DNA of 64,000 nucleotides from Microcystis wesenbergii NRERC-220. GTDB lineage: Bacteria; Cyanobacteriota; Cyanobacteriia; Cyanobacteriales; Microcystaceae. This document shows, in pieces, positions 1 through 64,000 of this stretch. Position 1 is the first letter of the stretch, and each line of letters starts with the position of its first letter. Location: NCBI RefSeq assembly GCF_032027425.1, contig NZ_JAVSJA010000001.1:3237501-3301500 (forward strand), given 5' to 3'. The position numbers and the translations under genes are program-made. The notes beneath the pieces are model-generated. The model was given only the letters and a program-made list of their open reading frames with translations, did no database searches and was not told the origin of the DNA.

Positions 1-432
1 GCCGTGCCGTCGCTCTTCCATAATTCCTGACCGTTAAAGCCGTCCAAGGACCGGAAGAACAGGGTGTTGCCCACCGCCGTTAGATAGTAGGGGCTGGAGC
101 CCCCCGAACCGAGGCGGATGTCTTTGACCAAAACCGTACCCGCCGCCGTGCCGTCGCTCTTCCATAATTCCTGACCGTTCACGCCGTCCAAGGACCGGAA
201 GAACAGGGTGTTGCCCACTGCCGTCAGAAAGCCGGGGTCGGAGCCCCCCGAACCGAGGCGGATGTCTTTGACCAAAACCGTACCCGCCGCCGTGCCGTCG
301 CTCTTCCACAGTTCAGTGCCGTTAACGCCGTCATTGGCCCGAAAGAACAGGGTGTTGCCCACCACCGTTAGATAGCCGGGGGAGGAACCAGATAAACCGG
401 GGAAGATATCTTTAACTAAAAAAGGAACGGAG
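1..432. repeat. 144-bp tandem repeats (ELWxxDGT units)
   Basis: Three near-identical 144-bp units start at 1, 145 and 289. Each encodes 48 residues with the core ELWKSDGTA on the minus strand. The first unit continues beyond the window edge. Confidence 0.8.
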
Positions 433-1451
433 TCGTCGTCAACAATAGTCACGGTTGCCGTAGATGGAGTGCCGAGAGTAGCGCCGTTGGTGGGATTAGA
501 GAGGGTGACAGTAAAGGTTTCGTTCAGTTCTACCGTTGTATCTCCCTGGACGTTAACGGTAATTACTTTTGAGGTTTCCCCCGCCGCAAAACTCACTACC
601 CCACTGGGTAACACGGACCCGACAAAATCAGTGGCATTGGCGGGATTGGTTCCGCTGCCGGTAACTGCCCAGTTGACGTTATTGCTTCCGGTGGTATTAA
701 CCGCACGAGTGACGGTGAAGGTGAAGGCTTTACTGCCACTGTTGCCCTCGGTTTGGTTGGCACTGGTGGCGGCAATGGCGAGGGTGGGAATTGCTACATC
801 ATCATTTTGAATAGTTCCCGTAGCAGTAGCGGTGGTAATAGTAGCGCCGTTGGTGGGATTAGAGAGGGTGACAGTAAAGGTTTCGTTCAGTTCTACCGTT
901 GTATCTCCCTGGACGTTAACGGTAATTACTTTTGAGGTTTCCCCCGCCGCAAAACTCACTACCCCACTGGGTAACACGGACCCGACAAAATCAGTGGCAT
1001 TGGCGGGATTGGTTCCGCTGCCGGTAACTGCCCAGTTGACGTTATTGCTTCCGGTGGTATTAACCGCACGAGTGACGGTGAAGGTGAAGGCTTTACTGCC
1101 ACTGTTGCCCTCGGTTTGGTTGGCACTGGTGGCGGCAATGGCGAGGGTGGGAATTGCGAGCGTACTCACATTTAAGGCCCACAATTCATCATTGTTCACG
1201 CCGTCATTGGCCCGGAAGTACAGGGTGCTGTCCACCACCGTCAGATTGCGGGGGTAGGAGCCAGAGGCGCCGAAGCGGATGTCGGCCACCAGAACCCTAC
1301 CGGCCGCCGTGCCGTCGCTTTTCCATAATTCAAGACCGTTCACGCCGTCAAAGGCATTGAAGAACAGGGTATTGCCCACCGCCGTTAGATTTTGGGGGAA
1401 GGAGCTATAGAAACCGGGGAAGATATCCTTAACTAAAAAAGGAGTTGACAT
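1..1451 (-). CDS. ELWxxDGT-repeat / Calx-beta surface protein, 5' part (runs off left edge)
   Basis: The frame opens at ATG 1451 (protein begins MSTPFLVKDIFPGF) and stays open to base 1, so only the N-terminal ~483 residues are visible. In order: two ELWxxDGT-type units (the first with ELWKSDGTAAG), two Calx-beta domains (motifs such as NQTEGNSGSKAFTF and VELNETFTVTLSNP), then at least three more ELWxxDGT units of 48 residues (144-bp DNA periodicity from base 1). No classical signal peptide is seen; such proteins are usually secreted or surface-exposed, and Calx-beta domains usually bind calcium. The two Calx-beta repeats are identical in DNA over about 317 bp, pointing to recent duplication or gene conversion. 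Function unknown; adhesion is only a guess from the family. Short plus-strand frames here are shadows. Confidence 0.85.
   Translation of the reverse strand, partial: MSTPFLVKDIFPGFYSSFPQNLTAVGNTLFFNAFDGVNGLELWKSDGTAAGRVLVADIRFGASGSYPRNLTVVDSTLYFRANDGVNNDELWALNVSTLAIPTLAIAATSANQTEGNSGSKAFTFTVTRAVNTTGSNNVNWAVTGSGTNPANATDFVGSVLPSGVVSFAAGETSKVITVNVQGDTTVELNETFTVTLSNPTNGATITTATATGTIQNDDVAIPTLAIAATSANQTEGNSGSKAFTFTVTRAVNTTGSNNVNWAVTGSGTNPANATDFVGSVLPSGVVSFAAGETSKVITVNVQGDTTVELNETFTVTLSNPTNGATLGTPSTATVTIVDDDSVPFLVKDIFPGLSGSSPGYLTVVGNTLFFRANDGVNGTELWKSDGTAAGTVLVKDIRLGSGGSDPGFLTAVGNTLFFRSLDGVNGQELWKSDGTAAGTVLVKDIRLGSGGSSPYYLTAVGNTLFFRSLDGFNGQELWKSDGT
478..1157. repeat. Tandem 317-bp identical repeats (Calx-beta units)
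   Basis: Bases 478-794 and 841-1157 read as identical at a fixed offset of 363 bp (121 codons). They encode successive Calx-beta domains of the minus-strand surface-protein gene; the short linker between them differs. Confidence 0.85.
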
Positions 1452-1587
1452 GATTTTTTCCTCAATAAAGGGTGAAAATTAAACAGTTAAGTAGTCGTGC
1501 AAAATAAATTTCCTAGTGAAGAAAGGCACTCATGCAAGAGGCAAGAGGCAAGGGGGGGGTTAGATTTGTGTAATTAATTTTGCTTAG

Positions 1588-2950
1588 TGGGACTTAAACA
1601 AATTTCAAGCCCAAACAAAGCCTAAACTGGCTTTGTAAGCGGCAAACACATCCCGATTCTCGGTCAGCCACTCAAAGAAACGGAAAGACATCGCTGTCCG
1701 AAAAGCTTCCAAGGCTTCCACAAAAGTGTTTAAAGGTCGATTCGCCCACCGCCTTTGCAATCCCCCAGTTAACTTATGCCACAAGATAAATGTATAGGCA
1801 CAAAACCCCAAGATAAAATGACGAAGTAAGCTTCGTTTATCCCTGACTTGATATTCTCTTAACCCTAACCATCCTTTGGCTTCTCGGTAGAATACTTCCA
1901 CCCAATTTCTTTCGGTGTAAGTCCTCACTATCCACGACGCTGTTACTGTATCTGCCTCAACTACATTGGTCATGAAATAGTCCACCTCTGTAGCTTTTTC
2001 AATTGAACTTGCCTTGATGACGATAGCAAAGTTCCTTTCTCCTTCTCGGCTAGATATTTTCGCACTGAATACTGCTACCCAAACCGTTTTTTCTCGCTCT
2101 AGCTGAATAGTTATTTTCTCAAAATCCCCTTCTGATAAGCTTTTTGCTAGTTGCTCAAGCTGGATTGTTTCTTCCACACCCCCTTCTTTTTCAATAATTA
2201 CTTTTCGATTTTTGGCTACTCCTCCTAAGTATTTTAGCTTTCTTTCTTCCAGGGCTTTTAGAAAACTCGTGTTATTGCCATAACCAGCATCTATTAACCC
2301 GATTTTCGGTCGATAGCCTCTGGTTAAGCTCCGGTCAATTAAATCTATCGCTATCTCTGGTTTCTTCTTAAATTCTTTGTCTTCTTTCCCCTCGGCTAAG
2401 GAACTAGCCGGTTGATAAATTTCAATGTCTAGGGGGACACTTTTTTTGCCGTCGTAGAGATGAGTAGTGACGGCGACTATTCCGTTGTCTGTCTTGCCAA
2501 TTTCTCCCGAGTACTGCCTCCCAACTCCGGCGGTCAGATTGCCACTTTTTCGATGTCCTGAGTCATCGACAATCAGCGTAAATCCTCGGGGGATTTGCGT
2601 CTGGCGGCATTGGTTCATCACTTGCAAGCGACATTCATTTACCTGACGGTCTGACCAGGGCGATTCGGTCAAAAAGTGATGTAATCGGTTATAAACTACT
2701 CCGACGGCATTATTGGCCATTTGAGTCAGGTTTTTCCTCTCACTTTCCCCTAATAATCCTCCTAAATATTGTCTGAAGCCGTTTTTTTGCGCTTCGTTTT
2801 TGAAGCAATTGTCAAACCGCCGACACCATCGGTCAAAGCACGGGGGCATCGCGGCTGGGGTTGTCTCTTTCATCGCTGATTTTTCAACGTAAAGTGCTTA
2901 TTCTGTAACGATTATACTCGATTAAACCTTTGTTGAGCGTTTAAGTCCCA
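1588..2950 (-). mobile_element. IS701-family insertion sequence (1363 bp)
   Basis: Terminal inverted repeats TGGGACTTAAAC are visible at both ends and TTAG is duplicated at 1584-1587 and 2951-2954. A 4-bp YTAR duplication is typical of the IS701 family. The element sits inside a MITE and carries one intact transposase, so it may be active. Confidence 0.85.
1605..2873 (-). CDS. IS701-family (SRSO17-type) DDE transposase
   Basis: This 422-residue protein fills the element between its terminal repeats. It resembles the SRSO17/IS701 transposase family: an N-terminal segment with FDRWCRRFDNCF, a first acidic motif around TLIVDDSGHRKSGN, the central block IGLIDAGYGNN, and a C-terminal segment with REAKGWLGLREYQVRDKRS containing the catalytic Glu. 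Length is normal and no frameshift is seen. It catalyses cut-and-paste movement of the element. The family call rests on motifs plus the TTAG target duplication. Confidence 0.88.
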   Translation of the reverse strand: MKETTPAAMPPCFDRWCRRFDNCFKNEAQKNGFRQYLGGLLGESERKNLTQMANNAVGVVYNRLHHFLTESPWSDRQVNECRLQVMNQCRQTQIPRGFTLIVDDSGHRKSGNLTAGVGRQYSGEIGKTDNGIVAVTTHLYDGKKSVPLDIEIYQPASSLAEGKEDKEFKKKPEIAIDLIDRSLTRGYRPKIGLIDAGYGNNTSFLKALEERKLKYLGGVAKNRKVIIEKEGGVEETIQLEQLAKSLSEGDFEKITIQLEREKTVWVAVFSAKISSREGERNFAIVIKASSIEKATEVDYFMTNVVEADTVTASWIVRTYTERNWVEVFYREAKGWLGLREYQVRDKRSLLRHFILGFCAYTFILWHKLTGGLQRRWANRPLNTFVEALEAFRTAMSFRFFEWLTENRDVFAAYKASLGFVWA

Positions 2951-2958
2951 TTAGGTAC

Positions 2959-4074
2959 TTAAGCTGGCAAAGAAGGCACCATCCACACCGATTGAGTGCC
3001 GTCGAGGTCGGTATCTGGTCCAATTAGCGCTGGGTTGCGGTAGCCCGGGAGGACGGAGACGGCGAAAACCTCCTCCACGCCGCTATTAAACCAAAAAGTT
3101 GCCACCAGTTGACCGGTAGCTAGATTGATAATAGCCAACCCGCACCGCAATTGATTGCGTCGCTCATCCAGGGGTAAACCGCCAAAAATTGCCGTTTCCC
3201 GAATTTGGGACAACCCGACAAAGGCGTGACCTTCCCAACAGTCCAAACCCCGGGTAAAACCGGGCAATTCCGCCACGATTTCCGTGCTGCCAGTTTGGGG
3301 ATGCCAACGGTTCAAGGTTCCATAACCGGAATTGAGGAAATAGAGATTACCCTGGTAAAGACGGGGAGAATGGGGCATGGCTAAACCCCGGAGAATCACC
3401 TCTCCCCTCGGCACATCAATTAAGCATCCCCCTTGAGCTTTATTCTCTCGCCAGAGGCTTTCCTCGTTGGTTTCCCCCAATGCCGTCACATATACGGGAG
3501 TGCCGCTATTTTCAGCCATAGCCAAGCCATTGAGGTGACATCGGTCTCCGGGGACTAACTCGGTAATAAAAGGCGGTTTCCACTGGGGGAGAAAACTCCA
3601 ATTTCCTTCGATGGTTGCCAGACAGTTAAATAAGGTATTGACCACCCAAAGGCGATTACTGCCAAAGGCCAAATCATGACCCATAATCGGGCCGGTGAGG
3701 TGAGAGGAACGAGCTAAAAAAGCGATATCCTGTTCTCCTTCTGGTTTAATCTGGGGGGCAATCTCTCGATTAGCGGGTAAATGCCAAATTGCCTGACGAG
3801 CGCCCACAGCAATTCCGGTAGCAGTTCGGGTTAAACCCATCGCTTGGTCAAAATGGGCGAAACTCACCCGCATTTGTCCTTGATAAGTGCCAATGCTGGC
3901 CACTCTTCCCGCTTGGTAGGTGGAAATCAACACCGACAAGTCAAGCTGGTTGAGTAATTCCGGCAGATTGAGGCTGTACTCATAATTGACCGGCACCGCT
4001 TGGCGCTGAGTTGGACTCGCTGCTGGCTCTTGAGTATCTGAAAACTGGTTAGTCTTGGGCGGCAAGCTGTCCAT
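2959..4074 (-). CDS. TIGR03032-family conserved protein
   Basis: 371 residues beginning MDSLPPKTNQFSD. The core (from about residue 30) has the typical TIGR03032 features: LPELLNQLDLSVLISTYQAG near the start, then GDRCHLNGLAMAE, GEVILRGLAMPHSPR and RNQLRCGLAIINLATGQ, a pattern suggesting a beta-propeller-like fold. No signal peptide or membrane segment is seen. Biochemical role unknown; members are common in cyanobacteria. The stop codon TAA at 2959-2961 overlaps the TA target duplication of the adjacent MITE, so the insertion lies exactly at the 3' end and seems to have spared the reading frame. The gene stands alone, divergent from chrA. Confidence 0.8.
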   Translation of the reverse strand: MDSLPPKTNQFSDTQEPAASPTQRQAVPVNYEYSLNLPELLNQLDLSVLISTYQAGRVASIGTYQGQMRVSFAHFDQAMGLTRTATGIAVGARQAIWHLPANREIAPQIKPEGEQDIAFLARSSHLTGPIMGHDLAFGSNRLWVVNTLFNCLATIEGNWSFLPQWKPPFITELVPGDRCHLNGLAMAENSGTPVYVTALGETNEESLWRENKAQGGCLIDVPRGEVILRGLAMPHSPRLYQGNLYFLNSGYGTLNRWHPQTGSTEIVAELPGFTRGLDCWEGHAFVGLSQIRETAIFGGLPLDERRNQLRCGLAIINLATGQLVATFWFNSGVEEVFAVSVLPGYRNPALIGPDTDLDGTQSVWMVPSLPA

Positions 4075-4439
4075 AGAGTTTTTTTGGCTATAGATTAGAG
4101 TCGATGGTGATAATTGATTATTGTTTATGATTTGTTGACTAAGGGGTTCTAATTAATCCCCCCTTGCCCCCCTTGCCCCCCTTAATAAGGGGGGTGGTGA
4201 TGGGTTTCAGTTGGTATTAATGGGGTTCATTATAAACAAACTAATCAATATTACTTGTAAAGTTTTCTTAACTTTTTTTGTATCAAATTTACTTGAACGG
4301 GAGCATTAAATACTTATGATTGAGTTTGTGTAAAACACTTTTGCAATTATGGAATTGACCAGATCTAGCCAAGAATTTAGCTTAAGCTTATTCTTTTGGA
4401 TATAAACTTGATTCTGGAAAAACTATTGGTAATCAGAAA
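4075..4439. other. Intergenic region between divergent genes, with a C/G-rich palindrome
   Basis: This 365-bp gap separates the divergent TIGR03032 gene and chrA. It holds C-rich runs followed by the palindrome CCCCCCTTAATAAGGGGGG at 4176-4194, also found at the 3' end of hisG (about 5868-5887), so it is a dispersed element. The rest is AT-rich and presumably contains both promoters; no convincing -35/-10 pair could be fixed. Confidence 0.6.
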
Positions 4440-5597
4440 ATGCTGACTTCATCGCCTCCCAATCTCTCGCAACTTGCCCTTTTATTTCTCAAAATCGGCA
4501 TTATCGGTTTTGGTGGTCCGGCTGCCCATATCGCTTTAATGGAGGAAGAAGTGGTTAAGCGTCGCGGTTGGATGACTAAGGAGCGATTTCTCGATTTGGT
4601 GGGGGCCACTAATCTGATTCCTGGTCCTAATTCCACGGAAATGGCTATTCATATCGGTTATATTTTTGGTGGTTTAGCGGGTTTAATAATCACGGGGGTT
4701 TGTTTTATTACTCCTGCGGTGTTAATTACGGGTTTTCTAGCTTGGATTTATACTACCTACGGGACTTTACCCGATGTGGCCCCGATTTTTGCCGGCATTA
4801 AACCGGTAGTAATTGCGGTGATTTTTCAGGCACTCTGGCGCTTAGGCAAAAAGGCACTGAAAACCCGTCAATTACTCTTCATCGGATTGGGAGTTATCGG
4901 ATTATTAATTTTAGGTTTAAATGAAATTATCGCTTTACTGTTAGGCGGAATTATCGGGATGTTTATCCTAAAAAAATTCGCTACTTTTCCCCTGATTGTG
5001 GCAGGAATAGGCGGTGCGACGGCGGTTGCTACTCCTAGCAATATCCCACCGACATTAACAGGATTAGGGCTATTTTTCCTCAAGGTGGGTAGTGTTTTAT
5101 TTGGTAGTGGTTATGTGTTAGTTGCCTTTTTAGAGGGGGATTTAGTGCAGGGGAGAGGATGGTTAACCCAGCAACAATTATTAGATGCTATTGCTGTGGG
5201 TCAATTTACCCCCGGTCCAGTGTTATCTACAGCCACTTTTATCGGTTATCAAATATTAGGAGTATCGGGGGCAATTGTGGCAACTCTAGCGATTTTTTTT
5301 CCTTCTTTTATCTTTGTTTTATTACTTAATCCTCTTATTCCTAAATTGAGAGAATCGGCTTGGGCAGGGGCTTTTTTAGACGCGATTAATGCTAGTGCCG
5401 TGGCTTTAATGGTGGCAGTAATTTTTAATTTATCCCTGGCTACTTGGTTACAACCCTACGGTAATTTACCTTTTAATTTATTGGCTATCATTCTATCTCT
5501 TATCTCCGCTATTCTTTTACTACGTTTTCAGGTTAATTCTACTTGGTTAATTCTTGCTGGTGCGCTTATTGGTTTGCTATTGAAACAATTAGGTTAG
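4440..5597 (+). CDS. chrA: Chromate efflux transporter ChrA
   Basis: 385 residues, highly hydrophobic with about 10-12 membrane segments in two homologous halves, the usual layout of long-chain CHR proteins in the inner membrane. The N-terminal half has IGFGGPAAHIALMEEE and GATNLIPGPNSTEMAIHIGY; the C-terminal half has the matching VGSVLFGSGYVLVAFLEGD and AIAVGQFTPGPVLSTATFIGY. These FGGP/PGP motifs mark the CHR family, which exports chromate. ATG at 4440 is used; no strong Shine-Dalgarno sequence is visible. The gene is single, so its physiological substrate in this organism is inferred from the family only. Confidence 0.9.
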   Translation: MLTSSPPNLSQLALLFLKIGIIGFGGPAAHIALMEEEVVKRRGWMTKERFLDLVGATNLIPGPNSTEMAIHIGYIFGGLAGLIITGVCFITPAVLITGFLAWIYTTYGTLPDVAPIFAGIKPVVIAVIFQALWRLGKKALKTRQLLFIGLGVIGLLILGLNEIIALLLGGIIGMFILKKFATFPLIVAGIGGATAVATPSNIPPTLTGLGLFFLKVGSVLFGSGYVLVAFLEGDLVQGRGWLTQQQLLDAIAVGQFTPGPVLSTATFIGYQILGVSGAIVATLAIFFPSFIFVLLLNPLIPKLRESAWAGAFLDAINASAVALMVAVIFNLSLATWLQPYGNLPFNLLAIILSLISAILLLRFQVNSTWLILAGALIGLLLKQLG

Positions 5598-5658
5598 GGG
5601 GAAATAAGTAAATGGTTATAATTAAATAGATTTTGCCTTTGCTCCCCCCTTGATCCCT

Positions 5659-5858
5659 AGGGTTGATTCAAGGTAGGGTTGATTTAAGGTAGGGTTGATT
5701 CAAGGTAGGGTTGATTTAAAGTAGGGTTGATTTAAAGTAGGGTTGATTTAAAGTAGGGTTGATTTAAAGTAGGGTTGATTTAAAGTAGGGTTGATTTAAG
5801 GTAGGGTTGATTCAAGGTAGGGTTGATTCAAGGTAGGGTTGATTCATGAATCAACCCT
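5659..5858. repeat. 16-bp tandem repeat array ending in a 24-bp palindrome
   Basis: Eleven units of AGGGTTGATTyAArGT (16 bp) run from 5659 to 5834; the third and sixth variable bases are T/C and A/G. The twelfth unit turns into a perfect palindrome (5835-5858) made of AGGGTTGATTCA and its reverse complement. The flanks share CCCTTGATCCC. No gene lies inside. It sits between chrA and the 3' end of hisG, which face each other, so it could act as a bidirectional transcription block. Confidence 0.85.
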
Positions 5859-5867
5859 ACCCTTGAT

Positions 5868-5887
5868 CCCCCCTTAATAAGGGGGGT
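5868..5887. repeat. Dispersed palindrome at hisG 3' end
   Basis: A CCCCCCTTAATAAGGGGGG palindrome overlapping the hisG stop codon, matching the one at 4176-4194. In RNA it would form a GC-rich hairpin and could help end hisG transcription. Confidence 0.6.
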
Positions 5888-6521
5888 GCTGATTTGTTAA
5901 ACTGAGCTTTTCTACCCAGTTATAAATCTGATCGCGATTTAGTCGATAGCTGAGGGGATGGGCGATTAATCGAGCGCTACTAGCAAATAATTCGGCAATT
6001 TCTACTAAACCATTTTCGCGTAAAGTTCGACCGGTGGAAACTAGGTCAACTATCGCTTCTGACATCCCCGTAATCGGGCCTAATTCTACGGAACCGTAGA
6101 GAGGTATAATCTCGACCGGAATATCTAAACGACGAAAATAATCCTTAGCACAATTGACAAATTTTGAGGCGACTTTACCGTGATGGGGAATATCTAAGGG
6201 ACTTTGATAGGGACTATCAGCAGGGACAGCTACCGACATCCGACAGTAACCAAATTTTAAGTCAATTAAATTAGCCACATCGGGAGATTTTTCCAATAAA
6301 ACATCATAACCGGCGATGCCTAATTGTGCCTGACCGTATTCTACATAAACGGGGACATCTGTGGCTCTGACTAATAAGGCTTTCGCTTGGTTAGTGGGGT
6401 CGGTAATCTGTAATTGGCGATTTTTTGAGTCAAGAAAGGCACTAAAATCTAAGCCAATTTTCTGAAATATTTGGATACTTTCGTTTAGTAAAGCACCCTT
6501 CGGTAAGGCAATTGTTAGCAT
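5874..6521 (-). CDS. hisG: ATP phosphoribosyltransferase, short form (HisG)
   Basis: 215 residues starting [15 protein letters not shown]. It catalyses the first step of histidine synthesis, condensing ATP with PRPP to phosphoribosyl-ATP. Family motifs are [29 protein letters not shown] and the PRPP-binding stretch [17 protein letters not shown]. The length matches the short form lacking the regulatory ACT-like domain; short-form HisG usually works with HisZ, which is not in this window. The last residues (HPPY) and the stop TAA are encoded by a dispersed C/G palindrome, so the extreme C-terminus appears to have been replaced by repeat DNA. Confidence 0.93.
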
Positions 6522-6727
6522 AGAGGGAATTATGAATTATGAATTATGAATTATGAATTGGGTAGTGGGGAAATTGAACTAAAACCCCAAAACGCCAAAA
6601 CCCCAACACCTAAAACCTGTCTCGGAGTCTCCCGACAGCTAAAATCATAACTGATAACTATCCATCTTTTTAGGTAGGAGAATTGCCAGATTCTTGCTGT
6701 TGCATGAGTGCCTGTTGCCTCTTGCCT

Positions 6728-7504
6728 TCAGAAGCTGATAACCGAGATGGCAGTAAGTTCTCTAATGACCACATCAGCTAATTGTAAATCTTGATGGGTT
6801 TCCGGTTGCCAACTAATTGCGATCGCCGCCGCTGATTTTGCCTGTTTAGCCATTTCCCAATCGGCCCTAGTGTCCCCCACCATCAGGGTTTTGTCCACTG
6901 CGGTCCCCAAAGCTTGACAGGTTTCTTGCAATAATAGGGGATCGGGTTTACTTAAACCTCGATCGCATCCCCGGGCAATTTTAATATAATTTAATAGGTG
7001 ATTTTCCTTGACAAATTGCTCAACTCGTGCTGTGGTATCGGAGGAAAGAATCGCCAATTGTAAACCGGCCGCGTGCAGATAACGAATTACTTCTAAACAT
7101 TGGGGATAGAGGGGATTGAAGCGGGGGGGAACCTTTTCATCGGCCGCTTGAAAGGCTACTTTTGCGATCGCCATTGCCGTTAACCAATCCCGACCGGTGG
7201 AAGCAATACAACCGGCAGCGGCGATATGATTATCTCTGCGGCTGCCCACTGCCATTAAACCAGCAGGATTGAGACTATTTGCCCCAATACCGAAAGTTTT
7301 AGTTAATAAAGACTCTAAACCAGGGATTTGCGATTCAATGGCTTGTATCCGGGCTATAGCTCGATCGTACCAGAAAGCTCGCGAATCCTCTAGCGTACCG
7401 TCCTTATCAAAAACAATCCCTTGAATATCTCTAAATTCTCGATTACCACAGCGAATTATCGGCAAATAAACCTCCTTATTTTTACCTATATTGTCAGTCA
7501 TCAT
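6728..7504 (-). CDS. HAD-superfamily phosphatase (phosphoglycolate-phosphatase-like)
   Basis: 258 residues. HAD motif I is GIVFDKDGTLEDS (nucleophile and acid/base Asp near residues 33-35), motif II is LAILSSDTTA, motif III uses the Lys in GLSKPDPLLL, and motif IV is MVGDTRADWEMA. An alpha-helical cap lies between motifs I and II. The fold hydrolyses small phosphomonoesters in the cytoplasm; phosphoglycolate is plausible but the substrate cannot be read from sequence. Two adjacent ATGs (7504, 7501) are possible starts. A HIP1 octamer occurs within the coding region. Confidence 0.8.
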   Translation of the reverse strand: MMTDNIGKNKEVYLPIIRCGNREFRDIQGIVFDKDGTLEDSRAFWYDRAIARIQAIESQIPGLESLLTKTFGIGANSLNPAGLMAVGSRRDNHIAAAGCIASTGRDWLTAMAIAKVAFQAADEKVPPRFNPLYPQCLEVIRYLHAAGLQLAILSSDTTARVEQFVKENHLLNYIKIARGCDRGLSKPDPLLLQETCQALGTAVDKTLMVGDTRADWEMAKQAKSAAAIAISWQPETHQDLQLADVVIRELTAISVISF

Positions 7505-7579
7505 TTTAGCTTTCAGGATTAAGGAGACAGGATTCAGGAGACAGGAGATTATTTCTATTTATTCTCCCCATCCCCCCAC

Positions 7580-7695
7580 TTCCCTACTTCCCACTTCCCT
7601 ACTTCCCACACCCTACACCCCACACCCCACACCCCACACCCTACACCCTACACCCTACACCCCACACCCCACTTCCCCACACCCCACACCCCACT
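7580..7695. repeat. C/A-rich heptanucleotide-like microsatellite
   Basis: Irregular tandem units of CCCCACA/CCCTACA fill most of the gap between the HAD gene start and the deoC stop. No coding potential is evident; the plus-strand frame across it translates to a low-complexity HPTP repeat and is rejected as a gene. Confidence 0.75.
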
Positions 7696-7724
7696 TTCCT
7701 ATACCTTTTAAACAGGATTTAGTA

Positions 7725-8402
7725 TTACTCCTCAAAAGCGGCTTTTTGCTGACGGACTAAATCGACACCGCGGGAAGTTCCCAGACGGGTGGCCCCGGCC
7801 CGGATAAGAGCGATCGCTTGTTCTAGGGTGCGAATTCCGCCGGATGCTTTAATTCCTACCCGGCCTTTGCTAATTTCCTTGAGAAACTTCACATCGCTAA
7901 CCGTTGCACCTCCAAACCAGCCGGTACTGGTTTTTAGATAACTAACTCCTGCATCCATGCAAATTTCCGCCGCTAAACGTTTCTCGGTGTCCGTCAGTTG
8001 CGAGGTTTCCAGAATCGCTTTCACCGTCTGGCCGGTTTCCTGACAAATACTAGCAATTTCTTGGAATAATTGCTCAGATTTCCCATCTTTTAGCCAACCG
8101 AGATTAATAACCACATCTAACTCCTTGGCACCATTATCTACGGCTTCTAAAGCCTCATAACGTTTAACTGCGGAGGTAGTGGCCCCTGCGGGAAAACCAA
8201 TCACGGTAGAAACTAAAGTTTTTTTGCCGTGGAGTAACTGCACCGCTTGCTTAACGGCAGCGGGATAAACGCAGACGGTGGGAAAACGATATTGTTCGGC
8301 CTGTTGACAGTAAGCCTCTAATTGTTCACTGGTGGCGGTGGGGATGAGGAGAGAATGGTCGATATATTGTGCTAAATCTAGATCAGAATCGGTGATAGCC
8401 AT
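7725..8402 (-). CDS. deoC: Deoxyribose-phosphate aldolase (DeoC)
   Basis: 225 residues, normal for the family. It reversibly splits 2-deoxyribose-5-phosphate into glyceraldehyde-3-phosphate and acetaldehyde in the cytoplasm. The TIM-barrel motifs are complete: [27 protein letters not shown] carrying the Schiff-base Lys, and [15 protein letters not shown] carrying the second catalytic Lys. It starts at ATG 8402 and is divergent from acnB. A HIP1 octamer lies within the gene near 7810. Confidence 0.94.
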
Positions 8403-8561
8403 TATCTACGCCTCAATATAGTCAATCGATCGCTATTTTCTCATTTTATGGAAGTCACACAGCAAAGTCATCTCTCGCTAACCTAGAAATTCCGAGACTA
8501 GCAAAAATCCAGTAACCTAGGAAGAAACCGTCACAAGTGAAGACTAGGAGACAATAGACCT

Positions 8562-11171
8562 ATGTTAGAAGCCTATCATCAGCACGTTGCCGACCGAGCG
8601 AAATTAGGTATCCCTCCCCTTCCCCTCAACGCCCAACAAACGGCGGAATTATGCGAAATACTCAAAAATCCGCCCGAAGAACTCAGGGGAGAATTGCTGA
8701 CCCTGCTGCGTGACCGTGTTCCCCCCGGAGTTGACGAAGCGGCCTACGTTAAAGCGGGATTTTTAACAGGAATTGCCAAAGGTGAAATAAAATCTAACGT
8801 TATCTCCCCCCAGGGTGCGGTTAGCTTACTGGGAACCATGGTCGGTGGTTATAACGTTCATTCTCTGATTGAACTGCTGAAATCCAGAGATATTAATATC
8901 GCCGCCGCTGCTGCCAGCGCTTTAAGTAAAACCCTGCTGGTATTCGACGCATTTAACGAGGTTTTGGAATTATCCGACACCAATCCCTATGCTAAACAGG
9001 TTATCGATGCTTGGGCCAATGGCGCTTGGTTTATCGCTAAACCGAAACTTGCTAAAGAAATTACCGTCACCGTTTTCAAAGTACCCGGGGAAACCAATAC
9101 AGATGACCTATCTCCCGCTCCCCATGCCACCACCCGGCCCGATATTCCCCTCCATGCCTTGGTAATGTTAGAAACCCGTCAACCGGGGTCTTTAGAAACC
9201 ATTGCCGAATTGAAAAAATTAGGCCATCCGGTCGCCTATGTGGGGGATGTGGTCGGGACTGGTTCCAGCCGAAAATCGGCGATTAACTCGGTTCTCTGGC
9301 ATATTGGCGATGATATTCCCTTTGTGCCTAATAAACGTGCTGGTGGCTATATTTTAGGCAGTAAAATCGCCCCTATCTTCTTTAACACTGCTGAGGATTC
9401 CGGCGCTTTACCGCTTGAATGCGATGTTAGCCAAATGAACACGGGGGATGTGATTAAAATCTATCCCTACGAAGGCAAAATCACCAACGAAGCGGGCGCA
9501 ACTATTAGCACCTTTAGCCTCAAACCTGAGACAATTCTGGATGAAGTGCGGGCCGGCGGTCGTATTCCCCTCTTAATCGGTCGCAGTCTCACCGATAAAA
9601 CCCGTCACGCCTTGGGACTTGAGGCTAGTACCCTATTTACTCGTCCAACTATGCCTAGTGACACGGGTAAAGGTTACACCCTAGCGCAAAAAATGGTCGG
9701 CAAAGCTTGCGGTTTACCCGGGGTGCGGCCGGGTACTTCCTGTGACCCAATTATGACTACGGTAGGGTCTCAGGATACCACCGGCCCGATGACCAGGGAC
9801 GAGTTAAAAGAGTTAGCCTGTTTAGGTTTTAGCGCCGATTTAGTCATGCAGAGTTTCTGTCACACGGCAGCCTATCCGAAACCGGTTGATATTCAAACTC
9901 ATCACCAATTACCCGACTTTTTCTCTACCCGGGGTGGGGTCGCTTTACGTCCGGGAGATGGCATTATTCACTCCTGGTTAAATCGGATGTTATTGCCGGA
10001 TACGGTGGGGACTGGAGGCGATTCTCATACTCGTTTTCCCCTGGGAATTTCCTTTCCTGCGGGGTCGGGTTTAGTGGCATTTGCGGCCGCTTTGGGAGTA
10101 ATGCCTTTGGATATGCCGGAATCGGTTTTAGTGCGTTTTACGGGGGAATTACAACCCGGTGTAACTCTGCGCGATATTGTTAATGCTATTCCCTACGTTG
10201 CCATCCAAGAAGGCAAATTAACCGTGGAAAAACAGAACAAAAAAAATGTTTTTAACGGTCGCATTATGGAGATGGAAGGGCTGCCGGATTTGAAATTAGA
10301 ACAGGCTTTTGAGTTAACCGATGCCACGGCGGAACGTTCCTGTGCCGGTTGTACGATTAAGTTAAGTACCGAGACAGTGGCGGAATATTTGCGCTCTAAT
10401 GTGGCCCTGTTAAAAAATATGGCGGCCCGGGGTTATAGTGATGCCAAAACTATCCTACGTCGGGTAGCAAAAATGGAACAATGGTTAGCTAATCCTGTCC
10501 TGATGGAGGCGGATAAGGATGCCGAATATGCGGATATTATCACCGTCAACTTAAACGAGATTAAAGAACCAATTGTTGCTGCACCCAATGACCCCGATAA
10601 TATCAAGTTAATGTCGGAATGCGCCGGGGATACAATTGATGAGGTGTTCATCGGTTCTTGTATGACTAATATCGGTCATTATCGCGCCGCCGCTAAGATA
10701 TTAGAAGGAGCAGGAGTTGCTAAGGCTAAACTGTGGATTTGTCCCCCCACCCGCATGGATGAAAAACAATTGCGCGATGAGGGAATGTACGGCATTTTTG
10801 CCGCTTCTGGGGCGCGTACCGAGATGCCGGGATGTTCCCTTTGTATGGGTAATCAAGCGCGGGTTGAAGACAGAGCGACGGTATTTTCAACCTCGACTCG
10901 TAACTTCAATAATCGCATGGGAAAAGATGCGCGAGTCTATCTCGGTTCCGCAGAATTAGCGGCGGTTTGTGCGCTGCTGGGACGCATTCCCACCGTCGAG
11001 GAATACCTGGCAATTGTCACCGAGAAAATTAATCCTTTTGCCAGCGATTTATACCGCTATTTGAACTTTAATGAAATCGCTGGTTTTGAGGATGAAGGCC
11101 GGGTAATTCCCCTAGAAGATTTACCTAAAATTGAGGATATATTAGGTATTCCTTCCGGTGTTTTGAGTTAG
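8562..11171 (+). CDS. acnB: Aconitate hydratase B (AcnB)
   Basis: 869 residues, typical AcnB length. It interconverts citrate and isocitrate in the TCA cycle. The N-terminal ~160 residues form the HEAT-like domain of AcnB, followed by the swivel domain ([18 protein letters not shown]) and the catalytic domains. The 4Fe-4S ligands are the Cys in [13 protein letters not shown] and the two Cys in [35 protein letters not shown] is the substrate-binding block. A Shine-Dalgarno-like AGGAGA lies about 11 bp before ATG 8562. It is a single gene upstream of the AAA ATPase pair. Confidence 0.95.
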
Positions 11172-11241
11172 TATGAAGTTGAGGGTGAGCTATGAAAAGC
11201 TCACCTTATTGACGATTTTTGTGACCAAGGAGATTAAAATC

Positions 11242-12456
11242 ATGAAATTAGACCAGTTTGAATATATTTCTAACCGAGGCGAACCTAATGAATGGCTTAT
11301 TGATGGATGTCAGTTAGGCAATATTAATTTAATCGTTGGTAAAAATGCCAGTGGAAAATCAAGAATTGTCAAAAGTATATATAAGCTATCAGAACTATTA
11401 TCTGGAAGTGACAAAATCGATCAATTGTTTAGAAAGGATACATGGCTGTTTAGAAAGGATACATGGCATTTATTTTTTGATCGCACCACAAATTGTGAAA
11501 CAGAATATTTTCTAGAATTAGAAAATGGAGAAGTTCTCCAAGAAAAGCTAATTATTGGTAGCGAGCAACTTTTAGAAAGAAATGAGTCGGGAGAAGGTAG
11601 AATTTTTGCCCAAGAACTTAATCAGTATATGCGCTTTCAAACACCTAAAACAGAATTAGCAGTAGTCAAGCGTCGAGATACTATCCAGCATCCTTTCTTG
11701 GAAGATATTTATAAATGGTCTAGCTCTCTAAGATTCTATGAATTTGGAACACAACTGGGAAAATATACCCTAGCTAAATTGCCGCCAACAACAGAATTAT
11801 TAAAAGCTAAAACAGATACTAAAGATTCTGATTATGTTGTTGGAATATTTGTGCTGGGAAAACGAGAACATAGTGAATTCACTCAAAGAATTATTGACGA
11901 TATGAATAGAATCGGTTATCAAATTGCAAAGATAGAAACTAAAGTACCGAGTTTTTTCAAGTCTAATATTTCGCCTCCTGAAAATTTAGACGAGGATTCA
12001 TACAATTTACCAAAGTTTTTGTATGTGCAAGAAGATGGGTTAAAGTCTGTCACGGAACAATCGGAAATATCTCAAGGAATGTTCAGAGCTTTATCATTAT
12101 TTATTCAGATTAATTACGCTATTTTGTCAGATCAGCCTAGTTGTATTATTATTGATGATATCGGGGAGGGTTTGGATTTTCAACGATCTTCAGCTATAAT
12201 TAAACTTTTAATTGAGAAGGCGAAAACAGGCTTAGTGCAACTTATCATGACCACTAATGATGAGAATATCATGAATGGTGTTCCTCTTGAGTATTGGTCA
12301 GTTATCGAACGACAACCGGGAGTCGCTAAATTACATAACTATGCTAATTCTCCCGAACAATTTGAACAGTTTAAACATATTGGACTGAATAACTTTGATT
12401 TTTTTGCTAGTGAATACTACTTGCAGGAACCTAATTCAGAGGAAGTGATAGATTGA
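11242..12456 (+). CDS. AAA ATPase, ABC/OLD-like (first gene of a putative defence pair)
   Basis: The chosen start is ATG 11242 (MKLDQFEYISNRG), preceded by a strong AAGGAG; an in-frame ATG at 11173 adds 23 unlikely residues. The ~404-residue product has Walker A VGKNASGKSR near residue 33 and Walker B PSCIIIDDIGEGLDF near residue 300, with a signature-like ATG before it (EQSEISQGMFRALS). This is the arrangement of OLD/RloC/PARIS-type ATPases. The downstream gene, overlapping by one base, encodes a TOPRIM-like protein, as in two-gene anti-phage systems. Residues LFRKDTW are duplicated by a perfect 21-bp tandem repeat. AT-rich composition differs from acnB and suggests acquisition. The defence role is inferred. 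Confidence 0.72.
   Translation: MKLDQFEYISNRGEPNEWLIDGCQLGNINLIVGKNASGKSRIVKSIYKLSELLSGSDKIDQLFRKDTWLFRKDTWHLFFDRTTNCETEYFLELENGEVLQEKLIIGSEQLLERNESGEGRIFAQELNQYMRFQTPKTELAVVKRRDTIQHPFLEDIYKWSSSLRFYEFGTQLGKYTLAKLPPTTELLKAKTDTKDSDYVVGIFVLGKREHSEFTQRIIDDMNRIGYQIAKIETKVPSFFKSNISPPENLDEDSYNLPKFLYVQEDGLKSVTEQSEISQGMFRALSLFIQINYAILSDQPSCIIIDDIGEGLDFQRSSAIIKLLIEKAKTGLVQLIMTTNDENIMNGVPLEYWSVIERQPGVAKLHNYANSPEQFEQFKHIGLNNFDFFASEYYLQEPNSEEVID
11426..11467. repeat. Perfect 21-bp tandem duplication inside the AAA ATPase gene
   Basis: Units 11426-11446 and 11447-11467 are identical and in frame, adding seven residues (LFRKDTW) without breaking the gene. Confidence 0.9.
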
Positions 12457-13169
12457 TGTTACAGAAAAAACTAGCGATTTTTGTGGAAGGACAGACCGAA
12501 AGAATATTGATAACCAGGTTACTTCAAGAAATTGCAGGATACAAAAAAGTTTCTGTGGAAGTTTATCAAGTGCGCGGGGATAAAGCTAATCGCAAAATTC
12601 AACAGCTAAAATCAAATTCTATCGAAGTTGCTCCTTTCTTTATTCTTTTGTATGATTGCGGATGTGGTTCTCATGTACTTTCCGATATAAAAAAACAATA
12701 TGTTAGTTTAACTAATAATGGTTATGAAAAAATTTTAGGTTTACGAGATTTATATCCCGAAACTCTAGAAAATAGAACTAAGGTAGAAAATGGCATTAAA
12801 GGATTTTTAAAACCTTTACTTCAGAACAAGGGAATTCCCATTTCGATGATTTTAGTGATTATGGAAATTGAAGCTTGGTTTTTAGGTGAATACAGTTTTC
12901 TGACTAAAATAGATAGTTGTTTAACATCTAAGTTTATTCTAGACAATTTAGGTTTCGATCTAAATGCCCTAGATGTAGAACAAATACCACATCCTAGTCA
13001 AGTGCTGGACAGTATTTATCAATTAATACAACGAAGCTATGATAAAAGCGAAACGACTGTGGAAGAAATAGCTAGTATCCTAAATTATGAGTTTATATAT
13101 TTGCATCTAGTTGAAAAGATTAAACAACTCAAGCAGCTTATTGATGCAATTAACCTTTTTTTACAGTAA
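12456..13169 (+). CDS. TOPRIM-like (DUF4276-like) protein, partner of the AAA ATPase
   Basis: The start is ATG 12456, sharing one base with the stop of the ATPase gene (TGATG), so the two are translationally coupled. The ~237-residue protein opens with KLAIFVEGQTERILITRLL, the VEGxTE signature of TOPRIM-like/DUF4276 proteins, followed by FFILLYDCGCGSH (acidic strand end) and VIMEIEAWFLGEYS, the second conserved acidic block. This fold is typically a metal-dependent nuclease effector in AAA-TOPRIM systems. In PARIS the partner is a DUF4435 protein; this one looks closer to DUF4276 but assignment is by eye only. Confidence 0.65.
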   Translation: MLQKKLAIFVEGQTERILITRLLQEIAGYKKVSVEVYQVRGDKANRKIQQLKSNSIEVAPFFILLYDCGCGSHVLSDIKKQYVSLTNNGYEKILGLRDLYPETLENRTKVENGIKGFLKPLLQNKGIPISMILVIMEIEAWFLGEYSFLTKIDSCLTSKFILDNLGFDLNALDVEQIPHPSQVLDSIYQLIQRSYDKSETTVEEIASILNYEFIYLHLVEKIKQLKQLIDAINLFLQ

Positions 13170-13217
13170 AAATACATCTACAGCATTTCTCATAAAACTG
13201 ATAGACGGTTGACAGCT

Positions 13218-13253
13218 TAGATGTGTAATTAATTTTGCTTAGGGACTGACAGC
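13218..13253. repeat. Right-end fragment of the MITE family
   Basis: TGTGTAATTAATTTTGCTTAG here matches the right ends of the MITEs at 1490 and 35036. No left end is recognisable upstream, so this is a truncated copy between the TOPRIM-like gene and ppk2. Confidence 0.6.
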
Positions 13254-13369
13254 TATTTAAATATACTTTTGCCACTTCATCCCTGGCTCGCCAGTTCAAG
13301 GTTTAGATATTTTCCGAGCAAAAGTGCTACAATGTAATCTTAGGGTTCAAAACAATCAAGGAGAAGAGC

Positions 13370-14266
13370 ATGGTCAGCAAAATTGATCGCCAAGCATTTT
13401 TACAATCCTTAATCGTGCCACCGGGTAAAGAAATTTCTCTGCACAAAGACTACGATCCCGGGTTTAAGCCAGACTACATTACCAAAGAAGATGCCACGCT
13501 GCTGCTGCAACAGGGGATCGAAAAAATGGCCGAGTTTCAAGATAAACTTTATGCTCAGGATACCTATGCCCTGTTAATTAATCTGCAAGCCATGGATGCG
13601 GCGGGTAAAGATGGTACGATCAGGCACGTTATGTCGGGTTTAAATCCCCAAGGCTGTCAGGTATTTAGCTTTAAAGTTCCCTCGGCCGAAGAACTAGATC
13701 ACGATTATCTCTGGCGATATTATAAAGCCTTACCGGAGCGGGGTCGTATCGGTATTTTTAATCGTTCTTACTACGAAGAATTATTAGTCGTGCGCGTCCA
13801 TCAAAATTTATTGGAACGGCAAAAACTCCCCCCGGAAGATAGAACCAAGAAAGTTTGGCAGCGACGTTTTGAGGAGATTAATAATTTTGAAAAATATCTG
13901 GTTAATAATGGGGTTATTGTCCTAAAATTCTTTCTCAATGTTTCTAAAGGAGAACAGAAAAAACGATTTTTGGAAAGAATTGATCGCCCAGAAAAAAACT
14001 GGAAGTTTTCCGAAAATGATGTCAAAGAAAGAGCTTTTTGGGGTGATTACATGAAAGCCTACGAGGAGGTATTCAATCATACCAGTACCGAATGGGCCCC
14101 CTGGTATATTATCCCGGCTGATCGCAAATGGTTTACCCGTTTAGCTGTGGGGGCGGTTATTTATCACACCCTGGAATCCCTCGGTTTACGATATCCCACC
14201 GTCACCGAAGAACATCGCCAAGCTTTACTGAAAGCCAAAGAAATCCTCGAAAATGAGCCAGATTAA
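13370..14266 (+). CDS. ppk2: Polyphosphate kinase 2 family protein (PPK2)
   Basis: 298 residues. PPK2 enzymes transfer phosphate between polyphosphate and nucleotides in the cytoplasm. The P-loop is LQAMDAAGKDGTIRHVMSG (about residue 70), the lid/Walker B region is GIFNRSYYEELLVVRVH, and the C-terminal domain has WAPWYIIPADRKWFTRLAV. Length and motif spacing match single-domain class III-like PPK2, which phosphorylates AMP and ADP; the class is inferred. A strong AAGGAG lies 9 bp before the ATG and a TACAAT -10-like hexamer is at 13329-13334. Confidence 0.9.
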   Translation: MVSKIDRQAFLQSLIVPPGKEISLHKDYDPGFKPDYITKEDATLLLQQGIEKMAEFQDKLYAQDTYALLINLQAMDAAGKDGTIRHVMSGLNPQGCQVFSFKVPSAEELDHDYLWRYYKALPERGRIGIFNRSYYEELLVVRVHQNLLERQKLPPEDRTKKVWQRRFEEINNFEKYLVNNGVIVLKFFLNVSKGEQKKRFLERIDRPEKNWKFSENDVKERAFWGDYMKAYEEVFNHTSTEWAPWYIIPADRKWFTRLAVGAVIYHTLESLGLRYPTVTEEHRQALLKAKEILENEPD

Positions 14267-14347
14267 AAATGGAAGAAAATCCCGAAAAAGCGATAATTGC
14301 CGGAAAATCGATCGTATAATCAATCTCGATTTTCAAGAATTACCCCT

Positions 14348-16057
14348 ATGAATTATCGCATCGATCGCCGCACCTATGCAGAAACCTACGGCCCCACCGT
14401 CGGAGATAAAGTTCGCCTAGCAGACACGGAATTATTTATCGAAGTCGAAAAAGATTTCACCAGCTACGGCGATGAGGTAAAATTCGGCGGCGGTAAAGTA
14501 ATTCGCGATGGTATGGGCCAATCCCCCATTTCTAGGGAAGATGGGGCGGTAGATCTAGTGATTACTAATGCCTTAATTCTCGACTGGTGGGGCATCGTTA
14601 AAGCCGATGTGGGCATTAAAGACGGCAAAATTTATAAAATCGGTAAAGCGGGCAATCCCCACATTCAAGATAATGTCGATATTATTATCGGTCCTGCCAC
14701 CGAGGCATTAGCCGGGGAAGGGATGATTTTGACGGCAGGGGGGATTGATGCCCATATTCATTTTATCTGTCCCCAACAAATTGAGACAGCGATTGCGTCT
14801 GGGATTACCACAATGATTGGTGGCGGGACCGGACCTGCGACGGGAACTAATGCCACCACCTGCACCCCGGGAGAATGGAACATCTATCGAATGCTAGAGG
14901 CGGCCGAAGCTTTCCCGATGAATTTGGGTTTTTTGGGTAAAGGCAATAGCAGTCAGCCGGAAGGACTAGCGGAACAGGTAAAAGCGGGGGTAATTGGCTT
15001 AAAACTCCATGAAGATTGGGGAACCACTCCGGCAGCCATTGATACCTGTTTAAGCGTGGCCGATAAGTACGATGTGCAGGTGGCGATTCATACGGATACT
15101 CTCAATGAGGCCGGTTTTGTCGAGGCCACTATCGCCGCTTTTAAAAATCGCGTCATTCACACCTACCACACGGAAGGGGCCGGCGGTGGTCATGCTCCCG
15201 ATATTATCAGGGTTTGCGGGGAAATGAACGTTTTACCCTCCTCTACTAATCCCACCCGTCCCTATACGACGAATACCTTAGAGGAACACCTCGATATGTT
15301 GATGGTTTGTCATCATTTAGACCGGAGTATTCCCGAAGATGTGGCTTTTGCTGAATCCCGCATCCGCCGCGAAACTATTGCCGCCGAGGATATTCTCCAC
15401 GATTTAGGGGCTTTTAGCATCATTTCCTCCGATTCTCAAGCGATGGGACGAGTGGGAGAAGTAATTATCCGCACTTGGCAAACTGCCCACAAAATGCGGG
15501 TACAACGGGGCAGACTGACCGGGGAAACGGGAGAGAATGATAATCTGCGGGCAAGACGATATATTGCTAAATATACGATTAATCCTGCTATTACTCATGG
15601 TATATCCGATCATGTCGGTTCCATCGAGGTGGGCAAATTAGCCGATTTGGTTCTCTGGAAACCGGCATTTTTTGGCGTAAAACCGGAAATTGTCCTGAAA
15701 GGCGGTTTAATCGCCTGGGCGCAAATGGGCGACGCTAATGCCAGTATTCCCACACCCCAACCGGTTTATATGCGTCCCATGTTTGCCTCTTTTGGTGGTG
15801 CGATCGCCAAAACTTCCTTGACATTTGTTTCTAAATATGCTATGAAAGCGGGCATTCCTGAGAAGTTAAAGCTGAAAAAAACCGCCGTGGCCGTGTCGAA
15901 TACGCGCAATATCAGTAAGGCCAGTATGAAGCTGAATGACGCTTTACCGCGCATGGAAGTTAATCCCGAAACCTACGAAGTGCGTGCTGACGGGGAATTA
16001 TTAATCTGTGAACCTGCTACGGTTTTACCCATGGCCCAACGCTATTTCTTATTTTGA
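14348..16057 (+). CDS. ureC: Urease alpha subunit (UreC)
   Basis: About 569 residues from ATG 14348 ([20 protein letters not shown]); an upstream in-frame ATG at 14297 adds 17 residues not seen in the family. It is the catalytic subunit that hydrolyses urea to ammonia and carbamate with two nickel ions. Seen: nickel-binding HIHFICPQQ, carbamylated Lys in [20 protein letters not shown], the flap with [13 protein letters not shown], and a distal [12 protein letters not shown]. Complete and normal in length. The other ure genes are not adjacent, consistent with the scattered ure genes common in cyanobacteria. A HIP1 octamer occurs near 15800. Confidence 0.96.
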
Positions 16058-16283
16058 ATTCTGGTTTTTTTAAAACCCTATTTTTTTGGCGTTTTGGAAT
16101 GCAGGAGGCAAGAGGATAGGCGGTTAAAATCCGTCTTGGCTTCTGCTTGAATGAGAACTATAATGGCGAGACTATCATATTTGATCTTAAACTGTGCCAA
16201 AAACGTTCAAAATCGAAGTCAAGAGCAAGAAACCCACGCCAAATCAAAATTATGACGTATGACGTGGGAAGATGTCACATTTT

Positions 16284-17387
16284 TCAGGCAGCGGATGGCA
16301 CCAAATTCATCAGCTTAAGATAAGGTTGTTGAAAAGTATGAAGACGGCGCTCGTCACTGCTAAGAATTCCCTGCTTATAATCCCTTGAGTTATCGATTGA
16401 AACCATTCCTAGCTGGACTGATTCGCAGACAGGTTTGTCTTCATCCCAAACTTGAGTAACTAAGTTAGCTGAGGCTTTGCTACTCATATCAAATAGAATT
16501 TTCTCCAGACTGGCATTATCAAGTTTTCCCATAAAGGTATAGTTGGTAACCTTGGTTTCTGTAGAACTAAGAGGCGTGAAAACGTGCATATTTAAAGACA
16601 TCCCAAACAGAGTGGACAAGGTTAAAAGTGGGAAAATCAAATAATGCTGGTAGCCATCTATCTTCAGTTTTCGATCTGCAAAAGCTGTGGTAAACTTTCT
16701 GACTTTTGCATCTAGCTTTTTCGCTTTACTGAGGTAAGTCGAATGGAAGTCGTCATTCCAATAATACCCATCAACTGCTCCATACTTGCCCAGAGAGTTG
16801 GGATGGACATCCCAGATGTGGTAGCTATCTAAAGTATTTTCAACGATAATTTTCCAGTTGGCTTTAATGATCATTTCTTGACAGTCAACTTTCTCACCCA
16901 TTGACTCTGAAAAATCTAATAACCGACTATACATCCCTCCTAAATACTCTTTGAGGGTCAGACCATCATCATTTTTTTTCACAAAAACAAAGGAGCCACA
17001 AGTATCAACTAACCATTGTTTCAATTGGAAAGATTCCGGTGTACAATCGGAAAAATCGAAGCGGGACTGTAAGGGAATGTTAATCGGGATGCCAGCACTG
17101 TCATAAATCCATCCGTGGTAGGGACATCTAACTGGCCCATTCCCCTTTTCCTCTTGATGAATCTTACTAAAACGATGGGAACAGATATTATCAAACGCTC
17201 GTAATTCTCCACGAAAATTCTGGACAAAAATAGCTTGTCCTCCTAGATCTTTAGCAATATAGTCATTATGATTTTCTAAATCGGTGGTCAATCCGACAAA
17301 GTTCCAAAGGTTTTGAAAGAGAACTATTTGCTCTTTCTTGAAAATCTCGGGATCGGAATACCAAGAAATCGGCACAAGGGTTTTCAT
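16284..17387 (-). CDS. Rieske 2Fe-2S aromatic-ring-hydroxylating oxygenase, alpha-subunit type
   Basis: 367 residues. The N-terminal Rieske domain binds 2Fe-2S through C69, H71, C88 and H91 (NICSHRF and CPYHGW). The C-terminal catalytic domain has ENTLDSYHIWDVH, the Asp/His/His arrangement that binds mononuclear iron. Such enzymes hydroxylate, desaturate or demethylate small substrates using a reductase partner not seen here. A GAGGAGA ribosome site lies just upstream of ATG 17387, and a TATAAT-like hexamer on the minus strand at 17421-17426 may be its -10. It ends the minus-strand group that diverges from the megasynthase operon, so I infer a tailoring role; substrate unknown. Confidence 0.87.
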   Translation of the reverse strand: MKTLVPISWYSDPEIFKKEQIVLFQNLWNFVGLTTDLENHNDYIAKDLGGQAIFVQNFRGELRAFDNICSHRFSKIHQEEKGNGPVRCPYHGWIYDSAGIPINIPLQSRFDFSDCTPESFQLKQWLVDTCGSFVFVKKNDDGLTLKEYLGGMYSRLLDFSESMGEKVDCQEMIIKANWKIIVENTLDSYHIWDVHPNSLGKYGAVDGYYWNDDFHSTYLSKAKKLDAKVRKFTTAFADRKLKIDGYQHYLIFPLLTLSTLFGMSLNMHVFTPLSSTETKVTNYTFMGKLDNASLEKILFDMSSKASANLVTQVWDEDKPVCESVQLGMVSIDNSRDYKQGILSSDERRLHTFQQPYLKLMNLVPSAA

Positions 17388-17476
17388 TGTTAATTCTCCT
17401 CTTCAAGATTCTAGTTTTTAATTATAAACCTCAATCTTTATGGACTTTCTCAAGTCTGAAAAAATTAAGCTTGTTT

Positions 17477-18295
17477 TTATAATTCATAGGTAATACAAAT
17501 TAGTTTGAGTTCTTTTTCTGCATCTTCAAGTAGCGTCCGCAGCCAAGTAATGCGATATTCAAGCTCCTCCTTATACTGGACAATCTCTTCTAGGGAACTG
17601 GAAGTCAGAGAAGCAACCGACTTAGGTGCCTGTTGAAATTCGCCTTGCATCTGAGCGATAAAATCTCCGACTTCCCCTTCGGGTTGCTCGACTTCTGCTC
17701 TCTTTTGACTCACTTTTCTTGCTAGTGCTTGATTTTCTTCGAGAGCCTCTTCAAGTGCTTGTTGTATCCGAATTAGTCGAGATTGCAAACCTTCGTTGGA
17801 GAGCTTCTGCTCTGCAAGAGTATTCTCAAGTCCCGTCAGTTCAGCTTGCAAGCTTTCTCGGATTGTTCCTTGCTCCTCAAGTTTTTGTTGTAGCTCGCTC
17901 AAGCTTGTTGAGAGAGCTAACTTCAGATGAGGGAAATAGCTCCCTACTTCCCTCATCTCTTTGGGCAAAGCTAGTGACTCTAGATGAGTGGAAGGATTAA
18001 AATCTCCACTCCCTAATGCCCTCAACTCAAGCTGAATCTGATTGAAACCCCGCTCCATTTGATTAATTGTTATTAATTCCAAAGCAAAAGTAAATCCTCC
18101 TACAAGAATAGCCACAAGGAACGCTAGGAAAATCTGCCACGGCAGTTGGGATGGGAGAAGATTACTAGACTGCTGCTGAAGTTGGAGCGAGGCATGAATT
18201 GCTAGAAACACGGCTATAAAGACAGATAAAGTAACGATAATAGCTATCAATATCTGTTGTTTTTTGAGAGAAGCTCTCTGAAAATCAAGAAACAT
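17477..18295 (-). CDS. Membrane-anchored coiled-coil protein, paralogue of the 47407 gene
   Basis: 272 residues. Two N-terminal membrane segments (about residues 15-35 and 50-72) are followed by a long Glu/Gln/Leu-rich coiled coil (about 125-200) and a conserved C-terminal block with FIAQMQGEF, SLTSSSLEEIVQYKEEL and TWLRTLLEDAEKELK. The same C-terminal block and membrane/coil layout recur in the protein at 47407-48156. No enzymatic motif is present; a scaffolding or membrane-tethering role is possible. It lies between the Rieske and TPR genes on the same strand. I do not recognise a named family. Confidence 0.75.
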   Translation of the reverse strand: MFLDFQRASLKKQQILIAIIVTLSVFIAVFLAIHASLQLQQQSSNLLPSQLPWQIFLAFLVAILVGGFTFALELITINQMERGFNQIQLELRALGSGDFNPSTHLESLALPKEMREVGSYFPHLKLALSTSLSELQQKLEEQGTIRESLQAELTGLENTLAEQKLSNEGLQSRLIRIQQALEEALEENQALARKVSQKRAEVEQPEGEVGDFIAQMQGEFQQAPKSVASLTSSSLEEIVQYKEELEYRITWLRTLLEDAEKELKLICITYEL

Positions 18296-18424
18296 TATTT
18301 GGCTTTTTTGCGGGAACTAACAGTATAGTCTTTAAAGACTATACTGTCTGGGGATTTAGGGATTTTTACTAAATTGGGTTTGGGCAATTTGCTGAGTTGC
18401 TTTTTCTTTGTAGGTCTCGAGGAT

Positions 18425-19357
18425 TTATCCTAATTTATCGTCATCTTCTTCTATCAGCATATCTAAAGTGGAAAGTTCGCTGGCGACCTCTCCTTGTTCT
18501 GCCGCCAGTAAATTGGCTGCTCGATAGGCTTCTGCCGCTTCTTTGGTAAATCCTTGACGAGTATAAAGATCCCCCCATAATTTTTGTTTTTTGGCTTCTA
18601 TGGGTTTTTTGTTCGGCAGATCGCGTAAAATCTCGGCTGCTTCATCGAGAGCATTGCTTGCAATTAAAGCCTCTATATAACCCATTTTGGCAACGACAGG
18701 AATTTTAGGATTTAATTGCTGAGCACCTTCAAAATTTTTGCGGGCGAGGTTATATTGTTTTTGTTTTAGGTAGATATTTCCTAGGGCTTGATAAGCACTC
18801 CAAGCTGTTGGATTCATCCTCAGTGCAGACTCGATTTCATCAATTGCTGCCTTTGTATTTCCTTGTTCTTGGTAAATCTGAGACATGAGCAAGCGCCCTG
18901 GAGTTAACTGAGGGTTAAAGACCAGTGCTTTTTGAACTTGCTCTTTAGCTTGAGGGTATTTCTTTTGCTTTAATAAAACCCTCCCCATCCCCAGATAACC
19001 AGCAGGGGTAGTAGGGTCGATATTAAGGGCATCTTTAAAAGCTTCAATGGCCGAGTCCAGTTCATTTTGCTTGTAGTAAACATTGCCAACGGCAAGAGCA
19101 GCTTTAGCCATCATTGGGTCAATTCTCCTCGCCGACCCGAAGTGGATCAAAGCTCCTTCATAATCTTTTTGTTTTAAACAGATGCTGCCTATACCAAGAT
19201 GAGCTTGCTTAGAGCCTGGGTCTTTTTCAAGGATTTCTTCAAAAGCCTCCCGAGCTTCATCATAGCGCTTTTCCTTCATTAGTTGAGACGCTGTTTTAAT
19301 TGATGGGCTTTTTTGAGTAGGCTTGGTAACTCGCTTGACTTGCGGCGTAAACGACAT
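18425..19357 (-). CDS. TPR-repeat protein
   Basis: About 310 residues from ATG 19357 (MSFTPQVKRV), preceded by GGAGGA; an in-frame ATG at 19378 is less likely. At least six consecutive tetratricopeptide repeats span about residues 25-260, with repeated signatures such as AHLGIGSICLKQKDYEGAL, AGYLGMGRVLLKQKKYPQA and AYQALGNIYLKQKQYNLA. TPR solenoids mediate protein-protein contacts. The acidic C-terminus (IEEDDDKLG) is unstructured-looking. It heads the minus-strand group (TPR, coiled-coil, Rieske) divergent from the megasynthase operon, so it may help assemble that system; this is inference. Confidence 0.85.
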   Translation of the reverse strand: MSFTPQVKRVTKPTQKSPSIKTASQLMKEKRYDEAREAFEEILEKDPGSKQAHLGIGSICLKQKDYEGALIHFGSARRIDPMMAKAALAVGNVYYKQNELDSAIEAFKDALNIDPTTPAGYLGMGRVLLKQKKYPQAKEQVQKALVFNPQLTPGRLLMSQIYQEQGNTKAAIDEIESALRMNPTAWSAYQALGNIYLKQKQYNLARKNFEGAQQLNPKIPVVAKMGYIEALIASNALDEAAEILRDLPNKKPIEAKKQKLWGDLYTRQGFTKEAAEAYRAANLLAAEQGEVASELSTLDMLIEEDDDKLG

Positions 19358-19562
19358 TGAAGGATTCCTCCACATCAAATATTTCCCTTCCGATTATACC
19401 GCTTCTTTTCCGAGTAATGCAATACCCAAGATTAACAAGGTCATCGCATCTTAACAATTATTAACAAAATGAACTTTATGTGATGTAAGTTGCCTACCCA
19501 GAATTCAGGCATATTTGAGGAGAATTTGCCATCTCAGTTGTTAAGCAACAATCGACTAAATA

Positions 19563-19587
19563 GGTTAGGCTTAGGGTAAGCCTAACC
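19563..19587. promoter_or_regulatory. Perfect 11-bp inverted repeat (candidate operator) upstream of the left-arm operon
   Basis: GGTTAGGCTTA, a GGG loop, then the exact reverse complement. It sits eight bases upstream of the TTGACA at 19596, in the space between the divergent TPR and sulfatase-like genes. The position suits a regulator site or an attenuating hairpin; the binding factor is unknown. Confidence 0.55.
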
Positions 19588-19595
19588 GTTATCTC

Positions 19596-19624
19596 TTGAC
19601 ATTGCGGGATTTTTTAACTACATT
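19596..19624 (+). promoter_or_regulatory. Sigma70-type promoter for the left-arm biosynthetic operon
   Basis: TTGACA (19596-19601), 17-bp spacer, TACATT (19619-19624). The first gene starts at 19654, giving a short leader. This is one of the two best promoter matches in the window. Confidence 0.65.
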
Positions 19625-19653
19625 GGTGGGGAACATTTTGTATATAGATACAC

Positions 19654-20493
19654 ATGATTAACCATCTCATGTATATTGTTATGGATAGCTGCCGTCATGA
19701 CAGCTACTCTGCGGCATCAACTCCCAATATGGATCGGCTGGGTAAGGCTGAACGCCGGTATAGCTATGCTTCTTGGACATCCCCTTCCCACTATGCTATG
19801 TTGATGGGCATGGTTCCTCACAAAAGTCCTCGGGGCGTGTTTGCCTCTGAAGTTTATAAACAAGAATTTGCTAAATGGGTAGATCGTTTAGGAATCCCAG
19901 ACTTGTCCTTTAAAACCTTTATTCCCCAACTCTCCTTACCGAAAGTCTTAAAAAACCAAGGTTATAAAACTATTGGCCGAGTTTCTCTACCTGTTCTCAA
20001 CCAATTTACGAGTATTAATAAGTACTTTGATGACTATCGACTAATGCCCACTCACAATGAATTTGCCAAAATGGTTGAGGAAGTAGAATTTCCCGACGAA
20101 CAACCTCAGTTTTACTTTTTTAACTTAGGAGAAACCCACTATCCTTATATGCTGGAAGAGGATGAACTGCCCCATATATCTGGAGTGCATGGAGTTTTTA
20201 AGAGAATGGACGATCTGCTGCAAACTGAAACCGAGACAGAAAAAAAAGCCGAAAAGTCATTTTTCAATTCAGCAGAAATGGAGCAGCTACACAAACAGCA
20301 AATTCGTTGTGTTGAGTATGTCGATGGTTTGCTAGGTGAGCTATTTCGTAAATGTCCTGCTAACACTCACATTATTGTCACTGCAGATCATGGAGAGTTG
20401 TTTGGAGAAGACGGTTATTTCGGACACGGGCCTGTGATGCACGAAAAATGCTTTGAAGTTCCCTTCTTAGAAGGATTATGTCCCCAAATTTAA
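19654..20493 (+). CDS. Sulfatase-like hydrolase (alkaline phosphatase superfamily)
   Basis: 279 residues. Metal-binding features of the superfamily are seen at the N-terminus (YIVMDSCRHDSYSAASTPNM) and C-terminus (IIVTADHGELFGEDGYFGHG). The nucleophile region SWTSPSHYAMLMG aligns with the sulfatase CxPxR loop but lacks the Cys, so it is not a canonical formylglycine sulfatase; Ser or Thr could serve. It is shorter than most sulfatases (around 450-500) because the C-terminal domain is missing. First gene of the plus-strand operon, 27 bp before the methyltransferase. Probable action on a sulfate or phosphate ester of the pathway product is inferred. Confidence 0.75.
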   Translation: MINHLMYIVMDSCRHDSYSAASTPNMDRLGKAERRYSYASWTSPSHYAMLMGMVPHKSPRGVFASEVYKQEFAKWVDRLGIPDLSFKTFIPQLSLPKVLKNQGYKTIGRVSLPVLNQFTSINKYFDDYRLMPTHNEFAKMVEEVEFPDEQPQFYFFNLGETHYPYMLEEDELPHISGVHGVFKRMDDLLQTETETEKKAEKSFFNSAEMEQLHKQQIRCVEYVDGLLGELFRKCPANTHIIVTADHGELFGEDGYFGHGPVMHEKCFEVPFLEGLCPQI

Positions 20494-20520
20494 AATAAAA
20501 CCAAGACAAGGAATTGTTAT

Positions 20521-21405
20521 ATGCCAGTCATTACTTCTTATGAACCATTTTCCCTGCAACCCGAATACCTAGAAGCAAACCGAGAATTTCTACACAGTTT
20601 GCCCTTAGAAAATGTCAGCCAGGTTCTCGATCTTGCTTGCGGTACAGGAACTCTCAGTGAATTGCTCCTAGAAATCAAACCAGAGGTAGGGATTGTTGGC
20701 ATAGATATTTCGACAGAATCTCTCGAGATTGCGCGGGAATTATTTAAAGAAAAAAAGATGCTCGTTCAAGACCATGACGCGCTTAATTCAGCTTTAAAAT
20801 CCGGGCAAAGTGCTGTGCTTCTAAAAGTCGGTAGTGCTGATGATTTTGACTTAGAACCGGCAAGCATGGATCTCGTCCTGATGGGCAATGCCATCCATTT
20901 ACTTCCCGACAAAGAGAAATTAATCCAAAGTATCAGTCGAGTCTTGCGTCCTGGCGGAATTTTTGCCTTTAATTCTTGCTTTTTTATCGGCACCTATCCC
21001 GAGGGAACAGAATCGATCTATACTGAATGGATGAAAGAAGCCTTAGCTATCGTCTCCGAGAAACTGCTCCAATTGCAGCAAGCTGGTCAAGAAGGCATTC
21101 GCAGAAAGCGCGGTAAGGGGAATCGAGCTTTTGGCAATGAATGGTTCTCTCCACTTCAATGGCGGGATTTGCTCAATAGTCACCATTTAGAGATTATTCA
21201 GGATAAGCAGCGTACTGTCATGCTGACCCAGCGAAGTTTGGAAACCATTGGCGCCTATGCAGGGTTTGCTGAAGTCGCCTTAAGTGGCTATCCGGTAGAG
21301 ATAGCTAGTGAAGCTTTGCAAGAAGCGGCGGCAGTTACTTTAAACAATCTACAAATCAAAGAAATTCCCCGACTTTGGTTGGAGATAGTAGCCGTGAAAA
21401 ACTGA
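20521..21405 (+). CDS. Class I SAM-dependent methyltransferase
   Basis: 294 residues. Motif I is VLDLACGTGTLSELL (about residue 38), the acidic strand 2 end is GIVGIDISTESLEIA, and motif IV is DLVLMGNAIHLLPD, followed by ISRVLRPGGIFAFNS. This is a Rossmann-fold methyltransferase of the Methyltransf_11/25 type, using S-adenosylmethionine. The C-terminal third is helical and probably defines the substrate, which cannot be read from sequence. Second gene of the operon, with a GGAATT-type ribosome site; 58 bp before the CobW gene. Confidence 0.87.
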   Translation: MPVITSYEPFSLQPEYLEANREFLHSLPLENVSQVLDLACGTGTLSELLLEIKPEVGIVGIDISTESLEIARELFKEKKMLVQDHDALNSALKSGQSAVLLKVGSADDFDLEPASMDLVLMGNAIHLLPDKEKLIQSISRVLRPGGIFAFNSCFFIGTYPEGTESIYTEWMKEALAIVSEKLLQLQQAGQEGIRRKRGKGNRAFGNEWFSPLQWRDLLNSHHLEIIQDKQRTVMLTQRSLETIGAYAGFAEVALSGYPVEIASEALQEAAAVTLNNLQIKEIPRLWLEIVAVKN

Positions 21406-21463
21406 ACTTTCTAGAGGTGATTTTTGACTATTAATAACCTTAGATATTTATGAAAATTGGTTT

Positions 21464-22417
21464 ATGCTTAAAACACCTTGCAACGCAATCGCCGGCTTTT
21501 TAGGCAGTGGCAAAACTACACTTTTAAGAAATTCCCTAGAAAAAGTCTTTCAAGAGAAGCGCGTGGCGATTATCATGAATGAAATTGGCGACTTGGGAAT
21601 TGATGGTAAAGTAGTATCAGGATTTGAAAGTATAGATAAAGTAGTAGAATTGAACAGTGGTTGCGTCTGCTGTAGTGTTGACATCTTCTCTTTACACAAC
21701 GCCTTTCGGGAAATTCAAGAACAAATAAAGCCCGATTTAATAGTCATAGAAACCACTGGACTGGCAAATCCCTTTCCCCTGATCCAGCGCCTCCATTATC
21801 TCGATGTCATTCTCGATTCAGTAATCACCTTAGTAGATGCTTCAGAGTTTTTGCGGTTGGCAGCCGAAGAAGAAGTACTCAACGAGCAGGTAAGGGCGGC
21901 AGATTTTCTGATCTTGAATAAGACAGATTTAGTGACAGAACTAGAAATTGAGCGAGTCGAAAGCCATCTCCGTCAATTGAATCAAAGAGCCCCCTTATTT
22001 AAAACTACTCACAGCAATATCGATCCCAAATTATTGTTCGCCCTAGGAGCTAATCTTTACAGAAGGCAATCAAAGCTACTGGAAACTCAAGTAACCAAAT
22101 CTGCTCATGGTTTCCGCGACAGCCATCAAGATTTTTCCTCTTTTTCTTATCAGACAGAACGATTGGTGAACTTGGATAAATTCAAGCAATTTCTCGGAGA
22201 ACTTTCCCCAAAAGTTTACCGTGCCAAAGGAATTCTCAATTTAGATGATAGAGCAACATCCTGTCTGTTTAATTTTATTTGCGGTCGTTTTGATTTTCAG
22301 GTTGTGGCCCCCGATATCTGCGGAAAAATGCCAACGCAAGCGGTTTTTATCGGTCGCAACTTAGAACAAGAGCAAACAGCTATCATCCAGCAATTACAGG
22401 CTTGTCAAGATAGTTAA
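21464..22417 (+). CDS. CobW/P47K-family G3E GTPase (metallochaperone-like)
   Basis: 317 residues. Walker A is IAGFLGSGKTTLLRN, the CXCC metal-binding motif is in NSGCVCCSVDIFS, and the guanine-specificity motif is LILNKTDL. The C-terminal CobW_C domain (about 215-300) has SPKVYRAKGILNLDD. These GTPases deliver zinc or other metals to client enzymes. Its position between the methyltransferase and the megasynthase, 20 bp upstream, suggests a client inside the pathway such as the Rieske enzyme or the phosphatase-like hydrolases; this is inference. Confidence 0.9.
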   Translation: MLKTPCNAIAGFLGSGKTTLLRNSLEKVFQEKRVAIIMNEIGDLGIDGKVVSGFESIDKVVELNSGCVCCSVDIFSLHNAFREIQEQIKPDLIVIETTGLANPFPLIQRLHYLDVILDSVITLVDASEFLRLAAEEEVLNEQVRAADFLILNKTDLVTELEIERVESHLRQLNQRAPLFKTTHSNIDPKLLFALGANLYRRQSKLLETQVTKSAHGFRDSHQDFSSFSYQTERLVNLDKFKQFLGELSPKVYRAKGILNLDDRATSCLFNFICGRFDFQVVAPDICGKMPTQAVFIGRNLEQEQTAIIQQLQACQDS

Positions 22418-22440
22418 ATTAATCAAAATTAGAGGTTATG

Positions 22441-25400
22441 ATGGATAAATTCAACTGCTTTTCTCTGAGTCCCATTGAGCTAGAACACCCTGGTTTAGCC
22501 ATCGCCAGCATTCGGGCTGGGGGAATCGGGATACTCGATCGAGAATTTTGTCAACCAGAAAATCTAGAGCGAGCAATTAGTAATCTAGAGCAGGTTTTAG
22601 CTTTAAAAAATGCTCCTAGAGCAGCCGGACTGAGACTGAATTTAACACAGATCGAGCAGAGCAGCCAACTTTTGGCTAGATTGGAACTGGAATCTCACTG
22701 GTTGATTCTCAGTGGCTGGCAAGAGGCAACTGCTGAAACGCTCAGAGAGAAATTACAGCTTCTTTCTGGGGAAAATCGCCTAATTTTGCTGGAAATAACC
22801 GATGCCAATCAACTGCCTCTCTTAGCTTCTCTGTTTCCTTTCCTGGCTGGATTGGTAGCCAAAGGACAGGAAAGTGGCGGTTGGGTAGGGGAAGATCCCG
22901 CTTTCATCCTCACTCAGAAATTATTGAAAACCTCCTCCCTGCCCATCTATGTGCAAGGAGGAATCGGTATTCATACCGCGTCCGCCTGTCGGGCTGCCGG
23001 TGCGGCGGGCGTCGTCTTAGACGATCAATTATGGCTGATGCCCGAATCTCCTCTGCCTGGAGAATGGCAAGAATACTTACGTTACTTAAACGGGCAAGAA
23101 GCGAGCGCCATCGGCGAGAGGTTGGGGCGCGCTTGTCGTGTATTGTCCCGTCCCGGTTTTGCTGCCGTTGCCAAGTTGCAAGAAATGGCGGGACAGATAG
23201 AGATTCAAGAAGAAGCCTCAGTTTCTGGCCAGATCTGGCAGCAACGAGCCACCTCCCTGATTGGCTGGGAAAATCCTGCTACTCAAGCTTGGCCAATGGG
23301 ACAAGCGAGCGGGTTAGCGGCTGATTTCCGCAAGCGTTACCAGACCACGGGTAAATTTGTGCAAGCCCTGCTCAAGGGCAGTCAGGAACAGGTGCAGACA
23401 GCCCAGGAGCTAAAACCTCTACAAGCGGAAACTCCCTTGGCAGTTTCCCACGGCACCAAATATCCTATTGTCCAGGGGCCAATGACTAGAGTCAGCGATA
23501 CGGCAGAATTTGCCCATGCAGTTGCTCGCTCAGGCGGACTGCCCCTCTTGGCTTTGGCTCTGATGCGGGGAAAACAGGTCGGGGAACTGTTGCAGAAAAC
23601 CCAAGCCCTTCTCGGAGAGCTACCTTGGGGTATTGGCATCCTTGGCTTTGTTCCACAGGCAATTAGGGAAGAACAACTGCAAGAAGTCCAGAAAATTAAG
23701 CCGCCTTTTGCCTTGATTGCCGGGGGCAGGCCGGATCAGGCAGCGAGGTTGGAAGCCCAAGGAATTGCCACCTACCTCCATGTTCCCGTGCCAGCACTCC
23801 TGAAAATGTTCCTCGAACAGGGGGCGCGGCGGTTTATTTTTGAAGGGCGAGAATGCGGAGGACACGTGGGGCCACTGAGCAGTTTTGTCCTCTGGGAAAG
23901 CATGATCGCTACCCTGTTAGAGAAAGTACCAGCTGGAGCAGAGCAGCAAATTCACGCCATCTTCGCCGGTGGGATTCATGACGCTCTCTCGGCCGCTATG
24001 ATCAGTGCCATGGCCACTCCTTTGGCAGTAAGGGGCATGAAAATTGGCGTGTTAATGGGCAGTGCCTACCTCTTTACTGAGGAAGCAGTGGCTTGTGGAG
24101 CAATCCTGCCAGAGTTTCAAGCCCAAGCCCTCAGTTGCCAATCGACCATCAACTTAGAAACCGGACCGGGCCATGCCAGCCGTTGCGCTGTCACCCCATT
24201 TGCCCGCGAATTCTACGACACCCGCCGGCAAATGGCAGCCCGGGGCAGTTCTGCCGAAGAAATTAAGAACGTTTTGGAAGACCTGACTCTAGGACGGTTA
24301 CGGATAGCTACCAAAGGTTTGCGGCGCAATGAGACAGGCCAAATAGTCTCGGTCAACCAAGAGCAACAGGTTAGCGAAGGGATGTACATGATCGGTCAGG
24401 TGGCAACCATGCGCCATCAAGTGATCAGCGTCAGTAGCTTGCACCAAGAAGTAGCTGAAGGCAGCGGCCAACTCCTGACTTCTCTTTCCCCAGCAGGTGA
24501 AGAGAAAGTCCCCGCTCCAACCCGACCCTCAGATATTGCCATCGTTGGCATGGCGACCCTCGTTCCTAAAGCAGACGCACCGGAGACTTTTTGGAAAAAC
24601 ATCCTCTCCCGGGTAAAAGCTATTGGCGAAATTCCCGCTCACCGTTGGGACTGGCGTTTGTACTACGATGCTGACCCACAAACACGAGATAAGGTCTATT
24701 CCAAATGGGGTGGTTTCATCGATGAGGTTCCCTTCGATCCTCTGCGCTTTGGGATTCCTCCCGTATCTCTCAAGTCCATCGAACCACTACAGCTATTGAC
24801 TTTGGAGGCTGTGCGAAGAGCCTTAGAAGATGCGGGTTACGGGGGAGGAGATTTCGACCGAGAACGTACCTCAGTCATCTTGGGTGCGGGCGGAGGGATA
24901 GGAGATCTGGGCGGGCAGTATGCAGCGCGAGCAGAAGTGCCGAGGGTGGTTGAAAATCCCTCCCCACAGATCTGGGATCGTCTACCAGAATGGACGGAAG
25001 AAACTTTTCCAGGTTTACTGTTGAATGTGGCAGCTGGCAGGGTGGCCAACCGTTTTAACTGTGGAGGCTCTAACTTCACTGTTGATGCGGCCTGTGCTTC
25101 TTCCTTGGCTGCTATTGACCTAGCAGTGACAGAATTGGAAACGGGACGAAGCAATCTCTGTATTGCAGGGGGCATTGACACAGGGCAAAGCCCTTTTGCT
25201 TATTTTTGCTTTAGCAAGACCCATGCCCTCTCTGCCCAAGGTCAACCCCGCTCCTTCGATAAAGCTGCCGACGGGATTGTCATCAGCGAAGGTATTGCCA
25301 TCGTTGTTCTCAAGCGTCTGGCAGATGCGGAACGGGATGGAGACCGAATTTATGCAGTTATCAAAGCGGTCGCTGGTTCCAGCGACGGTAAGGCCTTGGG

Positions 25401-28353
25401 TTTAACTGCTCCCCTGCCAGCAGGACAAAAGCGAGCGCTACAGAGAGCTTACGACAAAGCCGGATTTTCTCCCGCTAGTCTAGGACTCTATGAAGCCCAC
25501 GGCACGGGGACGGTGGCCGGCGATCGAGCAGAATTAGAAACAATTACCAGTTCTCTACAAGCCTCTGGGGCAGAGCAAAAATCCTGCGCTATTGGCTCAA
25601 TTAAAACCTTGCTCGGACATACTAAAAGTGCCGCTGGGGTCGTTGGACTAATGAAAGTAGCCCTCTCCCTACATCACAAAGTCCTACCCGCTCACTTTGG
25701 GGTTGAGACACCCTTAGACCCGATTGTGGATCCAGAAAGTCCGGTCTATCTCTTGAAAGACAATCATCCTTGGCTGACTAATCCCAACCAACCTCGCCGG
25801 GGAGCGGTCAGTGCTTTTGGCTTTGGGGGGACGAATTTTCATGCCATTCTCGAGGAGTATGGGGGAGCAGTTCAGAGACCAGCCGTGGGAGGAGATAACT
25901 GGCCTTGGGAATTGGTGATCTTGGCTGCCGAGAATCGCCAAGAATTATTGCCAAAAGTGCGGTCTCTGCTGACAGCTTTGCAAGGAGGAGCAAAACCGCG
26001 ACTGGGAGATCTGGCCTACAGTTGCGCTTTAACAGCGACAAACCACCTAGGCAGGGGAGCAACCCTAGCCATCGTGACCAGTAATTTGTCAGAGTTAGTC
26101 GCCAGCTTGTCCTCGGCTCTTAGTTATCTGGCAGGCGATTCTGCCAGTCCCCTGCCCCCTGAGATTCAGTTCTCCGAAGGCCACACCCCCACTGGGACAA
26201 AAGCTCTCACTGCTTTTCTCTTTCCGGGGCAGGGGGCGCAATATCCCGGCATGGCCAGGGAAGTTGCTCTCTATAGGCAAGAGATGCGCCAAGCTTTGGA
26301 ATTTGCCGACAGCCATCTGGACCATCGCTTCCCAAAATTGCTGAGTCAGTATATCTATCCCCCCAGTGCCTATTCAGAAGCGGCCGAAATTAGCAATGAA
26401 CAACAGCTTAAACAGACTCAAGTAGCTCAACCCGCTCTAGGAGCCGTGGAATCGGGCTATCTAGCCTTGCTGGCCAAGCTGGGCATTAAGGCAGATTTGG
26501 CAGCAGGACACAGTTATGGCGAATATACAGCCCTCTACGCTGCCGGTGTGCTATCCCAAGCTCAATTTCTCAATCTTTCTGCCCTTAGAGGCCAGATTAT
26601 GTCCCAAGCTTGTCAGGGGGTTGAGGGAGCTATGGCTGCCGTGCAAATCACCCGCGAGGAATTGGCACAATATCTTGACAGTTTTCCAGGAGTTGTGGTA
26701 GCCAATCACAATGCTCCCCTTCAGTCCGTCATTTCCGGACCACAAGCAGCGATCGAACAAGCAATCAACAGTTTGAACGCGGACGGCATTACCGCTAGAA
26801 AGCTGCCTGTGGCCGGAGCTTTTCACTCGCCCTTGCTGGCAGAGGTTCAGGAAGAGTTGACCCGTCAGTTAAATTCTGGCTGCTTTGAGTCTCCCCAGTT
26901 TCCTGTCTATGCTAACGCTACAGCCCTTCCTTACCCTTCAGATGCCGATGGCATCCGTGGCCAGTTAAGCCAACAGGCTCTCCGTCCAGTAGAGTTCGTC
27001 AGTCAAATTCAGGCTTTATATGAAGCTGGCGCTCGCACCTTTATTGAAGTCGGTCCAAAAAGCATCCTGACCAAGTTCGTCGGTCAAATTTTAGGAGACA
27101 AAGAGCATACTTGCGTATCTTTAGATGGGCAAGGGGGAGGACTGCGAGGCTTTCTGCTGGGCTTAGGGACTCTAATTACCAGAGGGCTAGATGTGCAACT
27201 CCTTTCTCTGTTTGTCGGACGCCAAGTCCAGCAGCTGCAATTATCTCGACTGGCAGAGCTAACGAGCCCCTCTCAATTAGCACCCACCACTTGGCTGGTT
27301 AACGGTGGTGGTGTCAGGTCATTAGGAGCTACCAATAGTTATAGCGGCAAGCTCCCCCCCCTGTCCTTGGAAACGTCTATCCTAGGCAGACAAGACAAAA
27401 AAGGGCAAAACGGTAACACCGAGGCGAAGCCAGACTCAGGGATAGAGCGATTTGAGCCAGTCAAGCCGCCTAGTCCTGCCCCTCATGCCCATTCCCCTTC
27501 CCAACTCACCGGGTTAAACCCCATAGTTCCTACTAATTCAAATCCGCAACCCAAAATCCAGCGAACAATGTCTGAACAAAATTTTCCCCCGCTCTCCCAA
27601 CCGGCAACTCCACAGACTTATTCTACTAGCCAAGAACCCTCAGTTGCTGGCTCGGTGGCTTTACAAGCCTATCAAGCTTACCAGCAGACCATGCGTCAGT
27701 TTTTGACTCTTCAGGAGAAGGTAATGCTGCAATTTCTCCAAGCCAGTCAGGTAGAAGGAATGACTCCTTCAAGATTGGTGGCTATGCCAGAGCGGAGCCG
27801 GCCGGCAGCCCAACCTGTACTTTCCCTTGGCTCCAATGGAGGGGGAAGTGCTAACCTCTCCCCTGCTTCGCCGCCAGTACCCCCCCGAATTTCCCCACCC
27901 CCTTCCCGACCCGCTGCACCGCCTCAGATATCCGTTAGTCCCACATCGGTTAGTCCCACAATTGAGCAGCAAGAGCCAGTGCTCAAGCCCCAGCCAGCAG
28001 CAGCATCTCCCAATCTGCCAACCCCTGCCGATGCCGTTGTCCCCTCTGTCCTGCTCGAACGGGAGAGTTTGACCAAAACTCTCTTGCAATTGGTCAGTGA
28101 ACGCACTGGCTACCCAATTGATATGTTGGGCTTGGATCAGGATTTGGAAGCAGAACTAGGAATTGACTCGATCAAGCGAGTGGAAATTTTGGGAGCAATA
28201 CAGAAAAGTTTGCCCGCTGCTGTCGCTGAAGGTATGCAGTCCCAGATGGAAAATTTGACCAAGGTTAAATCCCTGAACGGCATTGTTCAACAAGTCTTAT
28301 GCCTCTCACCGTCTGGGACAGTGGAACCCTCAAAAAGCTTGGGAAAGTTCTAG
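22441..28353 (+). CDS. PUFA-synthase-like multidomain protein: NMO-NMO-KS-AT-ACP
   Basis: About 1970 residues (first of two adjacent ATGs at 22438). Residues ~1-270 form a degenerate nitronate-monooxygenase/enoyl-reductase barrel (VQGGIGIHTASACRAAGAAG); ~340-640 form a second with ECGGHVGP near 472, the PfaD-type enoyl reductase signature. The KS spans ~697-1135 with C886 in VDAACASS, EAHGTGT and GHTKSAAG. The AT spans ~1230-1530 with S1359 in GHSYGE. A Pro-rich linker leads to one ACP, phosphopantetheine site S1911 in LGIDSIKRVE. Together these extend and reduce an acyl chain. It resembles PfaA/HglE-type iterative synthases with PfaD fused in front, a form I do not recognise as a named system. 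The KR follows in an overlapping frame. Confidence 0.88.
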   Translation: MDKFNCFSLSPIELEHPGLAIASIRAGGIGILDREFCQPENLERAISNLEQVLALKNAPRAAGLRLNLTQIEQSSQLLARLELESHWLILSGWQEATAETLREKLQLLSGENRLILLEITDANQLPLLASLFPFLAGLVAKGQESGGWVGEDPAFILTQKLLKTSSLPIYVQGGIGIHTASACRAAGAAGVVLDDQLWLMPESPLPGEWQEYLRYLNGQEASAIGERLGRACRVLSRPGFAAVAKLQEMAGQIEIQEEASVSGQIWQQRATSLIGWENPATQAWPMGQASGLAADFRKRYQTTGKFVQALLKGSQEQVQTAQELKPLQAETPLAVSHGTKYPIVQGPMTRVSDTAEFAHAVARSGGLPLLALALMRGKQVGELLQKTQALLGELPWGIGILGFVPQAIREEQLQEVQKIKPPFALIAGGRPDQAARLEAQGIATYLHVPVPALLKMFLEQGARRFIFEGRECGGHVGPLSSFVLWESMIATLLEKVPAGAEQQIHAIFAGGIHDALSAAMISAMATPLAVRGMKIGVLMGSAYLFTEEAVACGAILPEFQAQALSCQSTINLETGPGHASRCAVTPFAREFYDTRRQMAARGSSAEEIKNVLEDLTLGRLRIATKGLRRNETGQIVSVNQEQQVSEGMYMIGQVATMRHQVISVSSLHQEVAEGSGQLLTSLSPAGEEKVPAPTRPSDIAIVGMATLVPKADAPETFWKNILSRVKAIGEIPAHRWDWRLYYDADPQTRDKVYSKWGGFIDEVPFDPLRFGIPPVSLKSIEPLQLLTLEAVRRALEDAGYGGGDFDRERTSVILGAGGGIGDLGGQYAARAEVPRVVENPSPQIWDRLPEWTEETFPGLLLNVAAGRVANRFNCGGSNFTVDAACASSLAAIDLAVTELETGRSNLCIAGGIDTGQSPFAYFCFSKTHALSAQGQPRSFDKAADGIVISEGIAIVVLKRLADAERDGDRIYAVIKAVAGSSDGKALGLTAPLPAGQKRALQRAYDKAGFSPASLGLYEAHGTGTVAGDRAELETITSSLQASGAEQKSCAIGSIKTLLGHTKSAAGVVGLMKVALSLHHKVLPAHFGVETPLDPIVDPESPVYLLKDNHPWLTNPNQPRRGAVSAFGFGGTNFHAILEEYGGAVQRPAVGGDNWPWELVILAAENRQELLPKVRSLLTALQGGAKPRLGDLAYSCALTATNHLGRGATLAIVTSNLSELVASLSSALSYLAGDSASPLPPEIQFSEGHTPTGTKALTAFLFPGQGAQYPGMAREVALYRQEMRQALEFADSHLDHRFPKLLSQYIYPPSAYSEAAEISNEQQLKQTQVAQPALGAVESGYLALLAKLGIKADLAAGHSYGEYTALYAAGVLSQAQFLNLSALRGQIMSQACQGVEGAMAAVQITREELAQYLDSFPGVVVANHNAPLQSVISGPQAAIEQAINSLNADGITARKLPVAGAFHSPLLAEVQEELTRQLNSGCFESPQFPVYANATALPYPSDADGIRGQLSQQALRPVEFVSQIQALYEAGARTFIEVGPKSILTKFVGQILGDKEHTCVSLDGQGGGLRGFLLGLGTLITRGLDVQLLSLFVGRQVQQLQLSRLAELTSPSQLAPTTWLVNGGGVRSLGATNSYSGKLPPLSLETSILGRQDKKGQNGNTEAKPDSGIERFEPVKPPSPAPHAHSPSQLTGLNPIVPTNSNPQPKIQRTMSEQNFPPLSQPATPQTYSTSQEPSVAGSVALQAYQAYQQTMRQFLTLQEKVMLQFLQASQVEGMTPSRLVAMPERSRPAAQPVLSLGSNGGGSANLSPASPPVPPRISPPPSRPAAPPQISVSPTSVSPTIEQQEPVLKPQPAAASPNLPTPADAVVPSVLLERESLTKTLLQLVSERTGYPIDMLGLDQDLEAELGIDSIKRVEILGAIQKSLPAAVAEGMQSQMENLTKVKSLNGIVQQVLCLSPSGTVEPSKSLGKF

Positions 28354-30842
28354 CCCAGGGGGAATCGATTCCACGTTACCTGATGCAAGCACAGGCAGAC
28401 CCCCTACCCACCGGTCAGTGGCCGCTTCCCCAAGGGCTTTTTCTTATTACTGAAGACGAACTTAGCGTCGCTCCCTACTTGGCAGAGTCTCTGCGGCAAA
28501 GAGGGCTGGCGGTAGCACTGATTGAGCGAGCTAGTTTGCCAACACCAAAGGCGTTAGCTGAGGCAGTCAGCAGGGAACGGGAAAAACATGGGCTGGTCGC
28601 CGGGATTGTCCACTTGGCTGCTTTAAGCCAAGCGGCTGAGCCAACTACCCTATCTGAGTGGCGGCAATATACGCAAATACAGGCTAAGAGCTTGTTTTAC
28701 CTGCTCCAGTTGTGTGCTGATGACCTCCGCAAAGGGCAACAGCCAGGCCGCGTCCTGATGGCTTCCTGTTTGGGGGGACAGTTTGGCCGGGATGGTAACT
28801 GGGGGACGAGTTTGCCAATTGCAGGTTGTGGCAACGGGCTTTTGAAAACCCTAGGGGCTGAGTGGCCTAACCTCCATGCCAAGGCAGTAGATCTCGATGC
28901 CCACCTTTCCCCAAAGGTGCTGGCAGAATGCCTCGTCTCAGAACTGTTATTACCTGGGGGGCGCATCGAAGTTGGCTATCCCCAAGGACAACGTACCACT
29001 TTCCGCACCCAGCCGGCTCCTTTCTCATCCCGGGCAACTGTTGCCAAATTTACACCCACTCCCGATTGGGTCGTTTTAATTACAGGCGGCGCTCGCGGCA
29101 TTACTGCGGAAGTAACCAGCGATTTAGCCTCCTTTGGCCTGACGATGATTGTGGTGGGACGGGCTCCTCTAGAGAACGAAGCAACAGCCCATATTGAAGA
29201 TGTAACTGGCTTGCGTCAATTCCTCCTGGCTCAGGCTCGTTCCCAAGGCAAGTTGCCCACCCCCGTTGAGATCGAGCGCCACATCCAGTTAATCTTGAGG
29301 GAGCGGGAAATTCGGGCTAATTTGGCACGATTCCGACAAGCAGGGGCAAAGGTGGAGTATATAGTAGCAGATGTGAAGGATGAGCAGGCTTTTGCTGCCG
29401 TTATTGAAGGCATTTACTCCCGCTACGGACGGTTGGATGCTGCCATCCACGGGGCGGGAATTATTGAGGACAAATTGATTGTCGATAAAGAACTGGCTTC
29501 CTTTGAGCGGGTCTTTGATACGAAAGTGGATAGTGCCTTGATCCTCAGCCGCTATCTGCGTCCAGAGTCTTTGAAGTGGCTGGTTTTCTTCAGTTCAGTT
29601 GCCGGTCGCTACGGTAATCGTGGGCAATCTGACTACGCATCTGCCAATGAAATTTTGAATCGTCTGGCCTGGCAGCTTGACCAGCGCTGGTTGAATACCC
29701 GCGTAGTCGCCATCAATTGGGGACCCTGGGATACTAAGGGCATGGCCTCTGAAGAAGTGAAGCGTCAGTTTCGGGAACGGGGAGTAATCCCAATTTCTCT
29801 AGTCGGTGGTCGCCGCTTTTTCCAGGAAGAATTGAGTTATGGAGATAAGGGAACAGCAGAAGTAATTGCCGGGGAAGCTCCGTGGGAAACCCATGAAGCT
29901 GAGGCCGGAAAACTCGCTCTCCTTCCCGCTAACCGTCCTTTTCCCTTCATTTCTACTGTCCCTCAACTGCAACCTGACAGTAAAGTGACTCTGGAACACA
30001 TCTTTTCTCTAGAGGCAGATCCCTATCTTGAAGATCACTGCTTGGATGGCAAAGCTGTTTTGCCGGCAACCGGGGCCTTGGAATGGATTGCTGAATTTAC
30101 CCAAGCTGCCTGGCCCGACTGGCAAGTTTGTGAAATCGTTGATCTGAGGGTCTTGCGGGGAGTATCCATGGCCGTCGAAGGGAGCCGTAAAGTTCTCTTC
30201 GTCGCCCGTTCTTCTAGTCACGCAGATGCAACGACCTTGCAGGTAACTGCCGAAATCCTAGAGCCTGAGACTAGGATGCCACTATATCGCGCTCTTGTTA
30301 TTCTGCGCCCAGAGATAGAAGCTCCTCCCTCTCTTCATCCCGTCAAGCTCAAATCAGGCAGGAGTCTAGACCCTCAATTTGCTTACCTAGAGTATCTATT
30401 TCACGGCAAGCGATTTCAACTGATGAGTGAGATTATAGCGATTGACGAACAGGGAATTGATGCTTGGGTGAAGCCCAGCCAGCCTTCAGCTTGGGTAGGG
30501 CAAGATTCTGCAACTGCCGTCCCCCCTTGGCTGTTCGACCCAGGCTTTATGGATACTATACCACAAATGGCTTTAGTCTGGTCTCGGCTCTATCAGGACA
30601 GTAGTGCTTTGCCTTCCAAGCTAGGCAGAGTCATCCGCTATGGTAGTTCGCCCCTAACAGGCAGGCTACGGGTAGCTTTTCGAGTTGTCAGAAGTGATGC
30701 TCAGATGATTGTTTACGAGGCATCTGTCTTTGATGAACAAGGTCAAGTCCGCTTTTACCTGGAAAATCTTGAAAGTACCTGTAGTGCTGCCCTGAATCGC
30801 CTGAATGTTCAGTGGCGAGAGTCCCTTGAGAATCCTTCTTGA
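28299..30842 (+). CDS. Ketoreductase-dehydratase protein (KR-DH) of the megasynthase
   Basis: 847 residues. A structural Rossmann-like subdomain (about 40-250) precedes the active KR with TGGARGI near 262 (NADPH site), catalytic S433 in FFSSVAGRYGN and Y446 in SDYASANE. A hot-dog DH follows (~570-840), with H580 in DHCLDGKAVLPATG matching HxxxGxxxxP. It reduces and dehydrates 3-ketoacyl intermediates on the upstream ACP. The frame overlaps the preceding gene by 55 bp; ATG 28383 would avoid overlap. The residues after the overlap (SIPRYLMQAQADPLP) look like the normal ACP-KR linker of a PfaA-type chain, so this may be a naturally split or frameshifted part of one larger protein. A hairpin overlaps the stop. 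Confidence 0.88.
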   Translation: MPLTVWDSGTLKKLGKVLAQGESIPRYLMQAQADPLPTGQWPLPQGLFLITEDELSVAPYLAESLRQRGLAVALIERASLPTPKALAEAVSREREKHGLVAGIVHLAALSQAAEPTTLSEWRQYTQIQAKSLFYLLQLCADDLRKGQQPGRVLMASCLGGQFGRDGNWGTSLPIAGCGNGLLKTLGAEWPNLHAKAVDLDAHLSPKVLAECLVSELLLPGGRIEVGYPQGQRTTFRTQPAPFSSRATVAKFTPTPDWVVLITGGARGITAEVTSDLASFGLTMIVVGRAPLENEATAHIEDVTGLRQFLLAQARSQGKLPTPVEIERHIQLILREREIRANLARFRQAGAKVEYIVADVKDEQAFAAVIEGIYSRYGRLDAAIHGAGIIEDKLIVDKELASFERVFDTKVDSALILSRYLRPESLKWLVFFSSVAGRYGNRGQSDYASANEILNRLAWQLDQRWLNTRVVAINWGPWDTKGMASEEVKRQFRERGVIPISLVGGRRFFQEELSYGDKGTAEVIAGEAPWETHEAEAGKLALLPANRPFPFISTVPQLQPDSKVTLEHIFSLEADPYLEDHCLDGKAVLPATGALEWIAEFTQAAWPDWQVCEIVDLRVLRGVSMAVEGSRKVLFVARSSSHADATTLQVTAEILEPETRMPLYRALVILRPEIEAPPSLHPVKLKSGRSLDPQFAYLEYLFHGKRFQLMSEIIAIDEQGIDAWVKPSQPSAWVGQDSATAVPPWLFDPGFMDTIPQMALVWSRLYQDSSALPSKLGRVIRYGSSPLTGRLRVAFRVVRSDAQMIVYEASVFDEQGQVRFYLENLESTCSAALNRLNVQWRESLENPS

Positions 30843-30860
30843 TTTATCAGAAGGATTCTC
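30828..30860 (+). terminator. Hairpin at the end of the left-arm operon
   Basis: GAGAATCCTTCT and its exact reverse complement are separated by nine bases containing the TGA stop of the KR-DH gene. The stem is 12 bp. No T-tract follows, so it may stabilise the RNA end rather than terminate by itself. Confidence 0.55.
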
Positions 30861-31387
30861 AATAGACCTGTCCGAAAATTGAAGAGCCAATTCTTGACAT
30901 CCTTGCCGTCCGTTTTACGGCCGCGATTCCCAAACCTCACGATTTGGGCTTCGTAGGTAGGTAAAATCTTTGCAGGAACTAGACAACACAATACTTGAAG
31001 CTAATGCTTCAATTCAAGCAAATTTTGTCACCCCCCTCTTGCCCCCCCGATGTCGGAGGGGCAAGAGGGATCCCACGAAAATTAACGCGCAGGCGTAAGA
31101 ACCACCTCTGTTTTAGATAACCCAAGGAATCTAAAGTAAGTGGACTTGTTGAACCAAGAACCCATCGCGTGAGCGCGATGGGAGCGTCAATAGCGTTAAG
31201 ATCTGGACTTTGCCCATACAAAGTTTTTGATGATTTTCTGCCCCCAAACAAGCTATAATGGTCGAAAGGTCGAATTTGAAAAATTTGACTTCAAACCCTA
31301 TCTGCGTAAGGATTTCAGGAGTTTGTACCCAGTAATACTTTAGTATTGTATTGCTTTAAACCAGGCTCTGTATTGTTGGCTCCGTCC
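30843..31387. other. Gene-free region with hairpins and IS200/IS605 end remnants
   Basis: No convincing gene. It holds a solo IS605-type right end (30894-30930, minus orientation), a 12-bp GC hairpin at 31034-31069 (CCCTCTTGCCCC arms), a second right-end-like hairpin at 31158-31190 (CCCATCGCG arms), and a segment 31221-31279 that recurs inverted at 36786-36849. It marks the junction between the left arm and the mobile segment. Confidence 0.65.
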
Positions 31388-31500
31388 TTGACATCCTCAC
31401 CGCCGTAAACGGACGGTGATTCCCAAACCTCACGATTTAGGCTTCGGCCGTGAGCTCAGGCTTCGACGGTGAGCTCAGCCGAACCGCCGAACGGTTTCTG
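31388..31500 (-). ncRNA. Probable omega RNA (right-end RNA) of tnpB
   Basis: TnpB families use an RNA from the 3' end of the gene and the right end as guide. Here the right-end hairpin lies about 30 bp after the tnpB stop, and the transcript would read out into flanking DNA as guide. Limits are approximate; the call comes from family knowledge plus the visible hairpin. Confidence 0.45.
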
Positions 31501-32670
31501 CTTCTTTCCCGAAGGATTTTTCGCACCTGCCTTAACAGATTTACTCTGTTCTGGTCTTATAGTCGCTCCACAGACTGACACCGCAAGCCCTGCGGCCAAA
31601 ATATTTTTACTGGCGTTAATATCTCGGTCATGGTGAGTCCCACAGTCTGGACAGTCCCACTCTCGAACATTTAACGGCATTTTCTCAGCAATATACCCGC
31701 AATTACTACACCTTTTAGAGCTAGGAAACCATCTATCTATTTCGATGTAGTTTCTCCCATACCAACGGCATTTATAGGCTAATTGTCGGGTGATTTCTCC
31801 CCAGCTTACATCAGATATTGCCTGAGATAATTTCGGGTTTTTGACCATATTCTTAACGGCTAAATTCTCAACCACAATCGTTTGGTTTTCACGAACTAAT
31901 TGAGTGGTTAGCTTATGTAAATGGTCTTTTCTGCTATCGGTGATTTGAGCGTGAATTCTGGCTACTTTGATTCTTGCTTTTTCCCGATTTTTTGACCCTT
32001 TCTGTTTTCTAGAAAGATTTTTCGATGCTCTTCGCAGTCTCCGATAATGCTTTTTAAAATGCTTAGGATTAGATACTTTATCGCCATTGCTAGTAATCAC
32101 GAGGCTACTAATTCCTAAGTCAATTCCGATGGCTTTATCTGTTACTGGTAAAGGCTTAATCGTTGGGTCATCAAATCTAATTGAAATATGCCAACGTCCA
32201 GAAGGATGTAATCTGACTGTTACTGTACTTGGTTCACAGCTTTCTGGTATTTGTCTTGACCATCGAATAGGTAAAGGTTCTGTGCATTTAGCTAAATAGA
32301 TTTGTTTGTCTTTAATTTTAAAAGCAGACTTAGTAAATTCGGCACTTCCTCCCTGATGTTTTTTCTGAAAGTTGGGATACTTAGTACGACCAGCAAAGAA
32401 ATTAGTGAAAGCTGTTTGTAAATGTCTTAACCCTTGTTGTAAAGGTACACAGCTTACTTCATTGAGAAAGTTTAATTCTTCTTGCTTTTTCCAATCGGTT
32501 AGCATTGAAGAAGTTTGAGCGTAGCCTACTCTTTCTTGCTTTTCGTACCAAGCTTGTGTTCGTTCGTGGAGAGCTTTGTTGTAAACTAATCTTACACAGC
32601 CCAATGTGCGCCGCAATAGCGACTCTTGTTCGGGTGTGGGGTAAAATCGAAACGAATAGGCTTTTTCCAT
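31456..32670 (-). CDS. tnpB: TnpB RNA-guided nuclease (IS200/IS605 OrfB)
   Basis: 404 residues, full length. The N-terminal HTH/OrfB domain has FRFYPTPEQESLLRRTLG; the RuvC-like core has GIDLGISSLVITSNGDKV (first Asp), TIVVENLAVKNM (Glu) and THHDRDINASKNIL (last Asp). The zinc ribbon uses Cys pairs in CSNCGYIAEKM and CPDCGTH. All catalytic residues appear intact, so it could be an active programmable nuclease that maintains its element. The Lys/Ser-rich C-terminus is slightly longer than in many TnpBs. Confidence 0.93.
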   Translation of the reverse strand: MEKAYSFRFYPTPEQESLLRRTLGCVRLVYNKALHERTQAWYEKQERVGYAQTSSMLTDWKKQEELNFLNEVSCVPLQQGLRHLQTAFTNFFAGRTKYPNFQKKHQGGSAEFTKSAFKIKDKQIYLAKCTEPLPIRWSRQIPESCEPSTVTVRLHPSGRWHISIRFDDPTIKPLPVTDKAIGIDLGISSLVITSNGDKVSNPKHFKKHYRRLRRASKNLSRKQKGSKNREKARIKVARIHAQITDSRKDHLHKLTTQLVRENQTIVVENLAVKNMVKNPKLSQAISDVSWGEITRQLAYKCRWYGRNYIEIDRWFPSSKRCSNCGYIAEKMPLNVREWDCPDCGTHHDRDINASKNILAAGLAVSVCGATIRPEQSKSVKAGAKNPSGKKQKPFGGSAELTVEA

Positions 32671-33836
32671 ACCTCACATTTTAGCATATATTCTGTAAAT
32701 GCGCTAATATTTAACAGTAAAGCCGTCGTAAAACGACGGGGTTTCAGACCCAAATTTTCGATGAGAGTATCCTTTGGCTTAATTCCCGTCAAGCTATCTG
32801 GATTTGTCGTTTCTTGGCTCGAATTAACTGGATTGGACAAGAGGGAAGAAAGGGCATAAATAGGTATAGAACCAGAACTCAGAAAGGGCAAAATTAGTCA
32901 AGCCAAGGCTACTATCTAGTTGAACTGGCAATTGGACGCTTGCTGCGCCAATCTCTGCCAATTTTAAAGAGTTATCTTCGATAGAAGTATTGCCACTGTC
33001 ACCAAAGCCGGTAAAAAATTGTTTTGAGAATAGCCTATCAGCAGCCAGTTCAAAATCACTAATCTCATCTCCTTCAATTGAGCGATCGCTGAAAGTCGGC
33101 GGAGAAAACTGAGCATCATCAACCCCACCGAATAGGTGGTCATTGCTGGCTCCACCAGTGAGAGTATCCTTTGGCTTAATTCCCGTCAAGCTATCTGGAT
33201 TGGACAAGAGCGAAGAAAGGGAATAAATATATACAGAGCCAGCATCAGGCACTTGAGGAACTTCGTTATCATCTTGAAAAGCAGTAACGGCTAGGGTATC
33301 GCCATCAATTACTATCCGCTTGCCAAAAACATCACCCGCTTTTCCATCGATAGCGGTAAGTTTGTAAACTTGCGTCCAAACCCCATTGATTTTCTGAAAA
33401 ATATGGCATAGAACGAGTTAGTTAGGACAGATGCCTGAAGGCTTTACTCACAGCATCCACAAGGTTTTCACTATCATTGATAATCTGACTAACATAGTTT
33501 TTCAATCTAGCCCAGAACTTTTCAATTTTGTTGATATCTGGAGAATAGGCGGGTAAAAATAGCACTTCACATCCCGCTTTAGCTAACAATTTTTTGATTC
33601 TCTCTTTGGGATGAAAACTGGCGTTATCAATGATGATAATTTGACCGGGTAGTAGTTCGGGTAATAGCAATTGTTCTATCCACTCACACACCAACTCTGT
33701 ATTACAGTACCCCTCAAACACCATTGGCGCGATCGTGGAACCACGCCACCAACCGCTGATCACACTAACTCTTTCGCTACAGTGACCTAACTTTAAAGCC
33801 TCAAATCTTTCTGATTTGTGACAATATCCATAAGGG

Positions 33837-35011
33837 CAGAAGTGTTGAACGTTGAGAAAAGTCAGAAAAAAAATGCTATTATAGATAGAATCTAGACAAC
33901 TTATTCCCCTCACAATAGGGAGTTTGCCCTGATGACGAATTTTTCAAAACTCATAAAAGAGCTTCTCAAACCACTGCCTAAAAATGACTACCCCGCTTTA
34001 GATACTTTTACATTTTTGTCCTGTTGGATTGGTTTTGCTTTAGATAAAAGCATCGTCAGTATGAGGGACTTATGCAGTAGAATGGTACTTCAAGGAATTA
34101 ATGTAAATTTATCCACATTTTCTAAGGCAAGCAAAATTAGAGAAACAAGTCCATTTGAGAAAGTCATTGTCGAATTAAATAAGCGTTTAGTTGCCAAAAA
34201 AGGAATAGAGAATGCGCGAGCTTTATTTCCTATTGACTCAACAATAATTAGCTTAACCAGTAAATTACTATGGTCCCAGGGATGGCATCAAGTAAAACTA
34301 TTCTCTGGTCTTAATAGTATCACAACAGAGGTGGTCGGAATACTCATCCATTTTGGTCAAGGTCATGACTCAAAAGAAGGAGGAAAAACGATAGAAGCAA
34401 TTCCTGTAAATGGAGTTGGAGCAATGGATAGAGGATTTGCGTCTAATCAAAGAATCACCGAATTATTAGAGAGTAGTGACAAGCATTTTGTCTTGAGAGT
34501 GAAAAATAATATTAGCCTAGAGATGCTCGAAAATGGCAAGTGTAAACTCGGAAAAGATAAAAGACAAATAGAAGTAAGAGTAGTCGCTTTTTGCGACCTA
34601 GAAAGTCAAACAGAATTTCGGCTGGCGACAGATTTACCTCTAGAAGGAGAAGGAGCAGTTAGTAATGAAGAAGTTGCCGAAATTTACATCCAAAGATGGC
34701 AAATAGAACTGCTGTGGAAATTTTTAAAAATGCATCTAAAGTTGGATAATCTAATCACTAAAAACGAGAACGGAATCCGCCTACATATCTATAGTTGCAT
34801 TATCGCTTATCTGATTCTACAGCTAATAGATATTGAAGAAGGATTTGGGAAAAGCTTATTAGACAAACTGCGCTATTTACAGAGTTTCATGTGTCAACAT
34901 ATTAGCTATGTACACTGGTTCCGGAGGATTGTCTATTCAATTTAAAATTTGATGTTATAGGGGTATTATGCTTGTCAATGTAAAGTTTTATTACAGGATT
35001 CAACGTTTCTG
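33837..35011 (+). mobile_element. IS4-family element (1175 bp) nested in the IS630
   Basis: The 9-bp duplication CCATAAGGG is present at 33828-33836 and 35012-35020. Ends begin CAGAAGTGTTGAACGTTG and, reversed, CAGAAACGTTGAATCC. It carries one complete transposase and lies inside the transposase gene of the IS630 element. Confidence 0.85.
33932..34945 (+). CDS. IS4-family transposase
   Basis: 337 residues. The acidic motifs are in LFPIDSTIISLTS, GVGAMDRGFAS and the C-terminal YIQRWQIELLWKFLK, which fits the Y(2)R(3)E(6)K signature of IS4-family DDE transposases. The protein fills the element, with no frameshift, so it may be functional. It catalyses cut-and-paste transposition of its 1175-bp element. 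Confidence 0.9.
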   Translation: MTNFSKLIKELLKPLPKNDYPALDTFTFLSCWIGFALDKSIVSMRDLCSRMVLQGINVNLSTFSKASKIRETSPFEKVIVELNKRLVAKKGIENARALFPIDSTIISLTSKLLWSQGWHQVKLFSGLNSITTEVVGILIHFGQGHDSKEGGKTIEAIPVNGVGAMDRGFASNQRITELLESSDKHFVLRVKNNISLEMLENGKCKLGKDKRQIEVRVVAFCDLESQTEFRLATDLPLEGEGAVSNEEVAEIYIQRWQIELLWKFLKMHLKLDNLITKNENGIRLHIYSCIIAYLILQLIDIEEGFGKSLLDKLRYLQSFMCQHISYVHWFRRIVYSI

Positions 35012-35035
35012 CCATAAGGGTAATCGATGGTGTTA

Positions 35036-35137
35036 AGTAGTCGTGCAAAATTAATTTCCTAGTGAAGATAGGCAAGAGGCAAGAGTGCCTCTTGCAAGAG
35101 GTGTTTAGATATGTGTAATTAATTTTGCTTAGGTACT
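35036..35137. repeat. Intact 102-bp MITE with TA target duplication
   Basis: Terminal inverted repeats AGTAGTCGTGCAAAATTAAT and (reversed) AGTACCTAAGCAAAATTAAT; TA at 35034-35035 and 35138-35139. The interior holds GGCAAGAGGCAAGAGTGCCT-like inverted repeats. It interrupts the IS630 transposase between GID and NTIDYPYG codons. Confidence 0.85.
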
Positions 35138-36859
35138 TATCTATTCCAGCTTCATCAATATAGACAAATCTTTCCGGGGCATAACCTCTGATTTTTTGGA
35201 GAAACTCTTTTCGGGCTTCTTCATCTCTTTCTCTGTAGCCATAAGTTTTTTTTTCTAGTAAATCCAATTCTTTTGAGGGCTTGACCAATTCTCATCCTAC
35301 TGACTGGGTTAGCCCATTTTTGGGCCATTTTTTCTTGGGTCAAATGCCCATATTGTTCGGCCAACTTTTGAAAGGCTTCTAAATCGTCAATTTGGGGCTT
35401 CGGCCCTCGACGATAGTTAGTTTTAGCGGCCACCGTCCCAGTTTGTTTCTTCCGTTTCAGCCAGATGTCTAATGTATTACGACTAATATTGAGGGTGCGA
35501 CAGACATGGCTTTTTTTCTCCCCTCGCTCTACGGCACTCACTGCTTTCTGTCTTAAATCATCACTATAGGGTGCTGCCATGAAAGCTTCTCCTCATTTCT
35601 TTTTCTCTATTATGTCCTAACTATCCCGCTCTTTGCTATATAAACCGAACCCGAATCTACCCCTCGATCATCATCGTGGCGAGGACTGACTGCGATCGTG
35701 TTACCACTAATAGAACAGACGTACCAAATTCTTCCCCGACTTGTCCATCGTTAGCAGTCAGTTTGGCTGTTTCTTGCCATTTTCCGTTTACTTTCTCAAA
35801 AACGTAGGCTGCGCCTTTGGTTTCGTCACTTTCAGATGCTCCGACAACAATGGTGTTACCCTCAATAGCCGCCGGTGTTCCAAACTCATCTCCATTTTTT
35901 CCATCGCTGGCACTCAATTTCGCTGTTTCTGTCCAAATGCCATTAAGGTTTTCATAAATATAAACCGAGCCAGAGTTTGGTTGCTGTCCATTGCTTTTGA
36001 CTGCTCCGATGACAGCCTGATTACCATCGATATCGATATATCTACCAAAAAGAGCCCCCGGTCAGGGATCGCTGGCATAAATTTTGCCAGTTTCTGTCCA
36101 ACCGCCATTGACTTGACCGTAAATATAAACACAACCTGAATCCAAGCCTTTGTGGTCTGTGCCGGGCCCCCCGATCAGGAGCGTACCACTATCAGTCGAA
36201 TCAAAAGAAGTGCCGAAGCGATCCCCTTGTTTTCCATCACTCGACCTAAGTTTGGCTGTCTGCATCCACCCGCTCCTACCCTGATTGAAGATATACACAG
36301 AACCAGGACCTCTGTTCCAAGAGCCGACAAAAGCTGTGTTGCTATTAAGCCTGATGGTGTCACCGAAGAGGTCGCCTGCTCTGCCATCTTTTGGCTTGAG
36401 TTTCGCTTTCTCTGTCCATACACCATTAGTGTTATTAAATATGTAAGCTGAACCAGAGTCCAAGCCATTGTCATCATCTTGAGCGGCTCCGACTAGGAGA
36501 GTATTGCCATCGAGGGAGACATTTTGTCCAAAGCAATCATAGGCTTGTCCGTCGCTGGCCGTGATTTTAACTGCGGATGGAGATGAAGACAAAGGCAGCA
36601 TTGATGTATTCTCCTGCATTTCTCAATAGTCTGAATTGTACTATACGCAAACTAACTAAGTATGAATATACTAGCTATGTCTAAAAGTCTTAGAGATACT
36701 GAGTTAAATCAATACAATACTGATGATCTAGTGGATCAAGCTTCTGAAACCGTTAGGCAGATATGGTTTGAAGCAAAAAGTTTTAAATTTGACCCTCCGA
36801 CCATTATTATAGTTTGTTTCCGGGCAGAAAACCATCAAAAAAAATTAAGCGAACGGTGA

Positions 36860-37198
36860 GTTAAAATTTTTAAGTTTAAGCTTGATTTCTTCAAAGCTGC
36901 GGAACTATAATATGATGGTTGCGCGACATCATTAGATCTCTCGCAAAAATCAAAAATCTGACCTTAGGTAAAGAGTAAGGAGCCAGTAGTCTCCGAGTCA
37001 GGAGAATTAAGAATGAGCATTAATCAATTAAATGCTTTATTTAGGGAGTTTGTGCGATTTTATGCCTATTTTTCTCATTTTTGAACTTTCAGAAATTAAT
37101 TATGGCAAGAACTCTATTGGCGGTATTCAGAGTAATGAGGTAAAGCGATTTTCCCCTCTGCTCTCTGTTCCCTTAAACTCGTAAGTTGTGTCTTTCTT
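36860..37198. other. Intergenic region upstream of the FG-GAP gene
   Basis: 339 bp between a rejected small frame and the FG-GAP gene. It contains a short open frame from ATG 37013 (MSINQLNALFREFVRF) that looks like a leftover transposase start, and no clear promoter pair. Otherwise nothing recognised. Confidence 0.5.
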
Positions 37199-39961
37199 AT
37201 GGCTAATAAATCTTTTAATTTGTCCGAGCTTAACGGCGCCAACGGCTTCGTAATTAACGGTATTGATGCGGGTGACTTCTCAGGCCGTCAAGTCAGCAAT
37301 GCCGGGGATGTTAACGGGGATGGCATCGACGACCTGATTATCGGTGCTCCCTATGCCGACCCCAACGGCAAGAGTAAGGCGGGGGAAAGCTACGTGCTCT
37401 TTGGCAGCAACAGTGGTTTTAGTGCCAGCATCGACCTCTCTACCCTCAATGGTTCCAACGGCTTCCTCATCAATGGCATTGAGGCCAATAACCGATTGGG
37501 CTTCTCCGTCAGTGGTGCTGGGGATGTCAACGGCGACGGCATCGACGACCTGATTGTTGGGACAAGCCTTGCCGGGGCAAACCGTACCGACCCCAACGGC
37601 GACAGTGAAGCAGCCCCGGGACAAAGCTACGTGGTCTTCGGTAGCAGCAGCGGCTTTAGTGCCAGCCTCGACCTCGCTACTCTCAATGGTTCCAATGGCT
37701 TCACCATCAATGGCATTGACACTGGTGACAATTTAGGAGTCTTCGTTAGCAATGCTGGGGATGTAAACGGGGACGGCATTGACGACCTGATTGTTGGGGC
37801 CAGCCTTGCTGACCCCAACGGACAGACTGATGCGGGGGAGATTTACGTGATCTTTGGTAATAGCAGCGGCTTTAGCGCCAGCCTTGATCCCTCTACACTC
37901 AACGGTTTCAATGGCTTCACTATCAATGGCATTCAGGCGGGTGACTACTCAGGATACTCTGTCGGCAGTGCCGGGGATATCAACGGCGATGGCATCGACG
38001 ACCTAATTATTGGCGCTCCCTGTGCCGACCCCAACGGCAAGAGTAAGGCGGGGGAAAGCTATGTGATCTTCGGCAGCAGTAGCGGTTTTAGTGCCAGCAT
38101 CGACCTCTCTACCCTCAATGGGAGCAACGGCTTCGTGATTAACGGCATCAATCAAGGCGACTACTCAGGACGCTCCGTTAGCGCTGCTGGGGACATTAAT
38201 GGAGATGGCATCGACGACCTGATTATCGGGGCTCCCCAGATTCCCTTTGCCACTAGCATCCCCGCCAGTACAGGGGCAAGCTACGTGGTCTTCGGCAGCA
38301 ACAGTGGTTTTAGTGCCAGCCTCAACCTCTCTACTCTCAACGGCAGCAACGGTTTTGTGATTGAGGGCATCGCTCCAGGAGACTCATTAGGCCTCTTTGT
38401 TAGTAGTGCCGGGGATGTGAACGGGGATGGCATCGACGACCTGATTATTGGTGCCCCCTTTGCCGACCCCAACGGCAACAGTAAGGCGGGACAAAGCTAC
38501 GTGGTCTTCGGCAGCAGTAACGGCTTTAGTGCCAGCCTCGACCCCTCCACCTTGGATGGTAGCAACGGCTTCGCCATTAACGGTATTGCAGCGGAGGATA
38601 ACTCAGGTCGCTCCGTCAGCGGTGCCGGAGATGTGAACGGGGATGGCATTGACGACCTGATTATCGGTGCCCGCTATGCTGACCCCAACGGCAAGAGCGA
38701 GGGGGGACAAAGCTACGTGGTCTTCGGCAATATCGCCCCCAAACTCGACCTCAACGGTCAGGGAACGGGGATTAATTTTGCGGCGACCTTTACCCCCAAA
38801 GGAGGTGCTGTCTCGGTGGTAGATAAAGTCGCCCTCACCGTCGCTGATTTTGCTCTGCCCGGTGGAGTAAAGACCGCCCTCAACCCTAACACCGCCACCC
38901 TTAAGGGAGCTACCGTCAAGATCACCAATTTATTAGACGGTACGAACGAATTACTCCGCGCCACCCCTGGCAGTACCGGCATCACAGCTACTTATGATGC
39001 TGCCTTGGGGGTGCTAACCCTCACGGGGACAGCAACGCTCGCCCAATACCAACAAGTCCTTCGTACCGTTGTTTACAATAACAAGGCAACCAATCCCAAT
39101 ACCACCGCCCGCACCATTGAGTTTGTCCTCGATGATGGGCAAGCTCACAGCAACACCAGTGCGGTAGCGACAACAACTGTTACTTTCAAACAATCTGCGG
39201 CCACTGTCACCTCCCCAACTGTTACTTCCCAAGAAGCCGCGGCCGCTGCCACCACCACCGTCAGCACTGAAACAGCGCAGGATAATTCAGTATTCTCTCT
39301 CGCTCAACTGGATGGGATTAATGGGTTCACAATTTCCGGCACTACTGAAGGCGAGAATTTTGGCTTATTGGTATCAGGAGAAGGTGATTTCAACGGCGAT
39401 GGATTTGATGACTTAGTTATTAGTGCCCCCTATGCCGATCCTCGCCGCAAGACATCCGCAGGAACTGCCTACGTGGTGTTCGGCTCTGGGGAAGGAATTC
39501 CAGCTAACCTCAAGGCCTCTGACTTAGATGGCAGCAATGGTTTCGCCATCCCCGGACTGGCGGTACTCAATCGATCGGGGCGATCATCTGCCATTGTCGG
39601 TGACATGAATGGCGATGGATTAGACGATCTAATTATTGGTGCGCCCTATGCTAGTACCCAAGGAGACAACGTGGGAGAAGCATATGTCATTTTCGGCAGT
39701 AACACACCTTTCCCTGCCACTTTTAACCTAGCTAATCTAAATGGCAGCAATGGTTTTACCCTCTATCCCCAAATCCTGCCGCAGGGACAGGCAGCGGACA
39801 ATTTTGCGAGTGCTGGCTTCTCCCCAGCAGAAGGCGGATTCGGACGTTCCGTCAATAGTGCCGGGGATATCAATGGCGATGGACGAGAAGAACTAGCTCT
39901 CGACTCATTTCCCGAAACAATTCTACCGGATGGTAGATCTGACTCGAGGGAGTATAAATGA
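37199..39961 (+). CDS. FG-GAP / integrin-alpha-like beta-propeller protein, probably 3'-truncated
   Basis: 920 residues starting MANKSFNLSELNGANG. Residues ~1-510 hold seven FG-GAP blades, each with a Ca-binding core such as DVNGDGIDDLIIGAPYADP and a YVVFGSxxGFSAS strand, making one complete propeller. Residues ~515-690 form a beta-sandwich linker (VVDKVALTVADFALPGG), and from ~705 a second propeller begins but stops after three blades (NSAGDINGDGREELALD), so the 3' end seems lost. No signal peptide is seen. Surface or extracellular binding is the usual role. It is oriented oppositely to the broken FG-GAP gene next to it, and its blades are highly similar in DNA. Confidence 0.85.
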   Translation: MANKSFNLSELNGANGFVINGIDAGDFSGRQVSNAGDVNGDGIDDLIIGAPYADPNGKSKAGESYVLFGSNSGFSASIDLSTLNGSNGFLINGIEANNRLGFSVSGAGDVNGDGIDDLIVGTSLAGANRTDPNGDSEAAPGQSYVVFGSSSGFSASLDLATLNGSNGFTINGIDTGDNLGVFVSNAGDVNGDGIDDLIVGASLADPNGQTDAGEIYVIFGNSSGFSASLDPSTLNGFNGFTINGIQAGDYSGYSVGSAGDINGDGIDDLIIGAPCADPNGKSKAGESYVIFGSSSGFSASIDLSTLNGSNGFVINGINQGDYSGRSVSAAGDINGDGIDDLIIGAPQIPFATSIPASTGASYVVFGSNSGFSASLNLSTLNGSNGFVIEGIAPGDSLGLFVSSAGDVNGDGIDDLIIGAPFADPNGNSKAGQSYVVFGSSNGFSASLDPSTLDGSNGFAINGIAAEDNSGRSVSGAGDVNGDGIDDLIIGARYADPNGKSEGGQSYVVFGNIAPKLDLNGQGTGINFAATFTPKGGAVSVVDKVALTVADFALPGGVKTALNPNTATLKGATVKITNLLDGTNELLRATPGSTGITATYDAALGVLTLTGTATLAQYQQVLRTVVYNNKATNPNTTARTIEFVLDDGQAHSNTSAVATTTVTFKQSAATVTSPTVTSQEAAAAATTTVSTETAQDNSVFSLAQLDGINGFTISGTTEGENFGLLVSGEGDFNGDGFDDLVISAPYADPRRKTSAGTAYVVFGSGEGIPANLKASDLDGSNGFAIPGLAVLNRSGRSSAIVGDMNGDGLDDLIIGAPYASTQGDNVGEAYVIFGSNTPFPATFNLANLNGSNGFTLYPQILPQGQAADNFASAGFSPAEGGFGRSVNSAGDINGDGREELALDSFPETILPDGRSDSREYK

Positions 39962-40086
39962 CTTCTAAGGATTTGCGTTTCATGATCTAAATAAATTGAC
40001 TGGTTTTAAGGTACATCATACTATGTACATCAGTCAAGCCACGGTTGAATCATAGCGAAATATGGTATCATCTTACTGGTAGTCGG

Positions 40087-41361
40087 CTGAGAGGGGGACA
40101 AGCGAGCTAGAAGGTAGATAGGGCAAGCGATATCGCTCTTTGTCCTTTGATGTAATCCTTCAACCGATAGCGGCTAATTTGCATTAGCTCTTCTATATTT
40201 TTTGGGAACATTTGATGTAGCTGGAGCCAATGATAGAGATGTTGACCCACATAAAAACTGCTGTGTCTGCGTTGACCTTTATATCTTTTTTCAGGTCTTG
40301 TAACATATTTTTGGATTCCCATATCCTTAATTTTTTTACCTTGTAGTGTGGCACTTGTATAGGCGATAGCTATAACAATTATCAGCTTTGATAGGTATTT
40401 CGGTGCTAATTGAGAACCTTCTAAGCTATAGCCTCCCGACTTAAAATCTCGGAACATCTCCTCAATATCAAATCTTTTTTGATAGGCCATTATTGCCGTC
40501 TCTAAATCTCCAAAGTTAGTCAGAATATACCAAGGCTCTTTTGTTGGAAAACCCCGATAAGTTTTTTTCCACTTACCCGCTAAGTTAAACTCGCCAAATC
40601 CCTTCTCTTTTGTAAGATTAACATCATTTAAAAATAGTTGAGTTCCTGGACTTAAACCTAAGGCTCTCATTTCTTGATAAATTCCTTCTTTTGTCTTGAC
40701 ATTTGTACTTTTTTTTTGTCTTAAGCAAAAGTATAAACTCTGCTTCTGAAGCCACTTTCCAAGACTGACCGAGCAAAATTCTCTATCTCCTAACACCACG
40801 ATTTTATGACCTGATAGCACGGTCAATGTTTTTTCTAATACTCGCTGCTGTTCTTCGAGATTACTACTTCCTTTTTTATCTAATATCTCCCCATAGATTG
40901 GGATGGCTCTCTTGTCATAAATTAGACTCACCATCAAGATATTTATTGCTCCCCAACTTGTCCGGTCTATAGCAATATACGCTAATCCTTTTGTTGTGAA
41001 TCTCTGCTGCTGTTTTAACATCTCTTTTAGGCAGAGAAACCAGATTTTTTCAATATTCAGAATTTCCAGCTTTAAAAATCTTTTTAGTTTTTTTCTCCGA
41101 CTCTCAAACAGGATTGGTATTGGTAAGGCTTCAGCTAATATCTCTAACTTAGCTTGCTTTAGTATTTGCCAGGTTCCAACTATCATTAACAACAGTAGAT
41201 ATCTGGCTCGTCCCAGTTCATTTTCTAACACTTTCTGGTATAGTTCACTTATCATTTTCGTTATTTAGGTCATATATGGTAAATATGACTGATCTTTTTT
41301 GGGAGTCTGTGTCTGTATTTTATGCTACATAAGCTTTTCAGCTTGCTTGTCCCCCTGTCAG
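40087..41361 (-). mobile_element. IS4-family element (1275 bp)
   Basis: The 9-bp duplication GGTAGTCGG lies at 40078-40086 and 41362-41370. Ends share CTGAGAGGGGGACAAGC and, reversed, CTGACAGGGGGACAAGC. One complete transposase is inside. Confidence 0.87.
40107..41255 (-). CDS. IS4-family transposase
   Basis: 382 residues. DDE motifs are visible at YIAIDRTSWGAINI, IVVLGDREFCSVSLG and the YREK block YQKRFDIEEMFRDFKSGG. It is complete. It differs from the other two IS4-type transposases in this window, so three distinct IS4 lineages coexist here. Confidence 0.9.
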   Translation of the reverse strand: MISELYQKVLENELGRARYLLLLMIVGTWQILKQAKLEILAEALPIPILFESRRKKLKRFLKLEILNIEKIWFLCLKEMLKQQQRFTTKGLAYIAIDRTSWGAINILMVSLIYDKRAIPIYGEILDKKGSSNLEEQQRVLEKTLTVLSGHKIVVLGDREFCSVSLGKWLQKQSLYFCLRQKKSTNVKTKEGIYQEMRALGLSPGTQLFLNDVNLTKEKGFGEFNLAGKWKKTYRGFPTKEPWYILTNFGDLETAIMAYQKRFDIEEMFRDFKSGGYSLEGSQLAPKYLSKLIIVIAIAYTSATLQGKKIKDMGIQKYVTRPEKRYKGQRRHSSFYVGQHLYHWLQLHQMFPKNIEELMQISRYRLKDYIKGQRAISLALSTF

Positions 41362-42271
41362 GGTAGTCGGTTGTTCGTCCTTGGCCGCTCGTCGTTTGTA
41401 GTAACGACTTGAGTCGTTGCAGTTACTCATCTAAACTGCACAAATTATCGAAAATGTTATCAGATAAACCAATGAGTAGTTCCAGCTTGCCGATTGTAAT
41501 TTATTTCCCATTTAAAATCCACCTTAGATAAATTAAAACATTTGCCAATCAATGAAGACAAAATTTCGAGTTTCCGCCATCGTTTCCACTTATAATTCTG
41601 AACAATTTATCAGAGGATGTTTGCAGGATCTAATTGCACAGACACTTTATCAAAAAGGTGAGCTACAAATTATTGTAATTGATAGCGCTTCCCCCCAGGA
41701 TGAAAAGTCAATTGTCCAGCAGTTTCAGGCAGATTATCCTAATATTGTTTACCAGCGTACTGCGACAAGAGAAACTATTTATACAGCCTGGAATCGGGGA
41801 ATCAAAATGGCGCAGGGAAGCTATATCACCAATGCTAATACAGATGATAGGCGGCGTTCTGATGCCTTAGAAGTTATGGCAAACTACTTAGACGAGCATC
41901 CAAAAATCTGCCTTGTTTATGCTGATCAACTACTCACAAATGTCGCCAATGAAACCTTTGACAATACGCAAGCAGAACAGCGCTTCAATTGGCCGCCTTA
42001 TTCCTATTCAGAACTGAAGCAGCGATGTTGTGTTGGTTCCCAGCCAATGTGGCGAAAGTCACTCCATAAACCCTATGGTGATTTTCGGTCTGATTTCCAT
42101 TGTGCTGGGGATTATGAATTTTGGTTGCGTCTTGGTAGTCACGGGGAAAAAATGGCCTTAATTCCCCAGATTCTCGGACTGTATTACTTAAATCCACAAG
42201 GGATAGAGTATGGTGTCCCTGGAAGAGCTTCTGAAGAAAGTAAGTTAGTCCGAAAGCTATATATAACAAAT

Positions 42272-43363
42272 CTAAGTACAGGACAAAAAATGTAAGGACT
42301 GGAGAAAAAGAGAAAAGTTAGGTAATGAAGGATTGAGAATAAGATGACGAAGGTGGTCTAAACCTAGCCGAAAGAGGCTTTTTGCTCGGCGACCATGTTT
42401 CTTGATAGGAATTGGATTAAGATGATGTATCTCCAATCCTGTCTTGAGAGACCAGACCAAAGCTAAAGTCAGTAAGGCTAAAAGCTTACGCAGACGTTTT
42501 GGGTCAGTAAAGTGAGTAGATTCTAGACAAAACCCACGGGTCTTAAAGATGCCAAAAAGAGTTTCAATACCCCAACGTTGGGCATAATCCTGAATCAGAC
42601 CCAGACAATCGGGCTGTCCAATGACGATGAGCAAAGAATTATCGGGTAAGCGAAGAGCCTCTACAGAAACGGGATAACCCCAAATTAGACAACTCCCCTG
42701 CAGACGTTGAGATTCACCAATGGCAAGATGGGCAAAAATAACCTTGGCGGCCAACCGCTTGCCATTGTACTCAATCTTGTCTGTCGCCCGAATTCTTAAA
42801 CAGAAAGCCAGCATCGGTTCAAGCAAAAGATACCTCAGCCACGCCAGCCCAATAAACTCACGGTCTCCACACAAGCAACGAATCTCCGCAGAAGGAAAAA
42901 TCTTCAGCATCTCCTCAATAAAACGCATCCGTTCATCGCTGTTTGAGTTGCCTTTTTTCTTCTTGAGCATCCACCAGAGAATGGGAATAGCTACCCCTTC
43001 ATGGACAATGCCGACTGTGAGGATGTTGTAGTGATGACTACCAAATGACCAATTGGTGCGGTCAATACTCAATACCCAGGGTTGAGGGATATTGAGCCAC
43101 TGGACTACAATGCGAGCTATTTCAGGGTAATCTATCTCGAAGTCCCCAAAAAAGCGTTGTAATCGTTTGTAATGGGACTCTACCAATACCCGACCTTCAA
43201 AACCTAGGGCTAATTCCTTGAGGTTGACGGTTTTTACTTTCAACAGAGCCAGTAAGAATAGAGCGAGGAAAGAGAGTCTTGCTCCGTGCCATCGCAAATG
43301 AGGTTTGAGAGCTTGTTTCAACGCATTATACTGGTTCATAGGGGTTTCGAGATTAGTGCTATT
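42272..43363 (-). CDS. IS4-family transposase (copy 1)
   Basis: About 363 residues if started near MRNSTNLETP; a further in-frame ATG (MNQYNALKQAL) is also possible and the exact start is unresolved. Catalytic motifs lie in VLSIDRTNWSFG, RCLCGDREFIGLAW and the YREK block YAQRWGIETLFGIFKTRG. The stop codon TAG is formed by the terminal repeat of the element itself. Identical to the transposase in copy 2, so transposition or gene conversion is recent. Confidence 0.87.
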   Translation of the reverse strand, partial: NSTNLETPMNQYNALKQALKPHLRWHGARLSFLALFLLALLKVKTVNLKELALGFEGRVLVESHYKRLQRFFGDFEIDYPEIARIVVQWLNIPQPWVLSIDRTNWSFGSHHYNILTVGIVHEGVAIPILWWMLKKKKGNSNSDERMRFIEEMLKIFPSAEIRCLCGDREFIGLAWLRYLLLEPMLAFCLRIRATDKIEYNGKRLAAKVIFAHLAIGESQRLQGSCLIWGYPVSVEALRLPDNSLLIVIGQPDCLGLIQDYAQRWGIETLFGIFKTRGFCLESTHFTDPKRLRKLLALLTLALVWSLKTGLEIHHLNPIPIKKHGRRAKSLFRLGLDHLRHLILNPSLPNFSLFLQSLHFLSCT

Positions 43364-43416
43364 TCTCATAAAACCCCACTCCCGCCTACTTTTCAAGCTT
43401 TTTGTCCTGTACTTAG
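42272..43416 (-). mobile_element. IS4-family element copy 1 (1145 bp)
   Basis: Ends CTAAGTACAGGACAAAAA at both sides; 9-bp duplication ATAACAAAT at 42263-42271 and 43417-43425. Its transposase is identical in sequence to that of the copy at 48824-49968. Confidence 0.9.
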
Positions 43417-43858
43417 ATAACAAATCAACCCCCAAAAAGCAGTTTCAAATCGCTATTAGTTCCTTTAAGCAGTTTAATTATTGGCATTATTTTATTGATT
43501 TTCTCGATCTTATTTAAAACTCGAGAGCCTTGGTTAAGAGTCGGAGGAATCTTGTTATCAATTGCTCTAATTTTAGGAATTTTCGGTTATTTAAAGTGGA
43601 TAAATGCCAAGGAACTTCGCCTGACAAGAGTTGTTTTGGTTGTTGCAGGATTGGCTTTTTTAGTTCTTCCGTACTTTTCGATTTTCTAAGCTAAGACTGA
43701 GTAGGGACGAGTCGGGGAGACTTCTCCCACAAAACCAATGCTACTAGCTGCTTGACAACCATCCTGAAAGGTACTGAACGGTTACTTGACGTTTTTGAGT
43801 AATGTGGAGTACAATTGAAATGCCGCAAAACCAAGGAGACTAAAAGGAGACTAAATTG

Positions 43859-45103
43859 ATGCTGCCTTTATTTTCATTTCCGTCGGCAGTTAAAATCACC
43901 GCTAACGACGGACAAGCATATAGTGCTTTTCTGTCTCGCTTCACAAGACGGCAACACACTCTTGCTAAGAAAGTTAAGGAAGACAGCCGTTTCGATGATA
44001 CCATCAGGCTCAATAGCAGCACAGATGTGGCAAGCTCTGAAAATAGAGGTTATGGTTCTATAAAAAAGAACACATTAATCAGCATATTGTTTAGTCTTCT
44101 ATTCTATCACTGTTTAGAATTGGCATTGCTTCAACCAGTATATGCTGGCTGTCAGGAAGCAAGAGAATACAGTCGAAAATATCAAGGCACTTCTTTGCTC
44201 GTGATGTATGATGGGAAAATTGTCTGTGAAGCCTACGATAATGGCGGCGCAGCCAACCAGCCTGTTGAATTAGCGAGCGGAACGAAAAGTTTTACAGGCA
44301 TTATTGCCGCATCCGCTGTTCAAGATGGCTTGCTTCAATTCGATGAGAAAGTAGCTCGGACTATTAAAGAATGGCAAGGTAATCGGATCAAAGAAAAGGT
44401 AACTATCAGACAATTGCTCAACCTAACGAGCGGCATTCAGACTCCTAAAGCAGCAGGGAACCGCGCCTCTATTAACATTAGTTATCAGCAGTCTATAGCC
44501 ATGCCTGTATTAGATGAACCAGGTACTAAATTTGCTTACGGACAAGTACCATTCCAAATATTTGGAGCAGTGATGTTGCGAAAACTGAAGGGGGAAGACC
44601 CGGTTTCTTACCTCAAGCGTCGAATTTTAAGCCCTATTGGTATTAAAATAGGAGGTTGGAGAAAAGCTGCTGATGGTCATTCATTTATGGCTCATGGGGC
44701 GCAACTAACTGCTAGGAATTGGGCGTTGTATGGTGAATTTATCAGACAGATGGGAGTCTGGCGAGGACAGAAATATTTAGAAAGTTCTTTGTTAAAAGAA
44801 TGCTTTGAGGGAAGTAAGGTCAATCCTGCATATGGATTAAGTTGGTGGTTAAATAGGGATATGCCTGATAGTATGAGAGCAATGATTACCCCTTTAATAA
44901 GAGGAACGGATGTTCGTCCTATATCTGGACTCTTTCCACCAGATTTAGTGTTTGCAGCGGGAGTAGGAGCTCAACGTTTGTATATTAGCCGACTTGAAAA
45001 ATTAGTCGTAGTCCGCCAATCAAAAGGAATTCGAGATTCTTTACTCAATAGAAGAAGATCTGGTTTTTCTGACAGAAAATTTTGGCAAGCTTTAAAATCT
45101 TAA
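43859..45103 (+). CDS. Class C beta-lactamase-like serine hydrolase with captured FG-GAP N-terminus
   Basis: The ATG at 43859 follows AAGGAGA. The first ~70 residues (MLPLFSFPSAVKITANDGQAY and DTIRLNSSTDVASSENRG) are a degenerate copy of the start of the broken FG-GAP gene at 36601. A signal-peptide-like hydrophobic stretch follows (LISILFSLLFYHCLELALL, ending VYAG), then the hydrolase: SxxK motif in ELASGTKSFTG, Tyr motif in KFAYGQVPF, and conserved MAHGAQLTARNWALYGEF. The family includes beta-lactamases, peptidases and esterases; the substrate is unknown. Normal hydrolase length is about 340, so the extra N-terminus is foreign, and export may be impaired because the signal is internal. Confidence 0.78.
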   Translation: MLPLFSFPSAVKITANDGQAYSAFLSRFTRRQHTLAKKVKEDSRFDDTIRLNSSTDVASSENRGYGSIKKNTLISILFSLLFYHCLELALLQPVYAGCQEAREYSRKYQGTSLLVMYDGKIVCEAYDNGGAANQPVELASGTKSFTGIIAASAVQDGLLQFDEKVARTIKEWQGNRIKEKVTIRQLLNLTSGIQTPKAAGNRASINISYQQSIAMPVLDEPGTKFAYGQVPFQIFGAVMLRKLKGEDPVSYLKRRILSPIGIKIGGWRKAADGHSFMAHGAQLTARNWALYGEFIRQMGVWRGQKYLESSLLKECFEGSKVNPAYGLSWWLNRDMPDSMRAMITPLIRGTDVRPISGLFPPDLVFAAGVGAQRLYISRLEKLVVVRQSKGIRDSLLNRRRSGFSDRKFWQALKS

Positions 45104-45185
45104 GAATCACCTTAGATCCTTCAACTAAGTTATTCTTAGATTTAGTTGAAATTCACTTAATCACTTTACCCACTAGCTTAGTTTG

Positions 45186-47315
45186 ATGAGGTTAAATTTT
45201 ATGATTAAACCAAGAATTGATCTACTTGATACCACTCCTTTCTCTCAAGTTTTTTCCAATTTGCTGAGTCAGGGAGATGAACTAGATTTTGACAACTTTG
45301 ATTTACTATCAAATAGTCAATTTCAATTAAAGCTCGGTGAAACGACGGCGGAGGTTAATGTCTTCTTGCTAAATTCTCTAGGTCAGGTAATTAATTTTTC
45401 TGTCAACGAGGGGAATGAAGAGGAATCCCTAGCTCAAAGCTTAGATTCAGGAACTTACTCTATCTTGGTTCGACCCAATCGAAATCTATCAATCTCCACT
45501 GATTATAATGTAGCCGTTTCTCCTACCTACATCGTCGAGCCAAAAGTTGTTCTTCCTGGGTCAGAATTCGATTTTTTAAGTTCTCAAGCAATTTGGCAAA
45601 CCAATGGTGTGGTAAAAGACCAAGAAATTCTCCAGGTGGCTTCCATCGAGCCTAAAACTGGTTTTCTGGTTTTAGATAACCCACAAGCTATCAATAATAG
45701 TTTATCCTCATCGGGAAAAATTGGAAATAACTCTACATGGGGTTACGGAAACAGTAATATAGATAAATACAGTTCTGATGATACGCCAGAAACTGCAAAA
45801 AAAATTGGTTTACTTGATGCCACTCCCTTTTCTCAAAGTTTTTCCGATTCGGTTAGTCAGCAAGATCAACTAGATTTTTACAACTTTGATTTACTATCAA
45901 ATAGTCAACTTCAATTAAAGCTCAGTGGAATGACCGCTGATGCTAATGTTTTCTTGCTAAATTCTCTAGGTCAGACAATTAATTTTTCTGTCAACAAGGG
46001 GAATGAAGACGAATCTCTAACTCAAAGTTTAGATCCAGGAACTTACTATATCTTGGTTCGATCCAATCGAAACCTATCAATTTCCACTAATTATAATCTA
46101 ACCGTTTCTGCCACCTACATCGTTGATGATGTCCTTGTTTCTAATCCAGAAGTTCCTCTTCCTGACCCAGAATTTGATTCCTTAAGTTCTCAAGCAGTTT
46201 GGCAAGCCGGTGGTGGGATAAACGACAATGGAATTCTCCAGTTGGCTCCTATCGATCCTGAAACTGGTTTTCTGCTTTTAGATAACATAAAAGCTCTGGA
46301 TAATGGTTTACCCTCATTAGGAAAAACTGAAAATGGCCCTGAATGGGCCTACGGAAACAGCTTGAAAATCGTATATAATAAGACGGTTAATGGCAAGATT
46401 GTTTTTAACAAGGCTGAATGGACCGGGACAACCTGGAAGAAAGGATCGATCATTGATTCACAGGGAAATCCCCTTGAAGGAATTAGTCCTCTAACTCATC
46501 TGGATAAAAATTTTGGCTTGTTAAGTTATCTGAAAGATATTAAAGTAGGAAACACAACCGTAAGATTGTCAGCTTGGGCAGATTTAGACAATCAGGGTAT
46601 AGGCGGTATCTTACCCGGAGAACGCAGAAGGTGGGTGGAAGGTGAACGCTCCATTTTGCTAACTCAAGAAGTTGCTGGTTATGAACAACTTTTTAAGTTC
46701 AATATTGACACTAATAGCTTGGAACAACTGACCTTTGATGCGACCGACAAAGTTGGGGATGCTTTCATGTTTCGAGCGCCAGAATTTAACAATGAGTTGA
46801 TCTTTTTTGTCGCAGAGACAACGATAGATAATAACTTCCGTCCCAACCAACATTCAGTTTATCGTAAAGTAAATGGACAGTGGACCAAAATACAGACGAT
46901 TGTCAGTCCTGTACCTGAATTGCCTATCATTACAGGACATGAACCTTTTACTATCAATGGCCACTCCTACATTGCATTTAATATCAGCAAAGGTGGACCT
47001 AAGGGAGAGCGGGTACTAGATGGTAGTCAACAGGTGTGGTTCTCAGGTGTAGGTCCAAACGAAGAAGACGGACTCGTGAAATTACGTCGAGTTAGTAGCG
47101 ATAATGGAACGATAAACTCAAACAAAATTCCCGATCCTGAAGCTTATGTAACTCAGGCTCAAGATAAGGCGTTTATTTATTATTCCACCACTGAAGTAGT
47201 GGGTGGTGTTTCAACCATTCATCGAGCTGATACAGGACTGGGAACCAACTCAGTATTAGGCTCTGAAATACAACCAAATATACCTGTTGTTGATAATTTT
47301 AATTTGATCGGATGA
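45186..47315 (+). CDS. Secreted-type protein with two PPC-like domains and a propeller-like C-terminus
   Basis: About 709 residues; ATG 45201 (MIKPRIDLLDTT) is an alternative start with AGG upstream. Residues ~7-115 and ~215-325 are tandem bacterial pre-peptidase C-terminal (PPC)-like domains with LDFDNFDLLSNSQFQLKL, LDFYNFDLLSNSQLQLKL and the SLDxGTYxILVR signature. Each is followed by a matching linker (GFLVLDNPQAINN, GFLLLDNIKALDN), so a ~200-residue unit has been duplicated. The C-terminal ~330 residues are unknown and beta-rich (ADLDNQGIGGILPGERRRW). No signal peptide is seen, so the N-terminus may be truncated. Function unknown. Confidence 0.7.
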   Translation: MRLNFMIKPRIDLLDTTPFSQVFSNLLSQGDELDFDNFDLLSNSQFQLKLGETTAEVNVFLLNSLGQVINFSVNEGNEEESLAQSLDSGTYSILVRPNRNLSISTDYNVAVSPTYIVEPKVVLPGSEFDFLSSQAIWQTNGVVKDQEILQVASIEPKTGFLVLDNPQAINNSLSSSGKIGNNSTWGYGNSNIDKYSSDDTPETAKKIGLLDATPFSQSFSDSVSQQDQLDFYNFDLLSNSQLQLKLSGMTADANVFLLNSLGQTINFSVNKGNEDESLTQSLDPGTYYILVRSNRNLSISTNYNLTVSATYIVDDVLVSNPEVPLPDPEFDSLSSQAVWQAGGGINDNGILQLAPIDPETGFLLLDNIKALDNGLPSLGKTENGPEWAYGNSLKIVYNKTVNGKIVFNKAEWTGTTWKKGSIIDSQGNPLEGISPLTHLDKNFGLLSYLKDIKVGNTTVRLSAWADLDNQGIGGILPGERRRWVEGERSILLTQEVAGYEQLFKFNIDTNSLEQLTFDATDKVGDAFMFRAPEFNNELIFFVAETTIDNNFRPNQHSVYRKVNGQWTKIQTIVSPVPELPIITGHEPFTINGHSYIAFNISKGGPKGERVLDGSQQVWFSGVGPNEEDGLVKLRRVSSDNGTINSNKIPDPEAYVTQAQDKAFIYYSTTEVVGGVSTIHRADTGLGTNSVLGSEIQPNIPVVDNFNLIG

Positions 47316-47406
47316 AAATGAAATAGATGAAATATTTTAAATTGTTTGTTTCAGACTAAAATTAAATTAATGGCATCAACTATCTATTACCAAAGAGGAA
47401 TCTATA

Positions 47407-48156
47407 ATGTCTAACTATCCTACAAGAAAAAAACCTTCCCTAAAGACTAAAGAGTTAGTAAGTGTTTACCTAATTTCTGGATTAATTTTTGTTTATGTAC
47501 TTTTCACCTTTGAGGTTGCTGGTCAAGTTGCTCAACAACCTAATCTTGCTTCTCAACTAAATATTGCTATTATGATTTTGATGTCTTTGGTAATAGCTAT
47601 TGTAGTTGGATACCTAGTTTATCGGCTTAAATCAATGATTCACGACCAGTATTCTCAAGGTATAAAGTGGCTGCAATTCGAGTTAACCAAAGCTACAGAA
47701 GATGAAAATAGAGATATAAATGTCGATTTAAATCTACCAAAAGAGTTAATACATTTGGCATTTAGTTGGGTTGACATCAAGAAAGTTTTTGCCGAAGAAC
47801 GTAAACAATTTCTAGAAAATATTAACGATCTACAACAGGAAAAGAAATTATTACAAGAACAAATTAGCAAACTAGAAACTGCCCTCCAGAAGTCAGTTGA
47901 TACTCCAATTTCTACAATTACAGAAAATGAATCAAATGATAATGATTACTCCGAAGATCAAGTTAGCGAATTTATCGCTAAAATGCAACAGGATTTTGAA
48001 TCTGAAACTCATTCTGTGGTTTGTTTAACTTCAAGTACACCTGAAGAGATTAATCGTTACAAAGAACAATTAGAATATCGAGTTTCTTGGTTACAGGTAT
48101 TACTTCAAGAAGCTGAAAAAGAGCTTAAATTGCTTCATATATTATTTACTAATTAA
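47407..48156 (+). CDS. Membrane-anchored coiled-coil protein, paralogue of the 17477 gene
   Basis: 249 residues. Two N-terminal membrane segments (about 17-38 and 50-72), a coiled coil (about 115-165) and a conserved C-terminal block FIAKMQQDFE, CLTSSTPEEINRYKEQLE, SWLQVLLQEAEKELK closely matching the protein at 17477-18295. AGAGGAA precedes ATG 47407. The two copies flank the mobile segment on the two sides of the biosynthetic locus. Role unknown. Confidence 0.75.
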   Translation: MSNYPTRKKPSLKTKELVSVYLISGLIFVYVLFTFEVAGQVAQQPNLASQLNIAIMILMSLVIAIVVGYLVYRLKSMIHDQYSQGIKWLQFELTKATEDENRDINVDLNLPKELIHLAFSWVDIKKVFAEERKQFLENINDLQQEKKLLQEQISKLETALQKSVDTPISTITENESNDNDYSEDQVSEFIAKMQQDFESETHSVVCLTSSTPEEINRYKEQLEYRVSWLQVLLQEAEKELKLLHILFTN

Positions 48157-48823
48157 TTCAGTAATTAATTAGGGTTTGCTGAAAAAGTAAAAAACAAAAA
48201 CTCTCAAAAATCAGCCCGAATTTAAGATAAGTTTTTCTGTTGAGAAATCAGCTTTTTTATCATCTTTTCTAATCAAAGAGGGATGAATAAAGCTAAATTT
48301 AGATGTATAAAGAAATAGGGACAAAAAAAGACAGTTAACCTGTCTAAGCAGGTTAGAAAGATTGATGACTAAAAAAGTAATGGCAAGGTCAGTTTCTGAA
48401 GTTTTATCAAGTTTTGTCATGATACAATCAAGACTATATCTTCTTTTTGCTTGACCAAATTTACCTTCAATTGCATTCCGAATTCCTTCATCCTCAAGAG
48501 CTTGTTTTTTAGTTTCTTTACTAATATTTTTAGGTGGTCTTCCTAGAGGAACTCCACTGATTCTAATTCCTCTTTCTTTACACCAAGCTAGATTTTTTCT
48601 AGTTCGATAAATTTTATCAACATGAACTGATTCTGGATAATATCCTGTGAATTCTTTATACTCTTCTACTTGCGCTTGTAAGTCCCCAGATTCATTAAAA
48701 TTATCCCAACTTAAATGGTCTAAAAATACATAACTCTCAAAACAGCTTACTGAGATTTTTGCTCCAAATTCAACTGGTTTTCCTGCTTTTCCTCTAACGA
48801 TAGGGCGGATGTGTGGTTGGGTT

Positions 48824-49915
48824 CTAAGTACAGGACAAAAAATGTAAGGACTGGAGAAAAAGAGAAAAGTTAGGTAATGAAGGATTGAGAATAAGATGAC
48901 GAAGGTGGTCTAAACCTAGCCGAAAGAGGCTTTTTGCTCGGCGACCATGTTTCTTGATAGGAATTGGATTAAGATGATGTATCTCCAATCCTGTCTTGAG
49001 AGACCAGACCAAAGCTAAAGTCAGTAAGGCTAAAAGCTTACGCAGACGTTTTGGGTCAGTAAAGTGAGTAGATTCTAGACAAAACCCACGGGTCTTAAAG
49101 ATGCCAAAAAGAGTTTCAATACCCCAACGTTGGGCATAATCCTGAATCAGACCCAGACAATCGGGCTGTCCAATGACGATGAGCAAAGAATTATCGGGTA
49201 AGCGAAGAGCCTCTACAGAAACGGGATAACCCCAAATTAGACAACTCCCCTGCAGACGTTGAGATTCACCAATGGCAAGATGGGCAAAAATAACCTTGGC
49301 GGCCAACCGCTTGCCATTGTACTCAATCTTGTCTGTCGCCCGAATTCTTAAACAGAAAGCCAGCATCGGTTCAAGCAAAAGATACCTCAGCCACGCCAGC
49401 CCAATAAACTCACGGTCTCCACACAAGCAACGAATCTCCGCAGAAGGAAAAATCTTCAGCATCTCCTCAATAAAACGCATCCGTTCATCGCTGTTTGAGT
49501 TGCCTTTTTTCTTCTTGAGCATCCACCAGAGAATGGGAATAGCTACCCCTTCATGGACAATGCCGACTGTGAGGATGTTGTAGTGATGACTACCAAATGA
49601 CCAATTGGTGCGGTCAATACTCAATACCCAGGGTTGAGGGATATTGAGCCACTGGACTACAATGCGAGCTATTTCAGGGTAATCTATCTCGAAGTCCCCA
49701 AAAAAGCGTTGTAATCGTTTGTAATGGGACTCTACCAATACCCGACCTTCAAAACCTAGGGCTAATTCCTTGAGGTTGACGGTTTTTACTTTCAACAGAG
49801 CCAGTAAGAATAGAGCGAGGAAAGAGAGTCTTGCTCCGTGCCATCGCAAATGAGGTTTGAGAGCTTGTTTCAACGCATTATACTGGTTCATAGGGGTTTC
49901 GAGATTAGTGCTATT
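48824..49915 (-). CDS. IS4-family transposase (copy 2)
   Basis: Same product as the copy at 42272, with YREK block YAQRWGIETLFGIFKTRG and matching start ambiguity. The whole 1145-bp element appears unchanged between the two sites, so at least one of the two insertions is young. Confidence 0.87.
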   Translation of the reverse strand, partial: NSTNLETPMNQYNALKQALKPHLRWHGARLSFLALFLLALLKVKTVNLKELALGFEGRVLVESHYKRLQRFFGDFEIDYPEIARIVVQWLNIPQPWVLSIDRTNWSFGSHHYNILTVGIVHEGVAIPILWWMLKKKKGNSNSDERMRFIEEMLKIFPSAEIRCLCGDREFIGLAWLRYLLLEPMLAFCLRIRATDKIEYNGKRLAAKVIFAHLAIGESQRLQGSCLIWGYPVSVEALRLPDNSLLIVIGQPDCLGLIQDYAQRWGIETLFGIFKTRGFCLESTHFTDPKRLRKLLALLTLALVWSLKTGLEIHHLNPIPIKKHGRRAKSLFRLGLDHLRHLILNPSLPNFSLFLQSLHFLSCT

Positions 49916-49968
49916 TCTCATAAAACCCCACTCCCGCCTACTTTTCAAGCTTTTTGTCCTGTACTTAG
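48824..49968 (-). mobile_element. IS4-family element copy 2 (1145 bp)
   Basis: Same ends and length as 42272-43416; 9-bp duplication GGTTGGGTT at 48815-48823 and 49969-49977. It is nested in the IS1182-like transposase. Confidence 0.92.
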
Positions 49969-51039
49969 GGTTGGGTTATACTCACAATTCTATCATCAAT
50001 TCTCGATGATTTATTTTCCCACATCCACAATTGTTGACGATAAACTTCTGTCACCACTAACAACATTTTGTAGTTTCTTTTGCTGAGACTACTTAACTCT
50101 GATCCCCCCTCGATTAATTTCTCTATTTGAGATAGATTTCTTTTGATATATTGCAGTTGCTTCTTGATAGCTTCTCGTCTTTCTTTTTGAGAACAACGAC
50201 GTTTTTTGGCTACTTTTAAATAATCTTTTCTCGCTCTTTTTCTATAAGTTCTTGGCTTTTTCTTCAGCTTGATTCTCAAATTTTGATAGAGACAATCTAG
50301 AATGTTTTCTGTTTTCTTTCTTGCTTGATTTAATATCCCTAAATCCTGGGGATAACTTAGATCAGCAGGGGCGCAACTTGCATCTAATATTAATTTTCCT
50401 TTATTTTTTATTTGACTCTCTTTTTCTTCTTCTTTTCTTTCACTTTTTTCTGCAATTTCCTTCTTTTTTCTCTCTCTCATCACCATTCTTTTATTAATTT
50501 TATTGATTAAATTCTTACTGATTCTTTTACGAAAATTAACGAACATTGTCGCATCAAATAGAGCTTCATTACTATAGGCTGACATCCCTAGAAAATACTG
50601 TAAATAGGGGTTTTCCTTGATTTGCTCTATGGTTTCCCTGTCGCTTGTTTTTAATTTTTCCTTAATAATTAATGCTCCTAATGCCATCCTAAATGGTTTG
50701 GCTGGCGCACCCATTTCTTCGTCAAAATTTTGGGCATATTCTTCTTCAAATTCTTCCCAGGGAATTAACTCTGCCATTATTATCCAGCGATTATCTGCTG
50801 ATAATTTTCCCTCAAAAGGCAACTCAAAGTTTTCTGGGGCAATTGAAGACTCGTTCGTTTTTCGGTACATCTGTTCTTGTCGGATAAGTGCAAGGGTATT
50901 TTAGCAATTTTAGCCGTTTTCTATCCCTTTTTCTTGACTTTTTGGGAATTTAATATGGCTGTAATCCTTATATCATAAGTATTTCACAGTTATTCAGCAA
51001 ACCCTAATTAGTAAATTTTGGAAAAGCAGTACCAAAAAT

Positions 51040-52005
51040 TTACTCGTATCCTAACTCTCTGGCTAACTCTATAACTTTGGGAGCAAATCCTTTGCCATCA
51101 CTTCGCCAGGGAAGACTACCTTCTAGTTTAGGAATTTTAATATTTCTTGGTCTGAAAACTGGATTTTTCATAAAATTAGGGTCGTTGCCAAACTGCGCTC
51201 CTAGGGGGCCAGGCGAAGAAAAAGGAGAGTCTTCTGGATGCAACATAGCTTCATAGGCCGCGTCGCTCCAGGAGATTTTCAACCAATTAGAAATCATTTC
51301 AAAGTAATGGGGGGGATTACCTAAAATGTCCTCTCCTCGCAAGCGCATTTGTCTTTCGGGGGGAATGGTTTTCATAAATTCCATAATTCTATACTGCATA
51401 CGATACCAAAGAAACTGATAATCAAGAACTGGTTTTTCTTGTGAAGTATCTAATGTATTAATCATAGTGGGGTTAACCGTTTTCGTATCAGAGATACTAA
51501 AAACTTTTTTAACTATGATTTTTCCATAGCGAACATTCGGCATCAGGTTCATGACAGATTCTCCCTGAGCTCTAGGATGGCGAACTAGATGTAAAAAATA
51601 AGCATCAGGAAAAGTTTCTCGAATGCGAACAAGACTTTCAGGAAACAGAGAATAAGCGGGAGATTTATCAACAATCCTGAGAGGCTGTACTTTCTTACAT
51701 AATTCCCAATAAATATCTCCATTGCTCCAATGGTAGCGATTCATCAACCACCGATGAGCCAACTGAATAGATTCAATGGTCTGTTCTCCAGCAAAAAGTT
51801 GAGCAATGACTCGATGTAAGCCGTGAGTCCTTCTGAACTGTCCCTCATCTCTAAATATTTGCAAATAATTTTTCACATTATCAGTATAGAATAGATTGAG
51901 TTCTGCCACTCCATATAAATCTGGGTGTTGACCTAACATACCGCAAGTCAATGAAGTAAAAGAACGGGGAGAAGCGAGAATAAAAAGAGGCTGTAAGACT
52001 GACAT
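51040..52005 (-). CDS. PAPS-dependent sulfotransferase-family protein
   Basis: 321 residues. The N-terminal PAPS-binding loop is ILASPRSFTSLTCGML (about residue 8) and the 3'-phosphate site is YFLHLVRHPRAQGESVM; MRLRGEDILGNPPHYFEMI matches the helical region of bacterial sulfotransferases. It transfers sulfate from PAPS to a hydroxyl or amine. The C-terminus has FGNDPNFMKNPVFRPRNI. It is the last gene on the right-arm side and divergent from the beta-propeller gene. Acceptor unknown; the acyl product of the locus is a reasonable guess. Confidence 0.83.
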   Translation of the reverse strand: MSVLQPLFILASPRSFTSLTCGMLGQHPDLYGVAELNLFYTDNVKNYLQIFRDEGQFRRTHGLHRVIAQLFAGEQTIESIQLAHRWLMNRYHWSNGDIYWELCKKVQPLRIVDKSPAYSLFPESLVRIRETFPDAYFLHLVRHPRAQGESVMNLMPNVRYGKIIVKKVFSISDTKTVNPTMINTLDTSQEKPVLDYQFLWYRMQYRIMEFMKTIPPERQMRLRGEDILGNPPHYFEMISNWLKISWSDAAYEAMLHPEDSPFSSPGPLGAQFGNDPNFMKNPVFRPRNIKIPKLEGSLPWRSDGKGFAPKVIELARELGYE

Positions 52006-52228
52006 AATCCAAAAGCAAGTGCAGTGGTGGACATATAAGAAAAGAACTTCTTAGACTAATCCAGCCTATCACAATTGTCGTGAAATTGTCAGGGATCGAC
52101 TCAGTGACTCCAGTCCCATCGTCCCAACCCTGTTCTTTAGAGCAAGCCTTGCTCTGGATTTTCCCTGTTAGGGGGATTTTTGCCCCCCCGCCACGATAGT
52201 TACCCAGATTGTCGATGGTACTGGCTGA

Positions 52229-52257
52229 TTGACACTCGCTGAGCGGTTGCTTAATAT
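52229..52257 (+). promoter_or_regulatory. Sigma70-type promoter for the beta-propeller gene
   Basis: TTGACA (52229-52234), 17-bp spacer, TAATAT (52252-52257), 41 bp before ATG 52299. The best promoter match in the window. A 7-bp hairpin (AGAGCAA arms) lies about 90 bp upstream. Confidence 0.7.
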
Positions 52258-52298
52258 GATGTTGTCAAGCTAAACATTAATTAACTAGATTTAACAGT

Positions 52299-53789
52299 AT
52301 GGTTACTGCGGTCAGACAACGTCCTTTCGATCCATCTCCTTCTCCTGGACTTAAATTTCATAACTTCTCACAGATCTGCGAAAATGGTTTTGGCGATGGA
52401 CACAACACCCATGCCCATTCAATGGCCTGGTTTAACAATCATTTATTTGTCGGCACAACCCGCTCTCTGCTCTGTGCGCTCAAATTGCATCGCTGCATTG
52501 AAGAATGGGGGCTTGAGGTCTGGCCAATTGAATGTCCCGATGATGTGGAGGGCTTATATGAGCAAGTAGATCGACGCTCCCAAATCTGGCGTTACAATCC
52601 CGTGACCGAAGAATGGCGATATGTGTACCAATCTCCAATGGTAATGGGCAGTGAGGGGGGAATGGTGCCGAGGGAGATGGGCTACCGCCACATGATGGTT
52701 TTCCAAGGAGAATCCGATTCCCAGCCAGCCCTGTATGTGGCGAGTACCTGCCCTGGCCGAGCGCCTGGAGCTTTAATCTTACGGTCTGAAGATGGAGAGA
52801 CTTTCCAGCCTGCTTCTGAATATGGTATTGTCGGCCTGCCGATTACCAGCATCCGGTTTTTAGTCCCCTTTCGCGGCAAGTTGTTTACTTCACCTACTGG
52901 CTCTCGCAACAGTAAGCACAATACCTCAGACTACACCATTATTTACGAAAGCAGTGATCCTCTGGGAGGGAAATGGCAGCCCTGTAGCCTTAACGGTTTT
53001 GGTGATCCGACCAATGAAGCCGTGTTTGCTGTCTGTCCTTTTCGAGATCAGCTTTACGCAGGTACTTTCAATTGTACTGGGTTCCAAGTTTGGCGGAGTG
53101 ACTGTCTGGGCCAACCCCCCTATAAGTGGGTAAAGGTGATTGACCAAGGAGCCTATCGCGGCCCGCTCAACCAGATTGCGGCCTGCATGATGGTTTTCAA
53201 CGATGCCTTATATGTGGGGAGTGCGATTCAAAACTCTGGGTATGATATTATCAATCGCATCGGACCTGCACCTGGGGAATTGATCCGCATTTTTCCCGAT
53301 GATAGTTGGGAGCTAGTGGTGGGCTCCCCCCGTCAGACTCCCCAAGGCGAAAAACGCCCTATTAGCTATCTACAGCCAGGATTTGGCAATTTTTTTAATG
53401 GCTATTTTTGGCACATGGGAATTCATGACGGTTGGCTTTATTTAGGAACTTGTAATGGTAGTGTTATTCTCTCCTGGTTCGATCACACTAAACTGGAAGA
53501 GCGAGCGCGGCGCTATCTGGATAAAGTGGGACTAGAAAATCTCATCAAAAATCAAAGTGGGTTTGAATTGTGGCGAACTTATGACGGAGAAAACTGGCTG
53601 CCAGTGGAGCAGCACGGGTTTGGCAATCCCTACAATATTGGCTTGCGAAATTTAGTTTCGACTCCCCACGGATTTTTTGCGGGTACGGCCAATCCTTTTG
53701 CACCTAAAATCGCCGTGAGGGAAAATGGCAAGTGGGTCTATACTGACAACCCGCGAGGAGGGCTAGAAGTCTGGCTCGGTAGGCCTTAG
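52299..53789 (+). CDS. Beta-propeller-like protein of unknown function
   Basis: 496 residues. Repeated blade-like motifs are seen: NNHLFVGTTRSLLCALK, DQLYAGTFNCTGFQVWRSD, DALYVGSAIQNSGYD, GWLYLGTCNGSVILSW and SGFELWRTYDGENWLPVE, consistent with a Kelch-like or sialidase-like propeller. The N-terminal ENGFGDGHNTHAHSMAWF is His-rich and could bind metal. No signal peptide or membrane helix. It is read against the surrounding right-arm genes from its own promoter. Catalytic function cannot be assigned; it may be an enzyme of the pathway or a structural protein. Confidence 0.65.
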   Translation: MVTAVRQRPFDPSPSPGLKFHNFSQICENGFGDGHNTHAHSMAWFNNHLFVGTTRSLLCALKLHRCIEEWGLEVWPIECPDDVEGLYEQVDRRSQIWRYNPVTEEWRYVYQSPMVMGSEGGMVPREMGYRHMMVFQGESDSQPALYVASTCPGRAPGALILRSEDGETFQPASEYGIVGLPITSIRFLVPFRGKLFTSPTGSRNSKHNTSDYTIIYESSDPLGGKWQPCSLNGFGDPTNEAVFAVCPFRDQLYAGTFNCTGFQVWRSDCLGQPPYKWVKVIDQGAYRGPLNQIAACMMVFNDALYVGSAIQNSGYDIINRIGPAPGELIRIFPDDSWELVVGSPRQTPQGEKRPISYLQPGFGNFFNGYFWHMGIHDGWLYLGTCNGSVILSWFDHTKLEERARRYLDKVGLENLIKNQSGFELWRTYDGENWLPVEQHGFGNPYNIGLRNLVSTPHGFFAGTANPFAPKIAVRENGKWVYTDNPRGGLEVWLGRP

Positions 53790-53838
53790 TAAGCTTTAAC
53801 TTACTGTCAGCAGAAGTCCGCCGATTTATCGGCGGGGG
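53788..53838. terminator. Two hairpins between convergent genes
   Basis: AGTAAG/CTTACT arms (53788-53805) overlap the stop of the propeller gene, then CCGCCGA/TCGGCGG arms (53818-53835) are followed by GGGTGTCATTTTT. The second could be a terminator for either strand, or an IS605-type right end, since GTGTCA follows the stem as in other copies here. Confidence 0.5.
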
Positions 53839-53859
53839 TGTCATTTTTAGGCCAGTCCG

Positions 53860-54633
53860 TTACTTAATCTTAGGACGTTTTTTGCGGCTCTTAAAAGCCA
53901 TCAGGACGGGATTGAGCAAGAAAGTATCTCTAGGTAAACTCAGAAGATAGCTAATAAACTCAGCCACCCTTTCTGGAGGAAGAGCGTAAGTTGGTTTAGG
54001 CACACTTGGGCCATTTTGATTCCACAGAGGTGTATCAATGGCATCTGGTAAAATAGTCTGTACCCGCACTCCCCAAGCGGAAACCTCTTCCGACAGGGAT
54101 TCAGACAGTCCAATAATGCCAAATTTGGAAGCGCAATAAGGGCCATCGAAGGGCCGACCTTGACGGCCAGAAACTGAAGAAATATTAATAATATCCCCTT
54201 GTTTCTGTTCAATCATCGTGGGGATAACGGCTCGATTGCTCAAAAAAGTCCCCGTTAAATTAGTTTCAATCACTGCCCGCCATTCCTCCAAAGAGGTTTG
54301 CCAGATTGTTTTCAAATCCTCTCCCACTCGCAGAATACCAGCGCAAGCAATGAGGTTGTCAATCCGCCCGAAATGAGCTACTGTTTTGCTGGCCATTGCC
54401 GCCATATCATTTTCATCACAGACACTAAGTACCAAGCTGAGAATTTGCTCTGGTGCAGCAATTGTAACTAATTCTTCGACGGTACTAGCCAATTTTTCTG
54501 GATTGATATCTACTAATACCACTTTATGGTGTTGGCTCAAGAGTCGCTTGGCACAGGCAAGACCGATGCCTCCACTAGCTCCTGTAATAATTGTGACTTG
54601 ATCGGTTAAATTAGAACCTGTTTGCTCGCTCAT
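53860..54633 (-). CDS. Short-chain dehydrogenase/reductase
   Basis: 257 residues. NAD(P)-binding TIITGASGGIGLACAK, NNAG-equivalent LIACAGILRVGE, and catalytic Ser/Tyr/Lys in INISSVSGRQG and GPYCASKFGIIG are all present. A classical SDR that oxidises or reduces a hydroxyl/keto group. Last of the tightly spaced right-arm series and 31 bp after the second SDR gene. Sequence similar to that SDR (shared YCASKFG, SLSEEV and SNRAV blocks), so the pair arose by duplication. Substrate unknown; chain-hydroxyl or keto tailoring is plausible. Confidence 0.87.
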   Translation of the reverse strand: MSEQTGSNLTDQVTIITGASGGIGLACAKRLLSQHHKVVLVDINPEKLASTVEELVTIAAPEQILSLVLSVCDENDMAAMASKTVAHFGRIDNLIACAGILRVGEDLKTIWQTSLEEWRAVIETNLTGTFLSNRAVIPTMIEQKQGDIINISSVSGRQGRPFDGPYCASKFGIIGLSESLSEEVSAWGVRVQTILPDAIDTPLWNQNGPSVPKPTYALPPERVAEFISYLLSLPRDTFLLNPVLMAFKSRKKRPKIK

Positions 54634-54664
54634 AATTGAATCTTCTCCTTGACAATCCTCTCGA

Positions 54665-55423
54665 TTATCTTTCTAAAACAGGAAGTAGGTGGGGGTGGAC
54701 AATTACAGTATCGTCTTGCTGTTGAGTTAAATAAACAATAATTGCTGCCACATCTTCTACTGTGAGTAGTCCACCATAACGACGGGCTAATGCAGTTTTA
54801 GCAATCATGCCAGTTTCTACCAAACCAGGAAAGATTGCTTGCACACGAATACCATAGGGGCGCACCTCTTCAGCAAGGGATTCAGTTAATCCTACCACGC
54901 CAAACTTGGAGGCACAATAAGCGGGAGCGTAAGGTTCCCCCCTTAAACCATAGGGTGTTGTTGACGAGCAAATATTCACAATCTGACCCGATGCTTGTGA
55001 GATCATGATCGGCAAAACGGCACGATTGCTTAAGAATATTCCTGTTAGGTTAACTTCCAAGAGATCGTGCCATTCATCTAAGGAAAGTTCAGTAGTCGGA
55101 CGGGGCAGGGAACGATCTGATCTGACTTTTTTACCCAATCCAGCACTGGCAACAAGTAAGTCAATGTTACCAAAATGGGCGACTGCTTGGTTGACCATTT
55201 CCTCCATATCTGCTTCCTTTCTAACATCTAGTGCTAGTCCGAGATGGGAAGCTGGAGAAGGATTGCATTTATCATTGATTAAGTTGAGAGTCTGCTCAAT
55301 GCGCTCAGGGTTGGTGCCGACGACGACAACAGAAAAGCCTTGCCCAGCAAGAGCTAAACAAGTCGCTCTACCAATGCCTCGACTGCCACCTGTAACAATT
55401 GCCACTTTCTGTTGATTAGACAT
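54665..55423 (-). CDS. Short-chain dehydrogenase/reductase
   Basis: 252 residues. Coenzyme site IVTGGSRGIGRATC, LLVASAGLGKKV, catalytic Ser in NICSSTTPYG and Tyr/Lys in PAYCASKFGVVG. Related to the adjacent SDR. An FabG-like 3-ketoacyl reduction role is possible, since the megasynthase already has its own KR this would be for tailoring or for another chain; not decidable from sequence. 67 bp separate it from the upstream hydrolase gene. Confidence 0.87.
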   Translation of the reverse strand: MSNQQKVAIVTGGSRGIGRATCLALAGQGFSVVVVGTNPERIEQTLNLINDKCNPSPASHLGLALDVRKEADMEEMVNQAVAHFGNIDLLVASAGLGKKVRSDRSLPRPTTELSLDEWHDLLEVNLTGIFLSNRAVLPIMISQASGQIVNICSSTTPYGLRGEPYAPAYCASKFGVVGLTESLAEEVRPYGIRVQAIFPGLVETGMIAKTALARRYGGLLTVEDVAAIIVYLTQQQDDTVIVHPHLLPVLER

Positions 55424-55490
55424 GGACTGTTGGTTCCCAATTTTCTCAAGTCGTGACGGAGATGCTGTTGTAGAAAAGCAGTAGTTATTA

Positions 55491-56375
55491 CTATTTTTCT
55501 AAAGCTGGACTGACCAACAACTTTCTCTCTAAAAACCGATTGTCCTTCTGGCAAAAATTCAAGATCACTTGCACAAATTGATCGGGTTTAATCACGGGAA
55601 AAAAGTGTCCTACTTCTGGAATAATTACCTCCGAACAATTGGGAAGTAAGTTCTTTAACTGGGAGCAAGTCGGCAGACAGTGAGACTTCTCTCCATAAAT
55701 TGCTAGAGTTGGTTGAATAATTTGTGACAATTTAGCCGTCGTTATTTCAGTTTCCTGCTCAAATTCTTGCTTGGCACCAGTTGCCATCAATTTTTGCCAT
55801 CGCTCCTTTCCTTTTCTGCCCATATCACGGTTTTTTAAGGAAGGTTTGGTCAGTTCATTGACAGTTGTATTTAACTGGTCGAGCAGGTGAAAATCAATAA
55901 TCTGATCTTCTGACGGCAGGGGCGCTCCTTGTTCTAGAAGTTTTTGTCGCCAACTCTGCCAATGAGGCCAATCCCGCAGCCGCATCTTGGCTTGCAAGCA
56001 TTGTAATTGAGTATCTGCTACTGTCAGAGACTTAACTTGCTGAGCATGGGAAATGCTATAAAGGAGAGCAACCCTCGCTCCAAAACTATGCCCGACAAGA
56101 TGAACTTTTTCGACTTCGAGATACTCAAGCAGGACTCGCAGGTCTTGTACCATCCGAGTCAGAGTATAGCCAGAGTCAGATATTGTACTTTTGCCATGGC
56201 CTCTGAGGTCATAAATAATCACGCGGTAGTGCTGGGCAAGGGCAGAAGCGATACCGGGATACCAAAAAGCTAGGTTAGCTCCTAGCCCATGGATAAGCAA
56301 TAAATCTTCCCCTTCTCCCAAGCATTGGTAGTTTAAAGATATCTGGTGAACTGGATCAACTTGAACTGTAGGCAT
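55491..56375 (-). CDS. Alpha/beta hydrolase (possible thioesterase)
   Basis: 294 residues. Oxyanion motif LLLIHGLGANLAFWYP, nucleophile elbow LVGHSFGARVAL, catalytic Asp region around LAIYGEKSHCLP and His in EVGHFFPVIKPDQF. The catalytic triad appears complete. In a megasynthase locus without a TE domain such an enzyme could release the chain from the ACP, but esterase activity is equally possible. It lies in the right-arm series between the phosphodiesterase-like gene and the SDRs. Confidence 0.85.
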   Translation of the reverse strand: MPTVQVDPVHQISLNYQCLGEGEDLLLIHGLGANLAFWYPGIASALAQHYRVIIYDLRGHGKSTISDSGYTLTRMVQDLRVLLEYLEVEKVHLVGHSFGARVALLYSISHAQQVKSLTVADTQLQCLQAKMRLRDWPHWQSWRQKLLEQGAPLPSEDQIIDFHLLDQLNTTVNELTKPSLKNRDMGRKGKERWQKLMATGAKQEFEQETEITTAKLSQIIQPTLAIYGEKSHCLPTCSQLKNLLPNCSEVIIPEVGHFFPVIKPDQFVQVILNFCQKDNRFLERKLLVSPALEK

Positions 56376-56486
56376 TGTCTTTAACGGGTAAAGTTGAGAA
56401 AGTTACATTAGACATCTCCGGAAACTGAGATTTTAAATCGGTATCATAACGGTTATAACTCAATTCTTGGAGATGTCCCATCAGAT

Positions 56487-58085
56487 TTATTCCATATAAC
56501 CCAGTAACTGAAGTTGATGGAGAAGAGCCTCTTTTTCGGTCTCAGAAATTTCTGCTTCCTCTTCGTCACTTTCCTGCTCCCAACTGTCAGAGAAGTCTTG
56601 ATAATTAATGGGACGAGCCTTAAGAACTTCAGGTTTGAGAACTTCTTGGGGAACTCTTCCTTCTAGATTAGTGGGAATTGGCAGTTGCAAGCAGTATAAC
56701 AACAAAGGCGTAATATCGAGAATAGATAGAGGTTGTAAGTGTTGGCCGCTGACAAAATCAGGACCAGAACCGATGAAAATTCCAGCCGGACGGTGAGTTC
56801 CATCGGGTTTGACTCTAGGCCTGACCACCTCTGTGGATTTCAAAATGGAAACAAAGCCCCCATCCCGCAACCTGACGGTCATGTCAGGGGAATTTTCCGC
56901 TTCTGGTCTTCCAGCAAGTTTAGCTCGGTTTAAAGTGACTTCAAGAAAGATCGGTTCCCCGTCGGCTGGATTTCTGTAGTCAAGAAGTTGTCGCTGCAAG
57001 CTTTGGCAAAATTGCTGGTAATCTTCTTTTTTAACACCATGATTGAGAGGAGTCTCTTTCTTAATGTAAATGCCATTACTGCTAGGGGTAGGGCAATAGG
57101 CGATGGTCTTCTGCCAGTCAATCAGCATGAGATGATCTTTCATCCTGTCTGCTGTTAACTTGCCATCCGTATCCGTCTGGGCTGTTTCCCCCCAAGTTAG
57201 GTATCCTTGACGGGCTAGCCATTCATTGAGATAAACAACTTCTGTTGTCGTGCCGAATCCATGGTCTGAGGTCAGAAGGACATTAGTTTCCGGTCCTGCC
57301 AACTTCACCAACTGCTCGAGCATGCCATCTAACTCTCGATAGTGCTGAATACAGAGTTCGCGAATTTGGCTCTCTTTTGGATCCGCATCAGTCCCCATCA
57401 GTGGTGGATACAGATAGCGCCAGAAAAAGTGTTGCAGCTTGTCGGGACTGTCCAAGACAATGGCAGTTAAATCCGTAGGATCGGTTGTCATCAGATAAGC
57501 GAGTAAATCAGCCCAAGTTTTCGTTCTCTGGGAATGAATGGCGATCCAATCTTCGTATTCTTCTTCCGGTATGCCTTGAATGGTTTTCTTTTCTTCCGTG
57601 ATATCCATGCCTAAATGTTTGTAGTCAAAATTAGGCAAGTTTTTGATGGTATCAATTAGTTGAGAGGGGTGGGTGGCACTCCGTAAATGCTTCCAAGTGA
57701 CGAAACCAGAGATGGAATAGCCGTCAAGAGGCGGGGGAGGAGCCATGCCAAAAAAGTTCAAAGCCGTTACCCGTTTGCCATAGCGATTGGCCATCGACCA
57801 GATTGTTTCACAGCGAACATTGCGGGAGTCATTGACCTTGAGAAAGATTTGTTCTCCAACCTGTTCAGGATACAAAAAATCATGGATGCCGTGAGCATCA
57901 GGACTCCTGCCAGTGATCATCGATACCCATCCTGGCGGGGTGAGAGGATTAGGGGTTGACATTAAATCTGCCCACACTCCCTGCTTGACAAATTGCTGCA
58001 AGAATGGCATGATACCATCCTCCATCAAAGGATTCAAGAGAGAGAAGGTCGCTCCATCGAGTCCAAGCATCAAAACTTTATTCAT
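56487..58085 (-). CDS. Type I phosphodiesterase / nucleotide pyrophosphatase-like enzyme
   Basis: 532 residues. Alkaline phosphatase superfamily: metal-binding LMLGLDGATFSLL at the start (Asp with Thr as likely nucleophile), SMITGRSPDAHGIHDF, IVLDSPDKLQHFFW and NVLLTSDHGFGTTTEVVYL near residue 265. The C-terminus is acidic (EQESDEEEAEISETEKEAL). It likely hydrolyses or transfers phospho-/sulfo-ester groups; soluble as no signal peptide is seen. 69 bp after the ACP gene. A second superfamily member starts the left-arm operon, so two such enzymes serve one locus. Confidence 0.83.
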   Translation of the reverse strand: MNKVLMLGLDGATFSLLNPLMEDGIMPFLQQFVKQGVWADLMSTPNPLTPPGWVSMITGRSPDAHGIHDFLYPEQVGEQIFLKVNDSRNVRCETIWSMANRYGKRVTALNFFGMAPPPPLDGYSISGFVTWKHLRSATHPSQLIDTIKNLPNFDYKHLGMDITEEKKTIQGIPEEEYEDWIAIHSQRTKTWADLLAYLMTTDPTDLTAIVLDSPDKLQHFFWRYLYPPLMGTDADPKESQIRELCIQHYRELDGMLEQLVKLAGPETNVLLTSDHGFGTTTEVVYLNEWLARQGYLTWGETAQTDTDGKLTADRMKDHLMLIDWQKTIAYCPTPSSNGIYIKKETPLNHGVKKEDYQQFCQSLQRQLLDYRNPADGEPIFLEVTLNRAKLAGRPEAENSPDMTVRLRDGGFVSILKSTEVVRPRVKPDGTHRPAGIFIGSGPDFVSGQHLQPLSILDITPLLLYCLQLPIPTNLEGRVPQEVLKPEVLKARPINYQDFSDSWEQESDEEEAEISETEKEALLHQLQLLGYME

Positions 58086-58102
58086 AAAAATCCTCTTTCA
58101 AA

Positions 58103-58135
58103 GAATCCCACGCGTTTACCCGTGGGAGTATCAAG
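58103..58135 (+). repeat. Solo IS200/IS605-type right-end hairpin
   Basis: GAATC, then a stem with CCCACG and CGTGGG arms, then AGTATCAAG. Same architecture as the right end at 31388-31423 but with different, mutually complementary stem bases. It lies between the ACP and phosphodiesterase-like genes. Confidence 0.6.
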
Positions 58136-58154
58136 TTCCTATTAGTTGTTATAG

Positions 58155-58457
58155 TTATTGCAGATTTTTGTGCAGGAACTCAACAATTTCTTTCACTTCA
58201 AGTTCATCAACGTAGTCTCCCTCCCTCATAAATAGTTGTTCAAAGGGCAATCCCTTGCGCTCAAAGTTCTTTTCTAGGGCAACTACCAACTGCACCACAT
58301 CGATCGATTCAAAAGCCAAATCTTCCATGAGGCGAGTCTCTGTATCTATTTTGCCGCCATCCTCCAATTCCCAGTCGGCCGTCATATTTTCTAAGACAGC
58401 AATTACTTGGGCTTCGATATCTTCTTGGCTAAAAATTAAACTTTGTTTCCCAGACAT
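58155..58457 (-). CDS. Discrete acyl carrier protein
   Basis: 100 residues, acidic, four-helix ACP pattern. The phosphopantetheine site is S51 in LAFESIDVVQLVVALE. It is longer than AcpP and the Ser is preceded by Glu rather than Asp, as in many specialised ACPs. ATG 58457, 98 bp downstream of the KS-AT-DH gene. It likely carries the growing or finished chain for the downstream KS-AT-DH protein, which has no ACP of its own, and the fused PPTase domain could activate it. Confidence 0.88.
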   Translation of the reverse strand: MSGKQSLIFSQEDIEAQVIAVLENMTADWELEDGGKIDTETRLMEDLAFESIDVVQLVVALEKNFERKGLPFEQLFMREGDYVDELEVKEIVEFLHKNLQ

Positions 58458-58555
58458 AAATTAATTAACCTCACTTTTCAAAAACAACAATTGAACAAGA
58501 ATTAATGTTGTGTTTACATTATAGTCACTTAGCTGCTATTGTCAAAGGCTGCCTG

Positions 58556-61500
58556 TTAGTTTTCTTGATTATCAATACTTGGTTCAACCACAGCCGCAAC
58601 AAAAACGTTCTGATTCTGGCCGATTGAAACCTCAGGCACTACTCCTATCTTCTCCAGTGGAGGGCAGTACACTTGCAGCTTACCGCTCTCGGTGGGGAAG
58701 AGTTGGATGTCTAGGGGGCCTAGAGCCAAGTCAAATTTTTGCCAGGCAAACTGGCGAATGGTTTCCTTGGCCACCAAACTCCCTAAGAGCCACTGCTTAC
58801 GCTCGGAACCCTGCTCTGGTAAACTGTACCAAAATTCTCGCTCTGATTGGGTGAAAATCAGGTGAGCGATGATATATTTAATCACCCCTCCCAATTCATC
58901 CAAAAAGTTGACGGGAACTAAGGTCAGCCGACGGGAGAGCATACCTACTTCCTCTTGCCAAGGCTCGGACCAGTAGGCCACTTGCGGCTCCCGGCGGAGT
59001 TGATGATACTCCAGAGGGACACGAATAAAGATTTCCAGTAATCCTTCCAAGCGAGCAATCACAAGGTCTTCGCTGTTGAGAAACTCAAAATTACCTTGAA
59101 GCTGTCGCTCGCCGTCAAAGCTTAACCAACCACGACAGGAGATGGGAGTTCCGGCAGGCAAGGGAGGAGCATATTGCTCGAAAACCCTAACACTGAAAGG
59201 AAAAGTATGAAAATTCACCCCAAAGAACTCCGAACCCCAGTAGGCCACTAACTGGGCGGCCGCATCCAAAAGTGGCGCATCAATCTGAAAGATGGGTCTG
59301 GCAATATCTCTAAAAAAATTATCGACGCGCATCACTTCTAGATCAGCTTCAATCCCTTGCTGGCTGACCTGGCGAATATGCTTGACTCCCTGGAGTCGCG
59401 GGCCGTGGAACATACCTTCCGTATAAAGTTGCTCGTCTGACCAGCGTGAGGGTTGGGAGTCCTGCCACTGGCAAGGGGTTGCTGGTGGTGATGGATTTAG
59501 TTGAGAGGTGAGCCTGACATCACCCTCAAAGACTAAACGGCGCTCGCTGCCCCGCGACGGCTGAAACAGTTGGACGTGGACATCCCAAATATCTGGTGCT
59601 AATTGCTCTTGCAGTTGGGCAACGATGTCGAGAACCAAGTATCCCTGTTCCAGAGCCAGCCAGCGATAGCTACGCACGTTGTCAACCTGACTGACCCATT
59701 GCTGTCCATCACAGAGAAAGGCAGCAGCTTCTGCGATAATTTCCATGCTGACGGTAAAGGGAATCACGGGCAAGGGAAATTCACCAGCCTGCCGATGGGA
59801 CCAGGGGCCTCCTAGCATATGGTCATAAATGAAGTCATCCCAGTGGAGATCGAAATGTCGCCGGCAGTAGAGGTAGCCTTCGCCCTTCTCAATAATCTCC
59901 CCTAGGAAAGGCCAAGCCTCTGAAAAGCTGAGGGGAACAGATTCTACATCAACCCAAGGCAGACCAACCGCTTCTTGCTGCTGATGGGAGAATGGGTTTG
60001 TATAGAAACTGCTGATCGTCCTAGCTTGACTATTGAGGAATTCCTCCATCAAATCCAAGTGACTCAAGAAGACAGGAAGACGAATATCGGGGAAGCTGGC
60101 AGAGAAACTGGGTGAAGAAATCTGCTCTTGTAGAGGAGGCTTCTCTGGGGGGAAAACCGGCAAAGTTGACGGTAGTTCAATACTCTCTGGGACTTGGCCC
60201 TCTCTACCCGTTGCCACTGGCGGCACCGAGGGGAGCTTCTGCTCAAGGGTGTGGACAAAAGCTGATGTAAGTTTCATCTTGGGCATGGTCAAGTCCAAGA
60301 GCCTTTTCTGCCTACCGTTGCCTGCTGCTTCTAGAGAGGCAGTCTCTAGGTTTACTAGGTCCACTTGCCGGTATTGGTAGAGAGGAGCAAAATTGAGGGC
60401 GCGACCGTTGACAAATAACTGGGCTAACAGATGTTGAATTTGTTCGAGACCGGAACGACGTTGGCTGCTGCTGGCCAGAACCAAGCAGTCTTGCCCGGAG
60501 AGAATATCTCTAACGAAGTTGCTGAGATTGCTACTAGGACCTACCTCGACAAAAGTTCTGACTCCCTGTTCATAGAGGTGGCCAATCGTTTCCCGGAAGC
60601 GCACCTGGCTCGACCACTGGCTCAGGGCCAATTCTCGAATTTCCGGTGGTGTTGGCGGGAAAGGACCCGCCGTAGCGCAAGTGTAGAGTTGGGTATGCCC
60701 TGGTCCAACAGTCAACCCCTGATAGTATTCCCTGAGAGCTTCTGCCACTTGGTTAAACAAGGGCGTATGGTAGGCACGATCAAAGGGCAGACGGGTACAG
60801 ATTCCCCCTAATTCTCTGAGTTGATTGGCCGCTTGCTTGATGGCATCTTCATTACCAAAGAGAACGGCTTGGTTAGGACAGTTGTCCATGGCTAGGTAGA
60901 GTTGCCCCGAAGATTGGGCGACCATCTCTGCCAAAATGGCAGTTTCCACAGCACCAACAGTGAGCAGAGTCCCTCGGGGAATGCGGTCTTCTGCTGTCAA
61001 ATCTAGGTAAATTTGGTTAAGTTCGAGAATTTTCTGCCCCATTTCTCGGCGGCTGGCCAGTTGGATAGTTCCAGATGCAATCAGGGCTGTATTTTCTCCC
61101 GTACTGTGACCAACCATCACGTCACACTGGATTTCTAGATCTTTGAGCAGTTCGTAGAGAGCCATACTAGCAGTAAAAACTGTCTCCGTTGCCAGATCTA
61201 GGTTATACAACTCCTTGGCTGCTAGGAGGCGTTGCTCCTCGCTCAAGCCTGTGGGTGGCGGAAAAATAAAGTAACTTGGCGGATAATTCCTATTTTTGCC
61301 AAATATATCGTCTAAAAAGTCGAACCAAGCCCGCACTTTCGGGAAGTGGAGACAGAGATCTGAGAGCATATTGGTGTACTGAGATCCCTCTCCCGGAAAT
61401 AGGAAAGCGGTTTTACCTACTTCAGTTTCCGGATGTACCTGAGCGTAGTAAATGCCACTGCGAGTCTGGAAACGAGTCCGCCCGGGTTCTGCTAGTTTTG

Positions 61501-63139
61501 ACTTGGCCAGTTGGAGTTTGGCTTGTAAATCCGTCTTCTCGGTGGCAACTATAGCCAGACGGTGAGGGCCAGGATTACGGTTAGCTAGGGTATAAGCTAA
61601 GTCAGAAAGGAGCAGATTGGGGGATGACTGCAGCCGCCGCTCTACCTGTTCAACTAAATCAATGAGATTGGCTGTCTCATCTCCCGAAAAAACGAACAAT
61701 TCTGTGGGCCATGAACAGGGCAGCTTCCTCTCTGGAAGCTCAGGGGAGCGATCGTATTCTTCCAAAATGGCGTGAGCATCGATGCCCCCAAAACCAAAGG
61801 CATCAATACCAGCACGACGGGGTTCTTTGCTCTGTCCGTTAATCCAAGGACGGGCTTCTGTATTGACGTAAAATGAAGTCTTTTCTTCCTCTAGACAGGG
61901 GTGAGGCTGCTGACAGAGGGTAGGAGGTAAGACTTTATAATAAAGAGCTAAAGCCATTTTAATCAGACTGGCGGCTCCGGAGGCGGGAATGCAGTGGCCG
62001 ATCGCTGATTTAACCGAACCAATGGCCCGGTGGGGCATCTCCCCTTGACGTTGGCCAAAGATGTGGGTGAGGGACTTAATTTCTGTCCTATCTCCCAAGG
62101 GCATCCCCGTGCCGTGAGCTTCCACAAGAGTAACTGTGTCTGGATCAATGCCGCTATTCTCGTAAGCTCGCTGGATGGCCAGTACCTGCCCTTGCCAACG
62201 GGGAGCTAACAGTCCCAAACCTTTGCCATCGCTGGCAGTGCCAATACCTTGAATAACTGCGTAGATGCGATCGCCGTCTTTTTGGGCATCAGCTAGGCGT
62301 TTGAGCACTAAAATTCCCAAGCCCTCACTGAGAAGAGTTCCGTCGGCAGACTGGTCAAAAGGCTTGATGGTAGAACGGGAGAGGGCATCGAGTTGGCTGA
62401 AGACCATGTGAACCTGGGGTGGTGTAGAAGCTTGGACTCCCCCCGCCAGCATCATGTCGCAGCGACCGCTCAACAGTTCTTGGATTGCTAAATCAACGGC
62501 AATCAAAGAGGAAGCGCAAGCTCCATCCACTAAGTAGTTAGGACCCATTAAATCGAGGCGGTTGGCAATGCGTCCAGTCACCACATTAGGTACTAATCCA
62601 GGGGACATCTCGGCATTAAAGGGGGGCAAGCTGGCTTTTAGCTCTTGGCGGACCCGGCCCAAGGTTTCGGCATCGAGAGTGGGGACGATTTGCTGTAACA
62701 GTTCTATGGTTTGATCGGCGATCAGACCATGTTGGATGACCGTGCCAAAACCCCGATTGAAGTAAGTGCCGCGCCCCAAGATAATGCCAGCTTTTTCACG
62801 GTTGAAAGGGCGAACGAGATAGTCGGCATCTTTCAAAGCATCCCGGGCAATTTTCAGGGAGAGAAAATGATCCGGATCGCCCCCCTCAATGGAGTTGGGC
62901 ATAATGCCAAATTCTAGGGGATCGAATTCGGCGATATCATCAAGAAACCCCCCTTTACAGGTATATAATCCGCCATTATCATCGCAAGAATTGGCAGGAT
63001 TCCAGTCATCGGGGGCTTCTCGAATGGCGCTGACCTTACTGAGAATATTTTGCCAGTAGGTAGCCAGATCCTTGGCGCCTGGGAACAGTCCAGCCATGCC
63101 AATAATCGCAATCTGAGCAGGTGAGTTTGCCGAATTCAT
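58556..63139 (-). CDS. PUFA-synthase-like multidomain protein: KS-AT-DH with C-terminal PPTase-like domain
   Basis: 1527 residues. KS at ~8-450 with C208 in VDGACASS, EAHGTGM and GHCIPASGAASL. AT at ~565-890 with FLFPGEGSQY and S679 in GHSTGE. A linker rich in Pro precedes a hot-dog DH-like region (~1080-1390) with H1107 in DHMLGGPWSHRQ. The last ~130 residues resemble a 4'-phosphopantetheinyl transferase core (WLLGSLVAKETIRQF; K1458-E1459). No ACP, KR or ER is present, so it needs the discrete ACP and the left-arm KR and reductase. It resembles PfaC/HglD-type subunits. First gene of the right-arm series; no clear ribosome site. Confidence 0.85.
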   Translation of the reverse strand: MNSANSPAQIAIIGMAGLFPGAKDLATYWQNILSKVSAIREAPDDWNPANSCDDNGGLYTCKGGFLDDIAEFDPLEFGIMPNSIEGGDPDHFLSLKIARDALKDADYLVRPFNREKAGIILGRGTYFNRGFGTVIQHGLIADQTIELLQQIVPTLDAETLGRVRQELKASLPPFNAEMSPGLVPNVVTGRIANRLDLMGPNYLVDGACASSLIAVDLAIQELLSGRCDMMLAGGVQASTPPQVHMVFSQLDALSRSTIKPFDQSADGTLLSEGLGILVLKRLADAQKDGDRIYAVIQGIGTASDGKGLGLLAPRWQGQVLAIQRAYENSGIDPDTVTLVEAHGTGMPLGDRTEIKSLTHIFGQRQGEMPHRAIGSVKSAIGHCIPASGAASLIKMALALYYKVLPPTLCQQPHPCLEEEKTSFYVNTEARPWINGQSKEPRRAGIDAFGFGGIDAHAILEEYDRSPELPERKLPCSWPTELFVFSGDETANLIDLVEQVERRLQSSPNLLLSDLAYTLANRNPGPHRLAIVATEKTDLQAKLQLAKSKLAEPGRTRFQTRSGIYYAQVHPETEVGKTAFLFPGEGSQYTNMLSDLCLHFPKVRAWFDFLDDIFGKNRNYPPSYFIFPPPTGLSEEQRLLAAKELYNLDLATETVFTASMALYELLKDLEIQCDVMVGHSTGENTALIASGTIQLASRREMGQKILELNQIYLDLTAEDRIPRGTLLTVGAVETAILAEMVAQSSGQLYLAMDNCPNQAVLFGNEDAIKQAANQLRELGGICTRLPFDRAYHTPLFNQVAEALREYYQGLTVGPGHTQLYTCATAGPFPPTPPEIRELALSQWSSQVRFRETIGHLYEQGVRTFVEVGPSSNLSNFVRDILSGQDCLVLASSSQRRSGLEQIQHLLAQLFVNGRALNFAPLYQYRQVDLVNLETASLEAAGNGRQKRLLDLTMPKMKLTSAFVHTLEQKLPSVPPVATGREGQVPESIELPSTLPVFPPEKPPLQEQISSPSFSASFPDIRLPVFLSHLDLMEEFLNSQARTISSFYTNPFSHQQQEAVGLPWVDVESVPLSFSEAWPFLGEIIEKGEGYLYCRRHFDLHWDDFIYDHMLGGPWSHRQAGEFPLPVIPFTVSMEIIAEAAAFLCDGQQWVSQVDNVRSYRWLALEQGYLVLDIVAQLQEQLAPDIWDVHVQLFQPSRGSERRLVFEGDVRLTSQLNPSPPATPCQWQDSQPSRWSDEQLYTEGMFHGPRLQGVKHIRQVSQQGIEADLEVMRVDNFFRDIARPIFQIDAPLLDAAAQLVAYWGSEFFGVNFHTFPFSVRVFEQYAPPLPAGTPISCRGWLSFDGERQLQGNFEFLNSEDLVIARLEGLLEIFIRVPLEYHQLRREPQVAYWSEPWQEEVGMLSRRLTLVPVNFLDELGGVIKYIIAHLIFTQSEREFWYSLPEQGSERKQWLLGSLVAKETIRQFAWQKFDLALGPLDIQLFPTESGKLQVYCPPLEKIGVVPEVSIGQNQNVFVAAVVEPSIDNQEN

Positions 63140-63708
63140 CAGAAAAATTGGGTGGGAAACCCCGTGCTAGAAGCACGGCTTTACATTGACACTCTCACCG
63201 TCACAGCGTAGCTTGACGGGAGATTCTTGTTTCATCGGGTTTGTCTAGTCCCAAGTCATCTCTGTCTTGAAACCCCGTCCAGATTCCCCTCCACAAGCAT
63301 CTGTTTTAAATCCACTGACTGCCCGGCAGCAGATAACAAAACTTGATTATGTTGCGATTCCTCATTTACAAACGATGTCGCCCTTGTTGTCAGGTATTTT
63401 ACTTTGGTCAAGCTTTTTGTCTGGCGAGAACCACCAATTCGCCCATCTTGGCACCCCTGGGTGCGTTGGCTTTTTTATTCTAACATCAGTTTTAATGAAC
63501 GCTGTATTGATCGAGGGTGGACTATTGCCGCCCAGGTGCATCGGCGGCTTCGATGCTACGGTATAGATGTCTCCCGTGAGTCGGTTTTTATGTTTAGTCG
63601 TTCTCATAAAATGGTTCTCGACCTATCAGAGTTTATAGTTAACCATATAATATACTATGCTTTAAAATAAATCTAGTATCATATCTATAATTTTTTATTA
63701 ATAGCTCT
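63140..63708. other. Intergenic region with IS605-type end remnants, no gene
   Basis: 569 bp between divergent genes. 63155-63185 matches the left-end layout of the tnpB element (GAAACCCCGT, compensated stem, ACGGCTTTAC). 63186-63226 is a right-end-like hairpin in the opposite orientation (CCGTCA/TGACGG arms). The remainder has short open frames with no recognisable product. Confidence 0.6.
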
Positions 63709-64000
63709 ATGCCTATGCCTCTCTCCAATTGCTTGCGTGAGGATTTGCTTGTCACCAGGAAAATAGATCGTCAAACCTCGGCCAAGCGTTATTTTATTCA
63801 AGATCCCATCTCTCAGGAAACTTTTGAATTCGGAGAAGAAGAATATTTTTTATGTCAACTTATGGATGGGGTGACATCTGTACCAGAAATCTTGGCTAGT
63901 TTTCAAGAACGCTTTAATATCAGTCTCACTGAAGAAGATTACCAGAAGTTTGCTGGACAGATTGATAGTTTTGGACTACTAGAACCGCATCAGAACCAAT
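63709..64000 (+). CDS. PqqD/YydH-like membrane-secretion gene, 5' fragment
   Basis: Open from ATG 63709 (MPMPLSNCLREDLLVTRKID) through the right edge; 97 residues visible. QDPISQETFEFGEEEYFLCQLMDG and SLTEEDYQKFAGQIDSFGLLE match the N-terminal winged-helix-like PqqD domain seen in peptide zinc-metalloprotease/YydH and HlyD-type fusion proteins of cyanobacteria. The rest is outside the window, so whether it is a site-2-protease-like or an export-adaptor protein cannot be told. It diverges from the KS-AT-DH gene and could export the product. Confidence 0.55.
   Translation, partial: MPMPLSNCLREDLLVTRKIDRQTSAKRYFIQDPISQETFEFGEEEYFLCQLMDGVTSVPEILASFQERFNISLTEEDYQKFAGQIDSFGLLEPHQNQ

Follow-up and report, generated by a model that had tools for sequence, protein, structure and literature searches.

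A PUFA-synthase-like secondary-lipid gene cluster, probably cut and inverted, in an accessory island of Microcystis wesenbergii NRERC-220

Does the 64,000-nucleotide stretch of the Microcystis wesenbergii NRERC-220 genome analyzed here (NZ_JAVSJA010000001.1, positions 3,237,501 to 3,301,500; hereafter the window) carry one megasynthase locus in two pieces, or two unrelated ones? Two groups of megasynthase genes are found at a distance from each other (Table 1) in a host that we take to be a non-heterocystous Microcystis, and a preliminary description read them as the arms of a single locus. We conclude that the arms are very probably halves of one secondary-lipid (PUFA-synthase-like) cluster, placed in an island between ureC and moaC, that was cut and inverted at the KR-DH/KS junction and now has IS-rich DNA between its halves.

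Table 1. Features of the window and its right flank, in window coordinates (genomes are cited by our G numbers).
Feature	Position	Strand	Basis
Accessory island, from ureC (ends 16057) to moaC (starts 68065)	16068 to ~67843, beyond window		Comparison with G002
TPR protein	18425-19378	-	Pfam; 35-50% homologues in stretches of G162, G233, G331, G035
Sulfatase-like hydrolase (alkaline-phosphatase superfamily)	19654-20493	+	Pfam; 73-79% identity in stretches of 5 relatives
SAM methyltransferase	20521-21405	+	Pfam; 58% in G162, 48% in G016
CobW-type GTPase	21464-22417	+	Pfam
ER-KS-AT-ACP (left arm 1, PfaD-PfaA-like)	22438-28353	+	Pfam/NCBIfam
KR-DH (left arm 2)	28299-30842	+	Pfam; motifs present
Mosaic of repeats, left side of break, directly after KR-DH stop	30843-31455		Pieces recur in own genome, 44 matches
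IS-rich block: TnpB, IS630 pieces, IS4 x4, IS5, FG-GAP, glycosyltransferase, beta-lactamase-like, PPC and coiled-coil genes	31456-50870		
TnpB	31456-32670		
IS630-type, two pieces	33422-33913 and 35221-35580		
IS4 elements	at 33932, 40107, 42272, 48824		
FG-GAP_2 ORF, short (185 aa)	36062-36619		
IS5	at 49965		
Sulfotransferase	51040-52005	-	Pfam; 52-55% in 4 relatives
Conserved protein	52299-53789	+	45-60% in loci of 5 relatives
SDR reductase	53860-54633	-	Pfam; homologues in relatives' loci
SDR reductase	54665-55423	-	Pfam; homologues in relatives' loci
Alpha/beta hydrolase	55491-56375	-	Pfam; homologues in relatives' loci; GHSFG elbow
Type I phosphodiesterase/nucleotide pyrophosphatase family enzyme	56487-58085	-	Pfam; 41-63% in 8 loci
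Discrete ACP	58155-58457	-	Sequence has LAFESIDVVQLV; homologues in 8 loci
KS-AT-DH-PPTase remnant (right arm)	58556-63139	-	Pfam, alignment, motifs; starts at broken junction
HlyD-like membrane-fusion protein/adaptor	63709-66306, runs beyond window	+	Pfam; homologues in relatives' loci
Esterase	66337-67410, beyond window		Part of cluster

The left arm had been described as enoyl reductase (ER), KS-AT-ACP, KR and DH, and Pfam and NCBIfam place these domains at the coordinates given. Its first protein carries an NMO/ER domain (at 336-671) followed by KS, AT and ACP in a single chain (Pfam), that is, a PfaD-like ER fused ahead of KS-AT-ACP in the Type M-like manner; a motif check found the ACP serine as well as the catalytic motifs of KS and AT. 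Since the left arm by itself thus has every elongation domain (KS, AT, ACP, KR, DH and ER), the statement that neither arm is complete was mistaken. The 28353/28299 overlap does not reflect a frameshift, because KR-DH is an ORF of its own in most relatives (it is joined to the first protein in G016 and G035).

The right-arm protein contains KS-AT by Pfam and DH by alignment: the DH region had no Pfam match in the window at E 0.001, but it aligns with relatives whose DH does match. Together with the discrete ACP, these parts of the preliminary description stood; its PPTase did not, as a working enzyme, since the catalytic half is gone. The protein ends short of the half with G(I/V/L)D...WCAKEA that six relatives have and gave no ACPS match in Pfam, and the missing tail is absent from the three minus-strand frames of 58400-58700, where it might have continued in another frame. 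In Westiellopsis, F. thermalis and G263, too, the motifs show this half to be degenerate, and it may therefore be dispensable. The right arm is missing its DH-PPTase part in G311, G314, G035 and UBA2383, and has no DH part in G093 and G023. The discrete ACP gave no Pfam match; a small protein at the equivalent place in eight loci matches it (41-69% identity), and in G035 its homologue is joined to a sulfotransferase, with PP-binding detected there by Pfam.

In a sample of 388 genomes from the host's order, 14, own genome included, carry the left arm, and in all 14 (13 besides our own) its contig also bears the right-arm KS-AT. A search with the right-arm C terminus found 12 of the 388 genomes, 10 of them shared with the left-arm carriers; for the four carriers that it missed, KS-AT was confirmed by reading the loci. 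In nine of the 14 (G023, G093, G162, G214, G233, G248, G311, G331 and G350) KR-DH is directly followed by KS-AT on one strand, as it is in Symplocastrum, Westiellopsis and the proteobacterium UBA2383, with a gap of -40 to +78 bp in the seven relatives measured. The typical order, on one strand, is ER-KS-AT-ACP, KR-DH, KS-AT(-DH-PPTase), and in G162, G233 and G248 the series continues with ACP, phosphodiesterase, hydrolase and two SDR genes; the right-arm genes of the window retain the order of G162 and G233. The one-strand KR-DH/KS-AT order is probably ancestral. Besides the window, four carriers depart from this junction: the right arm is upstream, ~2.2 kb off, in G016, the arms are ~21 kb apart on the same strand in G035 and head to head in G314, and in G279 IS630-type and DDE_Tnp_1 transposase genes separate them, with KR-DH cut to 689 aa and the PPTase also truncated. 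G215 has only a remnant, with tailoring genes present and the megasynthases mostly lost, and the G263 locus is at a contig edge.

The two arms also share their history. Left and right KS-AT distances were strongly correlated over 16 loci (Mantel 0.951, p=0.0001), G215 (remnant), G263 (contig edge) and G248 (fragmentary) being left out of this test and of the KS tree. In the tree, left and right KS each form a clade of their own (support 100/100 and 100/99), and the window groups with G233 in both (93/87 left, 97/84 right). Only the tree gives this pairing, and its support is moderate on the left: by raw identity the nearest left KS-AT is that of Symplocastrum and the nearest right one is a tie between Symplocastrum and G233. 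Co-occurrence, one-strand adjacency and congruent distances thus uphold the single locus that had been proposed, and neither of the cases named against it, one arm alone with a full enzyme set or arms independently distributed, was seen.

How the halves came apart is less simple than the ~20 kb of mobile DNA first suggested. IS-rich DNA does lie between them, but the right half is inverted, so that this is not a plain insertion: KR-DH ends at 30842 on the plus strand and KS starts 32 kb away, at 63139 on the minus strand. Undoing the inversion would put the HlyD-like gene and KS on one strand, as in seven of nine relatives (they are on opposite strands in G162 and G279). The count of six or more IS insertions was borne out by at least seven elements, in which the two IS630-type pieces are read as one element interrupted by IS4 and two IS4 copies share 1146 bp at 100% identity; of the "broken FG-GAP genes", one is indeed a short ORF and the other is open (920 aa). 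Of the block's non-IS genes, at least one, for the PPC protein at 45183, has a homologue in a relative's cluster (38%, G035), and the gene at 47407 is weakly similar to one in G162 (26%). Since no long inverted repeat joins the two break ends, recombination between such repeats was rejected and the flip mechanism is given here as a proposal. An IS605 remnant suspected at 63145-63640 yielded short partial repeats only in a genome search and is not claimed. The unbroken form was found in none of the 12 same-genus genomes compared (own included), and the inversion is therefore inferred from other genera.

The island spans 51.8 kb between ureC and moaC, a variable-insertion site: in the closed same-genus genome G002 the ureC and moaC matches are 41 bp apart and window positions 16068-67843 are absent. 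The right arm is found in none of the 11 other same-genus genomes compared, and no left-arm match in these 11 exceeds 32%. The G+C content of the left arm (52.7%) and of the right KS gene (51.1%) compares with 44.9% and 42.5% in the flanks. We infer that the cluster was horizontally acquired. We propose that, after acquisition and with the help of IS activity, the segment between about 30.85 and 63.15-63.7 kb was inverted once.

The arms are no longer able to be one transcription unit, and a PPTase cut short and an operon in two parts may be signs of decay. That the cluster is non-functional, having been acquired, cut and inverted and now shedding parts, is an alternative that we regard as quite possible, if not the probable one. 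The IS-rich DNA fits it, as does related decay in G279 and G215; however, all three megasynthase ORFs are open and keep their KS, AT, KR and DH motifs, and loss of the PPTase half is not peculiar to the window. If the cut and inverted cluster is instead active, malonyl units would be loaded by its AT domains and condensed iteratively by the two KS domains; KR, DH and ER would reduce the products, leaving on the ACPs a very long acyl chain that is saturated or in part oxygenated. Because the cluster's own PPTase is truncated, we propose that another PPTase of the genome charges the ACPs in trans; the single ACPS-family match in this genome is at C1:747892, outside the cluster.

Release and decoration of the chain would fall to the hydrolase, the SDR enzymes and the sulfotransferase, and the HlyD-like adaptor may help to export the predicted lipid. 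With this adaptor and then an esterase, the cluster extends past the end first given. At 1e-8, nothing in the loci compared from relatives matched the CobW-type GTPase, and the conserved protein next to the sulfotransferase had no Pfam, NCBIfam or significant PDB match; in G279 the homologue of the sulfatase-like hydrolase sits elsewhere in the genome. From its genes, the product is predicted to be probably a very-long-chain lipid and possibly a sulfated one. Sulfotransferase and hydrolase could instead yield a terminal alkene, as in curacin and olefin synthases, which we consider unlikely. The sulfotransferase's top matches, of six in PDB, are the CurM ST (5.7e-16) and a polyketide-synthase ST (1.5e-14), and G035 has an ACP-ST fusion with a far closer CurM-type ST (2.5e-56) beside an alpha/beta hydrolase. 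The acid Asp of such hydrolases usually lies late in the sequence; all nine aligned hydrolases are without it there, and an Asp 24 residues past the window's Ser is kept. Against an alkene, the window sulfotransferase is divergent and by eye resembles the other, discrete STs of G035, the CurM TE is not among the matches listed for the hydrolase (60 of 298 in PDB), and the stretches read for G016, G233, G214, G279 and G248 contain no sulfotransferase.

That two independent clusters share the island, the left being a self-sufficient ArsA-like synthase and the right coming from another source, is very unlikely. The full domain set of the left arm and the variable-insertion site would allow it, and Beijerinckia and Methylosinus show ArsA-like and DH-PPTase proteins with no second KS-AT among the genes listed. 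It is largely refuted by the presence of both arms in 14 of 14 carriers, the 0.95 correlation of their distances, a sister locus common to the left and right KS clades and a right-arm gene order as in G162 and G233.

The single cut cluster is of a type already known; of the kinds described, the secondary-lipid synthases of Type M and Type P come nearest to it. Type M clusters were reportedly described by Shulse and Allen in 2011 from Frankia, Streptomyces and Renibacterium. Renibacterium has fused PfaD-PfaA and PfaBC-PPTase proteins (PMC13291983); the window shares the first fusion, and its counterpart of the second has KS-AT by Pfam, DH by alignment and a PPTase cut short of the catalytic half. 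A Streptomyces plasmid cluster, taken as Type M, has a fused PKS, KS-AT-DH-PPTase, ACP and alpha/beta hydrolase in this order. In contrast to Type M, KR-DH is a separate gene in the window, the PPTase is truncated, sulfotransferase, phosphodiesterase, sulfatase-like and SDR genes are added, and the operon is cut and inverted. As to Type P (arsABCD of Azotobacter and Beijerinckia, phenolic lipids), where Azotobacter ArsA makes C23-C25 acids according to an excerpt of PMC4824345, the Beijerinckia PKS matches 96% of the first left-arm protein at 39% identity, and the right-arm C terminus is matched by a PPTase-family protein of Beijerinckia (26%). Unlike Type P, the window has a second KS-AT protein, and no type III PKS was found among the ORFs given to Pfam, a subset of those in the window and right flank. 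CurM and olefin synthase ACP-ST-TE share the sulfotransferase family, but they are modular PKS and the window is PUFA-type, with discrete parts.

Heterocyst glycolipid synthases (Type F, hgl) share the PUFA-synthase-like KS-AT-ACP-KR-DH logic but have separate PfaB and PfaD genes. Our three reference loci were recognized by PfaA-, PfaB- and PfaD-family genes beside devB and devC (F. thermalis, whose product is presumably heterocyst glycolipids) or by similarity (two). Type G (Microcystis NIES-843, Nostoc 7120) is likewise PUFA-synthase-like, cyanobacterial and present in some Microcystis, but the G006 and G258 loci, which we take to be Type G, are 36-39% identical in KS-AT and have no ER fused in front. 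Although hglE-KS-type clusters are known in Microcystis genospecies K, O and P and Type G takes in NIES-843 (excerpts of PMC9839332 and PMC3098273, respectively), identity with either pathway is most improbable and was rejected, as the preliminary description had foreseen for heterocyst glycolipids: in the KS tree, whose references were heterocyst-glycolipid and Type G-like synthases without a Type M KS, Type G is sister to HGL1 (100/99) and both arm clades fall apart from this pair, and in G311, G314, G331 and G350 the left arm coexists with a distinct HGL-like paralogue (29-30%).

We found no report in the open-licence literature of a sulfotransferase with a PUFA synthase or hglE-KS in cyanobacteria. 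We raise only tentatively, as doubtful, that there is an undescribed sulfotransferase-bearing family of secondary-lipid clusters, common to cyanobacteria and a proteobacterium, that would make a sulfated or terminally unsaturated very-long-chain lipid and would work here despite the cut and flipped operon, with a PPTase from elsewhere in the genome.

In place of a vague "hglE-KS"-type reading, the comparison gives a set of genes that is defined and inherited together. At least two breaks have occurred at the KR-DH/KS junction in clusters of this type, one in the window and one in G279; the cluster is unbroken in a named relative, Chroococcus sp. CMT-3BRIN-NPC107, and its product can therefore be sought there. 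The laboratory cyanobacterium Fischerella thermalis PCC 7521 likewise has the core of the cluster intact. For Microcystis, the comparison means that a bloom-type cyanobacterium has, at a site of variable insertion, a lipid pathway that varies between strains.

The KR-DH protein of the left arm was searched in 388 genomes sampled from the order. Matches at 1e-60 were found in 88 genomes, and 14, including the window's own, stood apart (best E <=1e-180, identity >=40%), the first genome below them scoring 5e-83 at 32%. The right-arm KS-AT lay on the KR-DH contig in all 14 carriers, supporting the proposal in the preliminary description that the arms form one locus. In nine of the 14 it followed KR-DH directly on one strand: G023, Trichocoleus FACHB-40 (G093), G162, a Coleofasciculus MAG (G214, with a short KR-DH ORF of 518 aa), Chroococcus sp. 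CMT-3BRIN-NPC107 (G233), G248, G311, G331 and F. thermalis PCC 7521 (G350). This order also occurred in Symplocastrum (L030), Westiellopsis (L031) and the proteobacterium UBA2383 (L035); G016, G035 and G314 had other arm orders. The KR-DH/KS gap, measured at seven loci, was -4 bp in four, and -40, +65 and +78 bp in the rest. Pairwise distances among 16 loci, computed once from the left KS-AT and once from the right, gave a correlation of 0.951 (Mantel p=0.0001). The KS tree placed the window as sister to Chroococcus in both the left (93/87) and the right clade (97/84); by raw KS-AT identity, Symplocastrum came first for the left arm and tied with Chroococcus for the right.

The window (C1:3237501-3301500) belongs to a genome of 4.68 Mb with five KS-family matches, of which only the two arm KS sit in frames >1500 aa.

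Megasynthase genes of the two arms (window coordinates)
Gene	Position	Strand	Evidence
ER-KS-AT-ACP	22438-28353	+	ORF + Pfam/NCBIfam
KR-DH	28299-30842	+	ORF + Pfam/NCBIfam
KS-AT	58556-63139	-	ORF + Pfam/NCBIfam

Read leftwards from its KS, the right half consists of KS, ACP, phosphodiesterase, hydrolase, two SDR genes, a gene at 52299 on the opposite strand, and a sulfotransferase; at its other side the cluster extends across the window end with a HlyD-like adaptor, then an esterase. Order and relative orientation are those of the G162 locus, except for the methyltransferase and esterase, which have other positions in this cluster. From this match we infer that the unit was cut between KR-DH and KS and that its downstream half lies inverted. 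Re-inverting the segment would bring the HlyD-like gene onto the KS strand, as in seven of nine relatives (G016, G331, G350, Westiellopsis, G311, G035 and UBA2383; opposite strand in G162 and G279). No long inverted repeats joining the break ends were found. The split had been attributed to inserted mobile DNA: IS-rich DNA does lie between the arms, with at least seven IS elements where six or more had been claimed, but the right half is also inverted. In G279, of the window's family, the same junction holds IS630-type and DDE_Tnp_1 transposase genes and KR-DH is cut to 689 aa; this break is separate from the window's. A decayed version of the cluster (L129, G215:C51) keeps tailoring genes, its megasynthases mostly gone.

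Non-IS genes between the arms include an FG-GAP ORF and a glycosyltransferase. Three more (beta-lactamase-like, PPC and coiled-coil) are bracketed by two IS4-type copies (42271-43416 and 48823-49968), 100% identical and in direct orientation. At 33422-35580 an IS4 sits between IS630-type transposase pieces (DDE_3, HTH), as if interrupting one element. The 920-aa FG-GAP protein gene (37199-39961) has strong internal repeats ~220 bp apart, and no other match inside the 100 kb searched.

In the closed genome G002 only 41 bp separate the matches to ureC and moaC, and the stretch 16068-67843 (window coordinates) is lacking. At this site G005, G007 and G008 carry different DNA, ~11, ~9 and ~19 kb long. 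The ureC-moaC gap (from 16058 to the window end at 64000 and further to moaC, at 68065 in L007) is a variable-insertion site in the genus. The right arm was found in none of 11 other genomes of the genus, one of them of the same species. The left arm has a G+C content of 52.7% and the right KS gene one of 51.1%; the two flanks have 44.9% and 42.5%, with single 2-kb bins of up to 51.6%. Given G+C and patchy distribution, horizontal acquisition would be the simplest reading.

Neither arm had been thought complete; however, the left arm alone has the domains of a whole elongation cycle. The window retains the motifs of KS, AT, KR and DH as well as the ACP serine. The PPTase formerly assigned to the right arm is truncated: the right protein ends in a G(I/V/L)D...WCAKEA PPTase half in Symplocastrum, G016, G162, G214, G233 and G331, but this half is absent from the window and G279. 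Judged by motif, Westiellopsis, G350 and G263 have a degenerate form of it. Pfam ACPS matched the right proteins of Symplocastrum, G016, Westiellopsis (weakly) and Streptomyces, and not the window's. A single ACPS-family gene elsewhere in the genome would presumably charge the cluster's ACPs.

A heterocyst-glycolipid synthase, already considered unlikely, is rejected on the reference loci compared. These were an F. thermalis locus in which devB and devC neighbour PfaA-, PfaB- and PfaD-family genes, and similar G311 and G331 loci. None of the reference KS belongs to either arm clade, and the first of them (PfaA-type) pairs with Type G-like KS. Against the PfaA model (cut-off 1010 bits) the left arm scores 821 and the reference 2230. 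In a survey of 122 strains, K, O and P were the only Microcystis genospecies reported to have hglE-KS clusters (PMC9839332), and such clusters are also reported from strain KLA2 (PMC6965573); these may be of the window type or Type G.

In the scheme of Calteau et al. (PMC4247773), PUFA-type clusters of cyanobacteria form the groups CF-1 to CF-3; in the open-licence literature searched we found no description of the sulfotransferase-bearing family. The window core resembles the fused PfaDA + PfaBC-PPTase clusters outlined in PMC13291983, exemplified by Type M (PMC3098273). Its order recurs on a Streptomyces plasmid, together with an ACP and a hydrolase, and a Beijerinckia protein (Type P) shares 39% identity over 96% with the left protein. 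In Azotobacter, ArsA supplies phenolic-lipid synthesis with C23-C25 acids (PMC4824345). By analogy with these systems, the cluster likely yields a very-long-chain acyl product. In G035, an ACP-ST (sulfotransferase) fusion (L132:14826-16121, -) lies beside an a/b hydrolase, its ST being CurM-like (2.5e-56). The best PDB relatives of the window's sulfotransferase are enzymes of curacin and olefin synthesis. The cluster may possibly carry out sulfation or sulfate-driven decarboxylation.
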